Assembly (NCBI GenBank): GCA_012934845.2
Contig: WNNJ02003719.1
Span: 1 to 64,000, forward strand
Length of the DNA stretch: 64,000 nucleotides
Reading direction: 5' to 3'
Origin: Pomphorhynchus laevis
Lineage: Eukaryota; Acanthocephala; Palaeacanthocephala; Echinorhynchida; Pomphorhynchidae
Shown: in pieces, positions 1 to 64,000 of the stretch
Position numbering within the stretch: position 1 is the first letter of the stretch
Layout of the letters: each line of letters starts with the position of its first letter
Notes under the pieces: generated by a model
Databases searched by the model: none
What the model saw: the letters and a program-made list of their open reading frames with translations, nothing else
Told to the model about the DNA's origin: nothing
Program-made: the position numbers and the translations under genes

Positions 1-66
<66 letters not shown>
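1..66. repeat. (TA)n microsatellite
   Basis: Uninterrupted TA dinucleotide tract at the window edge; it probably continues outside. Similar tracts lie at 171-235, 4660-4768 and 11258-11297, always at the edges of ribozyme-bearing repeats. Confidence 0.95.
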
Positions 67-70
<4 letters not shown>

Positions 71-116
71 TACTCGGATTTTAAGTCAAACCGGAAACAA
101 AATCCGAGTATTAATA
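65..116. repeat. 18-bp perfect inverted repeat
   Basis: Arms 65-82 and 99-116 are perfectly complementary; the 16-nt loop is 83-98. The loop contains CCGGAAAC. It sits between two (TA)n tracts. No gene is involved. Confidence 0.85.
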
Positions 117-167
117 TATACAAGTATCCGTCAAAGGATCCCGGAGCTGGTTTGAATAAATAATCTA

Positions 168-170
<3 letters not shown>

Positions 171-235
<65 letters not shown>
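171..235. repeat. (TA)n microsatellite
   Basis: Pure TA tract that directly precedes the family-1 repeat fragment. Confidence 0.95.
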
Positions 236-239
<4 letters not shown>

Positions 240-475
240 AAATCCGATTGAGTTAAACTGTGCTCCGGGAGCTAATAAGCTTCAGTTTTATAATTGTAAA
301 TGTTGCCAAAAACCGGAGTTCGATTACAAGTAGAGCAGACTTCCTTATCACTCCTAGACGAGCTGATGGTAGCCGGCAGCACTCATCAGTAGGGTGAACT
401 ACCATCAGTCGTTTCGGCTGCCTTGTGATATATTAAGAAGGCATCTCCGACAATTTGCTTACGTGGTAGCATGGA
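240..475 (-). repeat. Family-1 hammerhead-bearing repeat, partial unit
   Basis: Read on the minus strand, this resembles families 2 (7-11 kb) and 3 (27-34 kb) in overall order. A ribozyme-like block comes first, then a TCGAACTCCGG motif, then a GGAGCACAGTTT motif that matches CTGGACCACAGTTT of family 3. A second decayed copy lies near 12300-12600. The outer limits are approximate. Confidence 0.6.
348..422 (-). ncRNA. Hammerhead-like motif with reversed strand order (family 1)
   Basis: On the minus strand the order is stem II 3' half GGCAGCC (422-416), GAAA (415-412), stem III 5' half (412-399), stem I 5' half TCACCCTA (397-390), CTGATGA (389-383), stem II 5' half GCTGCC (380-375), stem III 3' half (372-358), C17 at 357 and stem I 3' half (356-348). 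Stem II is 6-7 bp with a bulged U. Stem III is about 14 bp with one bulge. Stem I is 8 bp with one bulged A. All core bases are present, but the order is GAAA strand, CUGANGA strand, cleavage strand. This is the opposite cyclic order to known hammerheads. Activity is not shown. Confidence 0.55.
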
Positions 476-801
476 CATTACCTCTTTAAACTAACCATGT
501 GCTTTCCAGATCATCATTATTTTATTCAGCAGGAATTTTACTTGCTGTCGTTGCTTGCTTTCTAGGAAGGATTCTGTAGCTGGTTTTCAATGCGAAAGTC
601 ACCTCGTGTGACCTAGCAACTATTCAATACATAAATAAGCATCCATCAAAGGATCACCAGTCCCGATTTCAATCGATCTTCATAATCTCATATGATACAA
701 TCTATAAAAAACATGCCAGAGAGCATCTCGGACAATGCAGTTTCTGGAGATCATGATGGAAGGTTTCATATACTGTGTGAAATCTGGTAATCCTGGATTC
801 G

Positions 802-852
802 TAGCCTAGCAGTCAAGAGCGCAAGCCAAGTACGGAAGCGACAGCTCGAATC
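802..852 (+). promoter_or_regulatory. Candidate RNA polymerase III A and B boxes
   Basis: TAGCCTAGCAG (802-812) resembles an A box and GCTCGAATC (844-852) a B box. The spacing is typical of tRNA-derived SINEs. The same pair recurs in the next unit, near 1243-1294. No tRNA cloverleaf was verified. Confidence 0.5.
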
Positions 853-893
853 TCAGATAAGTCAAATTTCAAAAGGCGAAGAGTTGGTAGTCA

Positions 894-983
894 GCCTTCT
901 GATGAGCCCGGGGCTACCAACAAGTGGCAAAATGCGGGCGAAACTAAAACGGCTGTGGCAATGTGGCCGTTAGTAGTCAGGGT
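894..983 (+). ncRNA. Canonical hammerhead ribozyme in SINE unit 1
   Basis: CTGATGA (899-905) is followed by stem II GCCCG/CGGGC (906-910/935-939), with an inner GCTAC-type hairpin in its loop. GAAA (940-943) is followed by stem III (943-953 with 966-977, one small internal loop), then C17 at 978. Stem I is short: 979-983 pairs with 894-898 and includes G-U pairs. All catalytic positions (CUGANGA, GAAA, UC) are intact. Cleavage is expected after C978. The strand order is the classical one. Confidence 0.75.
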
Positions 984-1335
984 GTATGGAATTAGAAATC
1001 ATGAAGGAAGGATTCGGGAGCTGGTTTTCAATGCGAAAGTCACATCGTGTGACCTAGCAACTATTCAATACATAAATAAGCATCCATCAAAGGATCACCA
1101 GTCCCGATTTCAATCAATCTTCATGATCTCATACGATACAATCTATAATCAGCATGCCAGAGAGCATCTCGGACAATGCAGTATGTGGAGATCATGATAG
1201 GAGGTTTTATATACTGTGTGAAATCTGATAATCCTGGATTCGTAGCCTAGCAGTCAAGAGCGCAAGCCAAGTACGGAGAGCGACAGCTCGAATCACGGAT
1301 AAGTCAAATTTTAAAAGGCGAAGAGTTGGTAGTCA

Positions 1336-1425
1336 GTCTTCTGATGAGCCCGGGGCTACCAACAAGTAGCAAAAAGCGGGCAAACGAAAACCACTGTGGC
1401 AATGTGGCCGTTAGTAGTCAGGGTG
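1336..1425 (+). ncRNA. Decayed hammerhead in SINE unit 2
   Basis: CTGATGA (1341-1347) and the stem II bases are kept, and the loop hairpin has changed to GCTAC/GTAGC (a G-U pair became A-U). The GAAA strand reads AAAC after CGGGC, so the core is altered and cleavage is not expected. Confidence 0.6.
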
Positions 1426-1709
1426 TATTGAATTGGATATCATGAAGGAAGATTTCTGTAGCTTGTTTTCAATGCGAAAGTCACCTCGTGTGACCTATCA
1501 ACTATTCAATACAAATATAAGCATCCATCAAAGGATCACCAGTCCCGATTTCAATCGATCTTCATGATCTCATCCGAAACAATATATATGAATGAAGAGG
1601 TTAACTGCTTTCGGGATCCGTTGTAGGACGCTTTCATAATATTAAATTGAATATTAACCGAAAAGAAGGACAATTATTATATATTTACACAATTATTTTT
1701 AATAAAAGC

Positions 1710-1738
1710 TTTCGACTTCTCACTGAAGTCTTTGTCAG
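1710..1738 (-). ncRNA. Hammerhead remnant in PLE 1 tail
   Basis: On the minus strand CTGACAA is followed by a perfect 6-bp stem II (GACTTC/GAAGTC) and GAAAGC. G8 of CUGANGA is replaced by A, and the bases after GAAA do not form the usual ACGT. It is probably inactive. PLE ends commonly carry such motifs. Confidence 0.5.
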
Positions 1739-1800
1739 TTATATTTGTGTAATACTGCTTACACGCCAATTTTGTCACTTTATACCTTTAATCATGGAAG

Positions 1801-3213
1801 TCAGCATCTGTGATGTGTGTTTAGTGTTGTATCACACATTAATTGAGCAATCCACTGCTGTTCACACAGCTTACGTTTTGCATCGTTGGCAAATCCACCT
1901 CGTATGATGGTAACTTGCATTGTGTGATCAGCGTTCGTGATGGTATGTGTTGCCGCACCGTCGCGTCCTATACGCTTTTTCTTTATATCTGCACGTCTGT
2001 TATTTGATCGGACGTTCATTTGTTCTGATGTTTCTCCTACATATTGTTGATGGCAACGAGTACATTCACACAAATAGACGATATTTTTGAATTTGCAGGT
2101 ATATTCGCCATCTGTAGAATATCGCATGCCAGTTGTAGTCCCGGAGAAAAACTGTGAATTCTTCATTTCAGAACAACATTTGCAACGTTTAACCATACAA
2201 GGTCTACTTATTCTTTCTTTTTGTTTCTTGTATTTTAGTAGACTTTGTAGGTTACAACTTGTTCTAAACCCCACCCTTTGATGGCGAAAATCTGTCAGTT
2301 TGGTGGATTTGATCGATCTGTTTATATCAGACTGGATATTTGCTAGGGCAGGATGGTAGTCTATCACTGTGTGGAAGGCATTTAGTGTTTCTACAGCTTC
2401 CTTGTTTTTGACTAATAGAAGTTTAGAACGATCAATTTTTCTTACGTCATTAAACTGTCTATTTATATATTTAGGCGTGTATCCGCGGTCAATAAATTCT
2501 TTATGCAGACTTTGAAGGCAGCGTTCGAAAATAACATTATCTGAACAGATTTTCTTTGTTCTAATTGCCTCATTCCGTATTAATAATCGTTTTACTTTAG
2601 GATGATGTGCACTGCTAGCATGAATCAGATCACGAGTATCTTCGAACTTGCGAAAGACAGAAGTTTCCCAAGAATTTGATGATGTTTTAGTCAGCTTGAC
2701 GTCTAGAAAACTAATCATAGTAGCATCATTTATTACGTTGCTCGTAAAGTTAAGTTCTGATTCATTATTAAGGCCCTCAAGAAACTCCTTTAGTTTTCCA
2801 AAGCCCTGTTCCCAGACACAAAAAATATCATCAATGTATCTTAACCATAAACAAGGTTTACACTTGCATTTGCTGATGTATCTCTCCTCAATCGCAGCAA
2901 CATACAATCCGGCATAAGTTGGGCCGACTGGAGTACCCATAGCCGCTCCAATTTGTTGCAGATATAATTTTTCATTGAAGCTGAATATGTTCGAAGTAAG
3001 AACCATCTTTAGGAGTTGGGATAGCCTCTCAGTTTCGCTCTCATCAGTTCCTGCGTCGGCAAGAAATTTACGTATTGTTTTCACTCCATTTTCATGAACA
3101 ATTGAAGTGAATAGAGACTCCACGTCAAGAGTGCATAATATAGACGTAGTTTGTATATGAGGTAGAAATGCCTCAAGTGCCCGTATAAATCCATCAGTAC
3201 TAGAAACAAAATA
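1801..3213 (-). CDS. PLE reverse transcriptase plus GIY-YIG endonuclease, N-terminally truncated
   Basis: The single open frame starts upstream of the first possible start codon, because the 5' part is lost. Motif A appears as TLDVESLFTSI. Motif B is QQIGAAMGTPVGPTYAGLY and motif C is LRYIDDIF, the usual PLE forms. A cysteine-rich linker (KRCKCC) and a GIY-YIG-type module (IVYLCECTRCHQQYVGETS) follow. The protein would make target-primed cDNA of the element in the nucleus. The C-terminus is intact to the stop codon. The domain order fits the EN-positive PLE group (Poseidon/Neptune type). No internal stop or frameshift is seen, so the loss is recent or only 5'. Confidence 0.85.
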   Translation of the reverse strand, partial: YFVSSTDGFIRALEAFLPHIQTTSILCTLDVESLFTSIVHENGVKTIRKFLADAGTDESETERLSQLLKMVLTSNIFSFNEKLYLQQIGAAMGTPVGPTYAGLYVAAIEERYISKCKCKPCLWLRYIDDIFCVWEQGFGKLKEFLEGLNNESELNFTSNVINDATMISFLDVKLTKTSSNSWETSVFRKFEDTRDLIHASSAHHPKVKRLLIRNEAIRTKKICSDNVIFERCLQSLHKEFIDRGYTPKYINRQFNDVRKIDRSKLLLVKNKEAVETLNAFHTVIDYHPALANIQSDINRSIKSTKLTDFRHQRVGFRTSCNLQSLLKYKKQKERISRPCMVKRCKCCSEMKNSQFFSGTTTGMRYSTDGEYTCKFKNIVYLCECTRCHQQYVGETSEQMNVRSNNRRADIKKKRIGRDGAATHTITNADHTMQVTIIRGGFANDAKRKLCEQQWIAQLMCDTTLNTHHRC

Positions 3214-3230
3214 TGGTTTCTAGTACTGAT
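3193..3230. repeat. 15-bp fold-back palindrome at the PLE 1 5' junction
   Basis: Arms 3193-3207 and 3216-3230 are perfectly complementary with an 8-nt loop. The palindrome marks exactly where the PLE 1 frame stops and the family-4 repeats begin. Confidence 0.9.
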
Positions 3231-3447
3231 GAAAGTGCATTTGCACACTTTAAAGTGTACATGTTAAACAGCATTTCTATTAAAAAGAATTTAGTACCTG
3301 ATGCATGGTTAAACTGTAATAGTCACTGCCATGCACAGTATTTATGCTAAATTCCCTCCGATGATTCAGATAAAGGGTAGTTCTGTTTTTCAAGCTTTAA
3401 CACTGTTTAAGCGTGTGTTAAGGTGCCTATAGATGATTATAGAAGTC

Positions 3448-3488
3448 ACGGTACTGATGAGCTCCGTAAGAGCGAAAGCGTATACCGT
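3448..3488 (+). ncRNA. Type I hammerhead, family 4 unit 1 (defective stem III)
   Basis: Stem I ACGGTA/TACCGT (3448-3453/3483-3488), CTGATGA (3454-3460), stem II GCTC/GAGC and GAAA (3474-3477) are intact. Stem III reads AGCGT, one C short of the palindromic ACGCGT in unit 2. Candidate cleavage follows A3482. Confidence 0.55.
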
Positions 3489-3908
3489 TGTGAAGTTTGT
3501 CGTTACACATAGGATGACCAGGCATACGTAGCGACTTTGAATAATGCAAGAATAATTCGGTTCAATTTCTTAGTCTGATGAGGATATATAGAATGCTGCC
3601 TGGTGTTTATGCCTCTTCATGAGAAAAGCATAGTTATATATTTATGAGTAAACAGTGAGTGTCCCAAAGCAGGTGTAACAACAAATTATATTTTATATAT
3701 TTGCACACTTTTAAGTGTCCCTGTTAAACAGCATTTCTATTAAAAAGAATTTAGTGCCTGATGCATGGTTAAACTGTAATAGTCACTGCCATGCACAGTA
3801 TTTATGCTAAATTCCCTCCGATGATTCAGATTAAGGGTAGTTCTGATTTTCAAGCTTTAAACGCTGTTTAAGCGTGTGTTAAGGTGCCTACAGATGATTA
3901 TAGAAGTC

Positions 3909-3950
3909 ACGGTACTGATGAGCTCCGTAAGAGCGAAACGCGTATACTGT
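3909..3950 (+). ncRNA. Type I minimal hammerhead, family 4 unit 2
   Basis: CTGATGA (3915-3921), stem II GCTC/GAGC with a 5-nt loop, and GAAA (3935-3938) are intact. Stem III is only the self-complementary ACGCGT (3938-3943). C17 is replaced by A3944, which is still an allowed base. Stem I is ACGGTA with TACTGT. Minimal PLE-type hammerheads with palindromic stem III are known to work as dimers, and this one fits that pattern. Confidence 0.65.
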
Positions 3951-4371
3951 TGTGAAGCTTGTCGTCACACATAGGATGACTGCGCATATGTAGCGACTTT
4001 GAATAATGCAAGAATAATTCGGTTCTATTTCTTAGTCTGATGAAGATATATAGAATGCTGCCTGGTGTTTATGCCTCTTCATGAGGAAAACATAGTGATA
4101 TATATATGAGTACACCAGTGAGTGTCCCAAGTCAGGTGTAACAACAAATTATATTTTATATATTTGCACACTTTTAAGTGTCCCTGTTAAACAGCATTTC
4201 TATTAAAACGAATTTAGTGCCTGATGCATGGTTAAACTGTAATAGTCACTGCCATACACAGTACTTATGCTAAATTCCCTCCGATGATTCAGATTAAGGG
4301 TAGTTCTGTTTTTCAAGCGTTAAACATTGTTTAAGCGTGTGTTAAGGTGCCTATAGATGATTATAGAAGTC

Positions 4372-4412
4372 ACGGTAATGATAAGCTCCGTAAGAGCGAA
4401 ACGCGAATACCC
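4372..4412 (+). ncRNA. Dead hammerhead, family 4 unit 3
   Basis: The core reads ATGATAA instead of CTGATGA, and stem III is ACGCGA, so activity is not expected. Stem II and GAAA are kept. Confidence 0.6.
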
Positions 4413-4584
4413 TCGTGAAGTTTGTCGTCACACAAAGGATGACTGGGCAAACGTAGCGACTTTGAATAATGCAAGAATAATTCGGTTCTATTTCTTAGTC
4501 TGATGAGGATATATAGAATGCTGCCTGGTGTTTATGCCTCTTCATGAAGAAAACATAGTGATATATATATAAAAATATATATAC

Positions 4585-4770
<186 letters not shown>

Positions 4771-4899
4771 CAAAGGAAACAGTACCGCCGCCTGGGATCC
4801 TCGCAGGACCAATATATAAATAAAAAGTTTGATTCAACCAGGACTGTCGATTACACCTATCTGCTTTTCTCTATATATAGAGAATTTCATGCTTCTACA

Positions 4900-4948
4900 C
4901 TGCAAGACGGCGTACCGTTTCGGCTTTGAGAAGCCTCATCAGTTGCAG
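4900..4948 (-). ncRNA. Type I hammerhead (family 5)
   Basis: On the minus strand: stem I CTGCAA, CTGATGA, stem II GGCTT...AAGCC, GAAA, stem III ACGG-UACG-CCGU, C17, then TTGCAG. The stem III loop is UACG, a stable UNCG tetraloop. Every core base is intact. Confidence 0.85.
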
Positions 4949-5250
4949 CAATACAGTGTATACACATGAAAAACATACTATATATAGATTAAAGCAGAAA
5001 GAATTCACTATATGCTAATTGCATGACGTAGCTTGCGCTTTCGAAGTCAATGCAATGCAGTGAATTCTTTTCAGTGTAATAGACATCAGCGGGATCACTA
5101 AATGACCAATATAATAGATTACAAAGGAAACAGTACCGCCGCCTGGGATCCTCGCAGGACCAATATATAAATAAAAGGTTTGATTCAACCAGGACTGTCG
5201 ATTACACCTATCTGCTTTTCTCTATATATAGAGAATTTCATGCTTCTACA

Positions 5251-5299
5251 CTGCAAGACGGCGTACCGTTTCGGCTTTGAGAAGCCTCATCAGTTGCAG
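5251..5299 (-). ncRNA. Type I hammerhead (family 5)
   Basis: Identical in sequence and structure to the copy 351 bp upstream; CUGANGA lies at 5287-5293 on the minus strand. Intact core. Confidence 0.85.
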
Positions 5300-5593
5300 C
5301 AATACAGTGTATACACATGAAAAACATACTATATATAGATTAAAGCAGAAAGAATTCACTATATGCTAATTGCATGACGTAGCTTGCGCTTTCGAAGTCA
5401 ATGCAATGCAGTGAATTCTTTTCAGTGTAATAGACATCAGCGGGATCACTAAATGACCAATATAATAGATTACAAAGGAAACAGTACCGCCGCCTGGGAT
5501 CCTCGCAGGACCAATATATAAATAAAAGGTTTGATTCAACCAGGACTGTCGATTACACCTATCTGCTTTTCTCTATATATAGAGAATTTCATG

Positions 5594-5642
5594 CTGCAAC
5601 TGATGAGGCTTCTCAAAGCCAAAACGGTACGCCGTCTTGCAG
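5594..5642 (+). ncRNA. Hammerhead with altered core at the inversion point
   Basis: Same as the other family-5 ribozymes except that GAAA reads AAAA (G12 to A), which should abolish cleavage. It lies exactly at the switch from minus to plus orientation. Confidence 0.7.
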
Positions 5643-5944
5643 TGTAGAAGCATGAAATTCTCTATATATAGAGAAAAGCAGATAGGTGTAATCGACAGTC
5701 CTGATTGAATCAAACCTTTTATTTATATATTGGTCCTGCAAGGATCCCAGGCGGCGGTACTGTTTCCTTTGTAATCTATTATATTGGTCATTTAGTGATC
5801 CCGCTGATGTCTATTACACTGAAAAGAATTCACTGCATTGCATTGACTTCGAAAGCGCAAGCTACGTCATGCAATTAGCATATAGTGAATTCTTTCTGCT
5901 TTAATCTATATATAGTATGTTTTTCATGTGTATACACTGTATTG

Positions 5945-5993
5945 CTGCAACTGATGAGGCTTCTCAAAGCCGAAACGGTACGCCGTCTTGCAG
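5945..5993 (+). ncRNA. Type I hammerhead (family 5)
   Basis: CTGCAA (5945-5950), CTGATGA (5951-5957), stem II, GAAA, an ACGG-UACG-CCGU hairpin, C5987 as predicted cleavage base and TTGCAG (5988-5993). Intact. Confidence 0.85.
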
Positions 5994-6295
5994 TGTAGAA
6001 GCATGAAATTCTCTATATATAGAGAAAAGCAGATAGGTGTAATCGACAGTCCTGGTTGAATCAAACCTTTTATTTATATATTGGTCCTGCGAGGATCCCA
6101 GGCGGCGGTACTGTTTCCTTTGTAATCTATTATATTGGTCATTTAGTGATCCCGCTGATGTCTATTACACTGAAAAGAATTCACTGCATTGCATTGACTT
6201 CGAAAGCGCAAGCTACGTCATGCAATTAGCATATAGTGAATTCTTTCTGCTTTAATCTATATATAGTATGTTTTTCATGTGTATACACTGTATTG

Positions 6296-6344
6296 CTGCA
6301 ACTGATGAGGCTTCTCAAAGCCGAAACGGTACGCCGTCTTGCAG
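6296..6344 (+). ncRNA. Type I hammerhead (family 5)
   Basis: Exact 351-bp copy with intact core (CTGATGA at 6302-6308). Confidence 0.85.
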
Positions 6345-6646
6345 TGTAGAAGCATGAAATTCTCTATATATAGAGAAAAGCAGATAGGTGTAATCGACAG
6401 TCCTGGTTGAATCAAACCTTTTATTTATATATTGGTCCTGCGAGGATCCCAGGCGGCGGTACTGTTTCCTTTGTAATCTATTATATTGGTCATTTAGTGA
6501 TCCCGCTGATGTCTATTACACTGAAAAGAATTCACTGCATTGCATTGACTTCGAAAGCGCAAGCTACGTCATGCAATTAGCATATAGTGAATTCTTTCTG
6601 CTTTAATCTATATATAGTATGTTTTTCATGTGTATACACTGTATTG

Positions 6647-6695
6647 CTGCAACTGATGAGGCTTCTCAAAGCCGAAACGGTACGCCGTCTTGCAG
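6647..6695 (+). ncRNA. Type I hammerhead (family 5)
   Basis: Exact 351-bp copy with intact core (CTGATGA at 6653-6659). Confidence 0.85.
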
Positions 6696-6997
6696 TGTAG
6701 AAGCATGAAATTCTCTATATATAGAGAAAAGCAGATAGGTGTAATCGACAGTCCTGGTTGAATCAAACCTTTTATTCATATATTGGTCCTGCGAGGATCC
6801 CAGGCGGCGGTACTGTTTCCTTTGTAATCTATTATATTGGTCATTTAGTGATCCCGCTGATGTCTATTACACTGAAAAGAATTCACTGCATTGCATTGAC
6901 TTCGAAAGCGCAAGCTACGTCATGCAATTAGCATATAGTGAATTCTTTCTGCTTTAATCTATATATAGTATGTTTTTCATGTGTATACACTGTATTG

Positions 6998-7046
6998 CTG
7001 CAACTGATGAGGCTTCTCAAAGCCGAAACGGTACGCCGTCTTGCAG
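6998..7046 (+). ncRNA. Type I hammerhead (family 5)
   Basis: Last copy of the array, intact core (CTGATGA at 7004-7010). The unit breaks off near 7128 in a short TA-rich stretch where family 2 begins. Confidence 0.85.
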
Positions 7047-7190
7047 TGTAGAAGCATGAAATTCTCTATATATAGAGAAAAGCAGATAGGTGTAATCGAC
7101 AGTCCTGGTTGAATCAAACCTTTTATATATATACATATAATTGTGCTGCTTGATAGACTGAACATCGATTCACGACTTTCAATCACCATG

Positions 7191-7282
7191 TCACTTCTAG
7201 GCGACCACATCAGCATCGAAATGATGAATACCCGGCAACAATAATCAGTAGAATGAGGTACACACCGGTCATTTCGGTTGCA
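7191..7282 (-). ncRNA. Reversed-order hammerhead-like motif, decayed (family 2)
   Basis: The strand order matches the other family-2 copies, but CUGANGA reads CTGATTA and stem II is damaged. Probably inactive. Confidence 0.4.
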
Positions 7283-7570
7283 TGTGTAGCATTGTGAATA
7301 AAGGCGTTTTCGACACTTTGCTTAATTGAGTGAGGCTTACGCTCTTTACCAGAACGAATTGCTGTGCGGACTATCCTTAAACGCCAGGCAAATGTTGTTG
7401 CTGAATTGATGTTGCACTCGTTGGATCCCTAATGGATACGGCATGTATAATAGTAGTACACAGATGTGCTGAGTAAACAACGGTCCAGGATTTCTTAGGA
7501 AATACGGCATTTATACTAACTGGTGTTGCTTGATAGACTGGACTTCGATTCACGACTTTCAATAACAATG

Positions 7571-7662
7571 TCACTTCTAGACGACCACTTCAGCATCTAA
7601 ATGATGAGTACCCGGCAACACTCATCAGTAGAATGAGGTACACACTGGTCGTTTCGGTAGCC
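7571..7662 (-). ncRNA. Reversed-order hammerhead-like motif (family 2)
   Basis: CTGATGA, GAAA and the UC cleavage dinucleotide are kept, and stem III ACGACCA/TGGTCGT is perfect. Stem II has one mismatch (GGCTACC). Confidence 0.5.
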
Positions 7663-8108
7663 TGTGTGACATTGTGAATAAAGGCGTTTCCGACCCTTTG
7701 GTTAATTGACTTAGGCATACGCTCTTTACCAGATCGAATTGCTGTGCGGACCATCCTTAAACACTAGGCAAAGGTTGTTGCTGAATTGTCGTTGCACTCG
7801 TTAGACCGTTAATGAATACGGCATGTATAATAGTAGTGCTCAGATGTGCACTACTATTATACAAGCCGTATCCATTAAGGATCTAACGAGTGCAAAGACA
7901 ATTCAGCAACACCCTAGTAGTGCACAGATGTGCACTACTATTATACATGCCATATGCAGTAAGGATCCAACGAGTGAAACGACAATTCAGCAACAACCTC
8001 TGCCTAGTGTTTAAGGACAATCCGCACAGCAATTGGATATGGTAAAGAGTGCAAGCCTCAGTCAGTTAAGCAAAGAGTCGGAAACGCCTTTATTCACAAT
8101 GTCACACA

Positions 8109-8200
8109 GGCAACCGAAACGACCAGTGTGTACCTCATTCTACTGATGAGTGTTGCCGAGTACTCAACATTTCGATGCTGAAGTGGTCGTCTAGAAGTGA
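8109..8200 (+). ncRNA. Reversed-order hammerhead-like motif, intact copy (family 2)
   Basis: In order: GGCAACC (8109-8115), GAAA (8116-8119), stem III 5' half ACGACCA (8119-8125), a 9-nt linker, stem I 5' half TCATTCTA (8135-8142), CTGATGA (8143-8149), stem II 5' half GTTGCC (8152-8157), a 26-nt linker, stem III 3' half TGGTCGT (8184-8190), C17 (8191) and stem I 3' half (8192-8200). Stem II is GGCAAC/GTTGCC plus a G-C pair next to the core. Stem III is 7 perfect base pairs. Stem I is 8 bp with one bulge. The predicted cleavage is after C8191. Confidence 0.6.
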
Positions 8201-8488
8201 CATGGTGATTGAAAGTCGTGAATCGAAGTCCAGTCTATCAAGCAACACCATTTAGTATAAAAGCCGTATTTCGTAAGAAATCCTGGACCTTTGTTTACTC
8301 AGCACATCTGTGCACTACTATTGAACATGCCGTAGGCATTAAGGATCCAACGAGTGAAACGACAATTCAGCAACAACCTCTGCCTAGTGTTTAAGGATGG
8401 TCCGCACAGCAATTAGATCTGGTAAAGAGCGTAAGCCTCACTAAATTAAGCAAAGTGTCGGAAACGCCTTTATTCATTATGTCACACA

Positions 8489-8580
8489 GGCAACCGAAAC
8501 GACCAGTGTGTACCTCATTCTACTGATGAGTGTTGCCATGTACTCATCGTTTCGATGCTAAAGTGGTCGTCTAGAAATGA
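8489..8580 (+). ncRNA. Reversed-order hammerhead-like motif, intact copy (family 2)
   Basis: Same arrangement as 8109-8200 with all core bases. The bulged base in stem I has changed from G to A, and the paired bases are untouched. Confidence 0.55.
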
Positions 8581-8708
8581 CATGGTGATTGAAAGTCGTG
8601 AATCGAAGTTCAGTCTATCAAGCAACACCATTTAGTATAAATGCCTATATATACTAAATGGTGTTGCTTGATAGACTGAACTTCGATTCACGACTTTCAA
8701 TCACCATG

Positions 8709-8800
8709 TCCCTTCAAGACGACCACTTCAGCATCGAAATGATGAGTACCCGGCAACACTCATCAGAAGCATGAGGTACACACTAGTCGATTCGGTTGCC
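8709..8800 (-). ncRNA. Reversed-order hammerhead-like motif, decayed (family 2)
   Basis: Several stem I and stem III positions are mutated (for example the GAAA strand reads GAATCGAC). Probably inactive. Confidence 0.4.
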
Positions 8801-9086
8801 TGTGTGACATTGTGAATATAGGCGTTTCCGACACTGCTTAATTGACTGATGATTACGCTCTTTACCAGATCTAATTGCTGTGCGGACCATGCTTAAACAC
8901 TAGGCAGAGGTTATTGCTAAATTGTCGTTGCACTCGTTGGATCCTTAATGGATACGGCATGTATAATAGTAGTGCACAGATGTGCTAATTATACAACAGT
9001 CCAGGATTTCTTACGAAATACGGCATTTATACTAAATGGTGTTGCTTGATAGACTGGACTTCGATTCACGACTTTCAATCACCATG

Positions 9087-9178
9087 TCACTTCTAGACGA
9101 CCACTTCAGCATCGAAATGTTGGGTACTCGGCAACACTCATCAGTAGAATGAGGTACACACTGGTCGTTTCGGTTGCC
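9087..9178 (-). ncRNA. Reversed-order hammerhead-like motif, intact copy (family 2)
   Basis: Minus-strand copy with all three helices and all core bases intact. Confidence 0.55.
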
Positions 9179-9466
9179 TGTGTGACATTGTGAATAAAGG
9201 CGTTTCCGACACTTTGCTTAATTGACTGAGGCTTACGCTCTTGACCAGATCGAATTGCTGTGCGGACCATCCTTAAACACTAAGCAGAGGTTGTTGCTGA
9301 ATTGTCGTTGCACTCGTTGGATCCTTAATGGATACGGTATGTATAAAAGTAGTGCACAGATTTGCTAAGTAAACAACGGTTCAGGATTTCTTACGAAATA
9401 CGGCATTTATACTAAATAGTGTTGCTTGATAGACTGGACTTCGATTCACGACTTTCAGTCACCATG

Positions 9467-9558
9467 TCACTTCTAGACGACCACTTCAGCATCGAAATGA
9501 TGAGTACCCGGCAACACTCATCAGTTGAATGAGGTTCACACTGGTCGTTTCGGTTTCC
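9467..9558 (-). ncRNA. Reversed-order hammerhead-like motif (family 2)
   Basis: Core intact. The stem II 3' half reads GGAAACC and mispairs with GTTGCC at one position. Stem I has one change. Confidence 0.45.
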
Positions 9559-9846
9559 TGTGTTACATTATGAATAAAGGCGTTTCCGACACTTTGCTTA
9601 ATTTAGTAAGGCTTACGCTCTTTACCAGATCTAATTGCTGTGCGGACCATCCTTAATCACTAGGCAGAGGTTGTTGCTGAATTGTCGTTGCACTCGTTGG
9701 ATTTTTAATACATACGGCATGTATAATAGTAGTGCACAGTTGTGCTGAGTAAACAACGGTCCAGGATTTCTTACGAAGTACGGCATTTATACTAAATGGT
9801 GTTGCTTGATAGACTGGACTTCGATTCACGACTTTCAATCACCATG

Positions 9847-9938
9847 TCACTTCTAGACGACCACTTCAGCATCGAAATGTTGAGTACTCGGCAACACTCA
9901 TCAGTAGAATGAGGTACTCACTGGTCGTTTCGGTTTCC
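9847..9938 (-). ncRNA. Reversed-order hammerhead-like motif (family 2)
   Basis: Core and stem III intact. Stem II has the same single mismatch as the copy at 9467. Confidence 0.45.
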
Positions 9939-10224
9939 TGTGTGACATTGTGAATAAAGGCGTTTCCGACACTGCTTTATTAACTGAGGCTTACGCTCTT
10001 TACCAGTTCGAACTGCTGTGCGGACCATTCTTAAACACTAGGCAGAGGTTGTTGCTGAATTGTCGTTGCACTTGTTAGATCCTTAATGCATACGGCATGT
10101 ATAATGGTAGTGCACAGATGTGCTGGGTAAACAACGGTCCAGGATTACTTACGAAATACGGCATTTATACTAAATGGTGTTGCTTGATAGACTGGACTTC
10201 GATTCACGACTTTCAATCACCATG

Positions 10225-10316
10225 TCACTTCTTGAAGACCACTTCAGCATCAAAATGTTGAGTACTCGGCAACACTCATCAGTAGAATGAGGTACACACT
10301 GGTCGTTTCGGTTGCC
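10225..10316 (-). ncRNA. Reversed-order hammerhead-like motif (family 2)
   Basis: Core and stem II are intact. The cleavage strand is mutated (TCTTC in place of CGTC next to stem I), so cleavage is doubtful. Confidence 0.45.
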
Positions 10317-10668
10317 TGTGTGACATTGTGAATAAAGGCGTTTCCGAAACTTTGCTTTATTAACTGAGGCTTACGCTCTTTACCATATCGAATTGCTGTG
10401 CGGACTATCCTTAAACAATAAGCAGAGTTTGTTGCTTAATTGTCGTTGCACTCGTTGGATCCTGAATGCATACGGCATGTTTAATAGTAGTGCACAGATG
10501 TGGTGAGTGAACAACGGTCCAGGATTTCTTACGCAATACGGCATTTATACTAAATATTGTTGCTTGATAGACTGGACTTTGATTCACGACTTTGAATCAC
10601 CATGTCACTTCTAGACGACGACTAGACGACCTTCTAGTCGGAAACGCCTTTATTCACAATGTCACACA

Positions 10669-10760
10669 GGCAACCGAAACGACCAGTGTGTACCTCATTC
10701 TACTGATGAGTGTTGCCGTGTACTCATCATTTCAATGCTGAAGTGGTCGTCTAGAAGTGA
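10669..10760 (+). ncRNA. Reversed-order hammerhead-like motif, intact copy (family 2)
   Basis: Plus-strand copy with the same segments as 8109-8200. All core bases and helices are present. Confidence 0.55.
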
Positions 10761-11048
10761 CATGGTGATTGAAAGTCGTGAATCGAAGTCCAGTCTATCA
10801 AGCAACACCATTTAGTATAAATGCCGTATTTTGTAAGAAATCCTGGACCGTTGTTTACTCAGCACATCTGTGCACTACTTTTATACATGGCGTTTGCATT
10901 AAGGATCCAACGAGTGCAACGACAATTCAGCAACAACCTCTGCCTAGTGTTTAAGGATGGTCCGCACAGCAATTCGATCTGGTAAAGAGCGTAAGCCTCA
11001 GTCAATTAAGCAAAGTGTCGGAAACGCCTTTATTCATAATGTCACACA

Positions 11049-11140
11049 GGAAACCGAAACAACCAGTGTGTACCTCATTCTACTGATGAGTGTTGCCGGG
11101 TACTCATCATTTCGATGTTGAAGTGGTCGTCTAGAAGTGA
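11049..11140 (+). ncRNA. Reversed-order hammerhead-like motif, partly decayed (family 2)
   Basis: Stem II reads GGAAACC, and stem III has a G to A change (ACAACCA), leaving an A-C mismatch. Core bases are kept. Confidence 0.4.
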
Positions 11141-11255
11141 CATGGTGATTGAAAGTCGTGAATCGAAGTCCAGTCTATCAAGCAACACCATTTAGTATAA
11201 ATGCCGTATTTCGTAAGAAATCCTGGACCGTTGTTTACTCAGCACATCTGTGCAC

Positions 11256-11257
<2 letters not shown>

Positions 11258-11297
<40 letters not shown>
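11258..11297. repeat. (TA)n microsatellite
   Basis: TA tract of about 40 bp joining the end of the family-2 array to the next PLE remnant. Confidence 0.95.
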
Positions 11298-11300
<3 letters not shown>

Positions 11301-11607
11301 AAAAGTATCTTATTAACATCAATCAACAAAATGTTTCAATATTCGAACGTTTCGGTTCTTAAACCTTCATCAGCTTCTAAAAGAAAAAAATCAAAAGCAA
11401 ATCAGTCAAGTTGCACATCAAAGAAATCAAAAACAAAAACAAAAAAAACGAAATTGTTCACGTTATAGCAGTCCATCGAAATATATTATCATTATCTAGT
11501 TCTGGTTCAATGTATGTGCTTAGTATCCCAATATATTGCATTTTTTTAAATCTAGTCTTTTCCTCATTTGCCTAGGAAATTACAATATAATCAAATGTAT
11601 CTGTATC

Positions 11608-11811
11608 TCAACGCGTTAGTGCATGTTTTACAGCGGAGTTAGCCTCTATTTTCTTTTTGATATGACATCGTCGGTTCGTGAGTCTGTCTCTTAAACCTCT
11701 TCCTGTTTGGCCTACATATTGGCTCGGACATTTCCTGCATTGTGCTAAGTATATTGCTCCTGAAGTTGTACAATCATTATTGCCATATATATGGTATTTT
11801 AGCACAGACAT
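11608..11811 (-). pseudogene. GIY-YIG endonuclease fragment of a PLE
   Basis: The 67-residue frame contains AIYLAQCRKCPSQYVGQTGR and NRRCHIKKKI, the usual core and helix of PLE-type GIY-YIG nucleases. The RT and the rest of the nuclease are missing. The N-terminal residues run into terminal repeat sequence. Not functional as an element. Confidence 0.75.
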
Positions 11812-11944
11812 TGAACCAGGACTAAATAATGATAATATATTTCGATGGACTGCTATAACGTGAACACTTTAGGGTTTTTTTTGTTTTTGATTTCTTTGAT
11901 GTGCAACTTGACTGATTTGTTTTTGATTTTTTTCTTTTTAGATG

Positions 11945-11967
11945 CTGATGAAGGTTTAAGAACCGAA
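11945..11967 (+). ncRNA. Hammerhead-like signature in PLE terminal repeat
   Basis: CTGATGA is followed by a GGTT/AACC hairpin, then GAAACGTTCG. The mirror copy lies on the minus strand (CUGANGA at 11367-11373). I cannot find a stem I partner on either copy, so I call it only a signature. Confidence 0.45.
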
Positions 11968-12023
11968 ACGTTCGAATATTAAAACTTTTTGTTGATTGGT
12001 GTTAATAAGATACTTTTACAATA

Positions 12024-12300
12024 TCTAAATGAACGGTCCTACGAGGATCACACCCGAAAGTCCCATGCTAGATAACATATATATAATCCAAGGTAGTAAA
12101 TAGCCAAAAATTATTTTACTACTATAAACACTAGCAATATATATAATCATAAGAGTTTCGTTTCAATCGGTATTGCTCGTGATTGGGAATCGGTATTGCT
12201 CGAGATACCAATTCAAACGAAACTCTTAAGATTACATAGATAGAATTGATTCACTCTATCTTGATTTCTTATAGTCAAGCATCTATAAGTTTGATCCTAT
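12024..12300. other. Repeat debris with imperfect inverted repeat
   Basis: Arms near 12151-12178 and 12199-12227 (AAGAGTTTCGTTT and its complement) form an imperfect palindrome. The GGTCCTACGAGGATCAC motif resembles the GGATCCC part of family 5. No gene seen. Confidence 0.5.
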
Positions 12301-12600
12301 GGTTGTTAATGATGGTCTGCATTGCAAATTGTAGGTTTTAAGAGCTAACGCTACTAACAATTTTAGCTAAAAGTCGGAAATGCATTTTCACAATGTCACA
12401 GAGGCAGCTAAAACGGCGTGTGATGGTTCATCTTACTGACAATGGCTGCCGGCTATCACATGACCGTCTAGGAGTGACGAGACTTTGCAGACTGAAGAAT
12501 ATGCTTAATTCGAACACTTACTTAAAGATACGGAAAGAATTGTTATTCGCAATCTCGAGCAATTCTGATTCAAACGAAACTCTGAAGATTATATAGCCTG
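12300..12600 (+). repeat. Family-1 repeat, second copy (decayed)
   Basis: Contains the ribozyme-like block of family 1 and flanks resembling families 1 and 2 (AAAGTCGGAAATGC, CACAATGTCACA). The 67-codon open frame over it looks incidental. Confidence 0.55.
12403..12477 (+). ncRNA. Reversed-order hammerhead-like motif, decayed core with compensatory changes (family 1)
   Basis: GGCAGC (12403-12408) pairs with GCTGCC (12445-12450). Stem III next to the core is ACGG/CCGT, where the other family-1 copy has ACGA/TCGT, so both sides changed and pairing is kept. GAAA has become AAAA, and CUGANGA reads CTGACAA, so it should be inactive. Confidence 0.5.
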
Positions 12601-12976
12601 CTCGCAAATGCTTTTTCATATAGAAAAGAATTTAATTTGTATGATCAATGTAAACAGAGACATTTACAGATCCACTAATGAATAAAAATAAAATAGAAAA
12701 AAAACAAATTCAGTACTGTACATTAGCAAAAGATATGTTAAAAATGTAACAAGTCAACTTTATCGTTAGCATTGCCGAAATGAATTTTGGATATAATGGA
12801 CAAAATATATACGCCAGGGTGACAGATGTGAAATGAAGAAAGATCAAGTCAGACTGTCGAGAGAGAAGAGTTGGATTAAAAGGAGATGTTTAAAGGTGTG
12901 AAAGAAGGAAGAGGAGTGAACGTCAACGGGAAGGCCGCTACATGCTATTGGCTAAGAAACATGATATGCTTGTTTT

Positions 12977-13010
12977 TCTTGTTTTTCGTTTACGGAAACG
13001 AAAAACAAGA
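12977..13010. repeat. 15-bp fold-back palindrome, 4-nt loop
   Basis: Arms 12977-12991 and 12996-13010 are perfectly complementary around ACGG. Confidence 0.9.
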
Positions 13011-13528
13011 AATAGTAAGCACATGGTGACGCATTGAGAAATTCTAAGCCAATTGAGAAGCCATTGATGGCAAGAAATATGATCAAAGCATCGAAGGCGT
13101 AATAAGATACGAGCGTTTATGTGGATAACGAGTAGAGGAAGACGAGTAAGGTTTTGGGTGAGTTGATTTGTAAACTGAGACAATAGTCCAGTTGCGGGAA
13201 GAGAAGTGAGAACATAAGTTGTTTGCAGATGTGCAGATTAACTATTCTATGAGTACGTCGAAAGTCACTGAGAAGAAAAGAGCAAGAACGAATTTTTTCA
13301 TTAACAAATGGTAAAAGAAAAAGATTGTTATCAAAAGAGACAACAAGAAAATTTCAAATGGTCGACATTGGGGAGATTTACCATCAAGTACAAGGAGAAA
13401 GAAATATCACGTTGAGGGTAGAACAGTGATCAGAAAGCGAACCGGTTGGATGGGTGATTATATAGCAGCATAGGAAAGAGAACTTAAAAACTTCTTGATT
13501 ACAACACTTACAATTTTTTCTGATAATT

Positions 13529-13588
13529 CCAGATTTTTCCTGTCAGTTCCAGATTTTTCCTGTCAGTTCTAGATTTTCCGGTCAGTTC
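13529..13588 (+). repeat. 20-bp tandem repeat, three copies
   Basis: The unit CCAGATTTTTCCTGTCAGTT occurs at 13529 and 13549, then again with changes at 13569. It lies about 100 bp before the LINE frame, as short tandem repeats often do in LINE 5' regions. Confidence 0.85.
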
Positions 13589-13624
13589 GGCTCACTACGC
13601 TCGCGGATTGAGATTAATATCTCG

Positions 13625-13665
13625 ATTTGCTACTGAAACTATCGGCGATAGTTGCAGTAGCAAAT
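13625..13665. repeat. 20-bp inverted repeat, 1-nt loop
   Basis: Arms 13625-13644 and 13646-13665 pair with one mismatch. Confidence 0.8.
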
Positions 13666-13683
13666 CTAACAGCTTCAACACAA

Positions 13684-14999
13684 AAGGACGTTAATGGGAG
13701 GACTTAAGAAAATAGATATGACCGACAAAAACTATGCACAACTGCAAGTACAGTGCTCGACACACGACTGCAGCGTCTGGACAAAAATCGCCTGCGACAA
13801 CAATAAGTCAAAAAAAGACTTCTTATGTAAACTTTGTGCCAACAAACTAATCCTCAACATGTTTACTCAAACTACCCCTTCAAACACCTACCAACCTAAG
13901 TCGCCCTTAGAGAAATCTTGACCTCCCCCTTCTCCGCTCCGTCTTGCTTAAATCATCTCTATCTTCTCACACAATAACATCATCCTCTCCTCACGATCTT
14001 GCTATTGTTTTCGATTCTAAACTCACATCCACTCTCGATCTTCTCATGCCCTTCCAGCCTAAACCCTCACCGTCGCTTGCACCATGCCCAATGGTTTGAC
14101 ATCCAATGCCTACACTCAAAGCGTCGACTCGGTCATGCTTTGAGAGTATATCACCGCTCTCTTAGACGTGATATCCGCTCGCTCACTACATCTCTCCGTG
14201 ATTCCTATCTTCCTCTTTTCCAGTCTCACCTCCACCTACTACGTACCAAATGCAACTCCTTTTGGCAGCATAAAATCAACACTTTATTAAACTACAAGTC
14301 TCTCTGACATACTTTTAACTCAATCATTTCTCTCTCCTCTTCGTCTTGCAATATCAATCTCCATGATTATTCGACATTTCTTCAGAAAAAAGTATCCAAG
14401 TTGCTATCTCACAACCCCGTTTACATTCAATCTCACTGCTACTCCCCTCGCCTTATCCTCCCGGAACTCTTTTATATTCTCCCTGTCTCACCTGCCGAAG
14501 TCTCATCTGTCCTCATGTCCTTGCCCAACAAAACCTCACCTGCCGATTCCCTGCCTACCATCATTCTCAAATCCATATGCTTATCGATATCCCCTTTCTT
14601 CACCACCTTGTTTAACTCGTCTATTAGCAGTCGTATCTTTCAATCACAATAGAAATCCGCTATCGTTTGTACCCTCTTTAAGAAACAATCGCTCGACCCC
14701 TCCCTTCCTTCTAGCTATCGCCCCATTTAACTCCTCCCTACTCTTTCCAAGCTCTTAGAGCGCCTTATCTTAAAACAGATCAAGGTTTATCTCTCTTCAT
14801 CTAATCTGTACCCTCTTTTCCAATCCGCTTCCCACGCTAATCATTCCAGAGAAATCGCCTGCATGAGTTTACAACGACCTACTCATTTCTCATGACAAGG
14901 CTCTATATAGTGTATTCGTCACCCTCGCCCTCTCATCCGCCTTCGACATCGTCGACCACTCCATCCTACTTTCTCGCTTTCGTCATCAATTTTACCACA
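13684..14999 (+). pseudogene. LINE-A copy, internally deleted
   Basis: The sequence starts with a short cysteine-rich frame (13694-13921: C-x4-C and C-x2-C motifs such as FLCKLC, PHD-like). It then jumps directly into the sequence that follows the endonuclease in the related copy at 61080-63895. RT-linked parts follow: DIQCLHSKRRLGHALR near 14100, NKTSPADSLPT near 14530 and AFDIVDHSILLSRF near 14940. Frames are broken several times. The 3' end is cut at about 14999, where a PLE-B piece begins. Most of the endonuclease is deleted. Confidence 0.75.
13694..13921 (+). CDS. Short cysteine-rich (PHD-like) LINE protein fragment
   Basis: The 75-residue frame has cysteine and histidine spacing like a PHD or zinc-binding domain (CSTHDCSVWTKIACDN, then FLCKLC). 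Such domains occur in ORF1 or at the start of some LINE proteins, where they may bind nucleic acid or protein. It ends where the deletion joins it to RT-linked sequence. Possibly translated, but part of a dead copy. Confidence 0.45.
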   Translation: MGGLKKIDMTDKNYAQLQVQCSTHDCSVWTKIACDNNKSKKDFLCKLCANKLILNMFTQTTPSNTYQPKSPLEKS

Positions 15000-15250
15000 A
15001 AGGCCACTCCAAATAAATTCTATTCTATAAAAATACCATCAAACAGAAAATAGTAAAATATATAAATCAACACAATAATATAAAAAATAAATTTAAAATC
15101 ATTAGCGGAAAATTTTTATGGAAGGATAATAAATTATATACTTTGTATGAGAATAATATACTATATAATCAAATTTCATCAGATGAAATACGTCCTTAGC
15201 TCATATTTGACCCCGCTATGTCGGGTCGATGGTAGGGGCCGAATCATCAA
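15000..15250 (+). pseudogene. PLE-B C-terminal fragment and tail
   Basis: It matches the end of the PLE-B open frame at 18780-18911 (KQKIVKYINQHNN). It then has the tail with GACCCCGCTATGTCGGGTCGA and GGGGCCGAA, a conserved PLE-B 3' block. Confidence 0.65.
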
Positions 15251-15265
15251 TATAACAAAACATAT

Positions 15266-15420
15266 ATTTTATATCTTTATATTTATTTTTTACACAGTTA
15301 TGAACAAACTTATATAGTATAAAGCTTACAAATAAGTCAGCAATAATTAAGCTATTATTACCTACCATTGGAACACCTTTATTTTATCCTTAAAATATAA
15401 GACCTTCAATAAGGTTTTAG
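15266..15420 (-). pseudogene. PLE-B reverse transcriptase fragment
   Basis: On the minus strand it translates to a damaged version of the GVPMGGN motif region and FVHNCVKNK seen at 60900-61020. Inverted relative to the piece just before it. Confidence 0.6.
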
Positions 15421-15766
15421 TTTCGGCATGAAAAAATTAGAAGCAAATATGTAATCAGATATGTTAATATGTAATCAGATACTTAAATCTAATCCAATTC
15501 GTTCTTTACTTTTAGAATTATTCAAAAATGTACCAATATTTATGTTATCTATACATTTATTAATGAATTTTATGGCCAGTGTATTTTTTACTGTTATTAT
15601 TAACATTTATTGTCCGATTATAGTATTTTATGTTACAATAGCGATCTATTATACAACTTTACATATCATATTCGTTAATTAATCTTTGATTTATTAAATA
15701 AATGATATCCTTAGAAAAACTTCTTTTATTTACATAAAAATCTTTTAGTTCATTATCTCTTAAAAG

Positions 15767-16165
15767 TTATTTTAATATTTCTAATTGTTCATATATATAC
15801 TTATCTTTTTTAATATTTTTAAGTCTATTTTTCTTATATTTTTTTATACCATGACTTCTTGGTTTGCGTTTAACCGGATTATTATAATATAGTTGTTTAT
15901 TATGTATTATACTACTTCTGCCAATTCCTTGTACCACGTCATTCAATCCTAATGGGTACATGGAATTAAGCGTTTTAATCCAAAAATCTTCTTTTTCTAA
16001 TAGTTTTTGATTTAATATTGAAATGTTTTCTTCGATAATATGTTCTAAAATAAATAATTTACAGTTTTTAATATCATGTCCTATTAATCTCATATGTTTA
16101 TGAAATATAGTTTGACTATTATGCTGTATATTATATATGTGTTGCCTAAACCTAGTTTTTAACAT
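15767..16165 (-). CDS. PLE-B C-terminal nuclease region (partial)
   Basis: The 132-residue frame has RFRQHIYNIQ, an ILEHI segment and FWIKTLNSMYPLGLND. That last motif is typical of the C-terminus of GIY-YIG endonuclease domains in a group of PLE-like reverse transcriptases. The GIY-YIG catalytic start is missing upstream, as is the RT. A lysine-rich basic tail follows (KYKKNRLKNIKKDK). Probably a remnant of the same element whose RT pieces lie at 17.7-21 kb. Confidence 0.6.
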   Translation of the reverse strand: MLKTRFRQHIYNIQHNSQTIFHKHMRLIGHDIKNCKLFILEHIIEENISILNQKLLEKEDFWIKTLNSMYPLGLNDVVQGIGRSSIIHNKQLYYNNPVKRKPRSHGIKKYKKNRLKNIKKDKYIYEQLEILK

Positions 16166-17638
16166 TTGATGTTTCTCCTATATATCGCAGTCGTTAAAAT
16201 CGTTAGTACATACGTTTGCTTCGAATCTTGATGTCTACATGTATCTTTTACGTAATTTTTAAAGTTTCTTTTCCAGTGTTACCACCTAGTTTAGTTGACT
16301 CAGACTAAACTTACAACGGGCCATCCAGCAGCATCTGACAGGGAGATGTCCTGTTTAAGGCGGTCGCATGCTGGATTAAGATTTATAAAGATCTACCACC
16401 TTTACTCCACGTACTACGCGATCTGGCTATTGGCCATTACCTGTTCTTTTATAAGCAATCACGTAAAGCATTTTACATTTTAAAGTGTAAACACCTTTGT
16501 AAAAAGTTAATATTAAAAGTATTTTTTAAGAAATATAAAAATAATAAGTCATCAAACCTTATGAAAATTAGCAGAAAATAATAATGTCGTACCAATAATA
16601 CATACTTTCAGTATATCTAACAGAGGTTATATTAGCGGTAAAACATAGTTTACAGGTACACATGTATTATTTATTGAGAAATACAATTTCTCGCACAAGC
16701 CTTCAAGACGATTTATTCCGTAATGTTTTCGTTTTGAAGTTTATGCACTTCTAATAACATTATATCTGTATTTTCATGTGGAATAACCTTCATTTGAAAC
16801 TCATCAGTATAAGGCAGGTATAAATCACCATCAACCAAAATATAATCTTTTGATCTCTTAGTTAGTCTGTATAACAGGCTTTTCTCCAAAACTTCTGGAG
16901 ATATAGTCCATTTCAGTATACTTGTAATATAATCTTATTCTTTAACAGTTTAAATAATAATACGTACCATTTATATATGGTAAGATAAAAATATTTAAAA
17001 AGAATAAAACCATTACAAAAGTATAGAATGCTACAAGGAGCATTCCCACTTATGTAAATTAGGCCAGGGCTTTTTACGCGTTAAACAATTATTTATAACA
17101 TCGAGTTCGATTCCTGTCGATGCCATATTTACAAAATGGTTACTTCGCAGACATTTTCCCTCCCCACGCACGGCATTAATAAATTGTTAGTCAAAAATAT
17201 TAAAACAATCAAAAATTTCATGCCTTATGTACTTATAAAATAACGTGAACAGGAATAATGTATTTTCAATATAAGTAAAAAAAGTATGACGAGGTTGCAA
17301 ATATTAATTTAATAATATTAATTTAATATTATTTTAATATTATTGATGTAGCAACTTGCAAAAATAGTTTATATTCAAATGAATCTAAAATTTTAAGAAC
17401 ATATTTATCATCATAAAGATGTGTGTATTACATAAAATATATTACATTTTATTATACATTTTAATAATTATTTTGTTAATAATAATCTGTAAAATAATTT
17501 ACAGATTTAATTGGAAGACAATGTCGACGTGATTTAAAAGTTAACATCAATTAAACTGCTTTTAGCTTATTTATCTATTAAAAATGTATATAATAATTTC
17601 AATACGACGAACGCTTTAATCAATTGTTCTTCGTAATT
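16166..17638. other. AT-rich stretch without recognised gene
   Basis: No coding frame above background and no structural repeat beyond AT-rich palindromes near 17300-17345. A tRNA-like GTTCGATTCC at about 17105 has no matching acceptor arm. Confidence 0.5.
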
Positions 17639-17642
17639 TTAC

Positions 17643-18911
17643 ATGAGAAAAATGATTTCAACAAACATTTTGTTGACAATGTTTTGCAAACATCGCATGC
17701 CTAATCGTAAGTATGTGATCCCACGTAGCATATTGTTTAAATATGCTATTTATCCAGTAGGCCTTATTCTTAACAAAACCAATATTAATGATAAAGAAGG
17801 TGTATATCTAGATATGAACATTAAATTAACATTAACTAAAACTACTATTAATTTATATCGTAAAGATGACATATTTAAATTTACAAGAAACATATTTTTG
17901 CATGAGCATGCATACCATATAATATAAAATATAATACATTAAATAATAAAATTTTAAGAATTGCAACAATATTTAATGATATTTAAGCTTTATAGAATAT
18001 GAATTTGTTCATAACTGTGTTAAAACTAAATCTAAACAATATAAATATATGAAATATATGTTTCGATACATTGATGATATATGTGTATTTAATTCTAATA
18101 ATTTTTATTCAATTAGTGAGCACATTTATCCAGAAAGCCTTATTCTTAACAAAACCAATATTAATGATAAAGAAGGTGTATATCTAGATATGAACATTAA
18201 ACTAACATTAACTAAAACTACTATTAATTTATATCGTAAAGATGACATATTTAAATTTACAAGAAACATATTTTTGCATGAGCATTCATGCATACCATAT
18301 AATATAAAATATAATACATTAAATAATGAAATTTTAAGAATTGCAACAATATGTAATGATATTTAAGCTTTATAGAATATGAATTTGTTCAAACCTGTGT
18401 AAAAACTAAATCTAAACAATATAAATATATGAAATATATGTTTCGATACATTGATGATATATGTGTATTTAATTCTAATAATTTTTATTCAATTAGTGAG
18501 CACATTTATCCAGAAAGCCTTATTCTTAACAAAACCAATATTAATGATAAAGAAGGTGTATATATAGATATGAACATTAAATTAACATTAACTAAAACTA
18601 CTATTAATTTATATCGTAAAGATGACATATTTAAATTTACAAGAAACATATTTTTGCATGAGCATTCATGCATACCATATAATATAAAATATAATACATT
18701 AAATAATGAAATTTTAAGAATTGCAACAATATGTAATGATATTGGCTTTCTTCAAAATCATTTAAATAATTTAATAGATACATATTTTAAACTAGGTTAC
18801 TATAAAAATAACATCAAGCAGAAAATAGTAAAATATATAAATCAACACAATAATATAAAGAATAAATTTAAACTCTTAAGTGGCAAATTTTTATTGGATG
18901 TTAAAAGATGA
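17643..18911 (+). pseudogene. PLE-B reverse transcriptase region repeated three times (about 380-bp steps)
   Basis: The same part of RT occurs three times. The first copy is partial (about 17740-17990), and the second (18040-18366) and third (18420-18911) are offset by 380 bp. Copies two and three carry motif C, MFRYIDDICVFN, and then DMNIKLTLTKTTINLY and FTRNIFLHEH. Only the third continues to the C-terminus of the fragment (KYINQHNNIKNKFKLLSGKF). The junctions join the end of one copy to the RT part just before motif C (ALYRI/EFVHNC). This is a tandem duplication inside the gene or a tandem of truncated inserts. Confidence 0.75.
18429..18911 (+). CDS. PLE-B reverse transcriptase fragment, longest open copy
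   Basis: 160 residues starting just before motif C (FRYIDDICVFN), through the thumb-like part, ending in an abnormal C-terminus. RT motifs A and B and the nuclease are absent. The catalytic YIDD is intact, but the protein cannot be functional alone. Codon use is extremely AT-rich, like its surroundings. Confidence 0.6.
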   Translation: MKYMFRYIDDICVFNSNNFYSISEHIYPESLILNKTNINDKEGVYIDMNIKLTLTKTTINLYRKDDIFKFTRNIFLHEHSCIPYNIKYNTLNNEILRIATICNDIGFLQNHLNNLIDTYFKLGYYKNNIKQKIVKYINQHNNIKNKFKLLSGKFLLDVKR

Positions 18912-21250
18912 ATAATAAATAATTTACTTTGTATTAGCATAATATTGGGATAAATAATTTACTTTGTATTGGGATAATAGTATAAGTAGTGGCAATATAA
19001 CTTTATGGAAATATAATTTAATTTATTTTTACTTAGTGATAATACTAGTTTATATTCTTTAAAGCTTAAAAGTGAATAAGCTATTAGAGGACTACAAATG
19101 CAACCCAAGGAACACATTGTATAAATATGAATTGTATTAATTTTGAAGAATTTTTACTTATCAAAATATTTAAAGCTTATATTATTATAATATTAAAGCT
19201 TATAATTTTTAATCAATAAGCGAATAAATTTATCCAAATAACCTTATTCTTAATAAAAATCAATATTAGTGATAAAGAAGGTATTTATCTAGATATCAAC
19301 TTCAATTAAAACTACTTTTAATTTATATCGTAAATATGACATATTTAAATTTACAAGAAACATATTTTTTGCATAAGCATTTATGCATACCATATAATAT
19401 AAAATATAATACATTAAATAATGAAATTTTAAGAATTGCAACAATTTGTAAGGATATTGGCTTTTTTCAAAATAATTAAAATAATTTAATAGATGCTTAT
19501 TTTAAATTTCAATTTTAAATTTTAACTTGATATAAAAATAAATTGTAAAAAATCTTATATAAAGTTATTAAATTAATTATAACTATTTATTACATAATTA
19601 ATATTTGGTTAATTATTTTATTGATATTATCATTAGGATATAAATAAAAATTGTATAATATTTTATAATATTTATTTATTTCGGCTAAATTTTGACCCGA
19701 ATGTAATTCTGAAAAATAATATTCTTCAATGATCTGTGAATTCAAATTTTATTTCGAGAAACGAAATAAAATTTATATTTTATTTTTGCATGAGAATTCA
19801 TGCATAACATATAATATAAAATATAATACATTAAATAATGAAATTTTAAGAATTGCAATAATATTTGATGAAAAAAAATTATACAATTTTTTAAACAATT
19901 TTATAATATTTGATGGGGATATGATCTAGATAGGAACATTAAATTAACATCGGTAGCTTTATTTTTAATAAATAAGTAATAAATCAGGATTATATGTAAA
20001 AATAAATAAATCTAATAGAATCCTTAAATATTTTGATAAATCAAAATTATTTAAATTTAGGACATCTATATTTAGACAAGTAAAATGTGTTCCAATGGGA
20101 AGTAATAGTAGCCCAATTATAGCTGACTTATTTTTAAGCTTTATAGAATATGAATTTGTTCATAACTGTGTAAAAACTAAATCTAAACAATATAAATATA
20201 TGAAATATATGTTTCGATACATTGATAATATATGTGCATTCAACTTTAATAATTTTTATTAATTTTTTTATCTAATTATCTAATTAGATAAATTAATAGA
20301 TAAATTAGTAATTATTATAAATTATCTAATTAATTAGATAAATTTATCTAAATTTATCTAATTTTTTTAATTAATGAAATTTATCCAGGTAGCCTCATTC
20401 TCAACAAAACCAATATTAATAATAAAGAAGGTGTATATCTAGATATGAACATTAAATTAACATTAACTAAAACTACTTTTAATTTATATCGTAAAAATGA
20501 TATATTTTAAAATATTGAAATTTTAAGAATTGCAACTATTTGTATCGATATTGGCTTTCTTCAAAAAAAATATTGGCTTTCTATAAAAATACCACCATAC
20601 AGAAATAGTAAAATATATAAATCAGCACAAGGATATTAAAAATAAATTTAAAATCATTAGCGGAAATTTTTTTGGATGGATATACTTTGTACTAGAATAC
20701 GATACTATATAATCAAATTTCATCAAAGGAAATACGACAAAGAGAACTTTCAAGCAAGTTATCAAATTTGCTTGAAAATGAGCATAAAATAATAAGGTGA
20801 TGAAGTAACCGAAAGATAAAGACTTTTATTCACAAATCTAAAACACACGCGAAGGTTATCAGTTTTGTTTTACGATACTATCATCACACCCATTCCACAT
20901 TATTGTCTATCAAGTAAGCAAGTATTCTTTTACTAAATTCTCGGGGTTCCGGATATTTTGATTTATCATAATTATATTGTGAACACGATGATGCGTCTTA
21001 TTTTGAGAAAAACGTCTTATTTTGAGAAAAACATCCTATTTGAGAAAATAATAAAATAAGAAATGAAATTTGGTATATTAAAAACAAGGTAGCTGCAAAA
21101 ATACAATTAAAAAATAGTAAAATATATAAATCAACACAATAATATAAAGAATAATTTTAAAATCATTAGCTGAAAAATTTTATGGATAATAAATAATATA
21201 CTTTGTATTAGAATGAGATACTAGATAATCAAATTTCATCAGAGGAAATA
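18912..21250 (+). pseudogene. Scattered decayed PLE-B fragments
   Basis: Recognisable pieces: 19200-19490 (YRKYDIFKFTRNIF-like), 19780-19930, 20030-20260 (FRQVKCVPMGSNSSPIIADLFLSF, then MFRYIDN, where the second D of YIDD is lost), 20380-20700 and 21100-21250. All contain stops or frameshifts. The pieces repeat each other, so several insertions or duplications are mixed. Confidence 0.6.
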
Positions 21251-21252
21251 AG

Positions 21253-21347
21253 TAATTATCACGTGTTTGACCCCGCTGCTATGTTGGGTCGAGGAATAGT
21301 TGTCGAAACCTGATAGCATGGTAGTTCCTCTTGATGACCTCTAATTC
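21253..21347 (+). ncRNA. Possible hammerhead-like block in the PLE-B tail
   Basis: Contains CTGCTATG...GGGT (21276-21289), C21290, GAGGAA (21291-21296), GAAA (21305-21308), a segment that pairs back with CTGCTATG (two G-U pairs), TTCCTC (21325-21330) that pairs with GAGGAA, then TTGATGA, where CUGANGA needs a C first. The strand order is again the reverse of normal. Stem II next to the core does not pair well here. Weak evidence. Confidence 0.3.
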
Positions 21348-21409
21348 TTATTGGTTCTTGTTTTTATCGGTTCTTGTTGTTTTTTAATTGTGTTGTCAGG
21401 ATAATGGAC

Positions 21410-21640
21410 ATCTGATTTTGTATATATTAATCTCGCAAACTTTTTTATATTAAAAATAAATTTAAAATCATTAGCTGAAAAATTTTATGGATAATAAATA
21501 ATATACTTTGTATTAGAATGAGATACTAAATAATCAAATTTCATTAAAGGAAATAAGTAATTAGCGCGTATTTGGAAGCGCTGCTATGTTGGGTCGAGGA
21601 ATAGTTGTCGAATCCTGATAGTATAGCAGTTCCTCTTGAT
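21410..21640 (+). pseudogene. Second PLE-B tail copy
   Basis: Repeats the preceding tail about 310 bp later, with the same AATAAATAATATACTTTGTATT block and CTGCTATGTTGGGTC block. GAAA is mutated to GAAT. Confidence 0.6.
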
Positions 21641-23350
21641 GATTTCTAATCCGTATTCTTATAAACGTTCTGTTATTTATTGGTCAATTTATAACAAAAA
21701 AACTTGCAAAAAACCTGATGAGAGATTAAAGTTATACCTGATTGATCTGAGAGCCTATAAAAAATGAAGGATTATTCTGGAATAGAATAAAGGATTAATA
21801 ACGTGAATAGATGTGTTTTCAAAATACGCTTTTACATATCCATTAAAATCAAAAACTCCCAAGACGTTGTTAAAAATTAGAAAGGACTTTTCGTTTTCTC
21901 ATACCCATTAAAGATTTAATGGGTATGATGTTTTAATGTTTTCCGATTAAAGATTCAATGGGAAATAATTTGTCAATTCCGATTTTGAATCTACCTATGT
22001 ATAGTCTATTCTCGTTTTTTAACGTGACACATTTGCACGACAGGCCTAGTCATCCATAAATACAAGGATGAAGTTTCGGGTATAAGTAATATAAAATCAT
22101 AAAATCCGAAAATTCATAGGTATGAATTTTCGGATTACTCTAGCATAAAAAATAGCTCATATGAGCTATTGACATGAGCTATACATATGAGCTATCAATA
22201 GCTCATATGGAGTGTCACAAATTTATTTAAAGAGAAAAGCAAAAAATTTGTTAGCAATTCTAAATATAGCTTTGAAGTTATAGACAAATTAGTAGAAAAG
22301 AACTAACGTGAATACAACAAAGAAACTGGATTTATTTTATCACGAAGATTCTTTTAAACAATAGAATAAAGTATCGACCTGAACTCAAGAAAAAAAACAA
22401 AGTTTATTCGTCTCTATGATAAATAAATAAAAAGACTGCAATCTATCTAGGCAAAACCATTAGATGCCAAGCATTAGAAAGAGAAGAGCTCGTTTAAATA
22501 AATTATTTCAAACAATAGGATAAAATCAATAATTAATAGAGTTGAATTGGTTGTTTCTAACCACCAAATAAAAAATGAAAAATAACTTTATATTTTATTA
22601 AAAAAATCGTCGTTTATTTTTTCTAGTCACTCCACAGACATGGTCACGCGCCGGGCGCGTGACAATTAATAATAAATTAATTATAACATTGATTAATCTC
22701 GATTCATCATTAGTTCCAAAGAAAGAACTAATTCGTATTTCTTAGTAATTTCAAAATCAAGTGATACATTGATTTAGATTTGTTTGTCGGAATAAATTCA
22801 TACTGAATTATTACACATTATTACCTATTCACGAAATTATTTAATTAAATTGATTAAATAATATTATAAAACTACATCTCGTTGTGATTTCAAAGATAAT
22901 TTCAATTGCTAGAGATTATTAAATTTAATTAATTAAATTAAATTTGTTTTAATTGATTTTAATTTGTTCCAATTACTCTCATAAATTGAGAGTAATCGGA
23001 ACTTCAATAATAAAGAAGATACAATTTAAATTAATATCGAATTTCAATTGCGATTAGCAAATTACAGTCAATTATTTTTGACTTTAGAACTTAATCAAAT
23101 TACTCTTTGATATTATTAGATTAATTACTCAAAGGCAGATTGAAGTTCACCACAACCTATTTTAATTATCAAGATAATTTATTCTTGTGGAATATAACTC
23201 ATTTGCTCAAAGGTTACCGTGACACTTACACAATATGTGGTTGGAAACACATGAAACAGTGAACTAATTAATCTTCACGGAAGTACCGATCGACAAATAA
23301 TGCTGCTACAGGGGTTAAATCACTTTATACAGATGAATGCGAAATAATCT
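21640..23350. other. AT-rich intergenic DNA upstream of the GPCR
   Basis: No coding frame. Several palindromes built on AGCTCATATGAGCT lie at 22150-22200. A GC-rich palindrome lies at 22643-22663. Long runs of AATTAATT-type sequence lie at 22670-23120. I see no clear promoter. Confidence 0.5.
22643..22663. repeat. Perfect GC-rich palindrome in AT-rich DNA
   Basis: GTCACGCGCC and GGCGCGTGAC flank a single central G. It is about 690 bp upstream of the GPCR start. It may be a protein-binding site or a remnant of an element end. Confidence 0.8.
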
Positions 23351-23353
23351 GAA

Positions 23354-24313
23354 ATGGTAAAACACTGTACTGATTATATAAGCAACTCACTTTTTAAATC
23401 TGCGCTATGGATTGAAAGGATTATAATTCCAATACATTTATGCTTTGGATTTCCAGGTAACTTTATGTTATACAGAGTAATGCAAAACACTATATGTCGT
23501 TCAATGCATATGACAGTGTTTTTCAAGGCTATTTCAATAACTGATAGTATATTATTAATTGTGAACTTCGGAAAATGGCTTGAGAGTCTACATGTATTTA
23601 ATATGAATAAGCTCACTAATTGTGGATGGGTATGGGGTGTTGTGTACGCAGCTCATTCAATATCAAATTGGCTATTGATGTTGCTTAATTTTGATCGGGC
23701 ATTGTTCGTGATTCGTAATGATCTCAGCAGACGATACTTTAATAAACGAAACTGTAAGATAATGTGTCTTGTTATTTCAATTGTGCTTTCCACGTATATG
23801 CTACAATTACCCATTTTTCTGCGCTACAATGCTTCAAACTATCATTTCTCCGGAACACCATGTGTATATAAGCATTATGCCCGGAACTGGGGCAGAATTG
23901 GCTGGCCAATCATTTACAACGTGTTTTTCCTAGCTATACCATATACGGGAATTCTTAGTTGCTCAATTTATTTGCTTCATTATGTGAATAGAAGTAAGAG
24001 AAAAGTTGGTGGCAAATCACGCAAGGATGAAGAACAGAGTTTAAGAAGTACTGTGCTAATTTCTCTTATCTATATCGTATGCGCCGTTCCATTCGGATTC
24101 GTTTTAAATTTTACAGCGGCCGTAATAAATAAATCATCTTGCCATCTGCAAAGTTTTTGGATTTTAATGAATATTGGATTGATGCAACTTTCAGCGGTCA
24201 ACCATTCAATGAAGTTTTATCTTATAGCTTCGCAGACTAAAATAATTCGCAACAACTTGATGAAGATATTAAAAAATGAGGATATAAGTGTTTCAAGTGA
24301 GAGACCCGTTTAA
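23354..24313 (+). CDS. Rhodopsin-like seven-transmembrane receptor (orphan GPCR)
   Basis: A single-exon frame of 319 residues predicted to sit in the plasma membrane. Seven hydrophobic segments lie at about 20-42, 52-75, 92-115, 135-157, 186-210, 232-257 and 265-292. TM1 has GN (FPGNFMLY). The ECL1 cysteine (NCGW) and ECL2 cysteine (TPCVY) can form the class A disulfide. The DRY motif at the end of TM3 is DRA (LNFDRALFVI). TM7 has NHSMKFYL in place of NPxxY, a form common in invertebrate peptide receptors of the FMRFamide-like type. The third intracellular loop is basic (RSKRKVGGKSRKDEEQ). The C-tail is short. The ligand is unknown. No introns or lesions are visible, so it may be a recent retrocopy or an intronless lineage-specific receptor. 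The start codon is the first ATG before TM1. Confidence 0.85.
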   Translation: MVKHCTDYISNSLFKSALWIERIIIPIHLCFGFPGNFMLYRVMQNTICRSMHMTVFFKAISITDSILLIVNFGKWLESLHVFNMNKLTNCGWVWGVVYAAHSISNWLLMLLNFDRALFVIRNDLSRRYFNKRNCKIMCLVISIVLSTYMLQLPIFLRYNASNYHFSGTPCVYKHYARNWGRIGWPIIYNVFFLAIPYTGILSCSIYLLHYVNRSKRKVGGKSRKDEEQSLRSTVLISLIYIVCAVPFGFVLNFTAAVINKSSCHLQSFWILMNIGLMQLSAVNHSMKFYLIASQTKIIRNNLMKILKNEDISVSSERPV

Positions 24314-24700
24314 AATGTATTTGATTGCTATAAATTATAGTTGTATTTTGTTTCAATATTATGTTTTTGATATCAAACCTGCGTTTTTGATATCAAACGA
24401 GCCGTTATTGCGTTCAAGCTCAACACTTGTGCAACCTCTTCCGTCATTTGAATGACAAATAATGTATTTATGTCGTGTTTCTCATCACGAGATTTCTACT
24501 GTCATCTTGACTCTTAAATATTGTAACTTAACACTTAAAACTATTTTCAATCATGTTTTAAATTACCACTTAATTAAAAATAATATATTAGCAAAATATT
24601 AAAATATTTATGTAATAATATAAGCGAAATATTTTGCTAATACTACATCATTTTGCTTTAATACTAATTTTCTTTTAAAAATATTGCGTAAATCACGCTT
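24314..24700. other. GPCR downstream region, no gene
   Basis: AT-rich. A direct repeat of GTTTTTGATATCAAAC occurs twice at about 24363-24400. No clear AATAAA signal close to the stop codon. Confidence 0.5.
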
Positions 24701-25545
24701 TCAGACTCATTTCTGACCCTTTTGACAATTAGATCAATTCGAAACATTTGCTCGACTTCCATGATTTGCCTGTCAATTACAGACTTTACATAACCTTTAG
24801 ACATGAATTCGTTTCTTAGTGCTTTGATGCATTCGGTATGCTGTGATTGTTCATAGCAAATCTTTCTAGCTCGTATAAACTCATTGCGAATTAAGAGGAG
24901 TTTGATTTTGATAGGTGCAAGGAGTGAGCATGCAAAATCGGCTATACACCGCTAAATGTTTTGTGTAATTTTGTTTGCCACATTCTATTCAGGTCGTTAT
25001 AGTCCGATAAATATCAAAGTATCCTCATTTCTCTCACTGAAACGAAATTCACTAGTATTGCTGAGACTATCAAGGAGATAATCAAACCATTCTATTCCAT
25101 GAGTCCAGATCATGCTATTCAGGTCGTTATATATATCTATGCCGATAAATATCACAGTATCCTCATTTTTCTCACTGAAACGAAATTCACTAGTATTGCT
25201 GAGACTCTCAAGGAGATCATCAAACCGTTCTATTCCATGAGTCCAGATGACAAAAATATCATCGATGTATTTTAACCAGAGATACGGCTTATAGAGACTG
25301 CTGGATATTATATTTTCTTTAACATGTGCCATATATAATTCAGCGACCAAGGGTGCAACCAGGCTGCTAATTGATGTACCAATCTGTTGATGAAAAAGGT
25401 GACCTTCGAACGTAAATGTGTTGAATTTCAAGACTGTGTCCAATAATGATTGTGTTTTGTTTATTTCAGTTTCTTGCCAATTATTTTTACGTAATATTTC
25501 AACAATTGATCTAATGCCTTTATGTATGTGCCTATACATTTATGC
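24700..25545 (-). pseudogene. PLE remnant with duplicated segment
   Basis: On the minus strand the frame at 24997-25539 shows RT motif B (HQQIGTSISSLVAPLVAELYM) and motif C (LKYIDDIFVIW), followed by a segment of about 40 residues present twice (WTHGIERFDDLLESLSN and WTHGIEWFDYLLDSLSN). The duplication covers about 120 bp. Motif B has lost the usual MGT (TSI). The downstream part decays in 24700-24990. No nuclease is seen. Confidence 0.75.
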
Positions 25546-26126
25546 CTATATGTATTGACGTTTATAGTGATTAAACGTTAAGTGTGTACAAAATCTTATG
25601 TCCATCTTCACTTTATGTGATTTTATAATCTCACATTATGACTTTACAATTTTTCACGTCATGTTAACGACACAAAATATAAACATTTATATCGTTATAT
25701 ATTAAGATGAATATAAATATTTACAGTATAAACATGAATTATTTAAAAACGTTTATTAATAATAACTAATATTTATCCGAAATATGTTCGTATAAATTAA
25801 AATATTTAGTTAAAAATTATCGTTAATTATGCAATTATTACAACAAAAAATGTTATGTTTAATTAATATTAAATTAATATTAAAATATTTAATATTAATT
25901 AATATTAATATTTAATATTAATTAATATTTAATAAATATTTAAATTAATATTATGTTTAAATTAATATAATATTTTATAACTATATAGTTATGAAATACA
26001 ATTGTATATTTAATTAATGAACGATAAAAATATTTTAAATAATTATTGAACATAATAAAATATATTAAGTTTAAAAATGGTTATTTTAAATAATCACTGT
26101 TAAAAACCACCATCCCAGGGTATATT
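25546..26126. other. AT-rich stretch without gene
   Basis: Dominated by ATTAATATTAAAT-type sequence; nothing recognisable. Confidence 0.5.
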
Positions 26127-26187
26127 AAAGACGCTAATAATATTACTTGTAATAAAAGAAACTGGGAAGTAGAGCCTTTATTTATTT

Positions 26188-26225
26188 GCGAAACGTTTAG
26201 ACCGTTTCTGGTCTTCTTCAGTCGC
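26188..26225 (-). ncRNA. Minimal PLE hammerhead, left terminal copy
   Basis: On the minus strand GCGA precedes CTGAAGA (CUGANGA with N7 = A). Stem II is GACC/GGTC, then TAAA where GAAA is needed, then CGTT and TCGC that pairs with GCGA. The G12 loss should inactivate it. Confidence 0.6.
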
Positions 26226-26339
26226 TAGTGTTAAATGTTAGATTTTGACAGTGGGTATGACAATTTATCTGCAATTACAATCTGGAAGAATTCAAAGATC
26301 GTACAAAAAAATAAGAAGTGGACACCCATCCCGTACAAA

Positions 26340-27060
26340 ACGTGAAATTATACGCAATGAGGCACACCGGGCTTTGACAATTTGTTCAACCCCTGAAACT
26401 TTCGAAGAACAACTAACGTTGCTGTATGTTCAGTTCATAGACGTGGTTATACACACCGCCAGGTTCTCACACAGTTTTCATATATTCGTGAGCTAGACAA
26501 AAAAAAGCCAAACTAACAATGGAATGCACTTATTAAAAAACGATGAGAATACTATTAATCTAATTGTGACCTTCCATCCCTTACTGGCATGACTCCACCG
26601 TTTATTAGATTTGGCATTTTCAGAGATTCTTGCGACAAGAAGACAGACCATACAAAGACCTCCGATAGGATACCGGAACTCAGGAAATTTCAACTGGATA
26701 GTACAACACATGTCACCGATAACCACTGAAGGAGATGGATTACGCCGTTGTGGAGACCGAAGATGTGCAAATTGCATTGACATGATCGAATCACTCAGGT
26801 TTACCTCTTAAATAACGGGTCTATCATACACAATAGACGGTGAATACAAATGCAAATCGAGATACGTGATTTATATGAACGTGTCTGGATTGTGAAGTCC
26901 AACAGGTAGGACAAACTTTGACGCAATACAACATTCGAGCTAACAACCGTCGAAAGGACATACAAAGCGGCAATATGGAAGCAAACGGGACAGTTCATCA
27001 TCTTGTCGAAAATCCATCACACACAATGAAGACTGTCATAACAGATTGACATATTAATTA
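26340..27060 (+). pseudogene. PLE C-terminal RT tail and GIY-YIG nuclease, decayed
   Basis: Recognisable in shifting frames: REIIRNEAHRALTIC near 26345, a cysteine cluster (RRCGDRRCANC) near 26750, SYTIDGEYKCKSRYVIYM near 26825, QQVGQT-like sequence near 26905 and RANNRRKDIQSGNMEAN near 26940. Multiple stops and frameshifts. Same domain order as PLE 1. Confidence 0.75.
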
Positions 27061-27061
27061 C

Positions 27062-27454
27062 ACATAAAAGCGTAAACAACGGGAAACACGATGGGTTATA
27101 CAATTGATGACTGACAAAAGTCTGAATCAGGCCGAACATCCGTGACATCCATTGGAAATAAGTGATAGTGGTGCAAATCCTCAGAGTAATGCAAATATCT
27201 CACTCCAACAAAGAACTCAACACAGCAATCGAAGTCACGCCATGTGAAGTGATAATAACAAAAACTCGAATAATACTGAAATTCTTCCAGATAAAAAGCT
27301 GTGATAAAATTTTTTGTAAGATCTTGGAATTCTTCCAGATCGGAAAAAAAATTTTAACGTGGCAAATGCGTGCCAGCGCACGCTTACAGGACCACAGATA
27401 GTGGTCATGTAAGCGTGGTCATGACCACAAATAGTTGGGATTACAGATAAATTG
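27062..27454. other. Tail region of the PLE with an inserted LINE-A-like scrap
   Basis: GTGGTCATGTAAGCGTG (27406-27422) matches the 3' end of LINE-A (about 63839-63855). A short hairpin (GCGTGCC/GGCACGC-like) lies near 27370. Otherwise noncoding. Confidence 0.4.
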
Positions 27455-27489
27455 TCCTACCCACTGTCAAAATCTAACATTTAACACTA

Positions 27490-27527
27490 GCGACTGAAGA
27501 TGACCAAAAATGGTCGAAAAGTTTCGC
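27490..27527 (+). ncRNA. Minimal PLE hammerhead, right terminal copy
   Basis: GCGA (27490-27493), CTGAAGA (27494-27500), stem II GACC/GGTC, GAAA, AGTT in place of the usual ACGT, then TCGC (27524-27527) pairing with GCGA. Core intact. Stem III is reduced to near nothing, so activity would need dimer formation, as reported for PLE hammerheads. Confidence 0.6.
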
Positions 27528-27609
27528 AAATAAATAAACGCTCTACTTCTCAGTTTCTTTCATTACAAGTTATATATAAATAAAAATAAATTATATATAT
27601 AAATATATA

Positions 27610-28495
27610 TAAAGACACCAGCAATTCCTCACGATGATATACGAAGCTCAGGTGCATAAAGCGTTTTTACCGGCTTGTTGCGCGTGTGGACCTTTTAGTT
27701 ATTCTTTATGTAAGGTACAAATTCGTATCCGTTGATTACGAGGGCACTGAATTTCTCACATGATTCCAAAAGGAATGCGTCATTTTATAAATTGTTATTG
27801 CGAAAAATCGCTTGAAACTGTGGTCCAGGAGCCAAAGCTGGCTAAGATTGATTTTTAATCCATATATGCTGCTAAATAACTGGACTTCGATCATCAGCTC
27901 CATCAGTCTAATGTATCACTCCGAGACGTTCCTAACCACCCAGCAGTCATCGTCAGTCGGATGAAGTAGTTAGGGTACGTATCGACTGCTTTTGTGATAA
28001 CTATAAAGACACCAGCAATTTATCACGATGCTATACGAAGTTCATGTGCAGAAGCGTATTTACTGGCTTGTTGCGTGTGTGGACCTTCTAGTTATTCTTT
28101 ATATAAGGCACAAATGCGTATCCGTTGATTACGAGGGCACTGAATTTCTCACAGGATTCCTGAAGGAATGCGTCATTGTATAAATTGTTATTACGAAAAA
28201 ATCGCTTGAAACTGTGGTCCAGGAGCCAAAGCTGGCTACGATTGATTTTTAATCCAAATTTGCTGCTAAATAACTAGACTTCGATCATCAGCTCCGTCAG
28301 TCTAATGTATCACTTCGAGACGTTCCTAACCACCCAGCAGTATCGACGGTCGGATGAAGTAGTTAGGGTACGTTTGACTACTTTTGTAATAACTATAAAG
28401 ACAACCCCAATTCCTCATAATGCTATACGAAACTCAGGTGCAAAAAGGCGTTTTTACTGGCTCGTTGCGTGTGTGACCTTTCTAGTTATTCTTAT
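27610..28495 (-). repeat. Family-3 repeats, minus orientation, two full units and a part
   Basis: Units at about 27613-28004 and 28005-28396, then a truncated third. They are 5-10% diverged from the plus array at 30535-33924 by eye. Reversed-order ribozyme blocks lie at about 27926-27995 and 28316-28380. Confidence 0.85.
27926..27995 (-). ncRNA. Reversed-order hammerhead-like motif, mutated (family 3)
   Basis: CTGACGA, stem II AGCAGTC/GACTGCT and the UC cleavage site are kept. GAAA reads GATA. Stem III next to the core is extended here (ACGT with ACGT). Confidence 0.45.
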
Positions 28496-28622
28496 ATATA
28501 ATAGTAGTGCACGGATGTGCTTGATAGACAACGGTCTAAGATTTCTTTCGAAATAAGGCATTTATACAAAATAGTGTTGCTTGATAGACTGGACTTTGAT
28601 TCACGACTTTCAGTCACTATAT
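28496..28622 (-). repeat. Family-2 repeat fragment
   Basis: The TAGTAGTGCAC...GTTGCTTGATAGACTGGACTT block of family 2, cut before the ribozyme. It directly follows family 3. Confidence 0.8.
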
Positions 28623-28624
28623 AT

Positions 28625-29836
28625 AGAAGTAGACGAGATTCGACCTGAAGCGTAAAAGGCTCTCGACGTTGTTGGCATTAAGTGGCTAACACGGATCTTC
28701 TACGTTGCATTTGAAGTCGGGCAAGGTTCCAAGTGAATGGCGAATTGGGGGTGGTGGTACCTGTCTTAAAAAAGGTGACCGAAGAGTATGTTCCAATTAT
28801 CGGGTCATCACTCTTCTTAGCAAAACTGGTAAGCTATTTTGCTAGGATTTTTGAGTTAAAAATACGGCAAATGGTTAAGGGACAGTTGCAAGAGGAACAA
28901 TGCGGCTTTCGTCCAGGTTGTGGAACAACGGATCAGCTCTTTACTCTCTCAACTATCTTTGAATGGTCTTGGGAGTTCGCTCAACCGGTCTGCATGTGTT
29001 TTGTATATTTGGAGGGGGCGTTCGACCAAGTTCCTCGAGAGAGGTTGTGGGAGGTACTAAGAGAGTATGGAGTACCAAACTATTTTCGGGAAGTTGTGGC
29101 TTCTCTGCATGAACAAAGTATGAGTTATGTTCGTACTCGAGGTAGGAAGTCTGGATCATTTCTAGTAGGCGTTGGACTTCGTCAGGATTATCCTTTGTTT
29201 CCACTTTAGTTCCTTGTTTACACGGACAAAATTTCGTGATGGGCTGCTCTGACGGATGTCGATCTTCAGTTCGGTTCCATTAAGATACCATCTCTGCTTT
29301 TTGTAGATGACGTTGTCTTGTTGGCTTCTTGTCCTGAGGATTTGCAATGCATACTAGATCGATTTACGATGGAATGCCAAGCGGCAGGGATATTAGTTAG
29401 TACCTCACAGACTGTCTCTATGTGTTCATCTCGGATTCAGATGCCAATGTCAATCCCGATTGGAGAAAATGTTCTTCCTGATGTGGAAGATTTCAAGTGT
29501 CTTGGGGTATTGTTCTCGAGGGAGGGCAAGGTTATCAAAGAGATTGAGAAGCGGATTTGTGCAGCTAACGCAGCAATGCGTTCTTTGTTTAGGTATGTCG
29601 TGGTTAAGCGGGAGTTGAGTCTTCGGGCGAAGCATTTGGTTTACCATGCAATCTTCGCTCCTATCTTAACCTATGGTCATGAGCTTTGGGTTATGACAGA
29701 AAGGATACTATCTCGGATACAGGCCACCGAAATGAGGTTCCTTCGCGATATGGCTGGTCTTAGCCTTAGAAATAAGGATAAGAATTCGGTCATCCGAGAT
29801 GGACTCCGAGTAAATCGCTGCATATATAACGGACTG
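28625..29836 (+). pseudogene. LINE-B reverse transcriptase remnant
   Basis: Starts with DEIRPE-like sequence and a truncated first RT block. QCGFRPGCGTTDQLFTL and CFVYLEGAFDQVPRERLW (motif A; D is kept) lie near 28920-29050. Then come VGVGLRQDYPLFPL (motif B, altered), FVDDVVLLAS (motif C region with DD) near 29305 and LGVLFSREGKVIKEIEKRI in the thumb. At least two frame breaks lie between 29209 and 29318. The family is non-LTR (RTE- or CR1-like) and is also present at 54400-56080. Confidence 0.75.
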
Positions 29837-30537
29837 TGAAAAATACCTTTGGCAAATTTTATATGTTGCCAAAAACACATAAAGAAACACGCCCCTACCG
29901 AGGTCGGCCGATAGTTAGCTGTGTTGATACACCTACAGAATTCCTATCAAAATGGGTACATACTCAACTGGCAACTTTTCTGCACCGTAAACCGTCATAC
30001 ATATCTAGTTCTATCGAATTCCTTCGCAGACTTGAAGGTATTAAAACACAAAGGTTAAATATTACCAAGCTTATCACTGCAGATGTAGAATCGCTTTATA
30101 CGAATATTCCTCACAACGAAGGCATTAACGCCATAAACGTTGCACTTAGAGATTCCGATATATCTATAAAACAGAAGACATTCATTATTGAAGCAGTTAC
30201 GCTTATTTTGCAAAACAATTATTTATATTTCGAAGACAATGTTTACCATCAAATATCGGGGATCGCAATGGGAACACCGATTGCACCCGCGTATGTGATG
30301 ATCTACATGGCTGAGATGGAAAAACGATGGCTTGCAACTTCGTCGATTCAACCGTTAATGTATACTCGGTATATTGATGATATTTTTATGCTTTGGGGCG
30401 GTAATGATGTTTTATTGGATGATTTCATTTTCAAATCCAACAGCTCAACTGGTTTAACGTTATCCGTTAATAAAAGCAGCTACACTGTCAATTTTTTAGA
30501 CGTCACAATAACAATAAACGATCATGTAATTCAATGG
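29836..30537 (+). CDS. PLE reverse transcriptase, open central fragment
   Basis: An open frame of about 234 residues with the PLE signatures FYMLPKTHKETRPYRGRPIVS, motif A (TADVESLYTNIP), motif B (HQISGIAMGTPIAPAYV) and motif C (TRYIDDIFMLW). It ends at IQW, where the family-3 array begins; the last part of the 247-residue frame is repeat sequence. It lacks the N-terminal region and the nuclease. It probably came from an element of the Poseidon type. The open state suggests recent insertion or capture. Confidence 0.8.
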
Positions 30538-31346
30538 TGTCTTTATAGTTATCACAAAAGCAGTCAAAAAGTACCCTAACCACTTCATCCGACTGACGAT
30601 GACTGCTGGGTGGTTAGGATCGTCTCGGAGTGATACATTAAACTTATAAAGCTGATGATCGAAGTCCAGTTATTTAGCAGCAAATATGGATTAAGAATCA
30701 ATCGTAGCCAGCTTTGGCTCCTTGAACACAGTTTCAAGCGATTTTTTCGCAATAACAATTTATACAATGACGCATTCCTTCAGGAATCCTGTGAGAAATT
30801 CAGTGCCCTCGTAATCAACGAATACGCATTTGTGCCTTATATAAAGAATAACTAGAAGGTCCACACACGCAACCAGCCAGTAAACACGCTTCTGCACCTG
30901 AGTTTCGTATAGCATCGTGAGGAATTGCTGGTGTCTTTATAGTTATCACAAAAGCAGTCGAAACGTACCCTAACCACTTCATCCGAATGACGATGACTGC
31001 TGGGTGGTTAGGATCGTCTCGGAGTGATACATTAAACTGATGGAGCTGATGATCGAAGTCCAGTTATTTAGCAGCAAATATGGATTAAAAATCAATCGTA
31101 GCCAGCTTTGGCTCCTGGACCACAGTTTCAAGCGATTTTTTCGCAATAACAATTTATACAATGACGCATTCCTTCAGGAATCCTGTGAGAAATTCAGTGC
31201 CCTCGTAATCAACGGATACGCATTTGTGCCTTATATAAAGAATAACTAGAAGGTCCAAACACGCAACCAGCCAGTAAACACGCTTCTGCACCTGAGTTTC
31301 GTATAGCATCGTGAGGAATTGCTGGTGTCTTTATAGTTATCACAAA

Positions 31347-31417
31347 AGCAGTCGAAACGTACCCTAACCACTTCATCCGACTGACGATGACTGCTGGGTG
31401 GTTAGGATCGTCTCGGA
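31347..31417 (+). ncRNA. Reversed-order hammerhead-like motif, intact copy (family 3)
   Basis: In order: AGCAGTC (31347-31353), GAAA (31354-31357), ACG (31357-31359), CCTAACCAC (31363-31371), TCCGA (31376-31380), CTGACGA (31381-31387; N7 = C), GACTGCT (31389-31395), GTGGTTAGG (31398-31406), CGT (31409-31411), C17 (31412) and TCGGA (31413-31417). Stem II is 7 bp. Stem III is 3 bp, an internal loop, then 9 bp. Stem I is 5 bp. Predicted cleavage is after C31412. Confidence 0.6.
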
Positions 31418-31740
31418 GTGATACATTAGACTGATGGAGCTGATGATCAAAGTCTAGTTATTTAGCAGCAAATATGGATTAAAAATCAATCGTAGCCAGC
31501 TTTGGCTCCTGGACCACAGTTTCAAGCGATTTTTTCGCAATAACAATTTATACAATGACGCATTCCTTCAGGAATCCTGTGAGAAATTCAGTGCCCTCGT
31601 AATCAACGAATACGCATTTGTGCCTTATATAAAGAATAACTAGAAGGTTCACACACGCAACAAGCCAGTAAATACGCTTCTGCACCTGGGCTTCGTATAG
31701 CATCGTGAGGAATTGCTGGTGTCTTTATAGTTATCACAAA

Positions 31741-31811
31741 AGCAGTCGAAACGTACCCTAACCACTTCATCCGACTGACGATGACTGCTGGGTGGTTAGG
31801 ATCGTCTCGGA
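31741..31811 (+). ncRNA. Reversed-order hammerhead-like motif, intact copy (family 3)
   Basis: Same as 31347-31417, 394 bp downstream. All core bases and stems are intact. Confidence 0.6.
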
Positions 31812-33316
31812 GTTATACATTAGACTGATGGAGATGATGATCGAAGTCCAGATATTTAGCACCAAATATGAATTAAAAATCAATCGTAGCCAGCTTTGGC
31901 TCCTGGACTACAGTTTCAAGCGATTTTTTCGCAATAACAATTTATACAATGACGCATTCCTTCAGGAATCCTGTGAGAAATTCAGTGCCCTCGTAATCAA
32001 CGGATACGCATTTGTGCCTTATATAAAGAATAACTAGAAGGTCCACACACGCAACAAGCCAGTAAATACGCTTCTGCACCTAAGCTTCGTATAGCATCGT
32101 GAGGAATTGCTGGTGTCTTTATAGTTATCACAAAAGCAGTCGAAACGTACCCTAACCACTTCATCCGACTGACGATGACTGCTGGGTGGTTAGGATCGTC
32201 TCAGAGTGATACATTAGACTGATGGAGCTGATGATCAAAGTCCAGTTATTTAGCAGCAAATATGGATTAAAAATCAATCGTAGCCAGCTTTGGCTCCTGG
32301 ACCACAGCTTCAAGCGATTTTTTCGTAATAACAATTTATACAATGACGCATTCCTTCAGGAATCCTGTGAGAAATTCAGTGCCCTCGTAATCAACGGATA
32401 CGCATTTGTGCCTTATATAAAGAATAACTAGAAGGTCTAAACACACAACCAGCCAGTAAACACGCTTCTGCACCTGAGTTTCGTATAGCATCGTGAGGAA
32501 TTGCTGGTGTCTTTATAGTTATCACAAAAGCAGTCGATACGTACCCTAACCACTTCATCCGACTGACGATGACTGCTGGGTGGCTAGGATCGTCTCGGAG
32601 TGATACATTAGACTGATGGAGATGATGATCGAAGTCCAGTTATTTAGCAGCAAATATGGATTAAAAATCAATCGTAGCCAGCTTTGGCTCCTGGACCACA
32701 GTTTCAAGCGATTTTTTCGCAATAACAATTTATACAATGACGCATTCCTTCAGGAATCCTGTGAGAAATTCAGTGCCCTCGTAATCAACGGATACGCATT
32801 TGTGCCTTATATAAAGAATAACTAGAAGGTCCACACACGCAACAAGCCAGTAAATACGCTTCTGCACCTGGGCTTCGTATAGCATCGTGAGGAATTGCTG
32901 GTGTCTTTATAGTTATCACAAAAGCAGTCGAAACGTACCCTAACCACTTCATCCGACTGACGATGACTGCTGGGTGGCTAGGATCGTCTCGGAGTGATAC
33001 ATTAGACTGATGGAGATGATGATCGAAGTCCAGATATTTAGCAGCAAATATAGATTAAAAATCAATCGTAGCCAGCTTTGGCTCCTGGACCACAGTTTCA
33101 AGCGATTTTTTCGCAATAACAATTTATACAATGACGCATTCCTTCAGGAATCCTGTGAGAAATTCAGTGCCCTCGTAATCAACGGATACGCATTTGTGCC
33201 TTATATAAAGAATAACTAGAAGGTCCACACACGCAACAAGCCAGTAAAAACGCTTCTGCACCTGAGCTTCGTATAGCATCGTGAGGAATTGCTGGTGTCT
33301 TTATAGTTATCACAAA

Positions 33317-33387
33317 AGCAGTCGAAACGTACCCTAACCACTTCATCCGACTGACGATGACTGCTGGGTGGTTAGGATCGTCTCGGA
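33317..33387 (+). ncRNA. Reversed-order hammerhead-like motif, intact copy (family 3)
   Basis: Same structure. Units between carry single changes: at 30565-30570 GAAA is AAAA, at 30987 CUGANGA starts with A, near 32535 GAAA is GATA, and at 32205 stem I loses a G-C pair. Confidence 0.6.
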
Positions 33388-33924
33388 GTGATACATTAGA
33401 CTGATGGAGCTGATGATCGAAGTCCAGTTATTTAGCAGCAAATATGGATTAAAAATCAATCGTAGCCAGCTTTGGCTCCTAAACCACAGTTTCAAGCGAT
33501 TTTTTCGTAATAACAATTTATACAATGACGCATTCCTTCAGGAATCCTGTGAGAAATTCAGTGCCCTCGTAATCAACGGATACGCATTTGTGCCTTATAT
33601 AAAGAATAACTAGAAGGTCCACACACGCAACAAGCCAGTAAATACGCTTCTGCACCTGGGCTTCGTATAGCATCATGAGGAATTGCTGGTGTCTTTATAG
33701 TTATCACAAAAGCAGTCGAAACGTACCCTAACCACTTCATCCGACTGACGATGGCTGCTGGGTGGTTAGGATCGTCTCAGAGTGATACATTAGACTGATG
33801 GAGCTGATGATCAAAGTCCAGTTATTTAGCAGCAAATATGGATTAAAAATCAATCGTAGCCAGCTTTGGCTCCTGGACCACAGTTTCAAGCGATTTTTTC
33901 GTAATAACAATTTATACAATGACA

Positions 33925-34595
33925 GCCATTGAAACTCGTTGGCAACAGCCAACGAGTTTCGCTCTAACGGAGCTCATCAGTACCGTGACTTTAATGATCA
34001 TCCATAGGCACCTTAACACAAGCTTAAACAATGTTTAAAGCTCAAAAAACAGAACTACCCTTAATCTGAATCATCGAAGGGAATTTAGCATAAGCTCTGT
34101 ACATGGCAGTGCGTATTGCGGTTTAACCATGCATTAGGCACTAAATTCCTTTTAAAAGAAATGCTGTTAAACAGGGACACTTTAAAGTGTGCAATTATAT
34201 AAAATATAATTTGATGTTACACCTGCCATGGGACATTAAATCGTGTACTCGTAAATAAATCACTATGTTTTCCCTACAAGGAGCCATAAACACCAGACTG
34301 CATTCAAGATTTCTTCATCAGACCAAGAAATGGAACCGAATTATTCTCGCAATATTCAAAGTCGCTACGTATGCCCAGTTATTCTATGTGTGACGAAAAC
34401 TTTAGCAACAGCCAACGAGTTTCGCTCTAACGGAGCTCATCAGTACGTGATTTCAATAATCATCCATAGGCACCTTAACACACGCTTAAACAAAGTTTAA
34501 AGATCGAAAAGCAGAACGACATTTAATCTGAATCATCGAAGGGAATTTAGCATAAGCTTTGTGCATGTCAGTGCGTATTGCAGTTTAACCATGGA
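33925..34595 (-). repeat. Family-4 repeats, minus orientation, two units
   Basis: Minus-strand relatives of 3231-4585. CTGATGA cores lie at 33974-33980 and 34437-34443, with stem II GCTC/GAGC and GAAA intact. The sequence after GAAA differs (CTCGTTGGC), and a stem I partner is not visible, so cleavage is doubtful. Confidence 0.8.
33931..33960. repeat. 13-bp fold-back palindrome between family 3 and family 4
   Basis: Arms 33931-33943 and 33948-33960 are perfectly complementary around AACA. It lies at the junction of two arrays. Confidence 0.9.
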
Positions 34596-34639
34596 ATTTT
34601 ACTGTGCTTGTTGAAATTGACTTTCGAGTATTGAAAGAG

Positions 34640-36335
34640 TAAATTTTCTATATGCTAACATTTACAAAGAAGACGAACAATTCAAAATAGCATTATACCG
34701 TAAACTAAAGTCAAATTCGATGTGCAATCATTACCACAGTTCTCACTCGACAATTATCAAAAGAAAAATTGTATAGAACGAAGCCTTGAGAATACAAAGA
34801 GCGTACTCGGATGATGCTCAGTTTGAATATCATGTAAATGACTTAACAGAACAGCTTGTAAAGCGCGGATATAGAAAAGATTTTATTTATAAACAAATAA
34901 ATTCAATTATACGAATAATTTTATTCAGTTAACGCAGTGATTCATTGTTTGTATGGATATTTCGAAAGCTGCGCATTTATGCAAAGTTTTCAATTTCCAG
35001 CATAATCCTCGTTTGCATCTTTAACGAAAGACAGTGTTCTCTATTATAGGCGACCAAAATGAGTTTCCTTAGTACTCTGTTCTGCCTGAGACTTAGATAC
35101 AAGGTTAGAAACTCCAATCCGCAAGAATCTCGTAAAGTAAGCGATTATTTATATTGGAAAAACTAACTTTGAGATATTAGGATACTTTCTGAAACGCTCA
35201 GAATCATCCGTCTTGGTGAGGTGTTTTATGATTTGTATATTAACAACTTTAAGCTGAAGTTTCAGCGGTCAGTAAATTGTTACTATAAGACGATTTAGAC
35301 AAAAATCTATACGATAGTTTAAGCAGGGATTTTTGAATTTTGCACATTTGCAACAGTTGCAGCGAGACGCCTGTGCATTACAATTGCAACACAATCTCAC
35401 TTTTAAAGGTTAGATTGATAGAATCTAACCTTTAAATAACCTTTAAATATTGATAGTTCTTTCATCTAATTGATAGAATTAAATGTATTAGACAAATAAA
35501 TCTAAAACATTACATAACAAACAAATCTAAGAGCATATATAACCAAAATATTCCATACATCTGACTATATGCTAGTTTTAAAAATTCTATCAATTTATTA
35601 TAGAATGTCAGGTGCAAGTCGTTGCATATAGCACTACTAAGGCAGTCATTGCAGCCTAGCACTTCTAAGGACATTGTATTAAAGCAACGGCATAAATTGA
35701 AACGATATTGATATTTGCGTAAAAACTCACTTGTAACTAGCAGCAAGAAAACGAGTAAAGAGAATTGTATTTCTAGATTAGCATCCAAAATTTTTTGATT
35801 TTCAAAGACAAGTGCGAAATATGTAGATTAACGAAATCACAAATCATGAAACACGAACTATTTCTCCTAAAATACAATTCTGCACAAGTACATTGTTGCG
35901 AGATCTAGTATAACTCAGCTAAGCAAAAAGAAGGAAGATGTCAACCCTGTGGCGATAAAAGATGTGAAACATGTAAAAGTATGGCACAAAAGCAACATAA
36001 CTAATAAATCATATGCAGTTCGTGGAACAATAAACTGTAATAACAACAGGAAATATATATTGCGACATGCAAGCATTGTGGGAAGCAATATGTAGAACAT
36101 ACTTCAATGTCATTTGAGTGCCGACTTAATGTTAGAAGATCTCACATTAAAACAAAACGAAAAAACAGATGGAGCGGTAATTCATGCTATCGAACACAGT
36201 GTGGGTGTATGAATTACTGGGTTGCAATCGCTTGTGTATAAAACACTATAATGAGGGAAAACCTTGATCAAACGTTATTAGGAGATATGTATGCAGATGA
36301 ACCCTTCGGATTAAATACAAACACATATTATGAAT
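34640..36335 (+). pseudogene. Decayed PLE, RT tail to GIY-YIG nuclease
   Basis: On the plus strand, in broken frames: RIQRAYSDDAQFEYHVNDLTEQLVKRGYRKDF near 34790-34890, a cysteine pair (CQPCGDKRCETC) near 35940, IYIATCKHCGKQYVEHTS near 36050 and RLNVRRSHIKTKR near 36125. Several stops. The RT catalytic part is missing upstream. Confidence 0.7.
35402..35436. repeat. 15-bp fold-back palindrome inside the decayed PLE
   Basis: Arms 35402-35416 and 35422-35436 are perfectly complementary with a 5-nt loop. Confidence 0.9.
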
Positions 36336-36479
36336 GGAAGGATCTAACGTAATCCTCTTTAATTATTACTACGTAGAATAACGATACTGTTGTTTTAGAT
36401 AAAAAAAAGCCTAAGAGCGAAACGTCTTGTTAATAAAAATTTCTGTATATATCGTATGATTATTGTTGTACGTTTTTAA

Positions 36480-37000
36480 AATGTTGTTGATAGACTGGAC
36501 GTTTATACAAGATCTTTTGTCACCATGTCACTTCTAGACGACTACTTCAGCATCGAAATTATGGAGTATGCGGTAACATGCATCAGTAGAATGAAGTATC
36601 CACTAGTCGGTTCGGTTGCCTGTGTGAAACTCTTCACTCACATGCAACTATGGCAGCTGACGGCAGTATCCATTAGCAGGTCGACGACGAATTTAACAGT
36701 GCGTCTTATGAAACTTTGCAGCAGCAAAATACTTCTTGAAAAACGTTTACGCAACGTGTCGGAAATTCCTTCTTTTACTGTCACACAAGAAACCGAAAAC
36801 GGCCGGTGAGTACTTCATTCTACTAATGAGTGTTGTCGGGTACTCATCATGTCGATCATGAAGTGGTCGTCTAGAAGAGATATGGTCACTAAAAGCCGTG
36901 AATCAAAGTCCAGTCTAACAAGCAACACCATTTAGTATAAATGCCGTATTTCGTAAGAAATCCTGGACCGTTGTCTAACTCAGCACATCCGTACACTACT
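36480..37000. repeat. Family-2 fragments in opposite orientations around a spacer
   Basis: A minus-oriented fragment (36480-36615) and a plus-oriented fragment (36775-36990) both contain the ribozyme-like block. Both cores are damaged (CTAATGA, GAAAAC). The spacer, 36620-36775, does not match the other repeats. The 94-codon frame across it is chimeric. Confidence 0.7.
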
Positions 37001-37845
37001 ATTATATATAATAGTAATATAATATACATACGAGAGATTCAGATCAAAAACTTTGAAAATATTAAAAACCGAGACTTCATTAAACACGAAATTCTGAGCG
37101 GAATACATTTTGAGCCAAACAACAGAACCTAAAAAATGTTTTTAAATTTTTCAAAAAAAATGAAAATGAAAAAAATAAAAAATGCGCATAATTGCAACAG
37201 CTGAAAATTTGACGTTACCGGATATCCAATGAATCTATCAAGCTAATAATAAAATTGGTCGACGCATAATAAATGATATTATTTATTTATTTGCATCTAT
37301 TTTATCAAATGATAAAATAGATGCATTTTCAAAATCAACGAAATGATTCAAATTCACAAAATGCTGAGAAACATCACTAGAATTGATCCCTTTACGTACA
37401 TTATAATTATGTTGTTTTATACGCTTAACTAAACCTTGACCTGTTTGACCATCATATACCTGATCACATTCTTTACAAGGTATTCTTTACAAGGAATCTA
37501 TCAAGCTAATAATAAAATTGGTCAACGCATAATAAATGATAAAATGCATTCGAATTTAACTGAAAGCATTATTAAGCATTAAATAAGGTTCTTTTGTTTA
37601 ATAAAATACGCTTCTTGAATAATGCGAGATAATAAGTTACTTTCAAATGATAAAATAAATATAAAAATAATAAGATAAAAATAATTTAAAAGTAGAGTAA
37701 TGAATTATAATTTTATCTAAACCAAAACAAAATAATAATACAATTAGAGAAAACAAACGAATTGAAAAAATTAAAATAATGCAATATTGGAATAATTAAT
37801 TATAATTTAATTTAAGGTTGTAATCGGATTTATTATTAAGCATTA
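37001..37845. pseudogene. Fragments of PLE-C
   Basis: 37040-37130 resembles a PLE C-terminal tail. 37190-37260 repeats the start of the frame at 38748 (IATAENLTLPDIQ). 37270-37470 is a minus-strand repeat of the GIY-YIG fragment at 37848-38171. 37495-37560 is a second copy of the TNKIG-type part. All are short. Confidence 0.6.
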
Positions 37846-37847
37846 AA

Positions 37848-38171
37848 TTAGGTTCGTTTTTTAATAAAATACACTCCTTGAATAATGCGAGATAACAAAT
37901 TACTTTCAAATGATAAAATAGATGCATTTTCAAAATCAACGAAATGATTCAAACTCACAAAATGCTGAGCAACAGCACTAGAATTGGTCCCTTTACGTAC
38001 ATTATAATTATGTTGTTTAATACTCTTAACCAAACCTTGACCCGTTTGACCAACATATACCTGTTCGCATTCTTTACAAGGTATTTTATAAACAATGGCA
38101 TCTTTGTTAAAATCTGGTTTACGCTTAAAAATGTTGTGAAGTTTAGGTAATTTTCTGTTAAAAATGTGCAC
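37848..38171 (-). pseudogene. PLE-C GIY-YIG endonuclease fragment
   Basis: The frame of 107 residues contains IVYKIPCKECEQVYVGQTGQGL, IKQHNYNVRKGTNSSAVAQH and ESNLLSRIIQGVYFIKKR, the whole GIY-YIG core in the usual order for PLE nucleases. The catalytic arginine position reads K (VKSIKQH). The RT is not attached. Confidence 0.75.
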
Positions 38172-38313
38172 TTTGTTAATACAACTATTTTTTATGTTAT
38201 TATTAAACTTTGAAAATACTGAATTTCACTTGTTACTAATAAAAGGTATTCCTATATGATGTATTCTTTTTTGAACCAAAAACTTTATTTTTTTTGCGCT
38301 AAAGATTTAAATT

Positions 38314-38430
38314 AGCTTTCTTAATAGCCCAAAGCGAAAAATGATAGCAGGAGCATATATTTGAATATATGCTTTCTATTTTTAAGCTTTCTTAAAGCAT
38401 ATATTTCCGCTTTCTTAATAGCCCAAAGCG
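38314..38430. repeat. Direct repeat of TTTCTTAATAGCCCAAAGCG
   Basis: Two copies about 95 bp apart. A short frame on the minus strand spans them, but I recognise no product. Confidence 0.7.
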
Positions 38431-38592
38431 GAAAACCACTTTTTAGTAAATTATGTGTGATAGCCTTTTCTCTTTCACAAATTAAGTGATAGTTAGAACA
38501 GATAAGCCTGCAACGTAAGTAATGTGACATATCAGTGGAAATCAGCCAATTAGTTGAAATGTTTGAAGTCCACTAATAAACGTTTTCCACTA

Positions 38593-38630
38593 AAAAAGTT
38601 GATACAGGTCTGGCCCTGTATCAACTTTTT
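38593..38630. repeat. 16-bp fold-back palindrome, 6-nt loop
   Basis: Arms 38593-38608 and 38615-38630 are perfectly complementary. It lies about 120 bp before the next PLE frame. Confidence 0.9.
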
Positions 38631-38747
38631 GATAGACAAAACTATATAAGCGAAAATGAAAGAAGATTATAAGTTTAGTGTTTAGTATATAATTTAGTTG
38701 CGCTTGGTTACGATGCATTTCATGACTTGATAGTAAGCAACTAAAAA

Positions 38748-39185
38748 ATGCGCACAATTGCAACAGCTAAAAATTTGACGCTACCGGATATCCAATGGAT
38801 CTATCGAGCTAACAATAAAATTGGTCGACACATAATAAATGATAAAAGGCATTCGAATTTGACTAAAAACATCAATCAATGTAAAAGATGTGTAAGAAAA
38901 AGATGTAAATGTTGCACTCAATTGACAGAAAGTATTCAATTTAGAAACACAATAAGAGGTCTCAATTATAACGTTATAGATGAAATATATTGCATCACAA
39001 AAGTCATTATATATTTAGCAAATTGTCAACACTGTGACCTTTAATATGTTAAAGAAACTAGACGTAGCTTAAGTGAACGTTTAAATAACCACCGTGCTGA
39101 TATTAAAAACAAAGCAACAACACAAGACGCAATAGTTGAACATTGTGTAACAAAACACTCGCTAATCACCGAATGCTTTAATTTA
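38748..39185 (+). pseudogene. PLE-C linker and GIY-YIG fragment, plus strand
   Basis: The frame starts IATAKNLTLPDIQWIYRAN, has a cysteine linker (RCVRKRCKCC), a GLNYNVIDEIYC segment and VIIYLANCQHCDL. A stop follows at 39042, after which YVKETRRSLSERLNNHRADIK and AIVEHCVTKHSL continue. One nonsense codon therefore breaks an otherwise readable nuclease. Confidence 0.75.
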
Positions 39186-39189
39186 TAGC

Positions 39190-39247
39190 TGTATAGTTTT
39201 ATATAGTTATAAAGTTATAAAACTATATAGTTATATAACTATATAAC
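39190..39247. repeat. AT-rich palindrome
   Basis: Built from TATAGTTATATAAC repeats; separates the PLE-C and LINE-A pieces. Confidence 0.7.
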
Positions 39248-39432
39248 TCCGCCTTCTTCTCGCAACTTTTCGTCTCTTCGCTGTCGGCTCCACATCTTTC
39301 ATCCACCTTCCTTTCTTAGACGACACTTGTTTCACCTCTATATCACTGCGTTCCCGTAATTCCCTCTTACTCTACGTTCCCAATTACTCTAACAACTACG
39401 GTCTCCGATCCTTCCTCATCGCCACCCCATGA
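39248..39432 (+). pseudogene. LINE-A 3' fragment
   Basis: Matches about 63640-63725 of the LINE-A copy (CTCTAACAACTACGGTCTCC). 5'-truncated and cut before the tail. Confidence 0.75.
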
Positions 39433-39439
39433 TGCAATC

Positions 39440-39540
39440 ATTTGAAATAAAACCTTTTTTATTCGTACGATATATTGATGATGTATTTATGGTTTGGAAA
39501 CATGGGCGAGAAAACTTAGAAATCAAATTAGCTAACTGAG
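39440..39540 (+). pseudogene. PLE reverse transcriptase scrap with motif C
   Basis: Translates to FLFVRYIDDVFMVWKHGRENLE then stop. Too short to classify. Confidence 0.6.
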
Positions 39541-39737
39541 TCTACGTATTTAATATAATTATAAACTAAACAAAACATAATAATGCTAAATCAAAATTTA
39601 ATAATTAAATAATAAAATTAATAATTGTTTTTAGATTTTCTATAATTTAAATCAAGTTAAAATAAAAAAATGAAATTTAAAATAAACGTCATTTTTATGA
39701 ATTGACTAATAAATAACAGACGTTGTATCAGAATAAG

Positions 39738-39810
39738 AATTAGAGGTCATCAGGAGGAACTGCTATGCTATCAGGTTTCGGCCCCTAACTCCTCTACCCA
39801 ACATAGCAAC
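39738..39810 (-). ncRNA. Possible reversed-order hammerhead-like block in PLE-B tail
   Basis: On the minus strand: GTTGCTATG...GGGT (39810-39796), A17 (39795), GAGGA, a GTTAGGGGCC segment, GAAA (39779-39776), ACCTGATAGCATAGCAG, TTCCTC, CTGATGA (39753-39747) and CCTCTAATTC. Stem III and stem I pair well. Stem II can form about 10 bp, but with two unpaired C next to GAAA, which is not normal for a hammerhead. Order: cleavage strand, GAAA strand, CUGANGA strand. Confidence 0.35.
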
Positions 39811-40375
39811 GGGCCAAATACATGCTAATGATGTATTTCCTTTGATGAAATTTGATTATAAAGTATCTGATTTTAATACAAAGTATATTATTTTCCATCC
39901 ATAAAAATTTGCCACTTGAGAGTTTAAATTTATTCTTTATATTATAGTGTTGATTTATATATTTTACTATTTTCTGCTTGATATTATTTTTATAGTAACC
40001 TAGTTTAAAATATGTATCTATTAAATTATTTAAATGATTTTGAAGAAAGCCAATATCTTTACAAATTGTTGCAATTCTTAAAATTTCATTATTTAATGTA
40101 TTATATTTTATATTATATGGTATGCATGAATGCTCATGCAAAAATATGTTTCTTGTAAATTTAAATATGTCATCTTTACGATATAAATTAATAGTAGTTT
40201 TAGTTAATGTTAATTTAATGTTCATATCTAGATATACACCTTCTTTATCATTAATGCAATATATTTATAATTATGTATTATATTTTATATCATATGGAAT
40301 GCATGAATGCTCATGCAAAAATATGTTTCTTGTAAATTTAAATATCTCATCTTTACGATGAGATATTCGATCTCA
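39794..40375 (-). pseudogene. PLE-B C-terminal fragment, minus strand
   Basis: The frame (40225-39794) reads DMNIKLTLTKTTINLY, FTRNIFLHEHSC and KYINQHYNIKNKFK, nearly identical to 18550-18890. A second, shorter copy of the FTRNIFLHEHS part lies at 40240-40360, so it is a partial duplication. RT motifs upstream are missing. Confidence 0.75.
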
Positions 40376-40526
40376 TCAGTCCAGGCCAATATTATATCCT
40401 CATTGTATCGGTAGATGAATATAGATTTTGTATATATTGGTCTTTTAATTTCTCTTCCGCGTGCGCTAAAATATACTTAAAACATTAAGTAAAACAGAAT
40501 AAACAATTATTTAATTTCAAACTTAA

Positions 40527-41453
40527 TTATATTAATTTGGTCCAATAAACGGTTGCATCAGCATTATTTGTATGCCAAACTGAATAGTCATCATCTACAA
40601 CTCGCATACTACATAATTCCTTATTTGATTGACACTGCCATTTTTTGACTGGTTCGTTGCTATTGTCCAACTTGATAAATTCTCCAGTCGATGTAGCTAC
40701 AACATTTATGAAATCTTCTCCAGAATGTCGTATTGTGTCTATTGATACGGGAAGTCCGTCAAATTGCATATCGACAACACTTAAAGACTTGTTGGCTACA
40801 TCAAATTTGAAAATACCGTTATTGCTTACAACAAAGCACGTATTGTCCCCACTGATTAAAATATCATTTATGAACCCGTCAACATTATACATATGTATTT
40901 CGGTCGCATTACATCTTATATCATACAGTTTAAACTCGGACCTTATTGAACAAAGTAAAATATTGTTTTTAATGCACACTTTACACGGTCGGCTGATTGT
41001 TTTAAAATAATTAGTTGGTGTAATATGGCGTATCGGCGATAATGTCGGGCAATCCCATAGCACAACATCACCTTTCATGCATCCACTGACAAATCTATTG
41101 TCATTAAGCTCCCTACGATCAATACATATACTAACAACCGGACTTTGATGTTCAAAATGTTGTACTGATTTTGACAAACAAATTGTATCGTGATTAAATG
41201 TAAAATGTTCTATTTGTCCATTATCTTTACCAATTATAAAAGATTTGCCATCCGAAACCCAATCACCGCAAGATGCTGCAATTTTCAGACAGTTTACATC
41301 AATAACATCATATTTATTAGTCACCGCTACCTTTCCATACCACATATAACCAAATATTTTGCAACCCGTCAAGAGAACATTTCCATTTAATACACTTATT
41401 GAACTAATTACGATTTGATCTTGAATAATTTGCTGTATAAATGTATTTTCCAT
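40527..41453 (-). CDS. WD40-repeat protein, divergent MEP50/WDR77-like
   Basis: A single-exon frame of 308 residues. Several WD-type blades can be drawn. The clearest one ends VVLWD at about residue 135, and weaker ones are near 75-95 (GKDNGQIEHFTF), 170-185 and 215-230. The N-terminus (LNGNVLLTG...GYMWYGK) and the block around residues 75-120 (DNGQIEHFTF, LSKSVQHFEHQSPVVSI) resemble the opening blades of MEP50/WDR77, the PRMT5 partner in the methylosome. I judge this by eye; another seven-blade WD40 protein is possible. No lesions. It stands alone between retroelements, and an intronless structure may point to retroposition. Start chosen at the only ATG before the first blade. Confidence 0.6.
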   Translation of the reverse strand: MENTFIQQIIQDQIVISSISVLNGNVLLTGCKIFGYMWYGKVAVTNKYDVIDVNCLKIAASCGDWVSDGKSFIIGKDNGQIEHFTFNHDTICLSKSVQHFEHQSPVVSICIDRRELNDNRFVSGCMKGDVVLWDCPTLSPIRHITPTNYFKTISRPCKVCIKNNILLCSIRSEFKLYDIRCNATEIHMYNVDGFINDILISGDNTCFVVSNNGIFKFDVANKSLSVVDMQFDGLPVSIDTIRHSGEDFINVVATSTGEFIKLDNSNEPVKKWQCQSNKELCSMRVVDDDYSVWHTNNADATVYWTKLI

Positions 41454-42199
41454 TTTTATCTAAATTATTTAAACTATCGTTGACAACTTTAAGCAGATTA
41501 TACGATAACTTTTAAAAACTTTATTTTGAACGTTAGCAAATGAAAATTAATTTACAATGAATTACAAACATTATAATTACCTTTTTTTATTTTTATTACT
41601 TTTAATCTTTTGTTTTTTCGTTTGCCGTTAACCCCGTATGGAAGCGGGGTCGGCTCTCAATGAGCGCGTCCTCCATATCGCACGGTTGTGGGCCAAATTA
41701 CAGTTAGTGGAACCACGAGTTCGGGAACAAATTATATGCAGATGGAATGGCACTCTTAGAAAGGCGAGTCAAATTCTTTGCAAAATTCTTGAAACGTTTC
41801 ACGGACATGTATCCAACACGATTTCCTCTTCAATAAATATGCCGTTTTATAATCAATCGATATGACAAAATCAGTATTGATAACATTACGATTGCGACGG
41901 ACATCAAGAGTCCCCCAATAAGACAAACCGCGGAAGTACGATGACATCAAGTCATCGCTGCTTTATCTACCTTTCGGGCATTTATCATCTACTTGTATGC
42001 TCAGACCTGTTTTCGACATTGATTCTTCATTTGCACGCAGATTGTGGTCGAACCACCGAAGACGGGCTTCTCGCATTTTGTTATTGATTGGCGCAATACC
42101 GTAGCGCTATCGGATCTTGTTGTTGCGCACACTGTCGAGGCGAGTGCCTCCACTTGTCCATCTCAGCATCTTAGTCTCCATGACAGCGATGCGATTTTC

Positions 42200-43686
42200 G
42201 GCGCTCTTTGTAATTGGCTAGCACTCGGCACCATACAAAGAAGCAGGACGAATCACTTTTCGATATATTTTGGACTTGATACTATCCTTCATACGTCGAT
42301 CGCACATAACCCCCGTCGTTGCACGCCACTTAGTCCATGCAGCATTAATCCTCACAGTCACCTCAGCCTTAAGGTCACCATCAACCGAGAGTATCGATCC
42401 AAGATATTTGAAGCTTTCAACCCGAATCAGATTCATTCCATCTAGACAAATTGTGTCAGTTTCATTCAGTTCGATCGTCAAATACTCAGTCTTTCGGTGG
42501 TTCAAACGTAGACTATGCTGTGCTAATCGGTCACTCCAAAACTAAACTTTATTTTCGAGATCCGTCTTGTCGTTTGATGTCAAGAAAACGTCATCGGCGT
42601 ATAATATAGTGTATGGTGCCTGACGTTGTATCCCACTTGTTATTGAATCCATTTCGAGAATGAACAGAATTGGGGAGAGGGTGTTTCCCCTTGATTAACT
42701 CAGACGGATACTCAAACCGCCTGGAAACTCCGGTTGGACTTCGTACTCTACTCTTCGAGTCGTGATAGGGGAGCTGGATACATCGAACTAGTCTTTCTGG
42801 GGGCATAATGCAAACTTAATGCATGTCAAATAAGTTCACGCGGAACACGGTCGAATGCCTTTTCCAAATCGAGAAATGCAACATGAAGAGGTTTGCCTTT
42901 TTTGCGATGCTTTTCGAGCAGGAGCCGCGCTGCGTGCATGGCGTCATTGCTTTCACATTCTTTAACGAAACCGACCTAATTTATGTTACTTTTCGCGACA
43001 CTACGTATTCGTCTATCGAGTATGCGCTCGAATATCTTTTAGGGGTGAGGCAGTAGTCTGATCGGACGATAATTGCAACAATCGGCTGGGCTATCCTTCA
43101 TTTTCCAGATTGATATTGTTATACTATTCTCCCAATTGTTCGGTATCTTTTCCTCTTCGATGACTTGATTGAAGAAATTTGTAATCAAGGGAACAGGATT
43201 CCAACACCTAGCCTTCTATATCTCGGATGAAATGTCATCTGGACCTGCTGCTTTTGTTGGCTTCATCTGTCTTATTACTTCTTCGACTTCTTCTGTAACG
43301 ATTGGGCATATGGGACCGAATACTGCTAGAGCTTGTGGGATCGGTGGGTATGGGAACTCTACAGTAGAAATTTCTTCGAAATATTCACGCCACCTATTCA
43401 ATACTACTGGCCGGCTTACGATCATTTTGCCGTTTTTATCATTGACACAATAGAACCTTTCGATATCCTTGGTTTGCTGGTGTTTCCATTTTACAAGTCG
43501 AAAGAGGTCTCGTTCTCCATCTCTAGTATACAGCTTTTTGTTTACACTTCCATAGTGGATAGCTGGGGGGTAAGCGTTTCGGTTAGTGTTTCGCTTGCCT
43601 TCGATGTACTTTTGCCAAGCTTTTGGAGATTTGTCGTCAAGGAACTCGTGATACAATCGTTTCTTCTCATGTACCTTCATTTTCAC
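42200..43686 (-). pseudogene. LINE-C reverse transcriptase, decayed
   Basis: 43686-43216 reads WQKYIEGKRNTNRN, RWREYFEEI and RQMKPTKAAGPDDISSE, the RT start of RTE-type elements. YADD lies near 42590. 42505-42218 reads FKYLGSILSVDGDLKAEVTVRI and ASLYGAEC, the thumb region. The middle is broken by frame changes. Confidence 0.75.
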
Positions 43687-43898
43687 TTCGTCGGTCTAAA
43701 CTCAAGTATCTAGTTGAGATTTAACGTTTCCCAGGCATAGTGATACCCAGCATCTTACAGGCTGCATTGTGAATCATATTTTGTTTGTTCCACGCATCCT
43801 CCACTCTGTTTAAGTCAGAAGGTTACAGTTGCGCTACCATCTCAGCCTCCTTATCATGTAAGCGCGACCACTTGATGCGAGTCGGGCCGCTACGTTTC

Positions 43899-44897
43899 TC
43901 ATAGGGTTGTTTGGGTGGATTTATATAAGAACTGCGACTCAGGTCTATGCTGTGTGGCCTTGGTCTCATATGGTATGACTTTAACGTCGGTCACAGAATA
44001 CATATACCCGCGTTGCACTAGTATGAAGTCGATCTGTGATTTATTTTCACCGATGTAATACAATGGGAGCTGATATGAACGCTTAATGAACCAGGTGTTC
44101 GTGATGATCAAATCTTGAGAATCCGAAAATCCAATAATGCGATCACCATCTTTGTTTCTACGGCCATAACCATTTCCTTCATGGCACGGACCCGTCAGAA
44201 ATTTGACCAACGTGTCCGTTGAGGTCTCCTGCAATCGCCAGACAATCATCGGCGGGAATGCTACGTGTATGATCGTCAAGCATCTCCAAGAAGGAATCCT
44301 TCTCTGAGCCAATCCGGCCTGTTTGCGGCGCGTAAGCTGAGAAGACATGTATTGTCCAATCGTCCGTGATAATAGTGATCTTCATCAGTCAGTCGTCGTA
44401 GTGATTAACCTCTCATACAGCATCACTGAATCTTTCCGAGATGGTGATGCCCACTCCATTGTTGGTCCTGCCAGTACCACTGTAAAAGAGCTTATAACCA
44501 CCATTGCCGCATTCTCTCTCCATATCATAGGATTTTGCACCGCTCCACCTGGTTTCTTGCAGTGAGCAAATATCGATATTTCTCTTCTTAGCATCCTTCC
44601 AAGCTCTTCTGTATTACCAGTTTGAGTGCCAATGTTAAGCAATGTAACACGAACCTGTTGACCACATTCAGTTTTGTTCTTGTTCTTTTGATTTCGTCTT
44701 TGCTTTTGAACTAGTTTACTTGCGTCCTGGCGTCGTCCTTGCACCTGGAACCCTTGATAATTTCTCAGCAAAACCGAGCAATGTCCTGTCGCGTCGATTA
44801 CGGTGAATGTCCTAGCTGTGTGTTGAGTTTGAAAGGATTTGTTCATTGAATTGAGGTAGCGACGATTTAAGTACGCCTCCTGATCGGCCTGTCGCAA
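43899..44897 (-). pseudogene. LINE-C apurinic-type endonuclease domain
   Basis: Fragments VRVTLLNIGTQTGNTEEL, then HVFSAYAPQTGRIGSEKD, CLAIAGDLNGHVG, GYGRRNKDGDRIIGFSDS and KSQIDFILVQRG lie in order. These are the motifs of the exonuclease/endonuclease/phosphatase fold (SAYAPQ, GDLNGHVG, DFILV) that nicks target DNA. The catalytic D of GDLN is kept. At least three frameshifts or stops interrupt the domain. Confidence 0.8.
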
Positions 44898-44930
44898 GGT
44901 CTGTCACCAGGAGGGTATCCGTGTTTACCT

Positions 44931-45480
44931 AATTCCGCAGTTGGCTTACTGCGAGGAGTTCCCAGCGGCACAACGAGGAGGAAATAATAAAAATATTAAA
45001 CATAATATTAAAAGTAATATTAAAATTAATATTAGCATTCTGCGGACAGGATGGCATTTTTCTAATTCGTATCGAAATCAATGATTGATAACTTAAGTTT
45101 AATTTTGTGAAACCATTCGAGGGTAACCTTAAAATTGTCTGTTTAAAGAATAAAAAATAAAAACTTTTAAAAATTAAAACAGAATGTCTTGTTCGCAATC
45201 CTATCAAATAATATGTTATTTAGTCCGAATACAAAATAGTTAAACATATATTTAAAAAGTATTATTAAGAAATTTGAGTTCTTTATGCTTTCATACCGCC
45301 TAAAATATTTTATGGCACCATAAACAAAAATAGATTTTTTAAAACTAAATACCTTGGTACCACCAAACGGGCAGACAAATTTCTCTTACAGATACAAAAT
45401 TGCCACAGCTAAGGCTTTATTGCCACGACCTTCCTTAATTCGTTCATCATATAAATCTGCGTTTTTGGTACAACGTTAAA
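44931..45480. other. AT-rich spacer, no gene
   Basis: Nothing recognisable apart from the LINE-C 5' boundary near 44930. Confidence 0.5.
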
Positions 45481-45482
45481 TA

Positions 45483-45990
45483 TTGAAAGTGTTATGTCAT
45501 AAGGGATATCCAGAGTGGACTATCAAAAGAGCAAGACGCCAATCGTCTGTTGGTGTGCTGTCCGTGAGCAAGAGTGTAGTAACTAGTTTGTACATCACCA
45601 CAATTGATCTTCGTTCGGTTTTCCTACGTAAATTATGCAACTTGAAACCACTTGCATAACGGTTTTTCAATGAACTGCCATTCAAAATGAACGAGTTTAT
45701 TTATCACAAAAAACCTTGCAATCTATCTCGATTATTCAAACGGAAACAAAAACGTAATCATGGTGAATAAGTTTACTATATATCGTGCGGCAATTGCAGT
45801 TGCTCTTATGTAGGGCAAGCATCACATGATTGATCAAGAGAAGCAAACAACATCAGTACGGCATTAAATGAGGTGATGTGCACTTTGCGATATTTTATCA
45901 CTTATTCGATGATGATCACAAAATCAATTTCGGTGATTTTCAAACAGTTTGTTATGAGGACGACCTATCAAGGATATTGATCAAGGAATC
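45483..45990 (+). pseudogene. PLE-C-like GIY-YIG remnant
   Basis: In broken plus frames: GYPEWTIKRARRQ near 45490, VYYISCGNCSCSYVGQAS near 45770 and SKQHQYGIK near 45845. The arrangement matches 37848-38171. Several stops. Confidence 0.6.
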
Positions 45991-46184
45991 TATATATATA
46001 TCCAATCAGCAATATCCAATGTATGGTAACAAATCTAATTGAATACTCCAATTACCTATCATGACCGAAATCGTCTAAAGCTAGCATTATTTATTTTCTA
46101 CAATACATTACTCGTATCTATAATGTCCATGAACCTCAAGAAAAAATAAAAATACATTAGTAGAAAACACTTTTACTATATAAT

Positions 46185-47342
46185 GTGTTTTTTACTATAT
46201 ATTTTTTACTATATATTCTTTGTGCCAAGCCAGACAAGAGGCCATCTCGGTCCGTGCTTATTTCTGGAGAGTTGAATACCTGTCAAGTATTTGATACTGG
46301 CGACGGGCTGAAGGAAAAAGTAGAATCACCGTTGATGGTCAATGCTGTCAGTGACTCAGACGATACAATAAAATCAAACGATCCTTCTCATCACAGCACG
46401 AAAACGACTTCTCCTAACTCCTTCAGCTGCACCTGGATGATGGAGCATAGTCACAGCATCATGGTTCCCAATATATATCCAACCCCTGACACGCTTGACG
46501 TCACTACTGCTGATTTGCAGAGCTCCGTGTGTCGAACAAACCAATTCAAAAGTGATGCAATGCAAATCGAAACTTGCGGAGTTACGAAATGCAGTATTAA
46601 ACCAGATGGAAATGAGCGGTACCAGCCACGTGTACCATCGGTACCTACTTTTAAACAAATTCCTTCACCAAGTATCGGTAGCAGAGCTTGCAAGATAAAT
46701 AGAATTTCTGATCGAGGATCACAAACAGACCATGTAAAAATAGATCAATGCACTACAAAGAAGATCGTCCCAATTTCGGCAACTCATTCTGGAGCCTCTC
46801 CTGCGGCAACTCGTCTGGAGCAGCGATCTATCCGGACCCCACGTTCGAGTAACATACGAGATAAAAGATCTGTTATAGATAGATCCAAATGTGTGATCTT
46901 TGCCAACGTTTATGAGTCCCAATCCAACAGTGCTCAAAATCGTATTATGGATGATGTTGGCTCAGTGCGGCAGATCCTATCCGGCGTTTTCGTTGAGGGT
47001 GAGGAAGGTTTGGCAGAATCTCTACAGGTCTTGGCCCTTTACAGAATCGGCAAAAGAAACGGAAATGGTAAGACTAGATTACTAAGATTAGTTTGTGCGT
47101 CTTCTAATCTAGCCGCTTTTATTCTTAATAGAGCTTACAGATTGGCGGGTACGTCTATGCACATCTTCAAGGACCTTCCGATCGAGGATCGCCGTCAATT
47201 GTCTCTTGCTAGGAAGGAACTATATAACAGGCGTCAATTAGGTGAGGAGGATTTATGTATCCGAAATTTTCGGGTGGTTCGACGCCGACCGTTTGTACGG
47301 TGGGAGAAGTTAACTATAAAAACTCAACGAAGGGAGCTTTAG
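46185..47342 (+). CDS. LINE-D ORF1, nucleic-acid-binding protein
   Basis: The open frame has 385 residues. The first 200 residues are serine- and threonine-rich without clear domain. The last part (about residues 270-370) has LAAFILNRAYRLAGTS, FKDLPIEDRRQLSLARKEL and LCIRNFRVVRRRPFVRW. The related minus copy (53828-53541) has the same pattern. Such a C-terminal block is typical of LINE ORF1 RNA-binding domains that form RNPs with element RNA. Overlaps the start of the endonuclease frame by 88 bp. The true start may be upstream of the first ATG. Confidence 0.65.
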   Translation: MFFTIYFLLYILCAKPDKRPSRSVLISGELNTCQVFDTGDGLKEKVESPLMVNAVSDSDDTIKSNDPSHHSTKTTSPNSFSCTWMMEHSHSIMVPNIYPTPDTLDVTTADLQSSVCRTNQFKSDAMQIETCGVTKCSIKPDGNERYQPRVPSVPTFKQIPSPSIGSRACKINRISDRGSQTDHVKIDQCTTKKIVPISATHSGASPAATRLEQRSIRTPRSSNIRDKRSVIDRSKCVIFANVYESQSNSAQNRIMDDVGSVRQILSGVFVEGEEGLAESLQVLALYRIGKRNGNGKTRLLRLVCASSNLAAFILNRAYRLAGTSMHIFKDLPIEDRRQLSLARKELYNRRQLGEEDLCIRNFRVVRRRPFVRWEKLTIKTQRREL

Positions 47343-48520
47343 GAGACTTGGTTACATTTCGTACGATCTTATCGAAAAGTCCGGTGAATTACTGTAGTCA
47401 TCCTATCAGGATTACATGTTCCAATGTTCGCAGCTTAGTCTCTAAATTTGATGAGTTCAACTTTTATTTATCAAACAGCGACGTGTCTATTTTCGCACTC
47501 ACTGAGACCTGGCTGCACAGTGGTATTGATGACAATTGTGTTAACATCCCGGGCTTCTCACTATTAAGAACTGACCGAGGAAACACCCGCCGTGGTGGTG
47601 GGGTTGCGATCTATGTAGACAACAAAATGATTGTGACCAACGTCATGTCATATCGAGATGATGATCTATTGGAGTCGCTCTCTTTAACAGTGAAATCGGG
47701 TGATACGACAATGTCGATTTGCGTTTGCTATCGTACTCCGCGCACTTGCTGCTTAAAACATGACATGATCAGTTATTTCACGAAAGTGTCGAAACCGTCC
47801 AATTTCATCCTTCTTGGTGACTTTAATATTCCGAACCTAACTGGGATCTCCCCTTTCGAATGTCCTCGCGGTGTAAGTCAGATGGATGTCGACTGATAGA
47901 ATTTTCTTGTGGACGATTTAGCTCTTATACAACAAGTCACTCAGTCAACTAGGTTTATGGGAAATAGCTCCTCGTTATTGGATTTAGTTTTCAGTAAAAC
48001 ATTTCTTGACATACGTGAAGTTCAATACGACCCACCCATTGGACTCAGTGACCATCTTGTCATTAAGTTTTTTACTGGTTTCTGTGCCGAAGCCCCACCT
48101 AACGCAGTTAAGTACTTCAAACGAAAATGGAATAAGGTGGATACGGATGCCCTCCGTAAGCTTACAGTACGATTGGGTCTTCACAACAGTGTTGTCAGTG
48201 ATATCGATGATTGGAAAACTTTGTCTGTTTCTCTTAACTATCTTACGGATGGCGTAGCGCCATTGAAAACCGTACAATCCTCTTCGAAACTTAAACCTCC
48301 GTGGTTTGATCATGAGTTACTTGACATTTTGAAGATGCGAAATAAACTATTTAAGTCATCTCTGAAAATTCAGGGTCTTCGGTCAGAATACCTTCAATAT
48401 CGTCGTCGTTTCAGCTCTATAAAGAAAATAAAAAGACAAAGGTATGAAGCTGGAATAATATCATCATATCGAACTTCTTCCAAACCATTTTGGCGTTATG
48501 TGAATCAAAATAAAAAATGA
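47255..48520 (+). pseudogene. LINE-D endonuclease region
   Basis: The first frame (47255-47896) has ITCSNVRSLVSKFDEF, ALTETWLHSGIDD, GGGVAIYV and ILLGDFNIPN, the endonuclease motifs (E of TETW, D of GDFN kept). A stop at 47894 breaks it. The next frame (47909-48520) has SLLDLVFS, GLSDHLVIKF (SDH catalytic motif) and the linker to RT. One nonsense or frame change therefore inactivates it. Confidence 0.8.
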
Positions 48521-49690
48521 TTCAATCAATCACAGTGTTAAATCATTGGGGCAGAATTGTACGAGAACCTGATGAAATCGTGAGTGTGCTAGCGACAGCG
48601 TTTGAACTTGACTGTTCCACGCCATCTAAATGCTTCCGTATGGCGCACACACCTGAGTGTAGATCCGAGTGTAGTTCGTTGGATCGAGTCGTTCCTGAAA
48701 GATCGATCATATCAAGTTATGTTAGGGAGTAGCCTTACTCCCCCACGAAATAATTACGCAGGTGTTCCTCAGGGATCGGTCCTGGAACCCTTGTTATCAA
48801 TATTTTTCGTCAGGATCTACTTGTAAGATTAGAATGTAATGTACTAGCGTTTGCGGATGACCTGAAGTTATGGAAGTGTGTTCGTTCATATGATAACTGT
48901 TTGGTGCTTCAAGATGACCTCGACACTAAAAGCATATGGAGCAGGACGACGGGCTTGCTTTTGAATACCTCGAAGTGCAGTCACATGCACTTAGGAGTTA
49001 AGAAATTTTCTTTTGTGTATAGTTTAGGTGGTGAGCCAATTGAGCAGGTACAGTGCACTAGAGACTGAGGGGTACTTGTGCACGAATCGTCAAAGAGTCG
49101 TCCAAACACAGAAGGATTATTCAGTCGACCAGAAAATTGAGCTATGTGCTTCGTAGGTGCTTTCGTTACCCATCTGTGTTTTGTCTTAAAGTGATGTACA
49201 ACTCAATAATTAAGCCCATTCTTTTATACTGTACACCAGCAACATTTCCGTGCACGCGAGGCGAGCTGAATGATTTAGAAAATGTTCTTCGCAGGTTGAC
49301 GAGGTGCTGTCGTCTTCCGAGTAGTTATTCTTATAGGGATCGCTTGCGGAAGATAGGCGTACCGTCGGTTCGGTATGCGATAGTGTGTAGCGACATCTTA
49401 TGCTTCAGAGATATGTTACATGAACGTGATGGGTAGCCGGCAAACTGTATCCAGCGGAACAAACGTGATACGAATCGGGGCCACTCTTTGACTGTGAAAA
49501 CGCTGCACCATGGGAAGCTGTCTAGAATCAGTCGCCTATCGCACCGGGCGGTGAGGATGTGGAACTTACTTCCGGAGGATATGGTCGCTATTCAGAGTAG
49601 ACAGCAGTTCATGCGGAGGATGGAGCAATGGCTGTGCGAGACAAACTCACAGTCTATACCGGATCTTCATCCTTGGGATGAATGTTGAAT
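48521..49690 (+). pseudogene. LINE-D reverse transcriptase remnant
   Basis: After 48620 the sequence resumes at VRWIESFLKDRSYQVMLG, GVPQGSVLEP and FADDLKLW (motif C; 48852). The RT portion with motif A has been deleted between about 48540 and 48630. The C-terminal part reads ILLYCTPATFPCTRGE and RLSHRAVRMWNLLPEDM, then a stop. Confidence 0.8.
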
Positions 49691-50699
49691 TTTTTTCAAT
49701 TTTTTCTTTTTTTATGTGATTAGACAAAACAGCCCTACGACTACAGTCTTGTAATTGGATAAATAAAAAATAAATAATATATATATTAAAAACTTTTAAT
49801 ATATAGAGGATATTAAGAGTGTGAAATAATTAAACATTTTTTCTTTATGGCATATTTTTTAAATGAATTCTTAAAGATTTCCAGAAAGCATGCCATTCCT
49901 TTTATCATATTGTATTTTAATTTTTTTCGCATGAATCCAGACATTTCTCGATATTTTGCGTGTGTATCATAAGATCTGGAGAAACAAAATTATGAGTGGT
50001 TTATAGATAAGTGGGTATATCTTGTTAATTTCCTACTCTTGAATATGATCTTCATTTGTCACTGATAATGATTAGATCGGTTAAGTGAGTCTGCGTATTT
50101 TATAGTATTAATAAATTAAAAATAATTCTAAATAAAAATTAACTAATTAAATAATAATGGGCCGCTAGGTGCAGGCATAACCGATCCGTTGTCGAATGAT
50201 GAGTTCGGTTCGGGTCGCATATTGTCAGTTAAGCGCATGAATATTCAAGCGGCTAAATAACTGACCAGCTTGTATCAACCGTAGGGAAAGTTAAACGGTG
50301 AACTACTCGGAGCCCTCTTTACCCCAACAGTGAATTAATCTTAAGCGAACGACAGGCATTGAGGATTTGTTTCTTCACAACAGAAGATAATGGACTATCA
50401 GAGGATATGGAGGACATCAGAGATATGAACAAAAGCCTGTTTCCTTGTAAGAAATTGTATTGGATTACTAAAAAAATATGGGGAACAGCATAAACACTAA
50501 CAACAAAAATGTCAATAGCAACAAGAAACAATTTAATGGATCAAAATCGAAAAGATAGACAACTCGCCACTGACCGTAGGAATTGTCAAAGTCGAATGCC
50601 GTGCGAAATTGGCGAACAAAACGTCAACGGTCATTGCAGTTATTATTAAATACAACAGTAGCAAAAGAGCGTAGAGCTCGTACAGGCTGGGTACAGGGT
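49691..50699. other. LINE 3' regions and AT-rich spacer between two tail-to-tail LINEs
   Basis: A poly-A-like AT stretch near 49690-49800. A recurring GTGAGTCTGCGTATTTTATAG-type block near 50090 is shared with 39535, 56165 and 59415. ACAACAGTAGCAAAAGAGCG with CGTACAGGCTGGGTACAG (50650-50700) recurs at 55627-55671 and is probably the 3' end of the minus LINE. Confidence 0.55.
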
Positions 50700-50729
50700 T
50701 AAAAAAATATCAATGAAAATCCGATTGTT

Positions 50730-51640
50730 TTAAGTTAGTACATTCTTCAGATTTCTCTTGAAGGACAAAATACTGGAGGCCGAAACCACTTGACTTGGTA
50801 GCTTATTCCAGCTTTTCCACGTTCGGTTGACAATTGTGTTAAATCTTCTTCGTGGACGAATGTGGGTCTTTAACGTGAGGTGATGTCCCCTCAATCTGTT
50901 TGAATTTCGAAGTTCGAACAGTTTGCGACAAACATGTTCCCTCTGCCCTTTTTGAACATTAAGCGCTGTCCACACAAACATTAAATCAGATGACTTTAAA
51001 GATTTCTTCACTGTGGTCACACCAAATGCGTGAAGTCGAAAAATGAATGAGAGCTTGCGTTGGCTGGGTACAAGATGTGTGGCCTTGCGTAATATGGATT
51101 CATACAGGTTCATCTCTGTCGTAGTTTGAGGGTGACAGGCAGGTGAAGCGTATCTCATTAAAGATAAGACATAAGCATTGTAAATTAACTTAAAACTGGA
51201 TGCGTCAAGCTGGCCAATGGTCCTTCTAATAAGTCCTAAAATTCGACGGCATTTAGCAACTCTAAAATTCGATAAGCTTCTATTTACGATCACTCCAAGG
51301 TCTTGAAATTGGAGAACTGTTTCAATTTCTCTTCCATCAATGGTATATGATGAATTGATGTGTAGATGTCCGATGCGCATATGTTTTGACTTATCGGGGT
51401 TTAATACCAGTCCCCGTTGATTACACCATACCTTAATATTATCAATGTCTCTCTGGAGTATCATTGGATCTCGGCTATCGATTATTGGTCGCCAAATTTT
51501 CAAGTCGTCGGCATATAAACCACATGGATTTGAAATTGCTGTAGTAAGCTCGTTGATGTAAATAATGAAGAGCAATGGACTGAGTACCGATCCCTGGAAC
51601 ACCGCGTCCAGGATTTCTTGTTTTTGACATTTGTTTATTA
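50730..51640 (-). pseudogene. LINE-D-like RT, C-terminal part
   Basis: Motif B end (FQGSVLSPLLFIIYINEL), motif C (LYADDLKIW) and thumb (LQFQDLGVIVNRSL) are intact. The end reads NRTWKSWNKLPSQVVSA. The frame is open from here to the stop at 50730. Confidence 0.85.
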
Positions 51641-53469
51641 GCCAATACAGTAATCTTCCGATTTCTAAGGAAGGAGTTAATCCAATTAAGGAGGGTTCCT
51701 CTGATGCCGTACTGTTCCAGCGTAATAAGGAGGACATCATAGTATATCCGATCAAATGCTTTGCTGAGGTCGAAAAACAAAACATCAACACTAACTCTAG
51801 CCTCGGCATATCTGGTCCAATCACTCCTCGCAAGTATGAGATTTGTGACAGTAGATCTTCCTGGGCGGAAACCATGCTGGTTGTCGCAGAGTACTTGGTT
51901 ATCTTCTAGGTGCCCGATGATTCGTTTAAAAAGCAGTTTCTCTAGCACTTTACAAGCAACGCAGGTAAGGCTTATGGGCCGATAGTTGCTTGCTAGATTA
52001 CGGTCGCCTTTTTTGTAGAGAGGTCGGATTATAGAACATTTCCAATCTGATGGTATACAGCCTGTTGACAAGGAGAAATCGAATATGGTGTGTAAAGGTT
52101 CATATATTACTGGTGCAAGTTCCCGAAGAAGAATTGGAGGAATATTGTCTGGTCCTGCCGCAATTGATCGTGGTAGCTTTAGAAGTTCGTTAAGAACCTC
52201 AAATTTATCAAATGGAGTAAATTCGTAACACGGATATTGAGCAGTGGAGAATCTGGGGCAATACTGACAGGTAGGACTCTCTAGCGTGAATTGATCTAGG
52301 AAAATATTGGCAATTGCTTTGTCATCAGATGTGAGCTCACCGGTTTCCATAAATATAGAGTTAATCTCAGACGTAGTTGATTTTAATGAGCTGATATGTT
52401 TGAACAATTTACTGGGATATCTTTTTGATGATCGACAAAGATTGGAAACGAAGCACCTGCGTTTCTGACGTTTGAGTGCCGTAACTTGATTTCGTAATTC
52501 CTTGTAATCGGTCCAAGAACAATTCTGTTCTTTGAATTTTTTGTAAATTTTGTCTCTTGTCTTAATCATTTGTTTAATCTGCGAGTCAAACCAAATGGGA
52601 GTTTTGTGGGATGTGCGCTGACGTTTTAAAGGGGAGAAGTAATTTAGAGCATTGATCAAAGTAGATTTGAAATTTTCCCAGCACTGATCTATGTCAATTT
52701 CATATGGATTAGGCCATTGAATGTTTCGAATAGCTTGCGTCATACTTGCGAAATTCGCTTTGAAGGGATTCAATTCGGGTTTTGCCGAGGGGGCTGTTTT
52801 AAAGAGACTGACAGAAAGCGCCAGCCTAATGACACAATGATCACTGTGGCCAATAGGGGGGCTGAGAGAGATTTCATCAATTGTGGGTTCCTCTCGTGAT
52901 AAGCAGAGGTCTAAAATGGCAGATGATTGCTTCCTCCTTCTAGTGGGTTCGTGAATATGCTGGGTTAGATTGAGATCGTTGAACGTATCAAGGAGATTGG
53001 ATGATTCAACATCACAACCATGTGTCGAAGTATATAGGTCTTAATTGACATAAGGCATATTGAAGTCTCCTAGGATAATGATCGGTGATAAGCTTGTTAG
53101 GTGATGTCGTAAAGAGATGCCAATCTTTTCAGTTGCGGAGCGCGGAGATCGGTAAAATAAACCGATTTTTAGTTTCTGTCTATCAGGAGAAGATACTGTT
53201 GCCCACAGATATTCGTTGTATGAATCATCTGATACAATGCTGTGCTCGATGATGGTTAACGGTTGCTTGACGTATAATATAACTCCACCTCCTTTTGAGG
53301 CGGTTCGATCCGATCGTATAACAAAGTAGCCTGGGATTGAGATTTCATTATCAGATATATCGTTGTTAAGCCAGGTTTCGCTCAATGCTATGATGTTTGT
53401 GTTCATTGAATTAACGAGACACAATATTTCGTCAAATTTGTTGTACATGCTTAAACAGTTAGAGTACAT
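51600..53469 (-). pseudogene. LINE-D-like ORF2: endonuclease and RT, first part
   Basis: The endonuclease reads YSNCLSMYNKFDEIL, ALSETWLNNDISDN, GGGVILYV and IILGDFNMPYVN. A TAA stop at 53041-53043 follows directly; behind it the frame stays open with SPPIGHSDHCVIRL (SDH motif). RT continues with VTALKRQKRR, AAGPDNIPPILL, GCIPSDWKCSIIRPLYKKGD, NQHGFRPGRSTVTNL and motif A (FFDLSKAFDRI). The frame changes near 51600 at GVP/QGSVLSP. Confidence 0.85.
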
Positions 53470-53540
53470 GATGGAAATATTATTTTGAGAGTAACGGCAG
53501 TGGTGTGGTGTCGCTGTTGGTGTTGAAATTGGATTGATGT

Positions 53541-54143
53541 TTACGTGGTGGATGCACGAATCTGTGCGGCGGAGAGTGTCGATGGAACGGTTAGACGGAT
53601 TCCGAGGCTGAATCGCGTATTTACCCTTCGCCGCACAACTTGAAAATTTTTCACAATTAGATTTTTTTCACCGTTTTGAATTCTTTGTTGAAGCTCTTTC
53701 CTTGCAGATTTCAATCTGTTTCTATCTTCAGTGCTGAGGTCAGGTAGAAGTCTGATACTGGAGCCCCTTAACTTAAAGGAATTCTTGATGATTTGCTTAC
53801 TAGTCTCGGGGCTATCAACAACTTTCAAAAGCCTTGGTTTGGTACCATCTTGTTTCTTCCCAATGGGAAAGAGGTGTATTACCTGTCTATTTTATTCGAC
53901 TGATATTTCTGTTGGGAGAACAGTTGAAAGAACTTGCTTTACTGAATCAACATCATGTTTAATCCGGATGAGACTGTTTGGACTCGGTGATTCATTTAAA
54001 TTTACAATGATGAAACATTTATCCCGATCTAATGTTCGGCGTTTATGTCGTTTAGGCTCAGATAGAATAGGTATATTGGGGTTATCAGTGTTGTTTACAG
54101 TGGAATTGGTATGATTTATCATTTGTTTGAGTGTTCCATCCAT
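53541..54143 (-). pseudogene. LINE-D-like ORF1, frame-shifted
   Basis: Two frames. The upstream piece has KRHKRRTLDRDKCFIIVNL. The downstream one has FKLRGSSIRLLPDLSTEDRN, KSARKELQQR and LIVKNFQVVRRR, homologous to the ORF1 end at 47150-47300. A frame change lies near 53860. Confidence 0.7.
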
Positions 54144-54180
54144 TTTATATAGACTATGGGTTGTTTGAGGACAATAAAAA

Positions 54181-54400
54181 GTTGGGAGTGCTGTGTGATG
54201 TGGTGCTTCTGTGTTTGTTTCCGGCCTTGGATGTGTTTTCTGAGTGATGTGGAATGTTTGTTTCTGTGTATCCTTGTGAGAAATGGTGGAATTCTCTAGA
54301 TTTGACGAATCCAGGAAATCAGATTTAAGGTTAGGTAAGGAAGTTTCAAGGGTTGTTGCCTTTACGATTCGCTAATGACTAATCGATTCGCCAGTTGACT
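54181..54400. other. No gene seen
   Basis: Possibly 5' part of the minus LINE. A GT-rich stretch on the plus strand, no clear frame. Confidence 0.4.
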
Positions 54401-56080
54401 AATCTATCTGCGGGAACGTGGAACGTTACTTCGCTGACGAAAAATAACCATATCTAGTGAGGGATATAAATTGTTCCAATCTTGAAATAGTCGAAGTTAC
54501 CTTTCTTCATTATTCTGGTTCAAGTACTCAACTTTTGGATCTTGCACATTCGAGAATTGACACGGAAAAGCGAAGACAGGCTGGTGTAAGGATACTCACA
54601 AGCCCCTGGTTATAGTAGCTGCAGAGAAGTTTTGCCGAGTAAATGAAAGAGTGGCGTCCTTGAGGCTTGTAGTCAAATGAGGAAAGGTTATAACTGTTGT
54701 GTATGCTTATGCACCCAACACTAGTTTAAAATACACAGCTTTGGTGGATAATCTTCAGGATTTACTTGATAGTAAACTTGCAGATAATTCTCTCATTTTA
54801 TTAAGCGACTTCAATGCTAACGCTGCAATGACTGTGCTTCCTGTAAGGAAGTGGTGGGAGGAACGGAACCCCTATCTGAACGCGAGTAGATTTGTTGTAT
54901 TTCGGTTATCGTAGCAATTTGCCAATAACTAACAATTTTTAACATAAAGAGATCTACCGATGCACATGGCATTATGATACCCTAAGCCAACGATCAATGA
55001 TTTATTTCGTAATTGTATCATCTGATTTGTGATGATTTATCCTGGACACACGTGTGAAGAGATAAGCTGAACTGTCAACCGATCACTGCCTTGTAGTTAG
55101 TAAGATTAGTTGGCAAAGTAGGCTCTCAGACAGACCCGGGAACCTTAACGTAGTGTTAGGGTTCGTTGGGAACGTCTGAAAGATGATTCTGTAAGGGAAG
55201 TCTTTACTAACTATATCCAGGGGACTTTGCCCAATTGTAAGAAGAGGTTGTGGAAATCGAACAGAATCATCGATGTCAAATACTTCGCTTGACAAAGCGA
55301 CTACGAAGAGCTGTGGTTTGAAGACTGTAGGTGCATGTCATTAAGTTAATCCTTGAACTGCTTGGTGGACACCAATAGTAAAAGCTGGCGTTCAACATTA
55401 AAAAGTGGCTTGCAAGGCAACTTTGTATGATATGTTACTGGAGGATGTAGACAGCTATCGACATGCCTGGAGAACAACATCTCTAGCAGTTGTTAAGTCA
55501 AGGAAAGCAACTTGTGTGAAGTTTTGTGAGAGACTCGATTTTGACTATTATGGAGAATGATCAAAGTCCTTCGTTTTGGAAAGCAGAAATCTGATCATAC
55601 TGTGTTAGATTATTATTATTATTAAATACAACAGCAGCAAAAGAGCGTAGAGCTCGTACAGGCTGGGTACAGCCTGTACCCAGCCTGTACGTTAGGAGAT
55701 ACCCAGATAATCATGGGCATCTCCTAACCGATATTGAAGACACTTAATCATCGGAAAGATAATTTTAGAGGTATCTCTCATATGGATAACGTACCTTCTC
55801 TTATGTAATAAGAATTTTCGAATTTAATGGAAGATCCCAATACCTTGAAAGAGGTCACTACTGTTGTTTACAAACTTCGTAATGGCAAATCTGTGAGATT
55901 GATGAGATTCAACCTGAGATTTTAAAGGCTCTTGACGTTGAAGGTATCAAGTGGATAACACGTTTCTTCAACGTAGCACTGAAGTCAAGAAGTATTTGGA
56001 AAACTGGGGTGGTGATTCCGATCTATAAGAAAGGGAAACGAAGAGAATTTCAAATTATAGGACACTACTCTTCTTAATCT
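54400..56080 (+). pseudogene. LINE-B remnant (endonuclease and RT start)
   Basis: AYAPNTSLKYTALVDNLQDLL with LLSDFNANAA (54699-54840) is an endonuclease piece. Near 55905 the DEIQPEILKALDVEGIKWITRFFNVAL segment matches 28630-28720, so the family is the same. Stops and frameshifts are frequent. A short palindrome (55656-55690) and a copy of the LINE 3' block (55624-55670) are inserted inside. Confidence 0.7.
55656..55690. repeat. 16-bp fold-back palindrome, 3-nt loop
   Basis: GTACAGGCTGGGTACA and its complement flank GCC. The left arm is the end of a sequence also found at 50650-50700, where it is not followed by the complement. Confidence 0.9.
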
Positions 56081-56820
56081 ACCCAGGATCCTTGATCTAA
56101 GGATTCGACTGATAGTAGATCCGTCGTATCACCTCCGTGTAGAACTGAGTACGGGTAGCTTTTTTACAAATTAAATCAGCTAACTGAGTCTACGTATTAC
56201 ATATAATTATAAAATTTAAAAAATAAACAAAAAATTAATAAACAAAAATAATGATAATGTTGAGATTTATTAAGACCACTTTGCCTTTCAGCTTGGGTCA
56301 AACAAACAAGGAAAAACAGATTTGCAAATAAATTGGAAAAATTGTTAAAAAATAATGAAATAAACATTCAAAATAGTTGATTGTTGAATATCAAATCACC
56401 ATAATCAAATTTAGGTTATGGACATGCTAACCGGTCAAAACTACTGAGTGATAATTTTGATAAGTATACACATGTAAAGGCGTGAAAAATAATAATGCTA
56501 AATCAAAATAAATCAAAATTTAATAATTAGGTAATAAATAACTATAAATGATTGTTATAAGATGTTATAACTATTTTTGATATATTTTTTTAATTATATC
56601 TATTATTTTTATAAATTAAAAATAATACTAAATAAATAATTAACTAATTATAAATAATAAATAATTATTTATTATTCTATACAATTTATATTTATATCAA
56701 GTTAAAATAAAAAATTGCAATTAAAAATAAAAATCAATTTTTATGAATGGACTTTTATTAATAGACGATGTATCAGATAAATGTATAAATAAAATTACTT
56801 ATTAAAATTACTATTAAAAT
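56081..56820. other. AT-rich region with PLE-B tail blocks
   Basis: The AAATCAGCTAACTGAGTCTACG block near 56165 and a tail-like AATGGACTTTTATTAATAGACG block near 56748 are shared with 39535-39740 and 59413-60010. No gene. Confidence 0.5.
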
Positions 56821-56824
56821 TTAA

Positions 56825-58050
56825 TTAATTTGTAAACAACACACATTCTAAACAAAAAATCACGAACCTCATTGTATCTAATAAAATTGAGTGGTTCTCT
56901 TTACACGAGAGGGCATGAGTTTTTATTAGTTGTTGCTTACATATGCACTGATTAGGCAAGTTCTTATGAGTCAAGTTGTAGCGAGCGCAAAATGCATCTT
57001 TAAATTCTTGTGTGGACATGTGAAACCCTTGAGATACAAGATGCTTGCACGTTAATCAATTAGATGCTCCCTTCAAAGATGCATATTGCAAAGGCTTTTT
57101 CATTTCATATAGAGTAGTTTCCATTATCTTGTTTAAACTACTTTGATGTACCTCTTTTAAATTTTGATTTCTGATAGTCTTGGTCATCAAATGTTATATA
57201 TTTCGTCATTTATATTATGGAGCATTCTTATCAATAGGCATGATGAACGATATTGATAGACAACATATTTTGACGTGTTTCGAAATTCAATTCCACCAAA
57301 ATCCTAGGTAATGAACAAACATCCCGTATGCTGTCATCCATTTCAACATCAAATAATGATTGTATCACCCCAGTCTTTATGACATTTTCGAGCGGTATAA
57401 ACCAATCCCATTTACATTCAGTACTGCGACATAAATGTGTTCATTTTGATTATGCTCCGATGCATTAAAAGGCTGACTGTGCATCTAATTGAACAGCTGC
57501 GGCTAGTTTTTCTACAAGTACAGCCCACCCTCCTATTTTACCACAACAAAACTGTTCAACGAAATATTTTGTTCCCACTGGCGAGCCAAGGATTACCAAA
57601 CCATCATCATTTATGTATTCTTTTTCCCAAATATCTTACTTGCTTTGGCAGCTAAATTGGAATGAACTAGTAACTTTGACCAGATTGATGAAATATATCT
57701 GGTCAAACTGTGGACCTATTAATCTAAGTAGGTCCAAATGATTTCGTATTTTTACGGGAACATATACTTGTCCCTCATATTTATCATCAAGTTTAAAAAC
57801 TTGATTTTCTATCGATCCTTAGCTTAATACTCTGATAGCGGCCCCTATTTTACCAGATTGCATTAGTCTCGAGAAAGTTTTTAATTTGTCTTGCGGTGTT
57901 GTTGTTCTTACTCTGCATTGTTGTGACGCTTTTATTTGCAAGACCTTTGCTTCTTCAAATAATTCCCTGAATTAGCCTGATTTCCAAAGATCGAGTGTCC
58001 TTTGGGGAGTTCTGCGGATTAAATTTGTTTTTCGGCTCATTATTCTCTGC
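56825..58050 (-). pseudogene. Decayed retroelement gene of unclear class
   Basis: On the minus strand, broken frames show LFEEAKVLQIKASQQCR, KTFSRLMQSGKIGAAIRVLS (near 57880-57960) and, at 57019-56825, MSTQEFKDAFCARYNL and CICKQQLIKTHALSCKE. These resemble a reverse-transcriptase-linked protein found in many invertebrate genomes with a zinc-binding HALSCK motif. I saw no RT catalytic motif here. Numerous stops. Confidence 0.45.
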
Positions 58051-59400
58051 AGCAAAATTTAACTAATTACAATGATTTCTTTAAGAGCAATCTCATCATG
58101 TCCAGTAAGTCCGTTTGCATTCACTATGTATCAATCACTATGAAATGCAATCACCATTATACTGTGGGAGATAAATGAGGTTGGGACGCCATGAAATGAT
58201 ATCAATGTACATTGTTGATTCGGTCGATTGTTATAATATTATTATACGGTACCACATATAAATATAAGAATTGCATTTATATTTTATAAAAGAATTACAA
58301 AAGAAATATACAAAATATTCAACCATTATAGGAAAAGATGAATGTACCGAGCATAAATGAAAAATGCTATGAAACAGAGATAAAACGAAACGTTTTTATA
58401 TTTTTATTTTAATAAAATCTAGTTTACTAAAATATATCACTTATAAACAGTTTCGATGTGATAGAAAGAACGGTGATTATCTTATGAGCACCGGTGATAT
58501 CTTATTGTCTCATTTGAGCAAGATATTATCTCATCTTATTACATTAGAAGACTATAGATAAAGCACGACCTTGGATCATAGAACGATGTGCTATTATAGT
58601 AATAACTAATAAATATGAAGAGTAACTTGAATAATTTGTGTTTGAAACTATCGCAATTCATCAGAAATCAAAAGATATCCAAATTTCACGACTGTTCAAC
58701 AAATGCCTATTTACAAAATAAAAAAACTGTGATCACAATCAATCATTAAGGAAAGGCATTTTAGGAATACATTAATAGCAGATAATATACATTAGACTGA
58801 GATTGAGTTCGATATTTTTATAGAGTGATCAAAAATCTGGAGGGAAGAAAGTTAAAAATATTGATAAATCTAGTTCGCTATTTGACTCAACTACCTAAAA
58901 TAATTGACAGAATTATTAAAGAACAATTAACAAACATATATGTTTTTATTAAATCGGAGATTTTTACATGAATATTTTGACTTTTTAAAATGTTTTTTCT
59001 CAGAACATCTAAGAAAAAGTTTCAATTTTTTAAACTTTTTGCATTTTTATTAAACCTTTAATACAGTCGGTAAATATATGTTCAAAGCAGTTGTTCTTAT
59101 TAGCACTATTAACATACTCAACTGAGAAATCTAATCAACGTCAAAATGAGAATATATATAATGATTTAAAAATAATTATTAATAAAATTTATCACCATTT
59201 TTTATTTAATTAGTATCTAATTAAAGCATTTTGATTTTTATGAACTAAATCATTTTTAATAAAGAATTTGCTTTCTTTTATTTAAAAAATAATTATAAAT
59301 TATAATTACATAATTATTAATTATGTAATTATATAATGTATTTCAGTCAGAGATCATATTGCCGGGAAAACAAAGTTCACAGATCAAAAATAACTTGTCA
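58051..59400. other. AT-rich, no recognised gene
   Basis: No frame above background and no known motif seen on either strand. Confidence 0.5.
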
Positions 59401-60030
59401 GTAGTACAAATCAAATCAGCTAACTGAGACTACTTATTTAATATTATATAAATTAAAAATAAAGATAAATAATAAATAATTATATAAGATTTTATCTTTT
59501 TGCTTTACCGGTCAGTCAAATCAGTTAACTAACACTACGTATTTAATATCATATAAATTAAAAATAAAGATAAATAATAAATAATTATACAAGCTTTATA
59601 CAATTTATATTTATATCAGGTTAATATTTAAAATTTAAATTTAAAATAAATATCAATTGTTATGAATTGGCTAATAAATATCAGACGGTGTATTAGATCA
59701 GTACAAAAGCATCTATGACTGCTCTAAAAGTGCGGCGCATATTTAAAAGATTAATTTCATTGAAAGTGTTTATTAAGCATCCACATCAGATCAGATAACT
59801 GAGAAAGTCCACAGGTCAATAATAACTTGTCAGTAAAATAAATCACATCAAAAAACCGAGTCTATGTATATTATACGATGTATAAATAAAAATAAAGATA
59901 AATAATAAATAATTATATAAGTTTTATACAATTTATATTTATATCAGGTTAATATTTAAAATTGAAATTTAAAATAAAAACCAATTGTTATGAATTGACT
60001 AATAAATATCAGACGAAGAATCCGAATAAA
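59400..60030 (-). repeat. PLE-B tail blocks, tandem partial copies
   Basis: Three partial copies start near 59413, 59519 and 59842 with TCAGCTAACTGAG-like sequence, then TAAATAATTATA. They end with ATTGTTATGAATTG and ATCAGACG. The same blocks adjoin PLE-B at 39540-39735, so they are its downstream tail on the minus strand. Confidence 0.6.
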
Positions 60031-60110
60031 GATTAGAGGTCATCAAAAGGAACTTCTATGTTTTCACGTTTCAGCTTCTATTCCTCAACCCAACATAGCA
60101 GCGGGGCCAA
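60031..60110 (-). repeat. PLE-B tail with decayed ribozyme-like block
   Basis: Same order as 39738-39810, with CTGCTATGTTGGGT, GAGGAA and GAAAC. CUGANGA reads TTGATGA and stem III is partly lost. Confidence 0.5.
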
Positions 60111-60177
60111 ATAAGTGTTAAGGAGTATTTCAACTGATGAAATTTGATTATATAGTATCTTATTTATTAGTTGAAAG

Positions 60178-60345
60178 AGTGAAAAAAATATTTATTTAAT
60201 CGAATTTTCAATATCCTACTGCTATCATCTTCAGGAGTAAATGTTACAAAATATTTTTACTATTTTATATTTGTAAAAATATTTTGTAACATTTACTCCT
60301 GAAGATGATAGCAGTAGGCTATTGAAAATTCGTTTAATAAATATT
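60178..60345. repeat. About 80-bp inverted repeat carrying CUGAAGA...GAAA signatures
   Basis: The left arm (about 60178-60260) and right arm (about 60265-60345) are nearly perfect complements around TTATATTTG. Each arm has CTGAAGA, a stem II (GATAGC/GCTATT in the right arm), then GAAAATTCG. This is a PLE-type hammerhead signature in inverted terminal copies. No stem I partner is visible. Confidence 0.6.
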
Positions 60346-60409
60346 TTACTTCACTCTCTCCACTAAAAAAATCCAATATGAGTGAACAATCAATTTATAG
60401 TATCTTATT

Positions 60410-61041
60410 CTAATACAAGGTATATTATTTATTATCCATCCATACAAATTTTCCTTTAATGATTTTAAATTTATTTTTAATATTATTGTGTTGATTTATA
60501 TATTTTACTATTTTCTCTTTGATGGTATTTGTATAGTATCCTAGTTCGAAATATGCATTTATTAAATTATTTAAATGATTTTAAAGAAAACTAATATCGT
60601 CACAAATTGTTGCAATTCTTAAAATTTCATTATTTAATGTATTAAACTTAATATTATATGGCATGCATGAATGCTCATGCAAAAATATGTTTATCGTAAA
60701 TATGAATGTTATCTTTATGATATAAATTAAAAGTAGTTTTAATTGATGTTTGTATAATGTTCATATCTAGATATGCACCTTTATCGGTTTTGTTAAGAAT
60801 AAGGATTTCTGGATAAATTTGTTCGCTTATTGAATAAAAATTGCTAGAATTAAATACACATATATCATCAATGTATCGAAACATATATTTCATATCTTTA
60901 TATAATTTAGATTTATTTTTTAAACAGTTATGAACAAATTCATATTCTATAAAGCTTAAAAATAAGTAAGCTATAATTGGGATCCTATTACCACCCATTG
61001 GAACACCTTTTACTTGTCTAAATATTGATGTCCCTACTTTT
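60410..61041 (-). pseudogene. PLE-B reverse transcriptase, minus strand
   Basis: Real PLE sequence starts at about 61041 on the minus strand: FRQVKGVPMGGN (motif B), IEYEFVHNC and MFRYIDDICVFN (motif C). From 60780 the frame decays: DMNI, then NIFLHEHSC out of frame. The open frame continues upstream to 61178, but that part is the antisense of LINE-A. The reading frame is therefore chimeric. Confidence 0.8.
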
Positions 61042-61079
61042 AAATCTGATCTGTATTTGTCAAAATACAGATCAGATTT
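61042..61079. repeat. 17-bp fold-back palindrome, 4-nt loop
   Basis: Arms 61042-61058 and 61063-61079 are perfectly complementary around GTCA. It sits exactly between PLE-B (-) and LINE-A (+). Confidence 0.9.
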
Positions 61080-61229
61080 GTCTAAATCCGATCTTATCCT
61101 CAACCTATTCACCAAGTAATCCATCGATATCTTCTGTCTCACCGAATCCTGGCACTCAAATTCCGAAGACCTTTTCATTCACCGTCTGCTCTCTGCCAGT
61201 TGCTCCCTAGTCGAATCCGCCCGCCCCCT

Positions 61230-61770
61230 CAGCTCATGCCCTTATAAATTCTCTAATCATGGCGGCATCGTCGCATTCGCGCGTCACCCTTCGTCTCTTC
61301 GCAAAATCAATCCCCCTTTCAGTCCTTGCTCTTTTGAATTGCTGACTTGTCGTTATTCTAGCCCGATCAGTCTAAATCTCGCCATTGTATACCGTTCTGG
61401 TTCATCAGCTCCTACATCCTTATTTTTTACCGAACTCGCTGACCTCCTTTCTCATTGTTATTTGTCATCAATCCCTTCACTCGTTCTAGGCGACCACCCG
61501 TTTCATCAACATTATATACAACTACAATTACAAACTTATCTCTACGGCCCCCACACATATCCTTGGTGGGGCACTCGACATCATCGCTGGTCCGAACATT
61601 TTGCTGCATACACATCACTGCCCATCTCTGATCTTGGTCTATCCGATCACTTTCTCGTCACCATTGATCTCACTCACAACCACACCCCTCCTCACACACA
61701 TACAATCCTACGTCACCTTTGGAGTAATCTTGACCTCTCCCTTCTCCGCTCTGCCTTACTCAAATAGTCT
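61230..61770 (+). pseudogene. LINE-A endonuclease fragment
   Basis: GGIVAFARH near 61260, CSFELLTCRYSS, LNLAIVYRSGSSAPTSLFF, SIPSLVLGDHPFHQHY and LSDHFLVTIDL (SDH motif; 61640) lie in order. The position of GDFN reads GDHP, and one or more frame breaks occur before 61339, so it is inactive. Confidence 0.75.
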
Positions 61771-61887
61771 CTATCCTATTCCACAATAACATATTCATCT
61801 CATCACGATCTCGCCTTTCTTTTCGACTTTGAACTCACATCCACTCTCAATCTTCTCCAGCCCTTCAAGTCTCACCCACACCGTCGC

Positions 61888-62847
61888 TTGCACAGTTCCC
61901 CATGTGACATCCAATGCCTACTCTCAAAGCGTCGACTCCGGCATGCTTTTCGAGTCAGCGCTTTCTCAGACGTAATTTCAGCTCGATCCGTGATTCAGTC
62001 TTTCCGTGATTCCTATCTTGCTCTTCGCCGGTCTCATCTCAACCTACTAAGTACCAAACGCAATTTCTTCTGGCAGCATAATTCCCCATGTGACATCCAA
62101 TGCCTACTCTCAAAGCGTCGACTCCGCCATGCTTTTCGAGTCACCGCTTTCTCAGACGTAATTTCAGCTCGATCCGTGTTTCAGTCTTTCCGTGATTCCT
62201 ATCTTGCTCTTCGACGGTCTCATCTCAACCTACTACGTACCAAACGCAATTTCTTCTGGCAGCATAAAATCATCACTTCATTCAACTCTAAGACACTCTG
62301 GCATACTTTTAACTCAATACTTGCTCATTCATCTTCGCCGTGCAACATCAATGCCCATTATTATTCGTCATTTCTCCAGACTAAAGTATCCACGTTGCTC
62401 TCCAACACCCCGATCTCTATCCTATCCCACTCTGCCCCGCCTAGCATCATTCTTCCGGAACTCTTTCATCTTCTCCCTATCTCACCTAACGAAGTATCAT
62501 ATATCCTCATGTCCTTGCCCAACGAAACTTTACCTGCCGATCCCCTGCCTACTCACATATTAAAATCCATATGCTCATCGATATCCCCATTTCTCACAAC
62601 CTTGTTTAACTCCTCCATTCGCAGTCGTATCTTCCCTTCACACTGGAAATCTGCAATCGTTCGTGCCCTCCTTAAGAAACAATCGCTCGACCCCTTCCTT
62701 CCTTCTAGCTATCGCCCCATTTCACTACTCCCTACTCTTTCTAAGCTCTTAGAACGCCTCATCTTAATACAGATCAACGCTTATCTCTCCTCATCCAATC
62801 TGTACCCTCCTTTCCAATCCGCTTTCCGCTCTAATCACTTCACATAA
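61888..62847 (+). CDS. LINE-A reverse transcriptase, N-terminal part, with 186-bp duplication
   Basis: The open frame of 319 residues reads DIQCLLSKRRLRHAFRV twice, 62 residues apart, so a 186-bp tandem duplication keeps the frame. It continues with SPNEVSYILMSLPNETLPADPLP, FPSHWKSAIVRALLKK and SSYRPISLLPTLSKLLERL, standard RT blocks 0-2. It ends at a TAA (62845-62847), after which the same frame continues with IACMKVYNDLLISRD. One nonsense codon thus separates it from the catalytic half. Confidence 0.8.
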   Translation: MHSSPCDIQCLLSKRRLRHAFRVSAFSDVISARSVIQSFRDSYLALRRSHLNLLSTKRNFFWQHNSPCDIQCLLSKRRLRHAFRVTAFSDVISARSVFQSFRDSYLALRRSHLNLLRTKRNFFWQHKIITSFNSKTLWHTFNSILAHSSSPCNINAHYYSSFLQTKVSTLLSNTPISILSHSAPPSIILPELFHLLPISPNEVSYILMSLPNETLPADPLPTHILKSICSSISPFLTTLFNSSIRSRIFPSHWKSAIVRALLKKQSLDPFLPSSYRPISLLPTLSKLLERLILIQINAYLSSSNLYPPFQSAFRSNHFT

Positions 62848-63396
62848 ATCGCCTGCATGAAAGTTTACAACGACTTACTCATTTCTCGAGACAAGTCTCT
62901 ATATAGTGTTCTCATCTCTCTCGACCTCTCCTCCGCATTTGACATTGTCGACCACTCTGTCCTCCTTTCTCGCCATCGTTATGATTACGGCTTTTCTTCC
63001 TCCTCCGTAGCATGGTTTGCCTCATATATATCCGACCGTTCCTTTCGTGTCTGTTCTAATTCATCATCCTCCCTTCCCATGCCTATCTTTTGCGGGGTCC
63101 CACAAGGTTCAGTCCTAGGTACCCTGCTTTTATCTCTTCTGCTTGGCGATCTCTCTCCGTTCTTCAAACCTTTCTCCTTTAATGTCATGCAATATGCCGA
63201 TGACATCCTAATTTACGCTCATGCACCCGCACATCGCATACACGATATCGGCATTTCTGACTCGAACTGTCTTTCTTCTATCTACAAACGTATCTTCAAT
63301 CTCCATCTCGTTCTAAACCCCGACAAGTCCAAAATAATGTTGATCCTCCCCCGTAAACCAAACATATCTCCTCCCAATTTATCACCTTTCTTTTAA
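62848..63396 (+). CDS. LINE-A reverse transcriptase, catalytic part
   Basis: The frame contains motif A (ISLDLSSAFDIVDHSVLLSR), motif B (FCGVPQGSVLGTLLLSLLL) and motif C (MQYADDILIYAH), then NPDKSKIML. Catalytic D and DD residues are kept. It ends at 63396; the thumb continues out of frame at 63485-63884. Part of a dead copy because of the upstream stop. Confidence 0.8.
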   Translation: MACMKVYNDLLISRDKSLYSVLISLDLSSAFDIVDHSVLLSRHRYDYGFSSSSVAWFASYISDRSFRVCSNSSSSLPMPIFCGVPQGSVLGTLLLSLLLGDLSPFFKPFSFNVMQYADDILIYAHAPAHRIHDIGISDSNCLSSIYKRIFNLHLVLNPDKSKIMLILPRKPNISPPNLSPFF

Positions 63397-63895
63397 ACCC
63401 TTCGTCCGTGACAAGGTCCGCTCGTCTAACTTAATTCCTTGTGACATCCGCCGTATCCGCCCCCGTATCGACTTCCGTTCTTGTATGTCTCTTCTTTCAT
63501 TGTTTCTTTTCCATAAAATCGATTGCTGCCTTAGCCTTTTCGCCTATTCCCCAAAATCCATCATCCTATCCCTACAAAGAATAATCAACACCGCCGTTCG
63601 AGTGCTCTTTCGTCTCCGTGGCTACACCCACCTCGCTATCGCTGCGTTCCCGCCATACCATCTTATTCCACGTTCCCAGTTACTCCAACAACTACGGTCT
63701 CCGATCCTTCCTCGTCGCCGCCTCAGTCGCCTGGAATCAATTCCCGCTCGACGTCTGCCGCTCTCCCTCCTTTATCACATTCAAAGACCGCCTCCGTTTA
63801 CACCTTCTCGACACTCGATTTACATTATTGTTTAGTTGTGGTCATGTAAGCGTGTGCTGTCACGCATTAGCCACATTAAAATAAATCTTTTTTTT
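63397..63895 (+). pseudogene. LINE-A C-terminal part and 3' end
   Basis: Two overlapping frames carry SLQRIINTAVRVLFRLRGYTH and AASVAWNQFPLDVCRSPSFITFKD. The latter is the conserved LINE C-terminus (WN.LP). A frame change lies near 63650. The 3' end has GTGGTCATGTAAGCGTG and a T/A-rich tail. Confidence 0.75.
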
Positions 63896-64000
63896 ATAAT
63901 TTTGATTTATTAAAATATTAAAAGATTCTAATAATTCTATTTTATCCATATATTTATATTTACTTGATGGCTTAATTTTTGTTAGATTTGTGTTATAGTT
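63896..64000. other. AT-rich DNA, no feature
   Basis: Nothing recognised before the window ends. Confidence 0.5.

Follow-up and report, generated by a model that had tools for sequence, protein, structure and literature searches.

Introduction

The type-GCS hammerhead, in which the conserved blocks follow one another in the order GAAA, CUGANGA and cleavage site, was named by Eckert et al. 2023 (NAR, PMC10085705) from one Caballeronia sequence, whose cleavage was slow and incomplete and whose relevance was called unclear for lack of covariation. The type-SGC hammerheads of the same paper (PMC10085705) were obtained from metatranscriptomes; they share with the repeats described here a non-circular permutation, covariation and an extra helix tying stems I and II, but differ in their block order, S-G-C. 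The window analyzed here is a stretch of 64,000 nucleotides from Pomphorhynchus laevis. Compared by description rather than by letters, its repeats resemble the published type-GCS ribozyme (PMC10085705) in block order, crossing helices and full core. In contrast to that single bacterial sequence without covariation, they form five related families with thousands of copies, in which each stem shows two-sided changes, and they are tandem repeats in which stem III is long and P0 is present as an additional helix. A preliminary description of this DNA had stated that no description of the arrangement was known, which the definition of type GCS by Eckert et al. 2023 (PMC10085705) overturns.

In animals, the closest systems are the metazoan non-LTR retrozymes, which appear in the available part of Cervera and de la Pena 2020 (PMC7229834) as non-autonomous tandem repeats of 150-450 bp with GC below 50% and type I hammerheads; dimeric action is reported there for some, and how their circles avoid self-opening is left to an unknown block. 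The present repeats agree with these in unit length (357-394 bp) and low GC (0.41-0.42), and differ in carrying type GCS. Minimal type I hammerheads (Cervera and de la Pena 2014; Lunse et al. 2017; both via the available text of PMC7761336) belong to repeats linked to Penelope-like elements and are said to act as dimers; however, they do so with stem III missing and in the normal order, whereas stem III is long and the order permuted here. The cyclic order CUGANGA, GAAA, site of types I, II and III is absent within a unit of the present families and arises only across two units. The double hammerheads of newt and viroid RNAs keep the normal cyclic strand order. These are active as dimers, as related in the available text of PMC7761336 (citing Forster et al. 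1988). Other repeats in the window have the type I order.

Results

Core order and copies of the motif

Families 1, 2 and 3 each contain a complete hammerhead core with the block order G-C-S within one stretch, and the helices cross within the unit (1-4, 2-5, 3-6). Both the crossing and the non-circular order relative to types I-III had been claimed in the preliminary description and hold, as do its positions for the cores, the stems and the predicted sites after C8191 and C31412. Its range of 7135-33924 contains the arrays, but about 12.6-27.6 kb is other sequence and family 1 (346-422, minus strand) lies outside.

Family 1 is a single minus-strand unit with its motif at 346..422. Written with 5' and 3' for the two strands of a helix and X for the extension of stem III, it consists of II3' (422-416), GAAA (415-412), III/X5' (411-399), a linker U (398), I5' (397-390), CUGAUGA (389-383), II5' (382-375), GG (374-373), X/III3' (372-359), U358 and C357, after which the cut is predicted, and I3' (356-348).

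Family 2 forms arrays of 380-bp units in both orientations at 7143..11170. Motif copies are located on the minus strand at 7189-7282, 7569-7662, 8707-8800, 9085-9178, 9465-9558, 9845-9938 and 10223-10316, and on the plus strand at 8109-8202, 8489-8582, 10669-10762 and 11049-11142. In the plus-strand copy at 8109..8202, the elements are II3' (8109-8115), GAAA (8116-8119), III5' (8120-8125), X5' (8126-8133), I5' (8135-8142), CUGAUGA (8143-8149), II5' (8150-8157), X3' (from 8160), III3' (8184-8189), U8190 and C8191, with the predicted site after C8191, and I3' (8192-8200). P0 encloses the motif by pairing 8100..8105 (TGTCAC) with 8197-8202 (GTGACA). Two diverged copies were found: one at 36526..36620 (minus strand), with a changed yet paired stem III (CGACUA/UAGUCG) and GAAC for GAAA, and one at 36788..36882 (plus strand) with the damaged core CUAAUGA.

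In the case of family 3, 394-bp units occupy 30535..33923 on the plus strand, with motifs starting at 30559, 30953, 31347, 31741, 32135, 32529, 32923, 33317 and 33711. The motif at 31347..31423 comprises II3' (31347-31353), GAAA (31354-31357), III5' (31358-31359), X5' (31363-31371), U (31372), I5' (31373-31380), CUGACGA (31381-31387), a bulged U (31388), II5' (31389-31395), GG (31396-31397), X3' (31398-31406), III3' (31409-31410), U31411 and C31412, with the predicted site after C31412, and I3' (31413-31421); P0 pairs 31338-31343 with 31418-31423. Stem I, given earlier as TCCGA/TCGGA, is longer, TCATCCGA / TCGGAgTGA, and like that of family 2 consists of 5 bp, a bulge and 3 bp. In the window consensus, a T-T mismatch takes the place of the third pair of stem III. 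Inverted units at 27608..28501 (minus strand) hold copies at 27914-27990 (GATA for GAAA) and 28308-28382 (damaged core). A second CUGAUGA, about 60 nt downstream of the predicted cut in family 3, is absent from some units and was dropped as chance.

Beyond the window, two further related families in the genome carry the motif, f2s and family 4. Compared with f2s, family 2 (8109..8202) has an insertion of about 16 nt between X3' and III3'. Family 4 is a 357-bp satellite elsewhere in the genome, where the cores are intact in its commonest form; its decayed window copy at 12403..12479 (plus strand) has the mutated cores AAAA and CUGACAA. Genome-wide, 3,818 matches had the three core blocks in the GCS order and spacing, and the backwards control gave 0. 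Among 75 distinct copies, 61 were parsed and 14 were not; CUGANGA, GAAA and the UH site were fully intact in 46 of the parsed copies and the core was damaged in 15.

Helices and compensatory changes

Helix compensation was evaluated on five hand-typed family consensus sequences, with pairs II1 and I5 taken in the better of two registers, and 163 of 165 pairs were formed. As the preliminary description had claimed, the paired bases differ between families while the core stays constant, and pairing is kept by compensation. In stems I and II, every fixed difference between consensus sequences keeps pairing, mostly by two-sided change: all 14 differing family comparisons changed both sides of stem II, as did 14 of 18 in stem I, the other four giving G-U. 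Positions with two-sided change numbered 3/8 in I, 3/7 in II, 1/3 in III, 8/9 in X and 1/6 in P0, so that the predicted covariation of stems I, II and III at the core was found between families. The true strand assignment was the best of 120, tied with the swap of the near-identical family 2 and f2s.

Within families, pair III3 of family 3 covaries (C-G/U-A; Fisher p = 0.0002, from contig-level counts at 99 places among 100 listed of 1,076), probably reflecting few events, while stem III pair 4 of f2s varies without covarying (9 C-G, 2 U-A, 5 U-G and 4 C-A in 20 copies; Fisher p = 1). Around the motif, families 1, 2 and 4 are 72-74% identical over 101-173 bp, and families 3 and 4 have 51 bp in common at 74.5% (E 5e-4). 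Because of this shared identity, the three window families are probably related to each other rather than independent inventions; therefore, the number of independent compensations is small.

The apical loop has 26 nt in families 1, 3 and 4. Among the 61 parsed copies, stem I is preceded by U in 39, by C in 19 and by G in 3, and stem II is followed by GG in 49. Stem III/X has 14 bp and one bulge in families 1 and 4, 12 bp and an internal loop in family 3, and 15 of 15 continuous pairs in f2s. Linkers of 1 nt and 2 nt connect this stem with its extension (12-15 bp) to stem I and stem II, respectively.

Specificity of the pattern

A descriptor scan of the window with all six block orders gave five GCS matches (one in family 1 and four in family 2), while shuffled windows averaged 0.05 (one match in 20 shuffles); at these thresholds, family 3 and most copies of family 2 escape the scan. 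A damaged copy of family 2 was assigned to another block order. Moreover, a covariance model was trained on seven sequences from families 1, 2, f2s and the decayed family-4 copy, including the copies at 12403-12479 and 36526-36620 and excluding that at 36788-36882 and all of family 3. It matched the 11 family-3 copies in the window at full length, with E values of 1e-9 to 2e-4.

An empirical null was obtained from IMG/VR and GTDB contigs matching CGAAACG-N20/21-CTGANGA-N21/22-CGTC. This loose block pattern yielded nine IMG/VR stretches and at least 118 GTDB stretches, with 124 distinct sequences among the matches listed. None of these 124 bacterial or viral sequences reached the helix thresholds (II at least 6/7, I at least 6/8 and X at least 7/8), while 6/6 distinct window sequences and 24/27 distinct loci of the same genome, some overlapping the window, did. 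An IMG/VR scan with the consensus of block C and the site gave no match. The search for a further stem III class, GAAACC...GGTC, gave 37 places, by eye with no new GCS family: two were f2s-like, 34 resembled one other repeat and one was a single sequence. A chance resemblance amplified through repeat copying could draw on the non-independence of family copies, but it is contradicted by the shuffles, the 124-sequence null and the compensation between families, and is considered hardly credible.

Folding within and between units

In ordinary folding of single units, the stem III/X hairpin appeared for families 1 and 3 (z of -1.57 and -2.20 against shuffles), while for family 2 it was absent and the fold was no better than shuffles (z +1.06). 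In the two-unit minimum-energy folds, every unit of families 1, 3 and 4 formed a hairpin of its own, and family 2 folded in other ways. The nested cross-unit hammerhead was in none of them, and such programs cannot represent loop-to-base docking with the hairpin kept.

It is proposed that the RNA of each unit would fold into a hairpin with a stem III of 3-4 bp, a further 9-10 bp and a 26-nt apical loop. The loop would present the CUGANGA strand together with one half each of stems I and II. The complementary halves would be at the hairpin base, along with GAAA and the cleavage site, and there P0 would tie the outer ends of the two stems. The loop of one unit could then dock on the base of another, either a tandem neighbor or a second molecule, and the docked pair would take the form of an ordinary three-way hammerhead with its cut after UC. 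In this way, tandem RNAs would be cut into units, and a lone unit or one-unit circle would be unable to cut itself.

In the main rival to docking, a single unit would form a pseudoknotted type-GCS hammerhead like that of the Caballeronia sequence: the 9-10 bp of X would open and its strands would serve as linkers in a unit that pairs its own stems I and II and a stem III of 3-4 bp, X acting as an off-switch. The published GCS-1 does cleave as a single-motif construct, slowly and incompletely (PMC10085705), and the opening of X could be paid for by stems I and II, whose joint duplex energy is about -17 to -19 kcal/mol, the whole hairpin being worth about -13 to -17 kcal/mol. However, X has the most two-sided changes, the loop and linker lengths are nearly invariant, which suits an X formed in the active state, and the f2s helix is continuous over 15 bp. 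The one-unit fold is considered unlikely. We infer from the published fold that, in the known hammerhead geometry, a rigid single unit would be unable to return its own loop to its own base because of the 12-15 bp stem and the joints of 1 and 2 nt. The nested-across-units model of the preliminary description, in which multimers would cleave and monomers would be stable, fits the anatomy best, although docking and one-unit folding are separated by geometry alone. Whether the hammerhead works only between units, in head-to-tail chains of tandem RNAs and sparing the one-unit circle, is in our judgment evenly balanced.

Insertion junctions and putative mobility

A (TA)n tract at 171..235 abuts the family 1 unit at its 3' end (231), and another at 11259..11297 abuts a family 2 array at its 3' end (11269). 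Insertions sit in (TA)n, where target-site duplications are hard to see. Array 3' ends recurred: 34 of 52 distinct junctions fell at unit positions 62-74 or 127-140, a TA repeat of at least 6 nt lay beside 21/34 of these and 1/18 elsewhere, and 0/52 ended within 5 nt of the predicted cleavage site. Of 15 fetched (TA)n-junction stretches, 10 were read as ending near 71 or 137. Array 5' ends were more scattered, which together with the recurrent 3' ends points to the motif strand as the one present in the RNA. Some 5' ends recur, for example at position 111 of family 2 and at positions 214-217 of family 4, partly through head-to-head junctions and overlapping loci.

At 15 places, family 2 units are joined to (TA)n at unit positions 1-5, so that they start at the predicted cut; the exact reading (TA)n-TAGAAGTGACATGG accounts for 8 of the 15. 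The same junction test about 20 nt downstream gave 1 place (a single comparison position, family 2 only). In the 69 fetched loci taken together with the window, just one of the 58 distinct 5' junctions lay at the site, a position disfavored in this sample because most loci were chosen for holding the motif. The 5' footprint is what would be expected if RNAs were cut there in vivo; (TA) microhomology, as the product starts with TA, and a stop of the reverse transcriptase at the stem III base are possible sources as well.

The junctions also bear on whether the repeats could hold a conserved RNA structure without catalysis, e.g., a reverse transcriptase binding site or a ribozyme relic spreading by hitch-hiking. 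Cleavage of these repeats is a prediction from their letters, some of the parsed copies have the damaged cores counted above, and hammerhead mutants of a Penelope-like element still insert in vitro, according to the available part of Frangieh et al. 2024. Nevertheless, the core residues, the unpaired among them, have stayed the same in families with altered helices, and family 2 has junctions at the predicted site; this alternative is considered improbable, more so than the one-unit fold.

A partial reverse transcriptase ORF (RVT_1) at 29836..30579 (plus strand) runs into the family 3 array on the same strand and is read as Penelope-like. It shows tblastn similarity to an ORF at 1801..3123 (minus strand), in which Pfam gave 0 families and which we take, from its motifs, to be a Penelope-like reverse transcriptase; this ORF is a candidate mobilizer, or a mere neighbor. 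Penelope-like fragments are common here, lying beside the repeats on the same strand at 30.5 kb of the window and in loci L013, L033, L044 and L019/L068, and on the opposite strand at 11.5 kb and beside family 4 in L050.

Discussion

The repeats are probably non-autonomous, retrozyme-like retrotransposed tandem elements, in which a GCS hammerhead would cut between docked units. The cut RNA would be copied into (TA)n sites from internal starts that lie roughly 62-74 and 127-140 nt downstream of the cut, possibly by a Penelope-like enzyme. To our knowledge, no covarying type-GCS families were known before, and the present families would be the first. With their thousands of copies and compensated helices, they would support the natural occurrence of all six hammerhead orders, and the repeats would place a non-circular hammerhead permutation in an animal genome. 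The likely need for two units would be a simple way for a self-cutting mobile RNA to spare its own circle. If true, the between-unit design would answer by topology alone how the circles of animal retrozymes avoid opening themselves.

Permuted hammerhead motifs and their occurrence

The three tandem-repeat families of the preliminary description (families 1, 2 and 3) were present in the window with stems I, II and III as it had drawn them. Their block order (GAAA, CUGANGA, cleavage site) and helices exceeded chance in a descriptor scan against local shuffles, with a covariance model, and against 124 external sequences that served as an empirical null. These were the listed matches to the same core blocks and spacing, and none of the 124 contained the helices. 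The covariance model, whose training set left out family 3, matched the window's 11 family-3 copies. Over the 249-Mb genome, the CUGANGA block consensus gave 5,992 matches and all three blocks gave 3,818, while the backwards control gave 0 in each case. Two further members were found, family 4 and f2s. Family 4 has a unit of 357 bp, and the scanned copies included 35 with an identical motif; f2s copies, where in tandem, were spaced by about 362–364 bp. Around the motif, families 1, 2 and 4 were 72–74% identical over 101–173 bp; family 3 had short similar stretches in common with families 4 and 1 (E 0.0005–0.001). Judged by these similarities, all families probably form a single lineage.

The preliminary description knew of no account of this arrangement, but the order had been defined in 2023 as type GCS (Eckert et al., PMC10085705) from one sequence without covariation. 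Eukaryotic type-GCS repeats were not found by title and abstract in the literature covered, which comprised a minority of subscription journals and no bioRxiv preprints.

Anatomy and pairing of the unit

From its 5′ end, the motif comprised a strand of the enclosing helix at the hairpin base (P0; TATCAC or TGTCAC), 2–3 nt, a stem II strand, GAAA, and stem III with its extension X. These were followed by one nt, an 8-nt stem I strand, CUGANGA, the stem II strand plus an additional U, and two nt, and then by the X and III return strands, UC, a stem I strand in which one base is bulged, and the P0 return strand. Among 61 parsed distinct copies, the single nt before stem I was U in 39, C in 19 and G in 3, and the two nt after stem II were GG in 49. 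The loop was 26 nt in families 1, 3 and 4, where III and X together measured 14, 12 and 14 bp, respectively; f2s had a continuous 15-bp helix. In one family 2 unit (genome locus L041:1518-1616), the unit's own stem II strand was inserted as a fold-back ahead of the GAAA strand.

Across the consensus sequences of the five families, 163 pairs formed out of 165. Differences between families in stems I and II were two-sided in 28 family comparisons and G-U in 4, with no other kind; two-sided changes occurred at 8 of 9 positions in X and at 1 of 6 in P0. The earlier claim that the stems vary yet stay paired held between families, while the evidence within families, where tallies represent copies and not events, was mixed. 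Pair III3 of family 3 covaried (Fisher p = 0.0002, C/U by G/A table), its contig-level counts among the matches listed being C-G 27, U-A 8, U-U 7, C-A 4, U-G 2 and other 2, whereas pair 4 of f2s did not covary among f2s copies (Fisher p = 1).

Array ends and insertion junctions

Unit positions were counted in motif orientation from the predicted cut. Of 52 distinct array 3′ ends, 34 lay at positions 62–74 (14) or 127–140 (20). A TA repeat of six or more bases followed 21 of these 34, compared with 1 of the remaining 18. More scatter was seen among the 5′ ends (58 distinct). This pattern is what target-primed copying with internal start points would leave, and it resembles both the internal initiation and the AT-rich targets of a Penelope-like element described by Frangieh et al. 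(2024, PMC11167929). It also suggests that the RNA strand is the motif strand.

Family 2 was joined to (TA)n at unit positions 1–5 in 15 places genome-wide (24 overlapping matches). In eight of these places the sequence was exactly (TA)n and then the predicted 3′ cleavage product. A comparison position about 20 nt downstream, tested likewise, gave one place. When the 15 stretches were read, 10 ended close to unit position 71 or 137; a further four ran on and one diverged early, and their 3′ flanks differed. With one comparison position and one family, these junctions were read as a footprint of RNA ends from the predicted cleavage; they may instead reflect TA microhomology or stopping of the reverse transcriptase where stem III begins at its base. 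Family 2 arrays also met head-to-head at short palindromes (7849, 8645-8650 and 10623-10637), as if opposite copies had been joined by second-strand synthesis or template switching.

Other repeats in the window

The left part of the window contained long tandem repeats with periods of 351, 380, 394, 441 and 463 bp. The 351-bp family (4757-7133), found in both orientations around 5.6 kb, carried a compact hammerhead whose blocks follow the normal type I order, scoring 28–29 bits with the Rfam HH9 model, below the gathering score of 52. Hammerhead-like cores in normal order (CUGAUGA then GAAA) occurred in the 441-bp and 463-bp type repeats at 899 and 1341 (+), 3454 and 3915 (+), and 33980 and 34443 (−); the window therefore contains both normal and permuted forms. 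Two stretches of CUGAUGA-AGGUU...AACC-GAAA in opposite orientation, at 11373 (−) and 11945 (+), are possibly small hammerheads. A dispersed genome repeat that carries GAAACCUGAUAGCAUAGCAGUUCCUCCUGAUGACC and, downstream, a variable palindrome (e.g., contig C170:83858-83918) was rejected as a GCS motif by inspection.

The window also contained an ORF for a 7-transmembrane receptor and several for reverse transcriptases, some of the latter being read as Penelope-like and LINE-type; together, these ORFs suggest that the genome is that of an animal. An ORF adjoining a reverse transcriptase-like region contained a 186-bp tandem duplication (61896-62267), and a long inverted repeat (60210-60323) matched a miRNA precursor model on each of the two strands, with scores under that model's gathering score.

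Proposed cleavage between units

As III and X span 12–15 bp and the linkers are only 1 and 2 nt, we estimate that a unit's own loop would fall tens of angstroms short of its own base unless sharply bent. The loop of another unit would reach the base so missed. In a two-unit RNA, the pairing for one hammerhead would be nested, CUGANGA of one unit acting with GAAA and the site of the other. Since a nested hammerhead would require this second unit, cutting is expected of multimers, and RNAs or circles of a single unit are expected to be stable. For metazoan retrozyme circles, Cervera and de la Pena (PMC7229834) infer that a cause other than self-pairing blocks the hammerhead in vivo. The unit arrangement found here would supply such a block.
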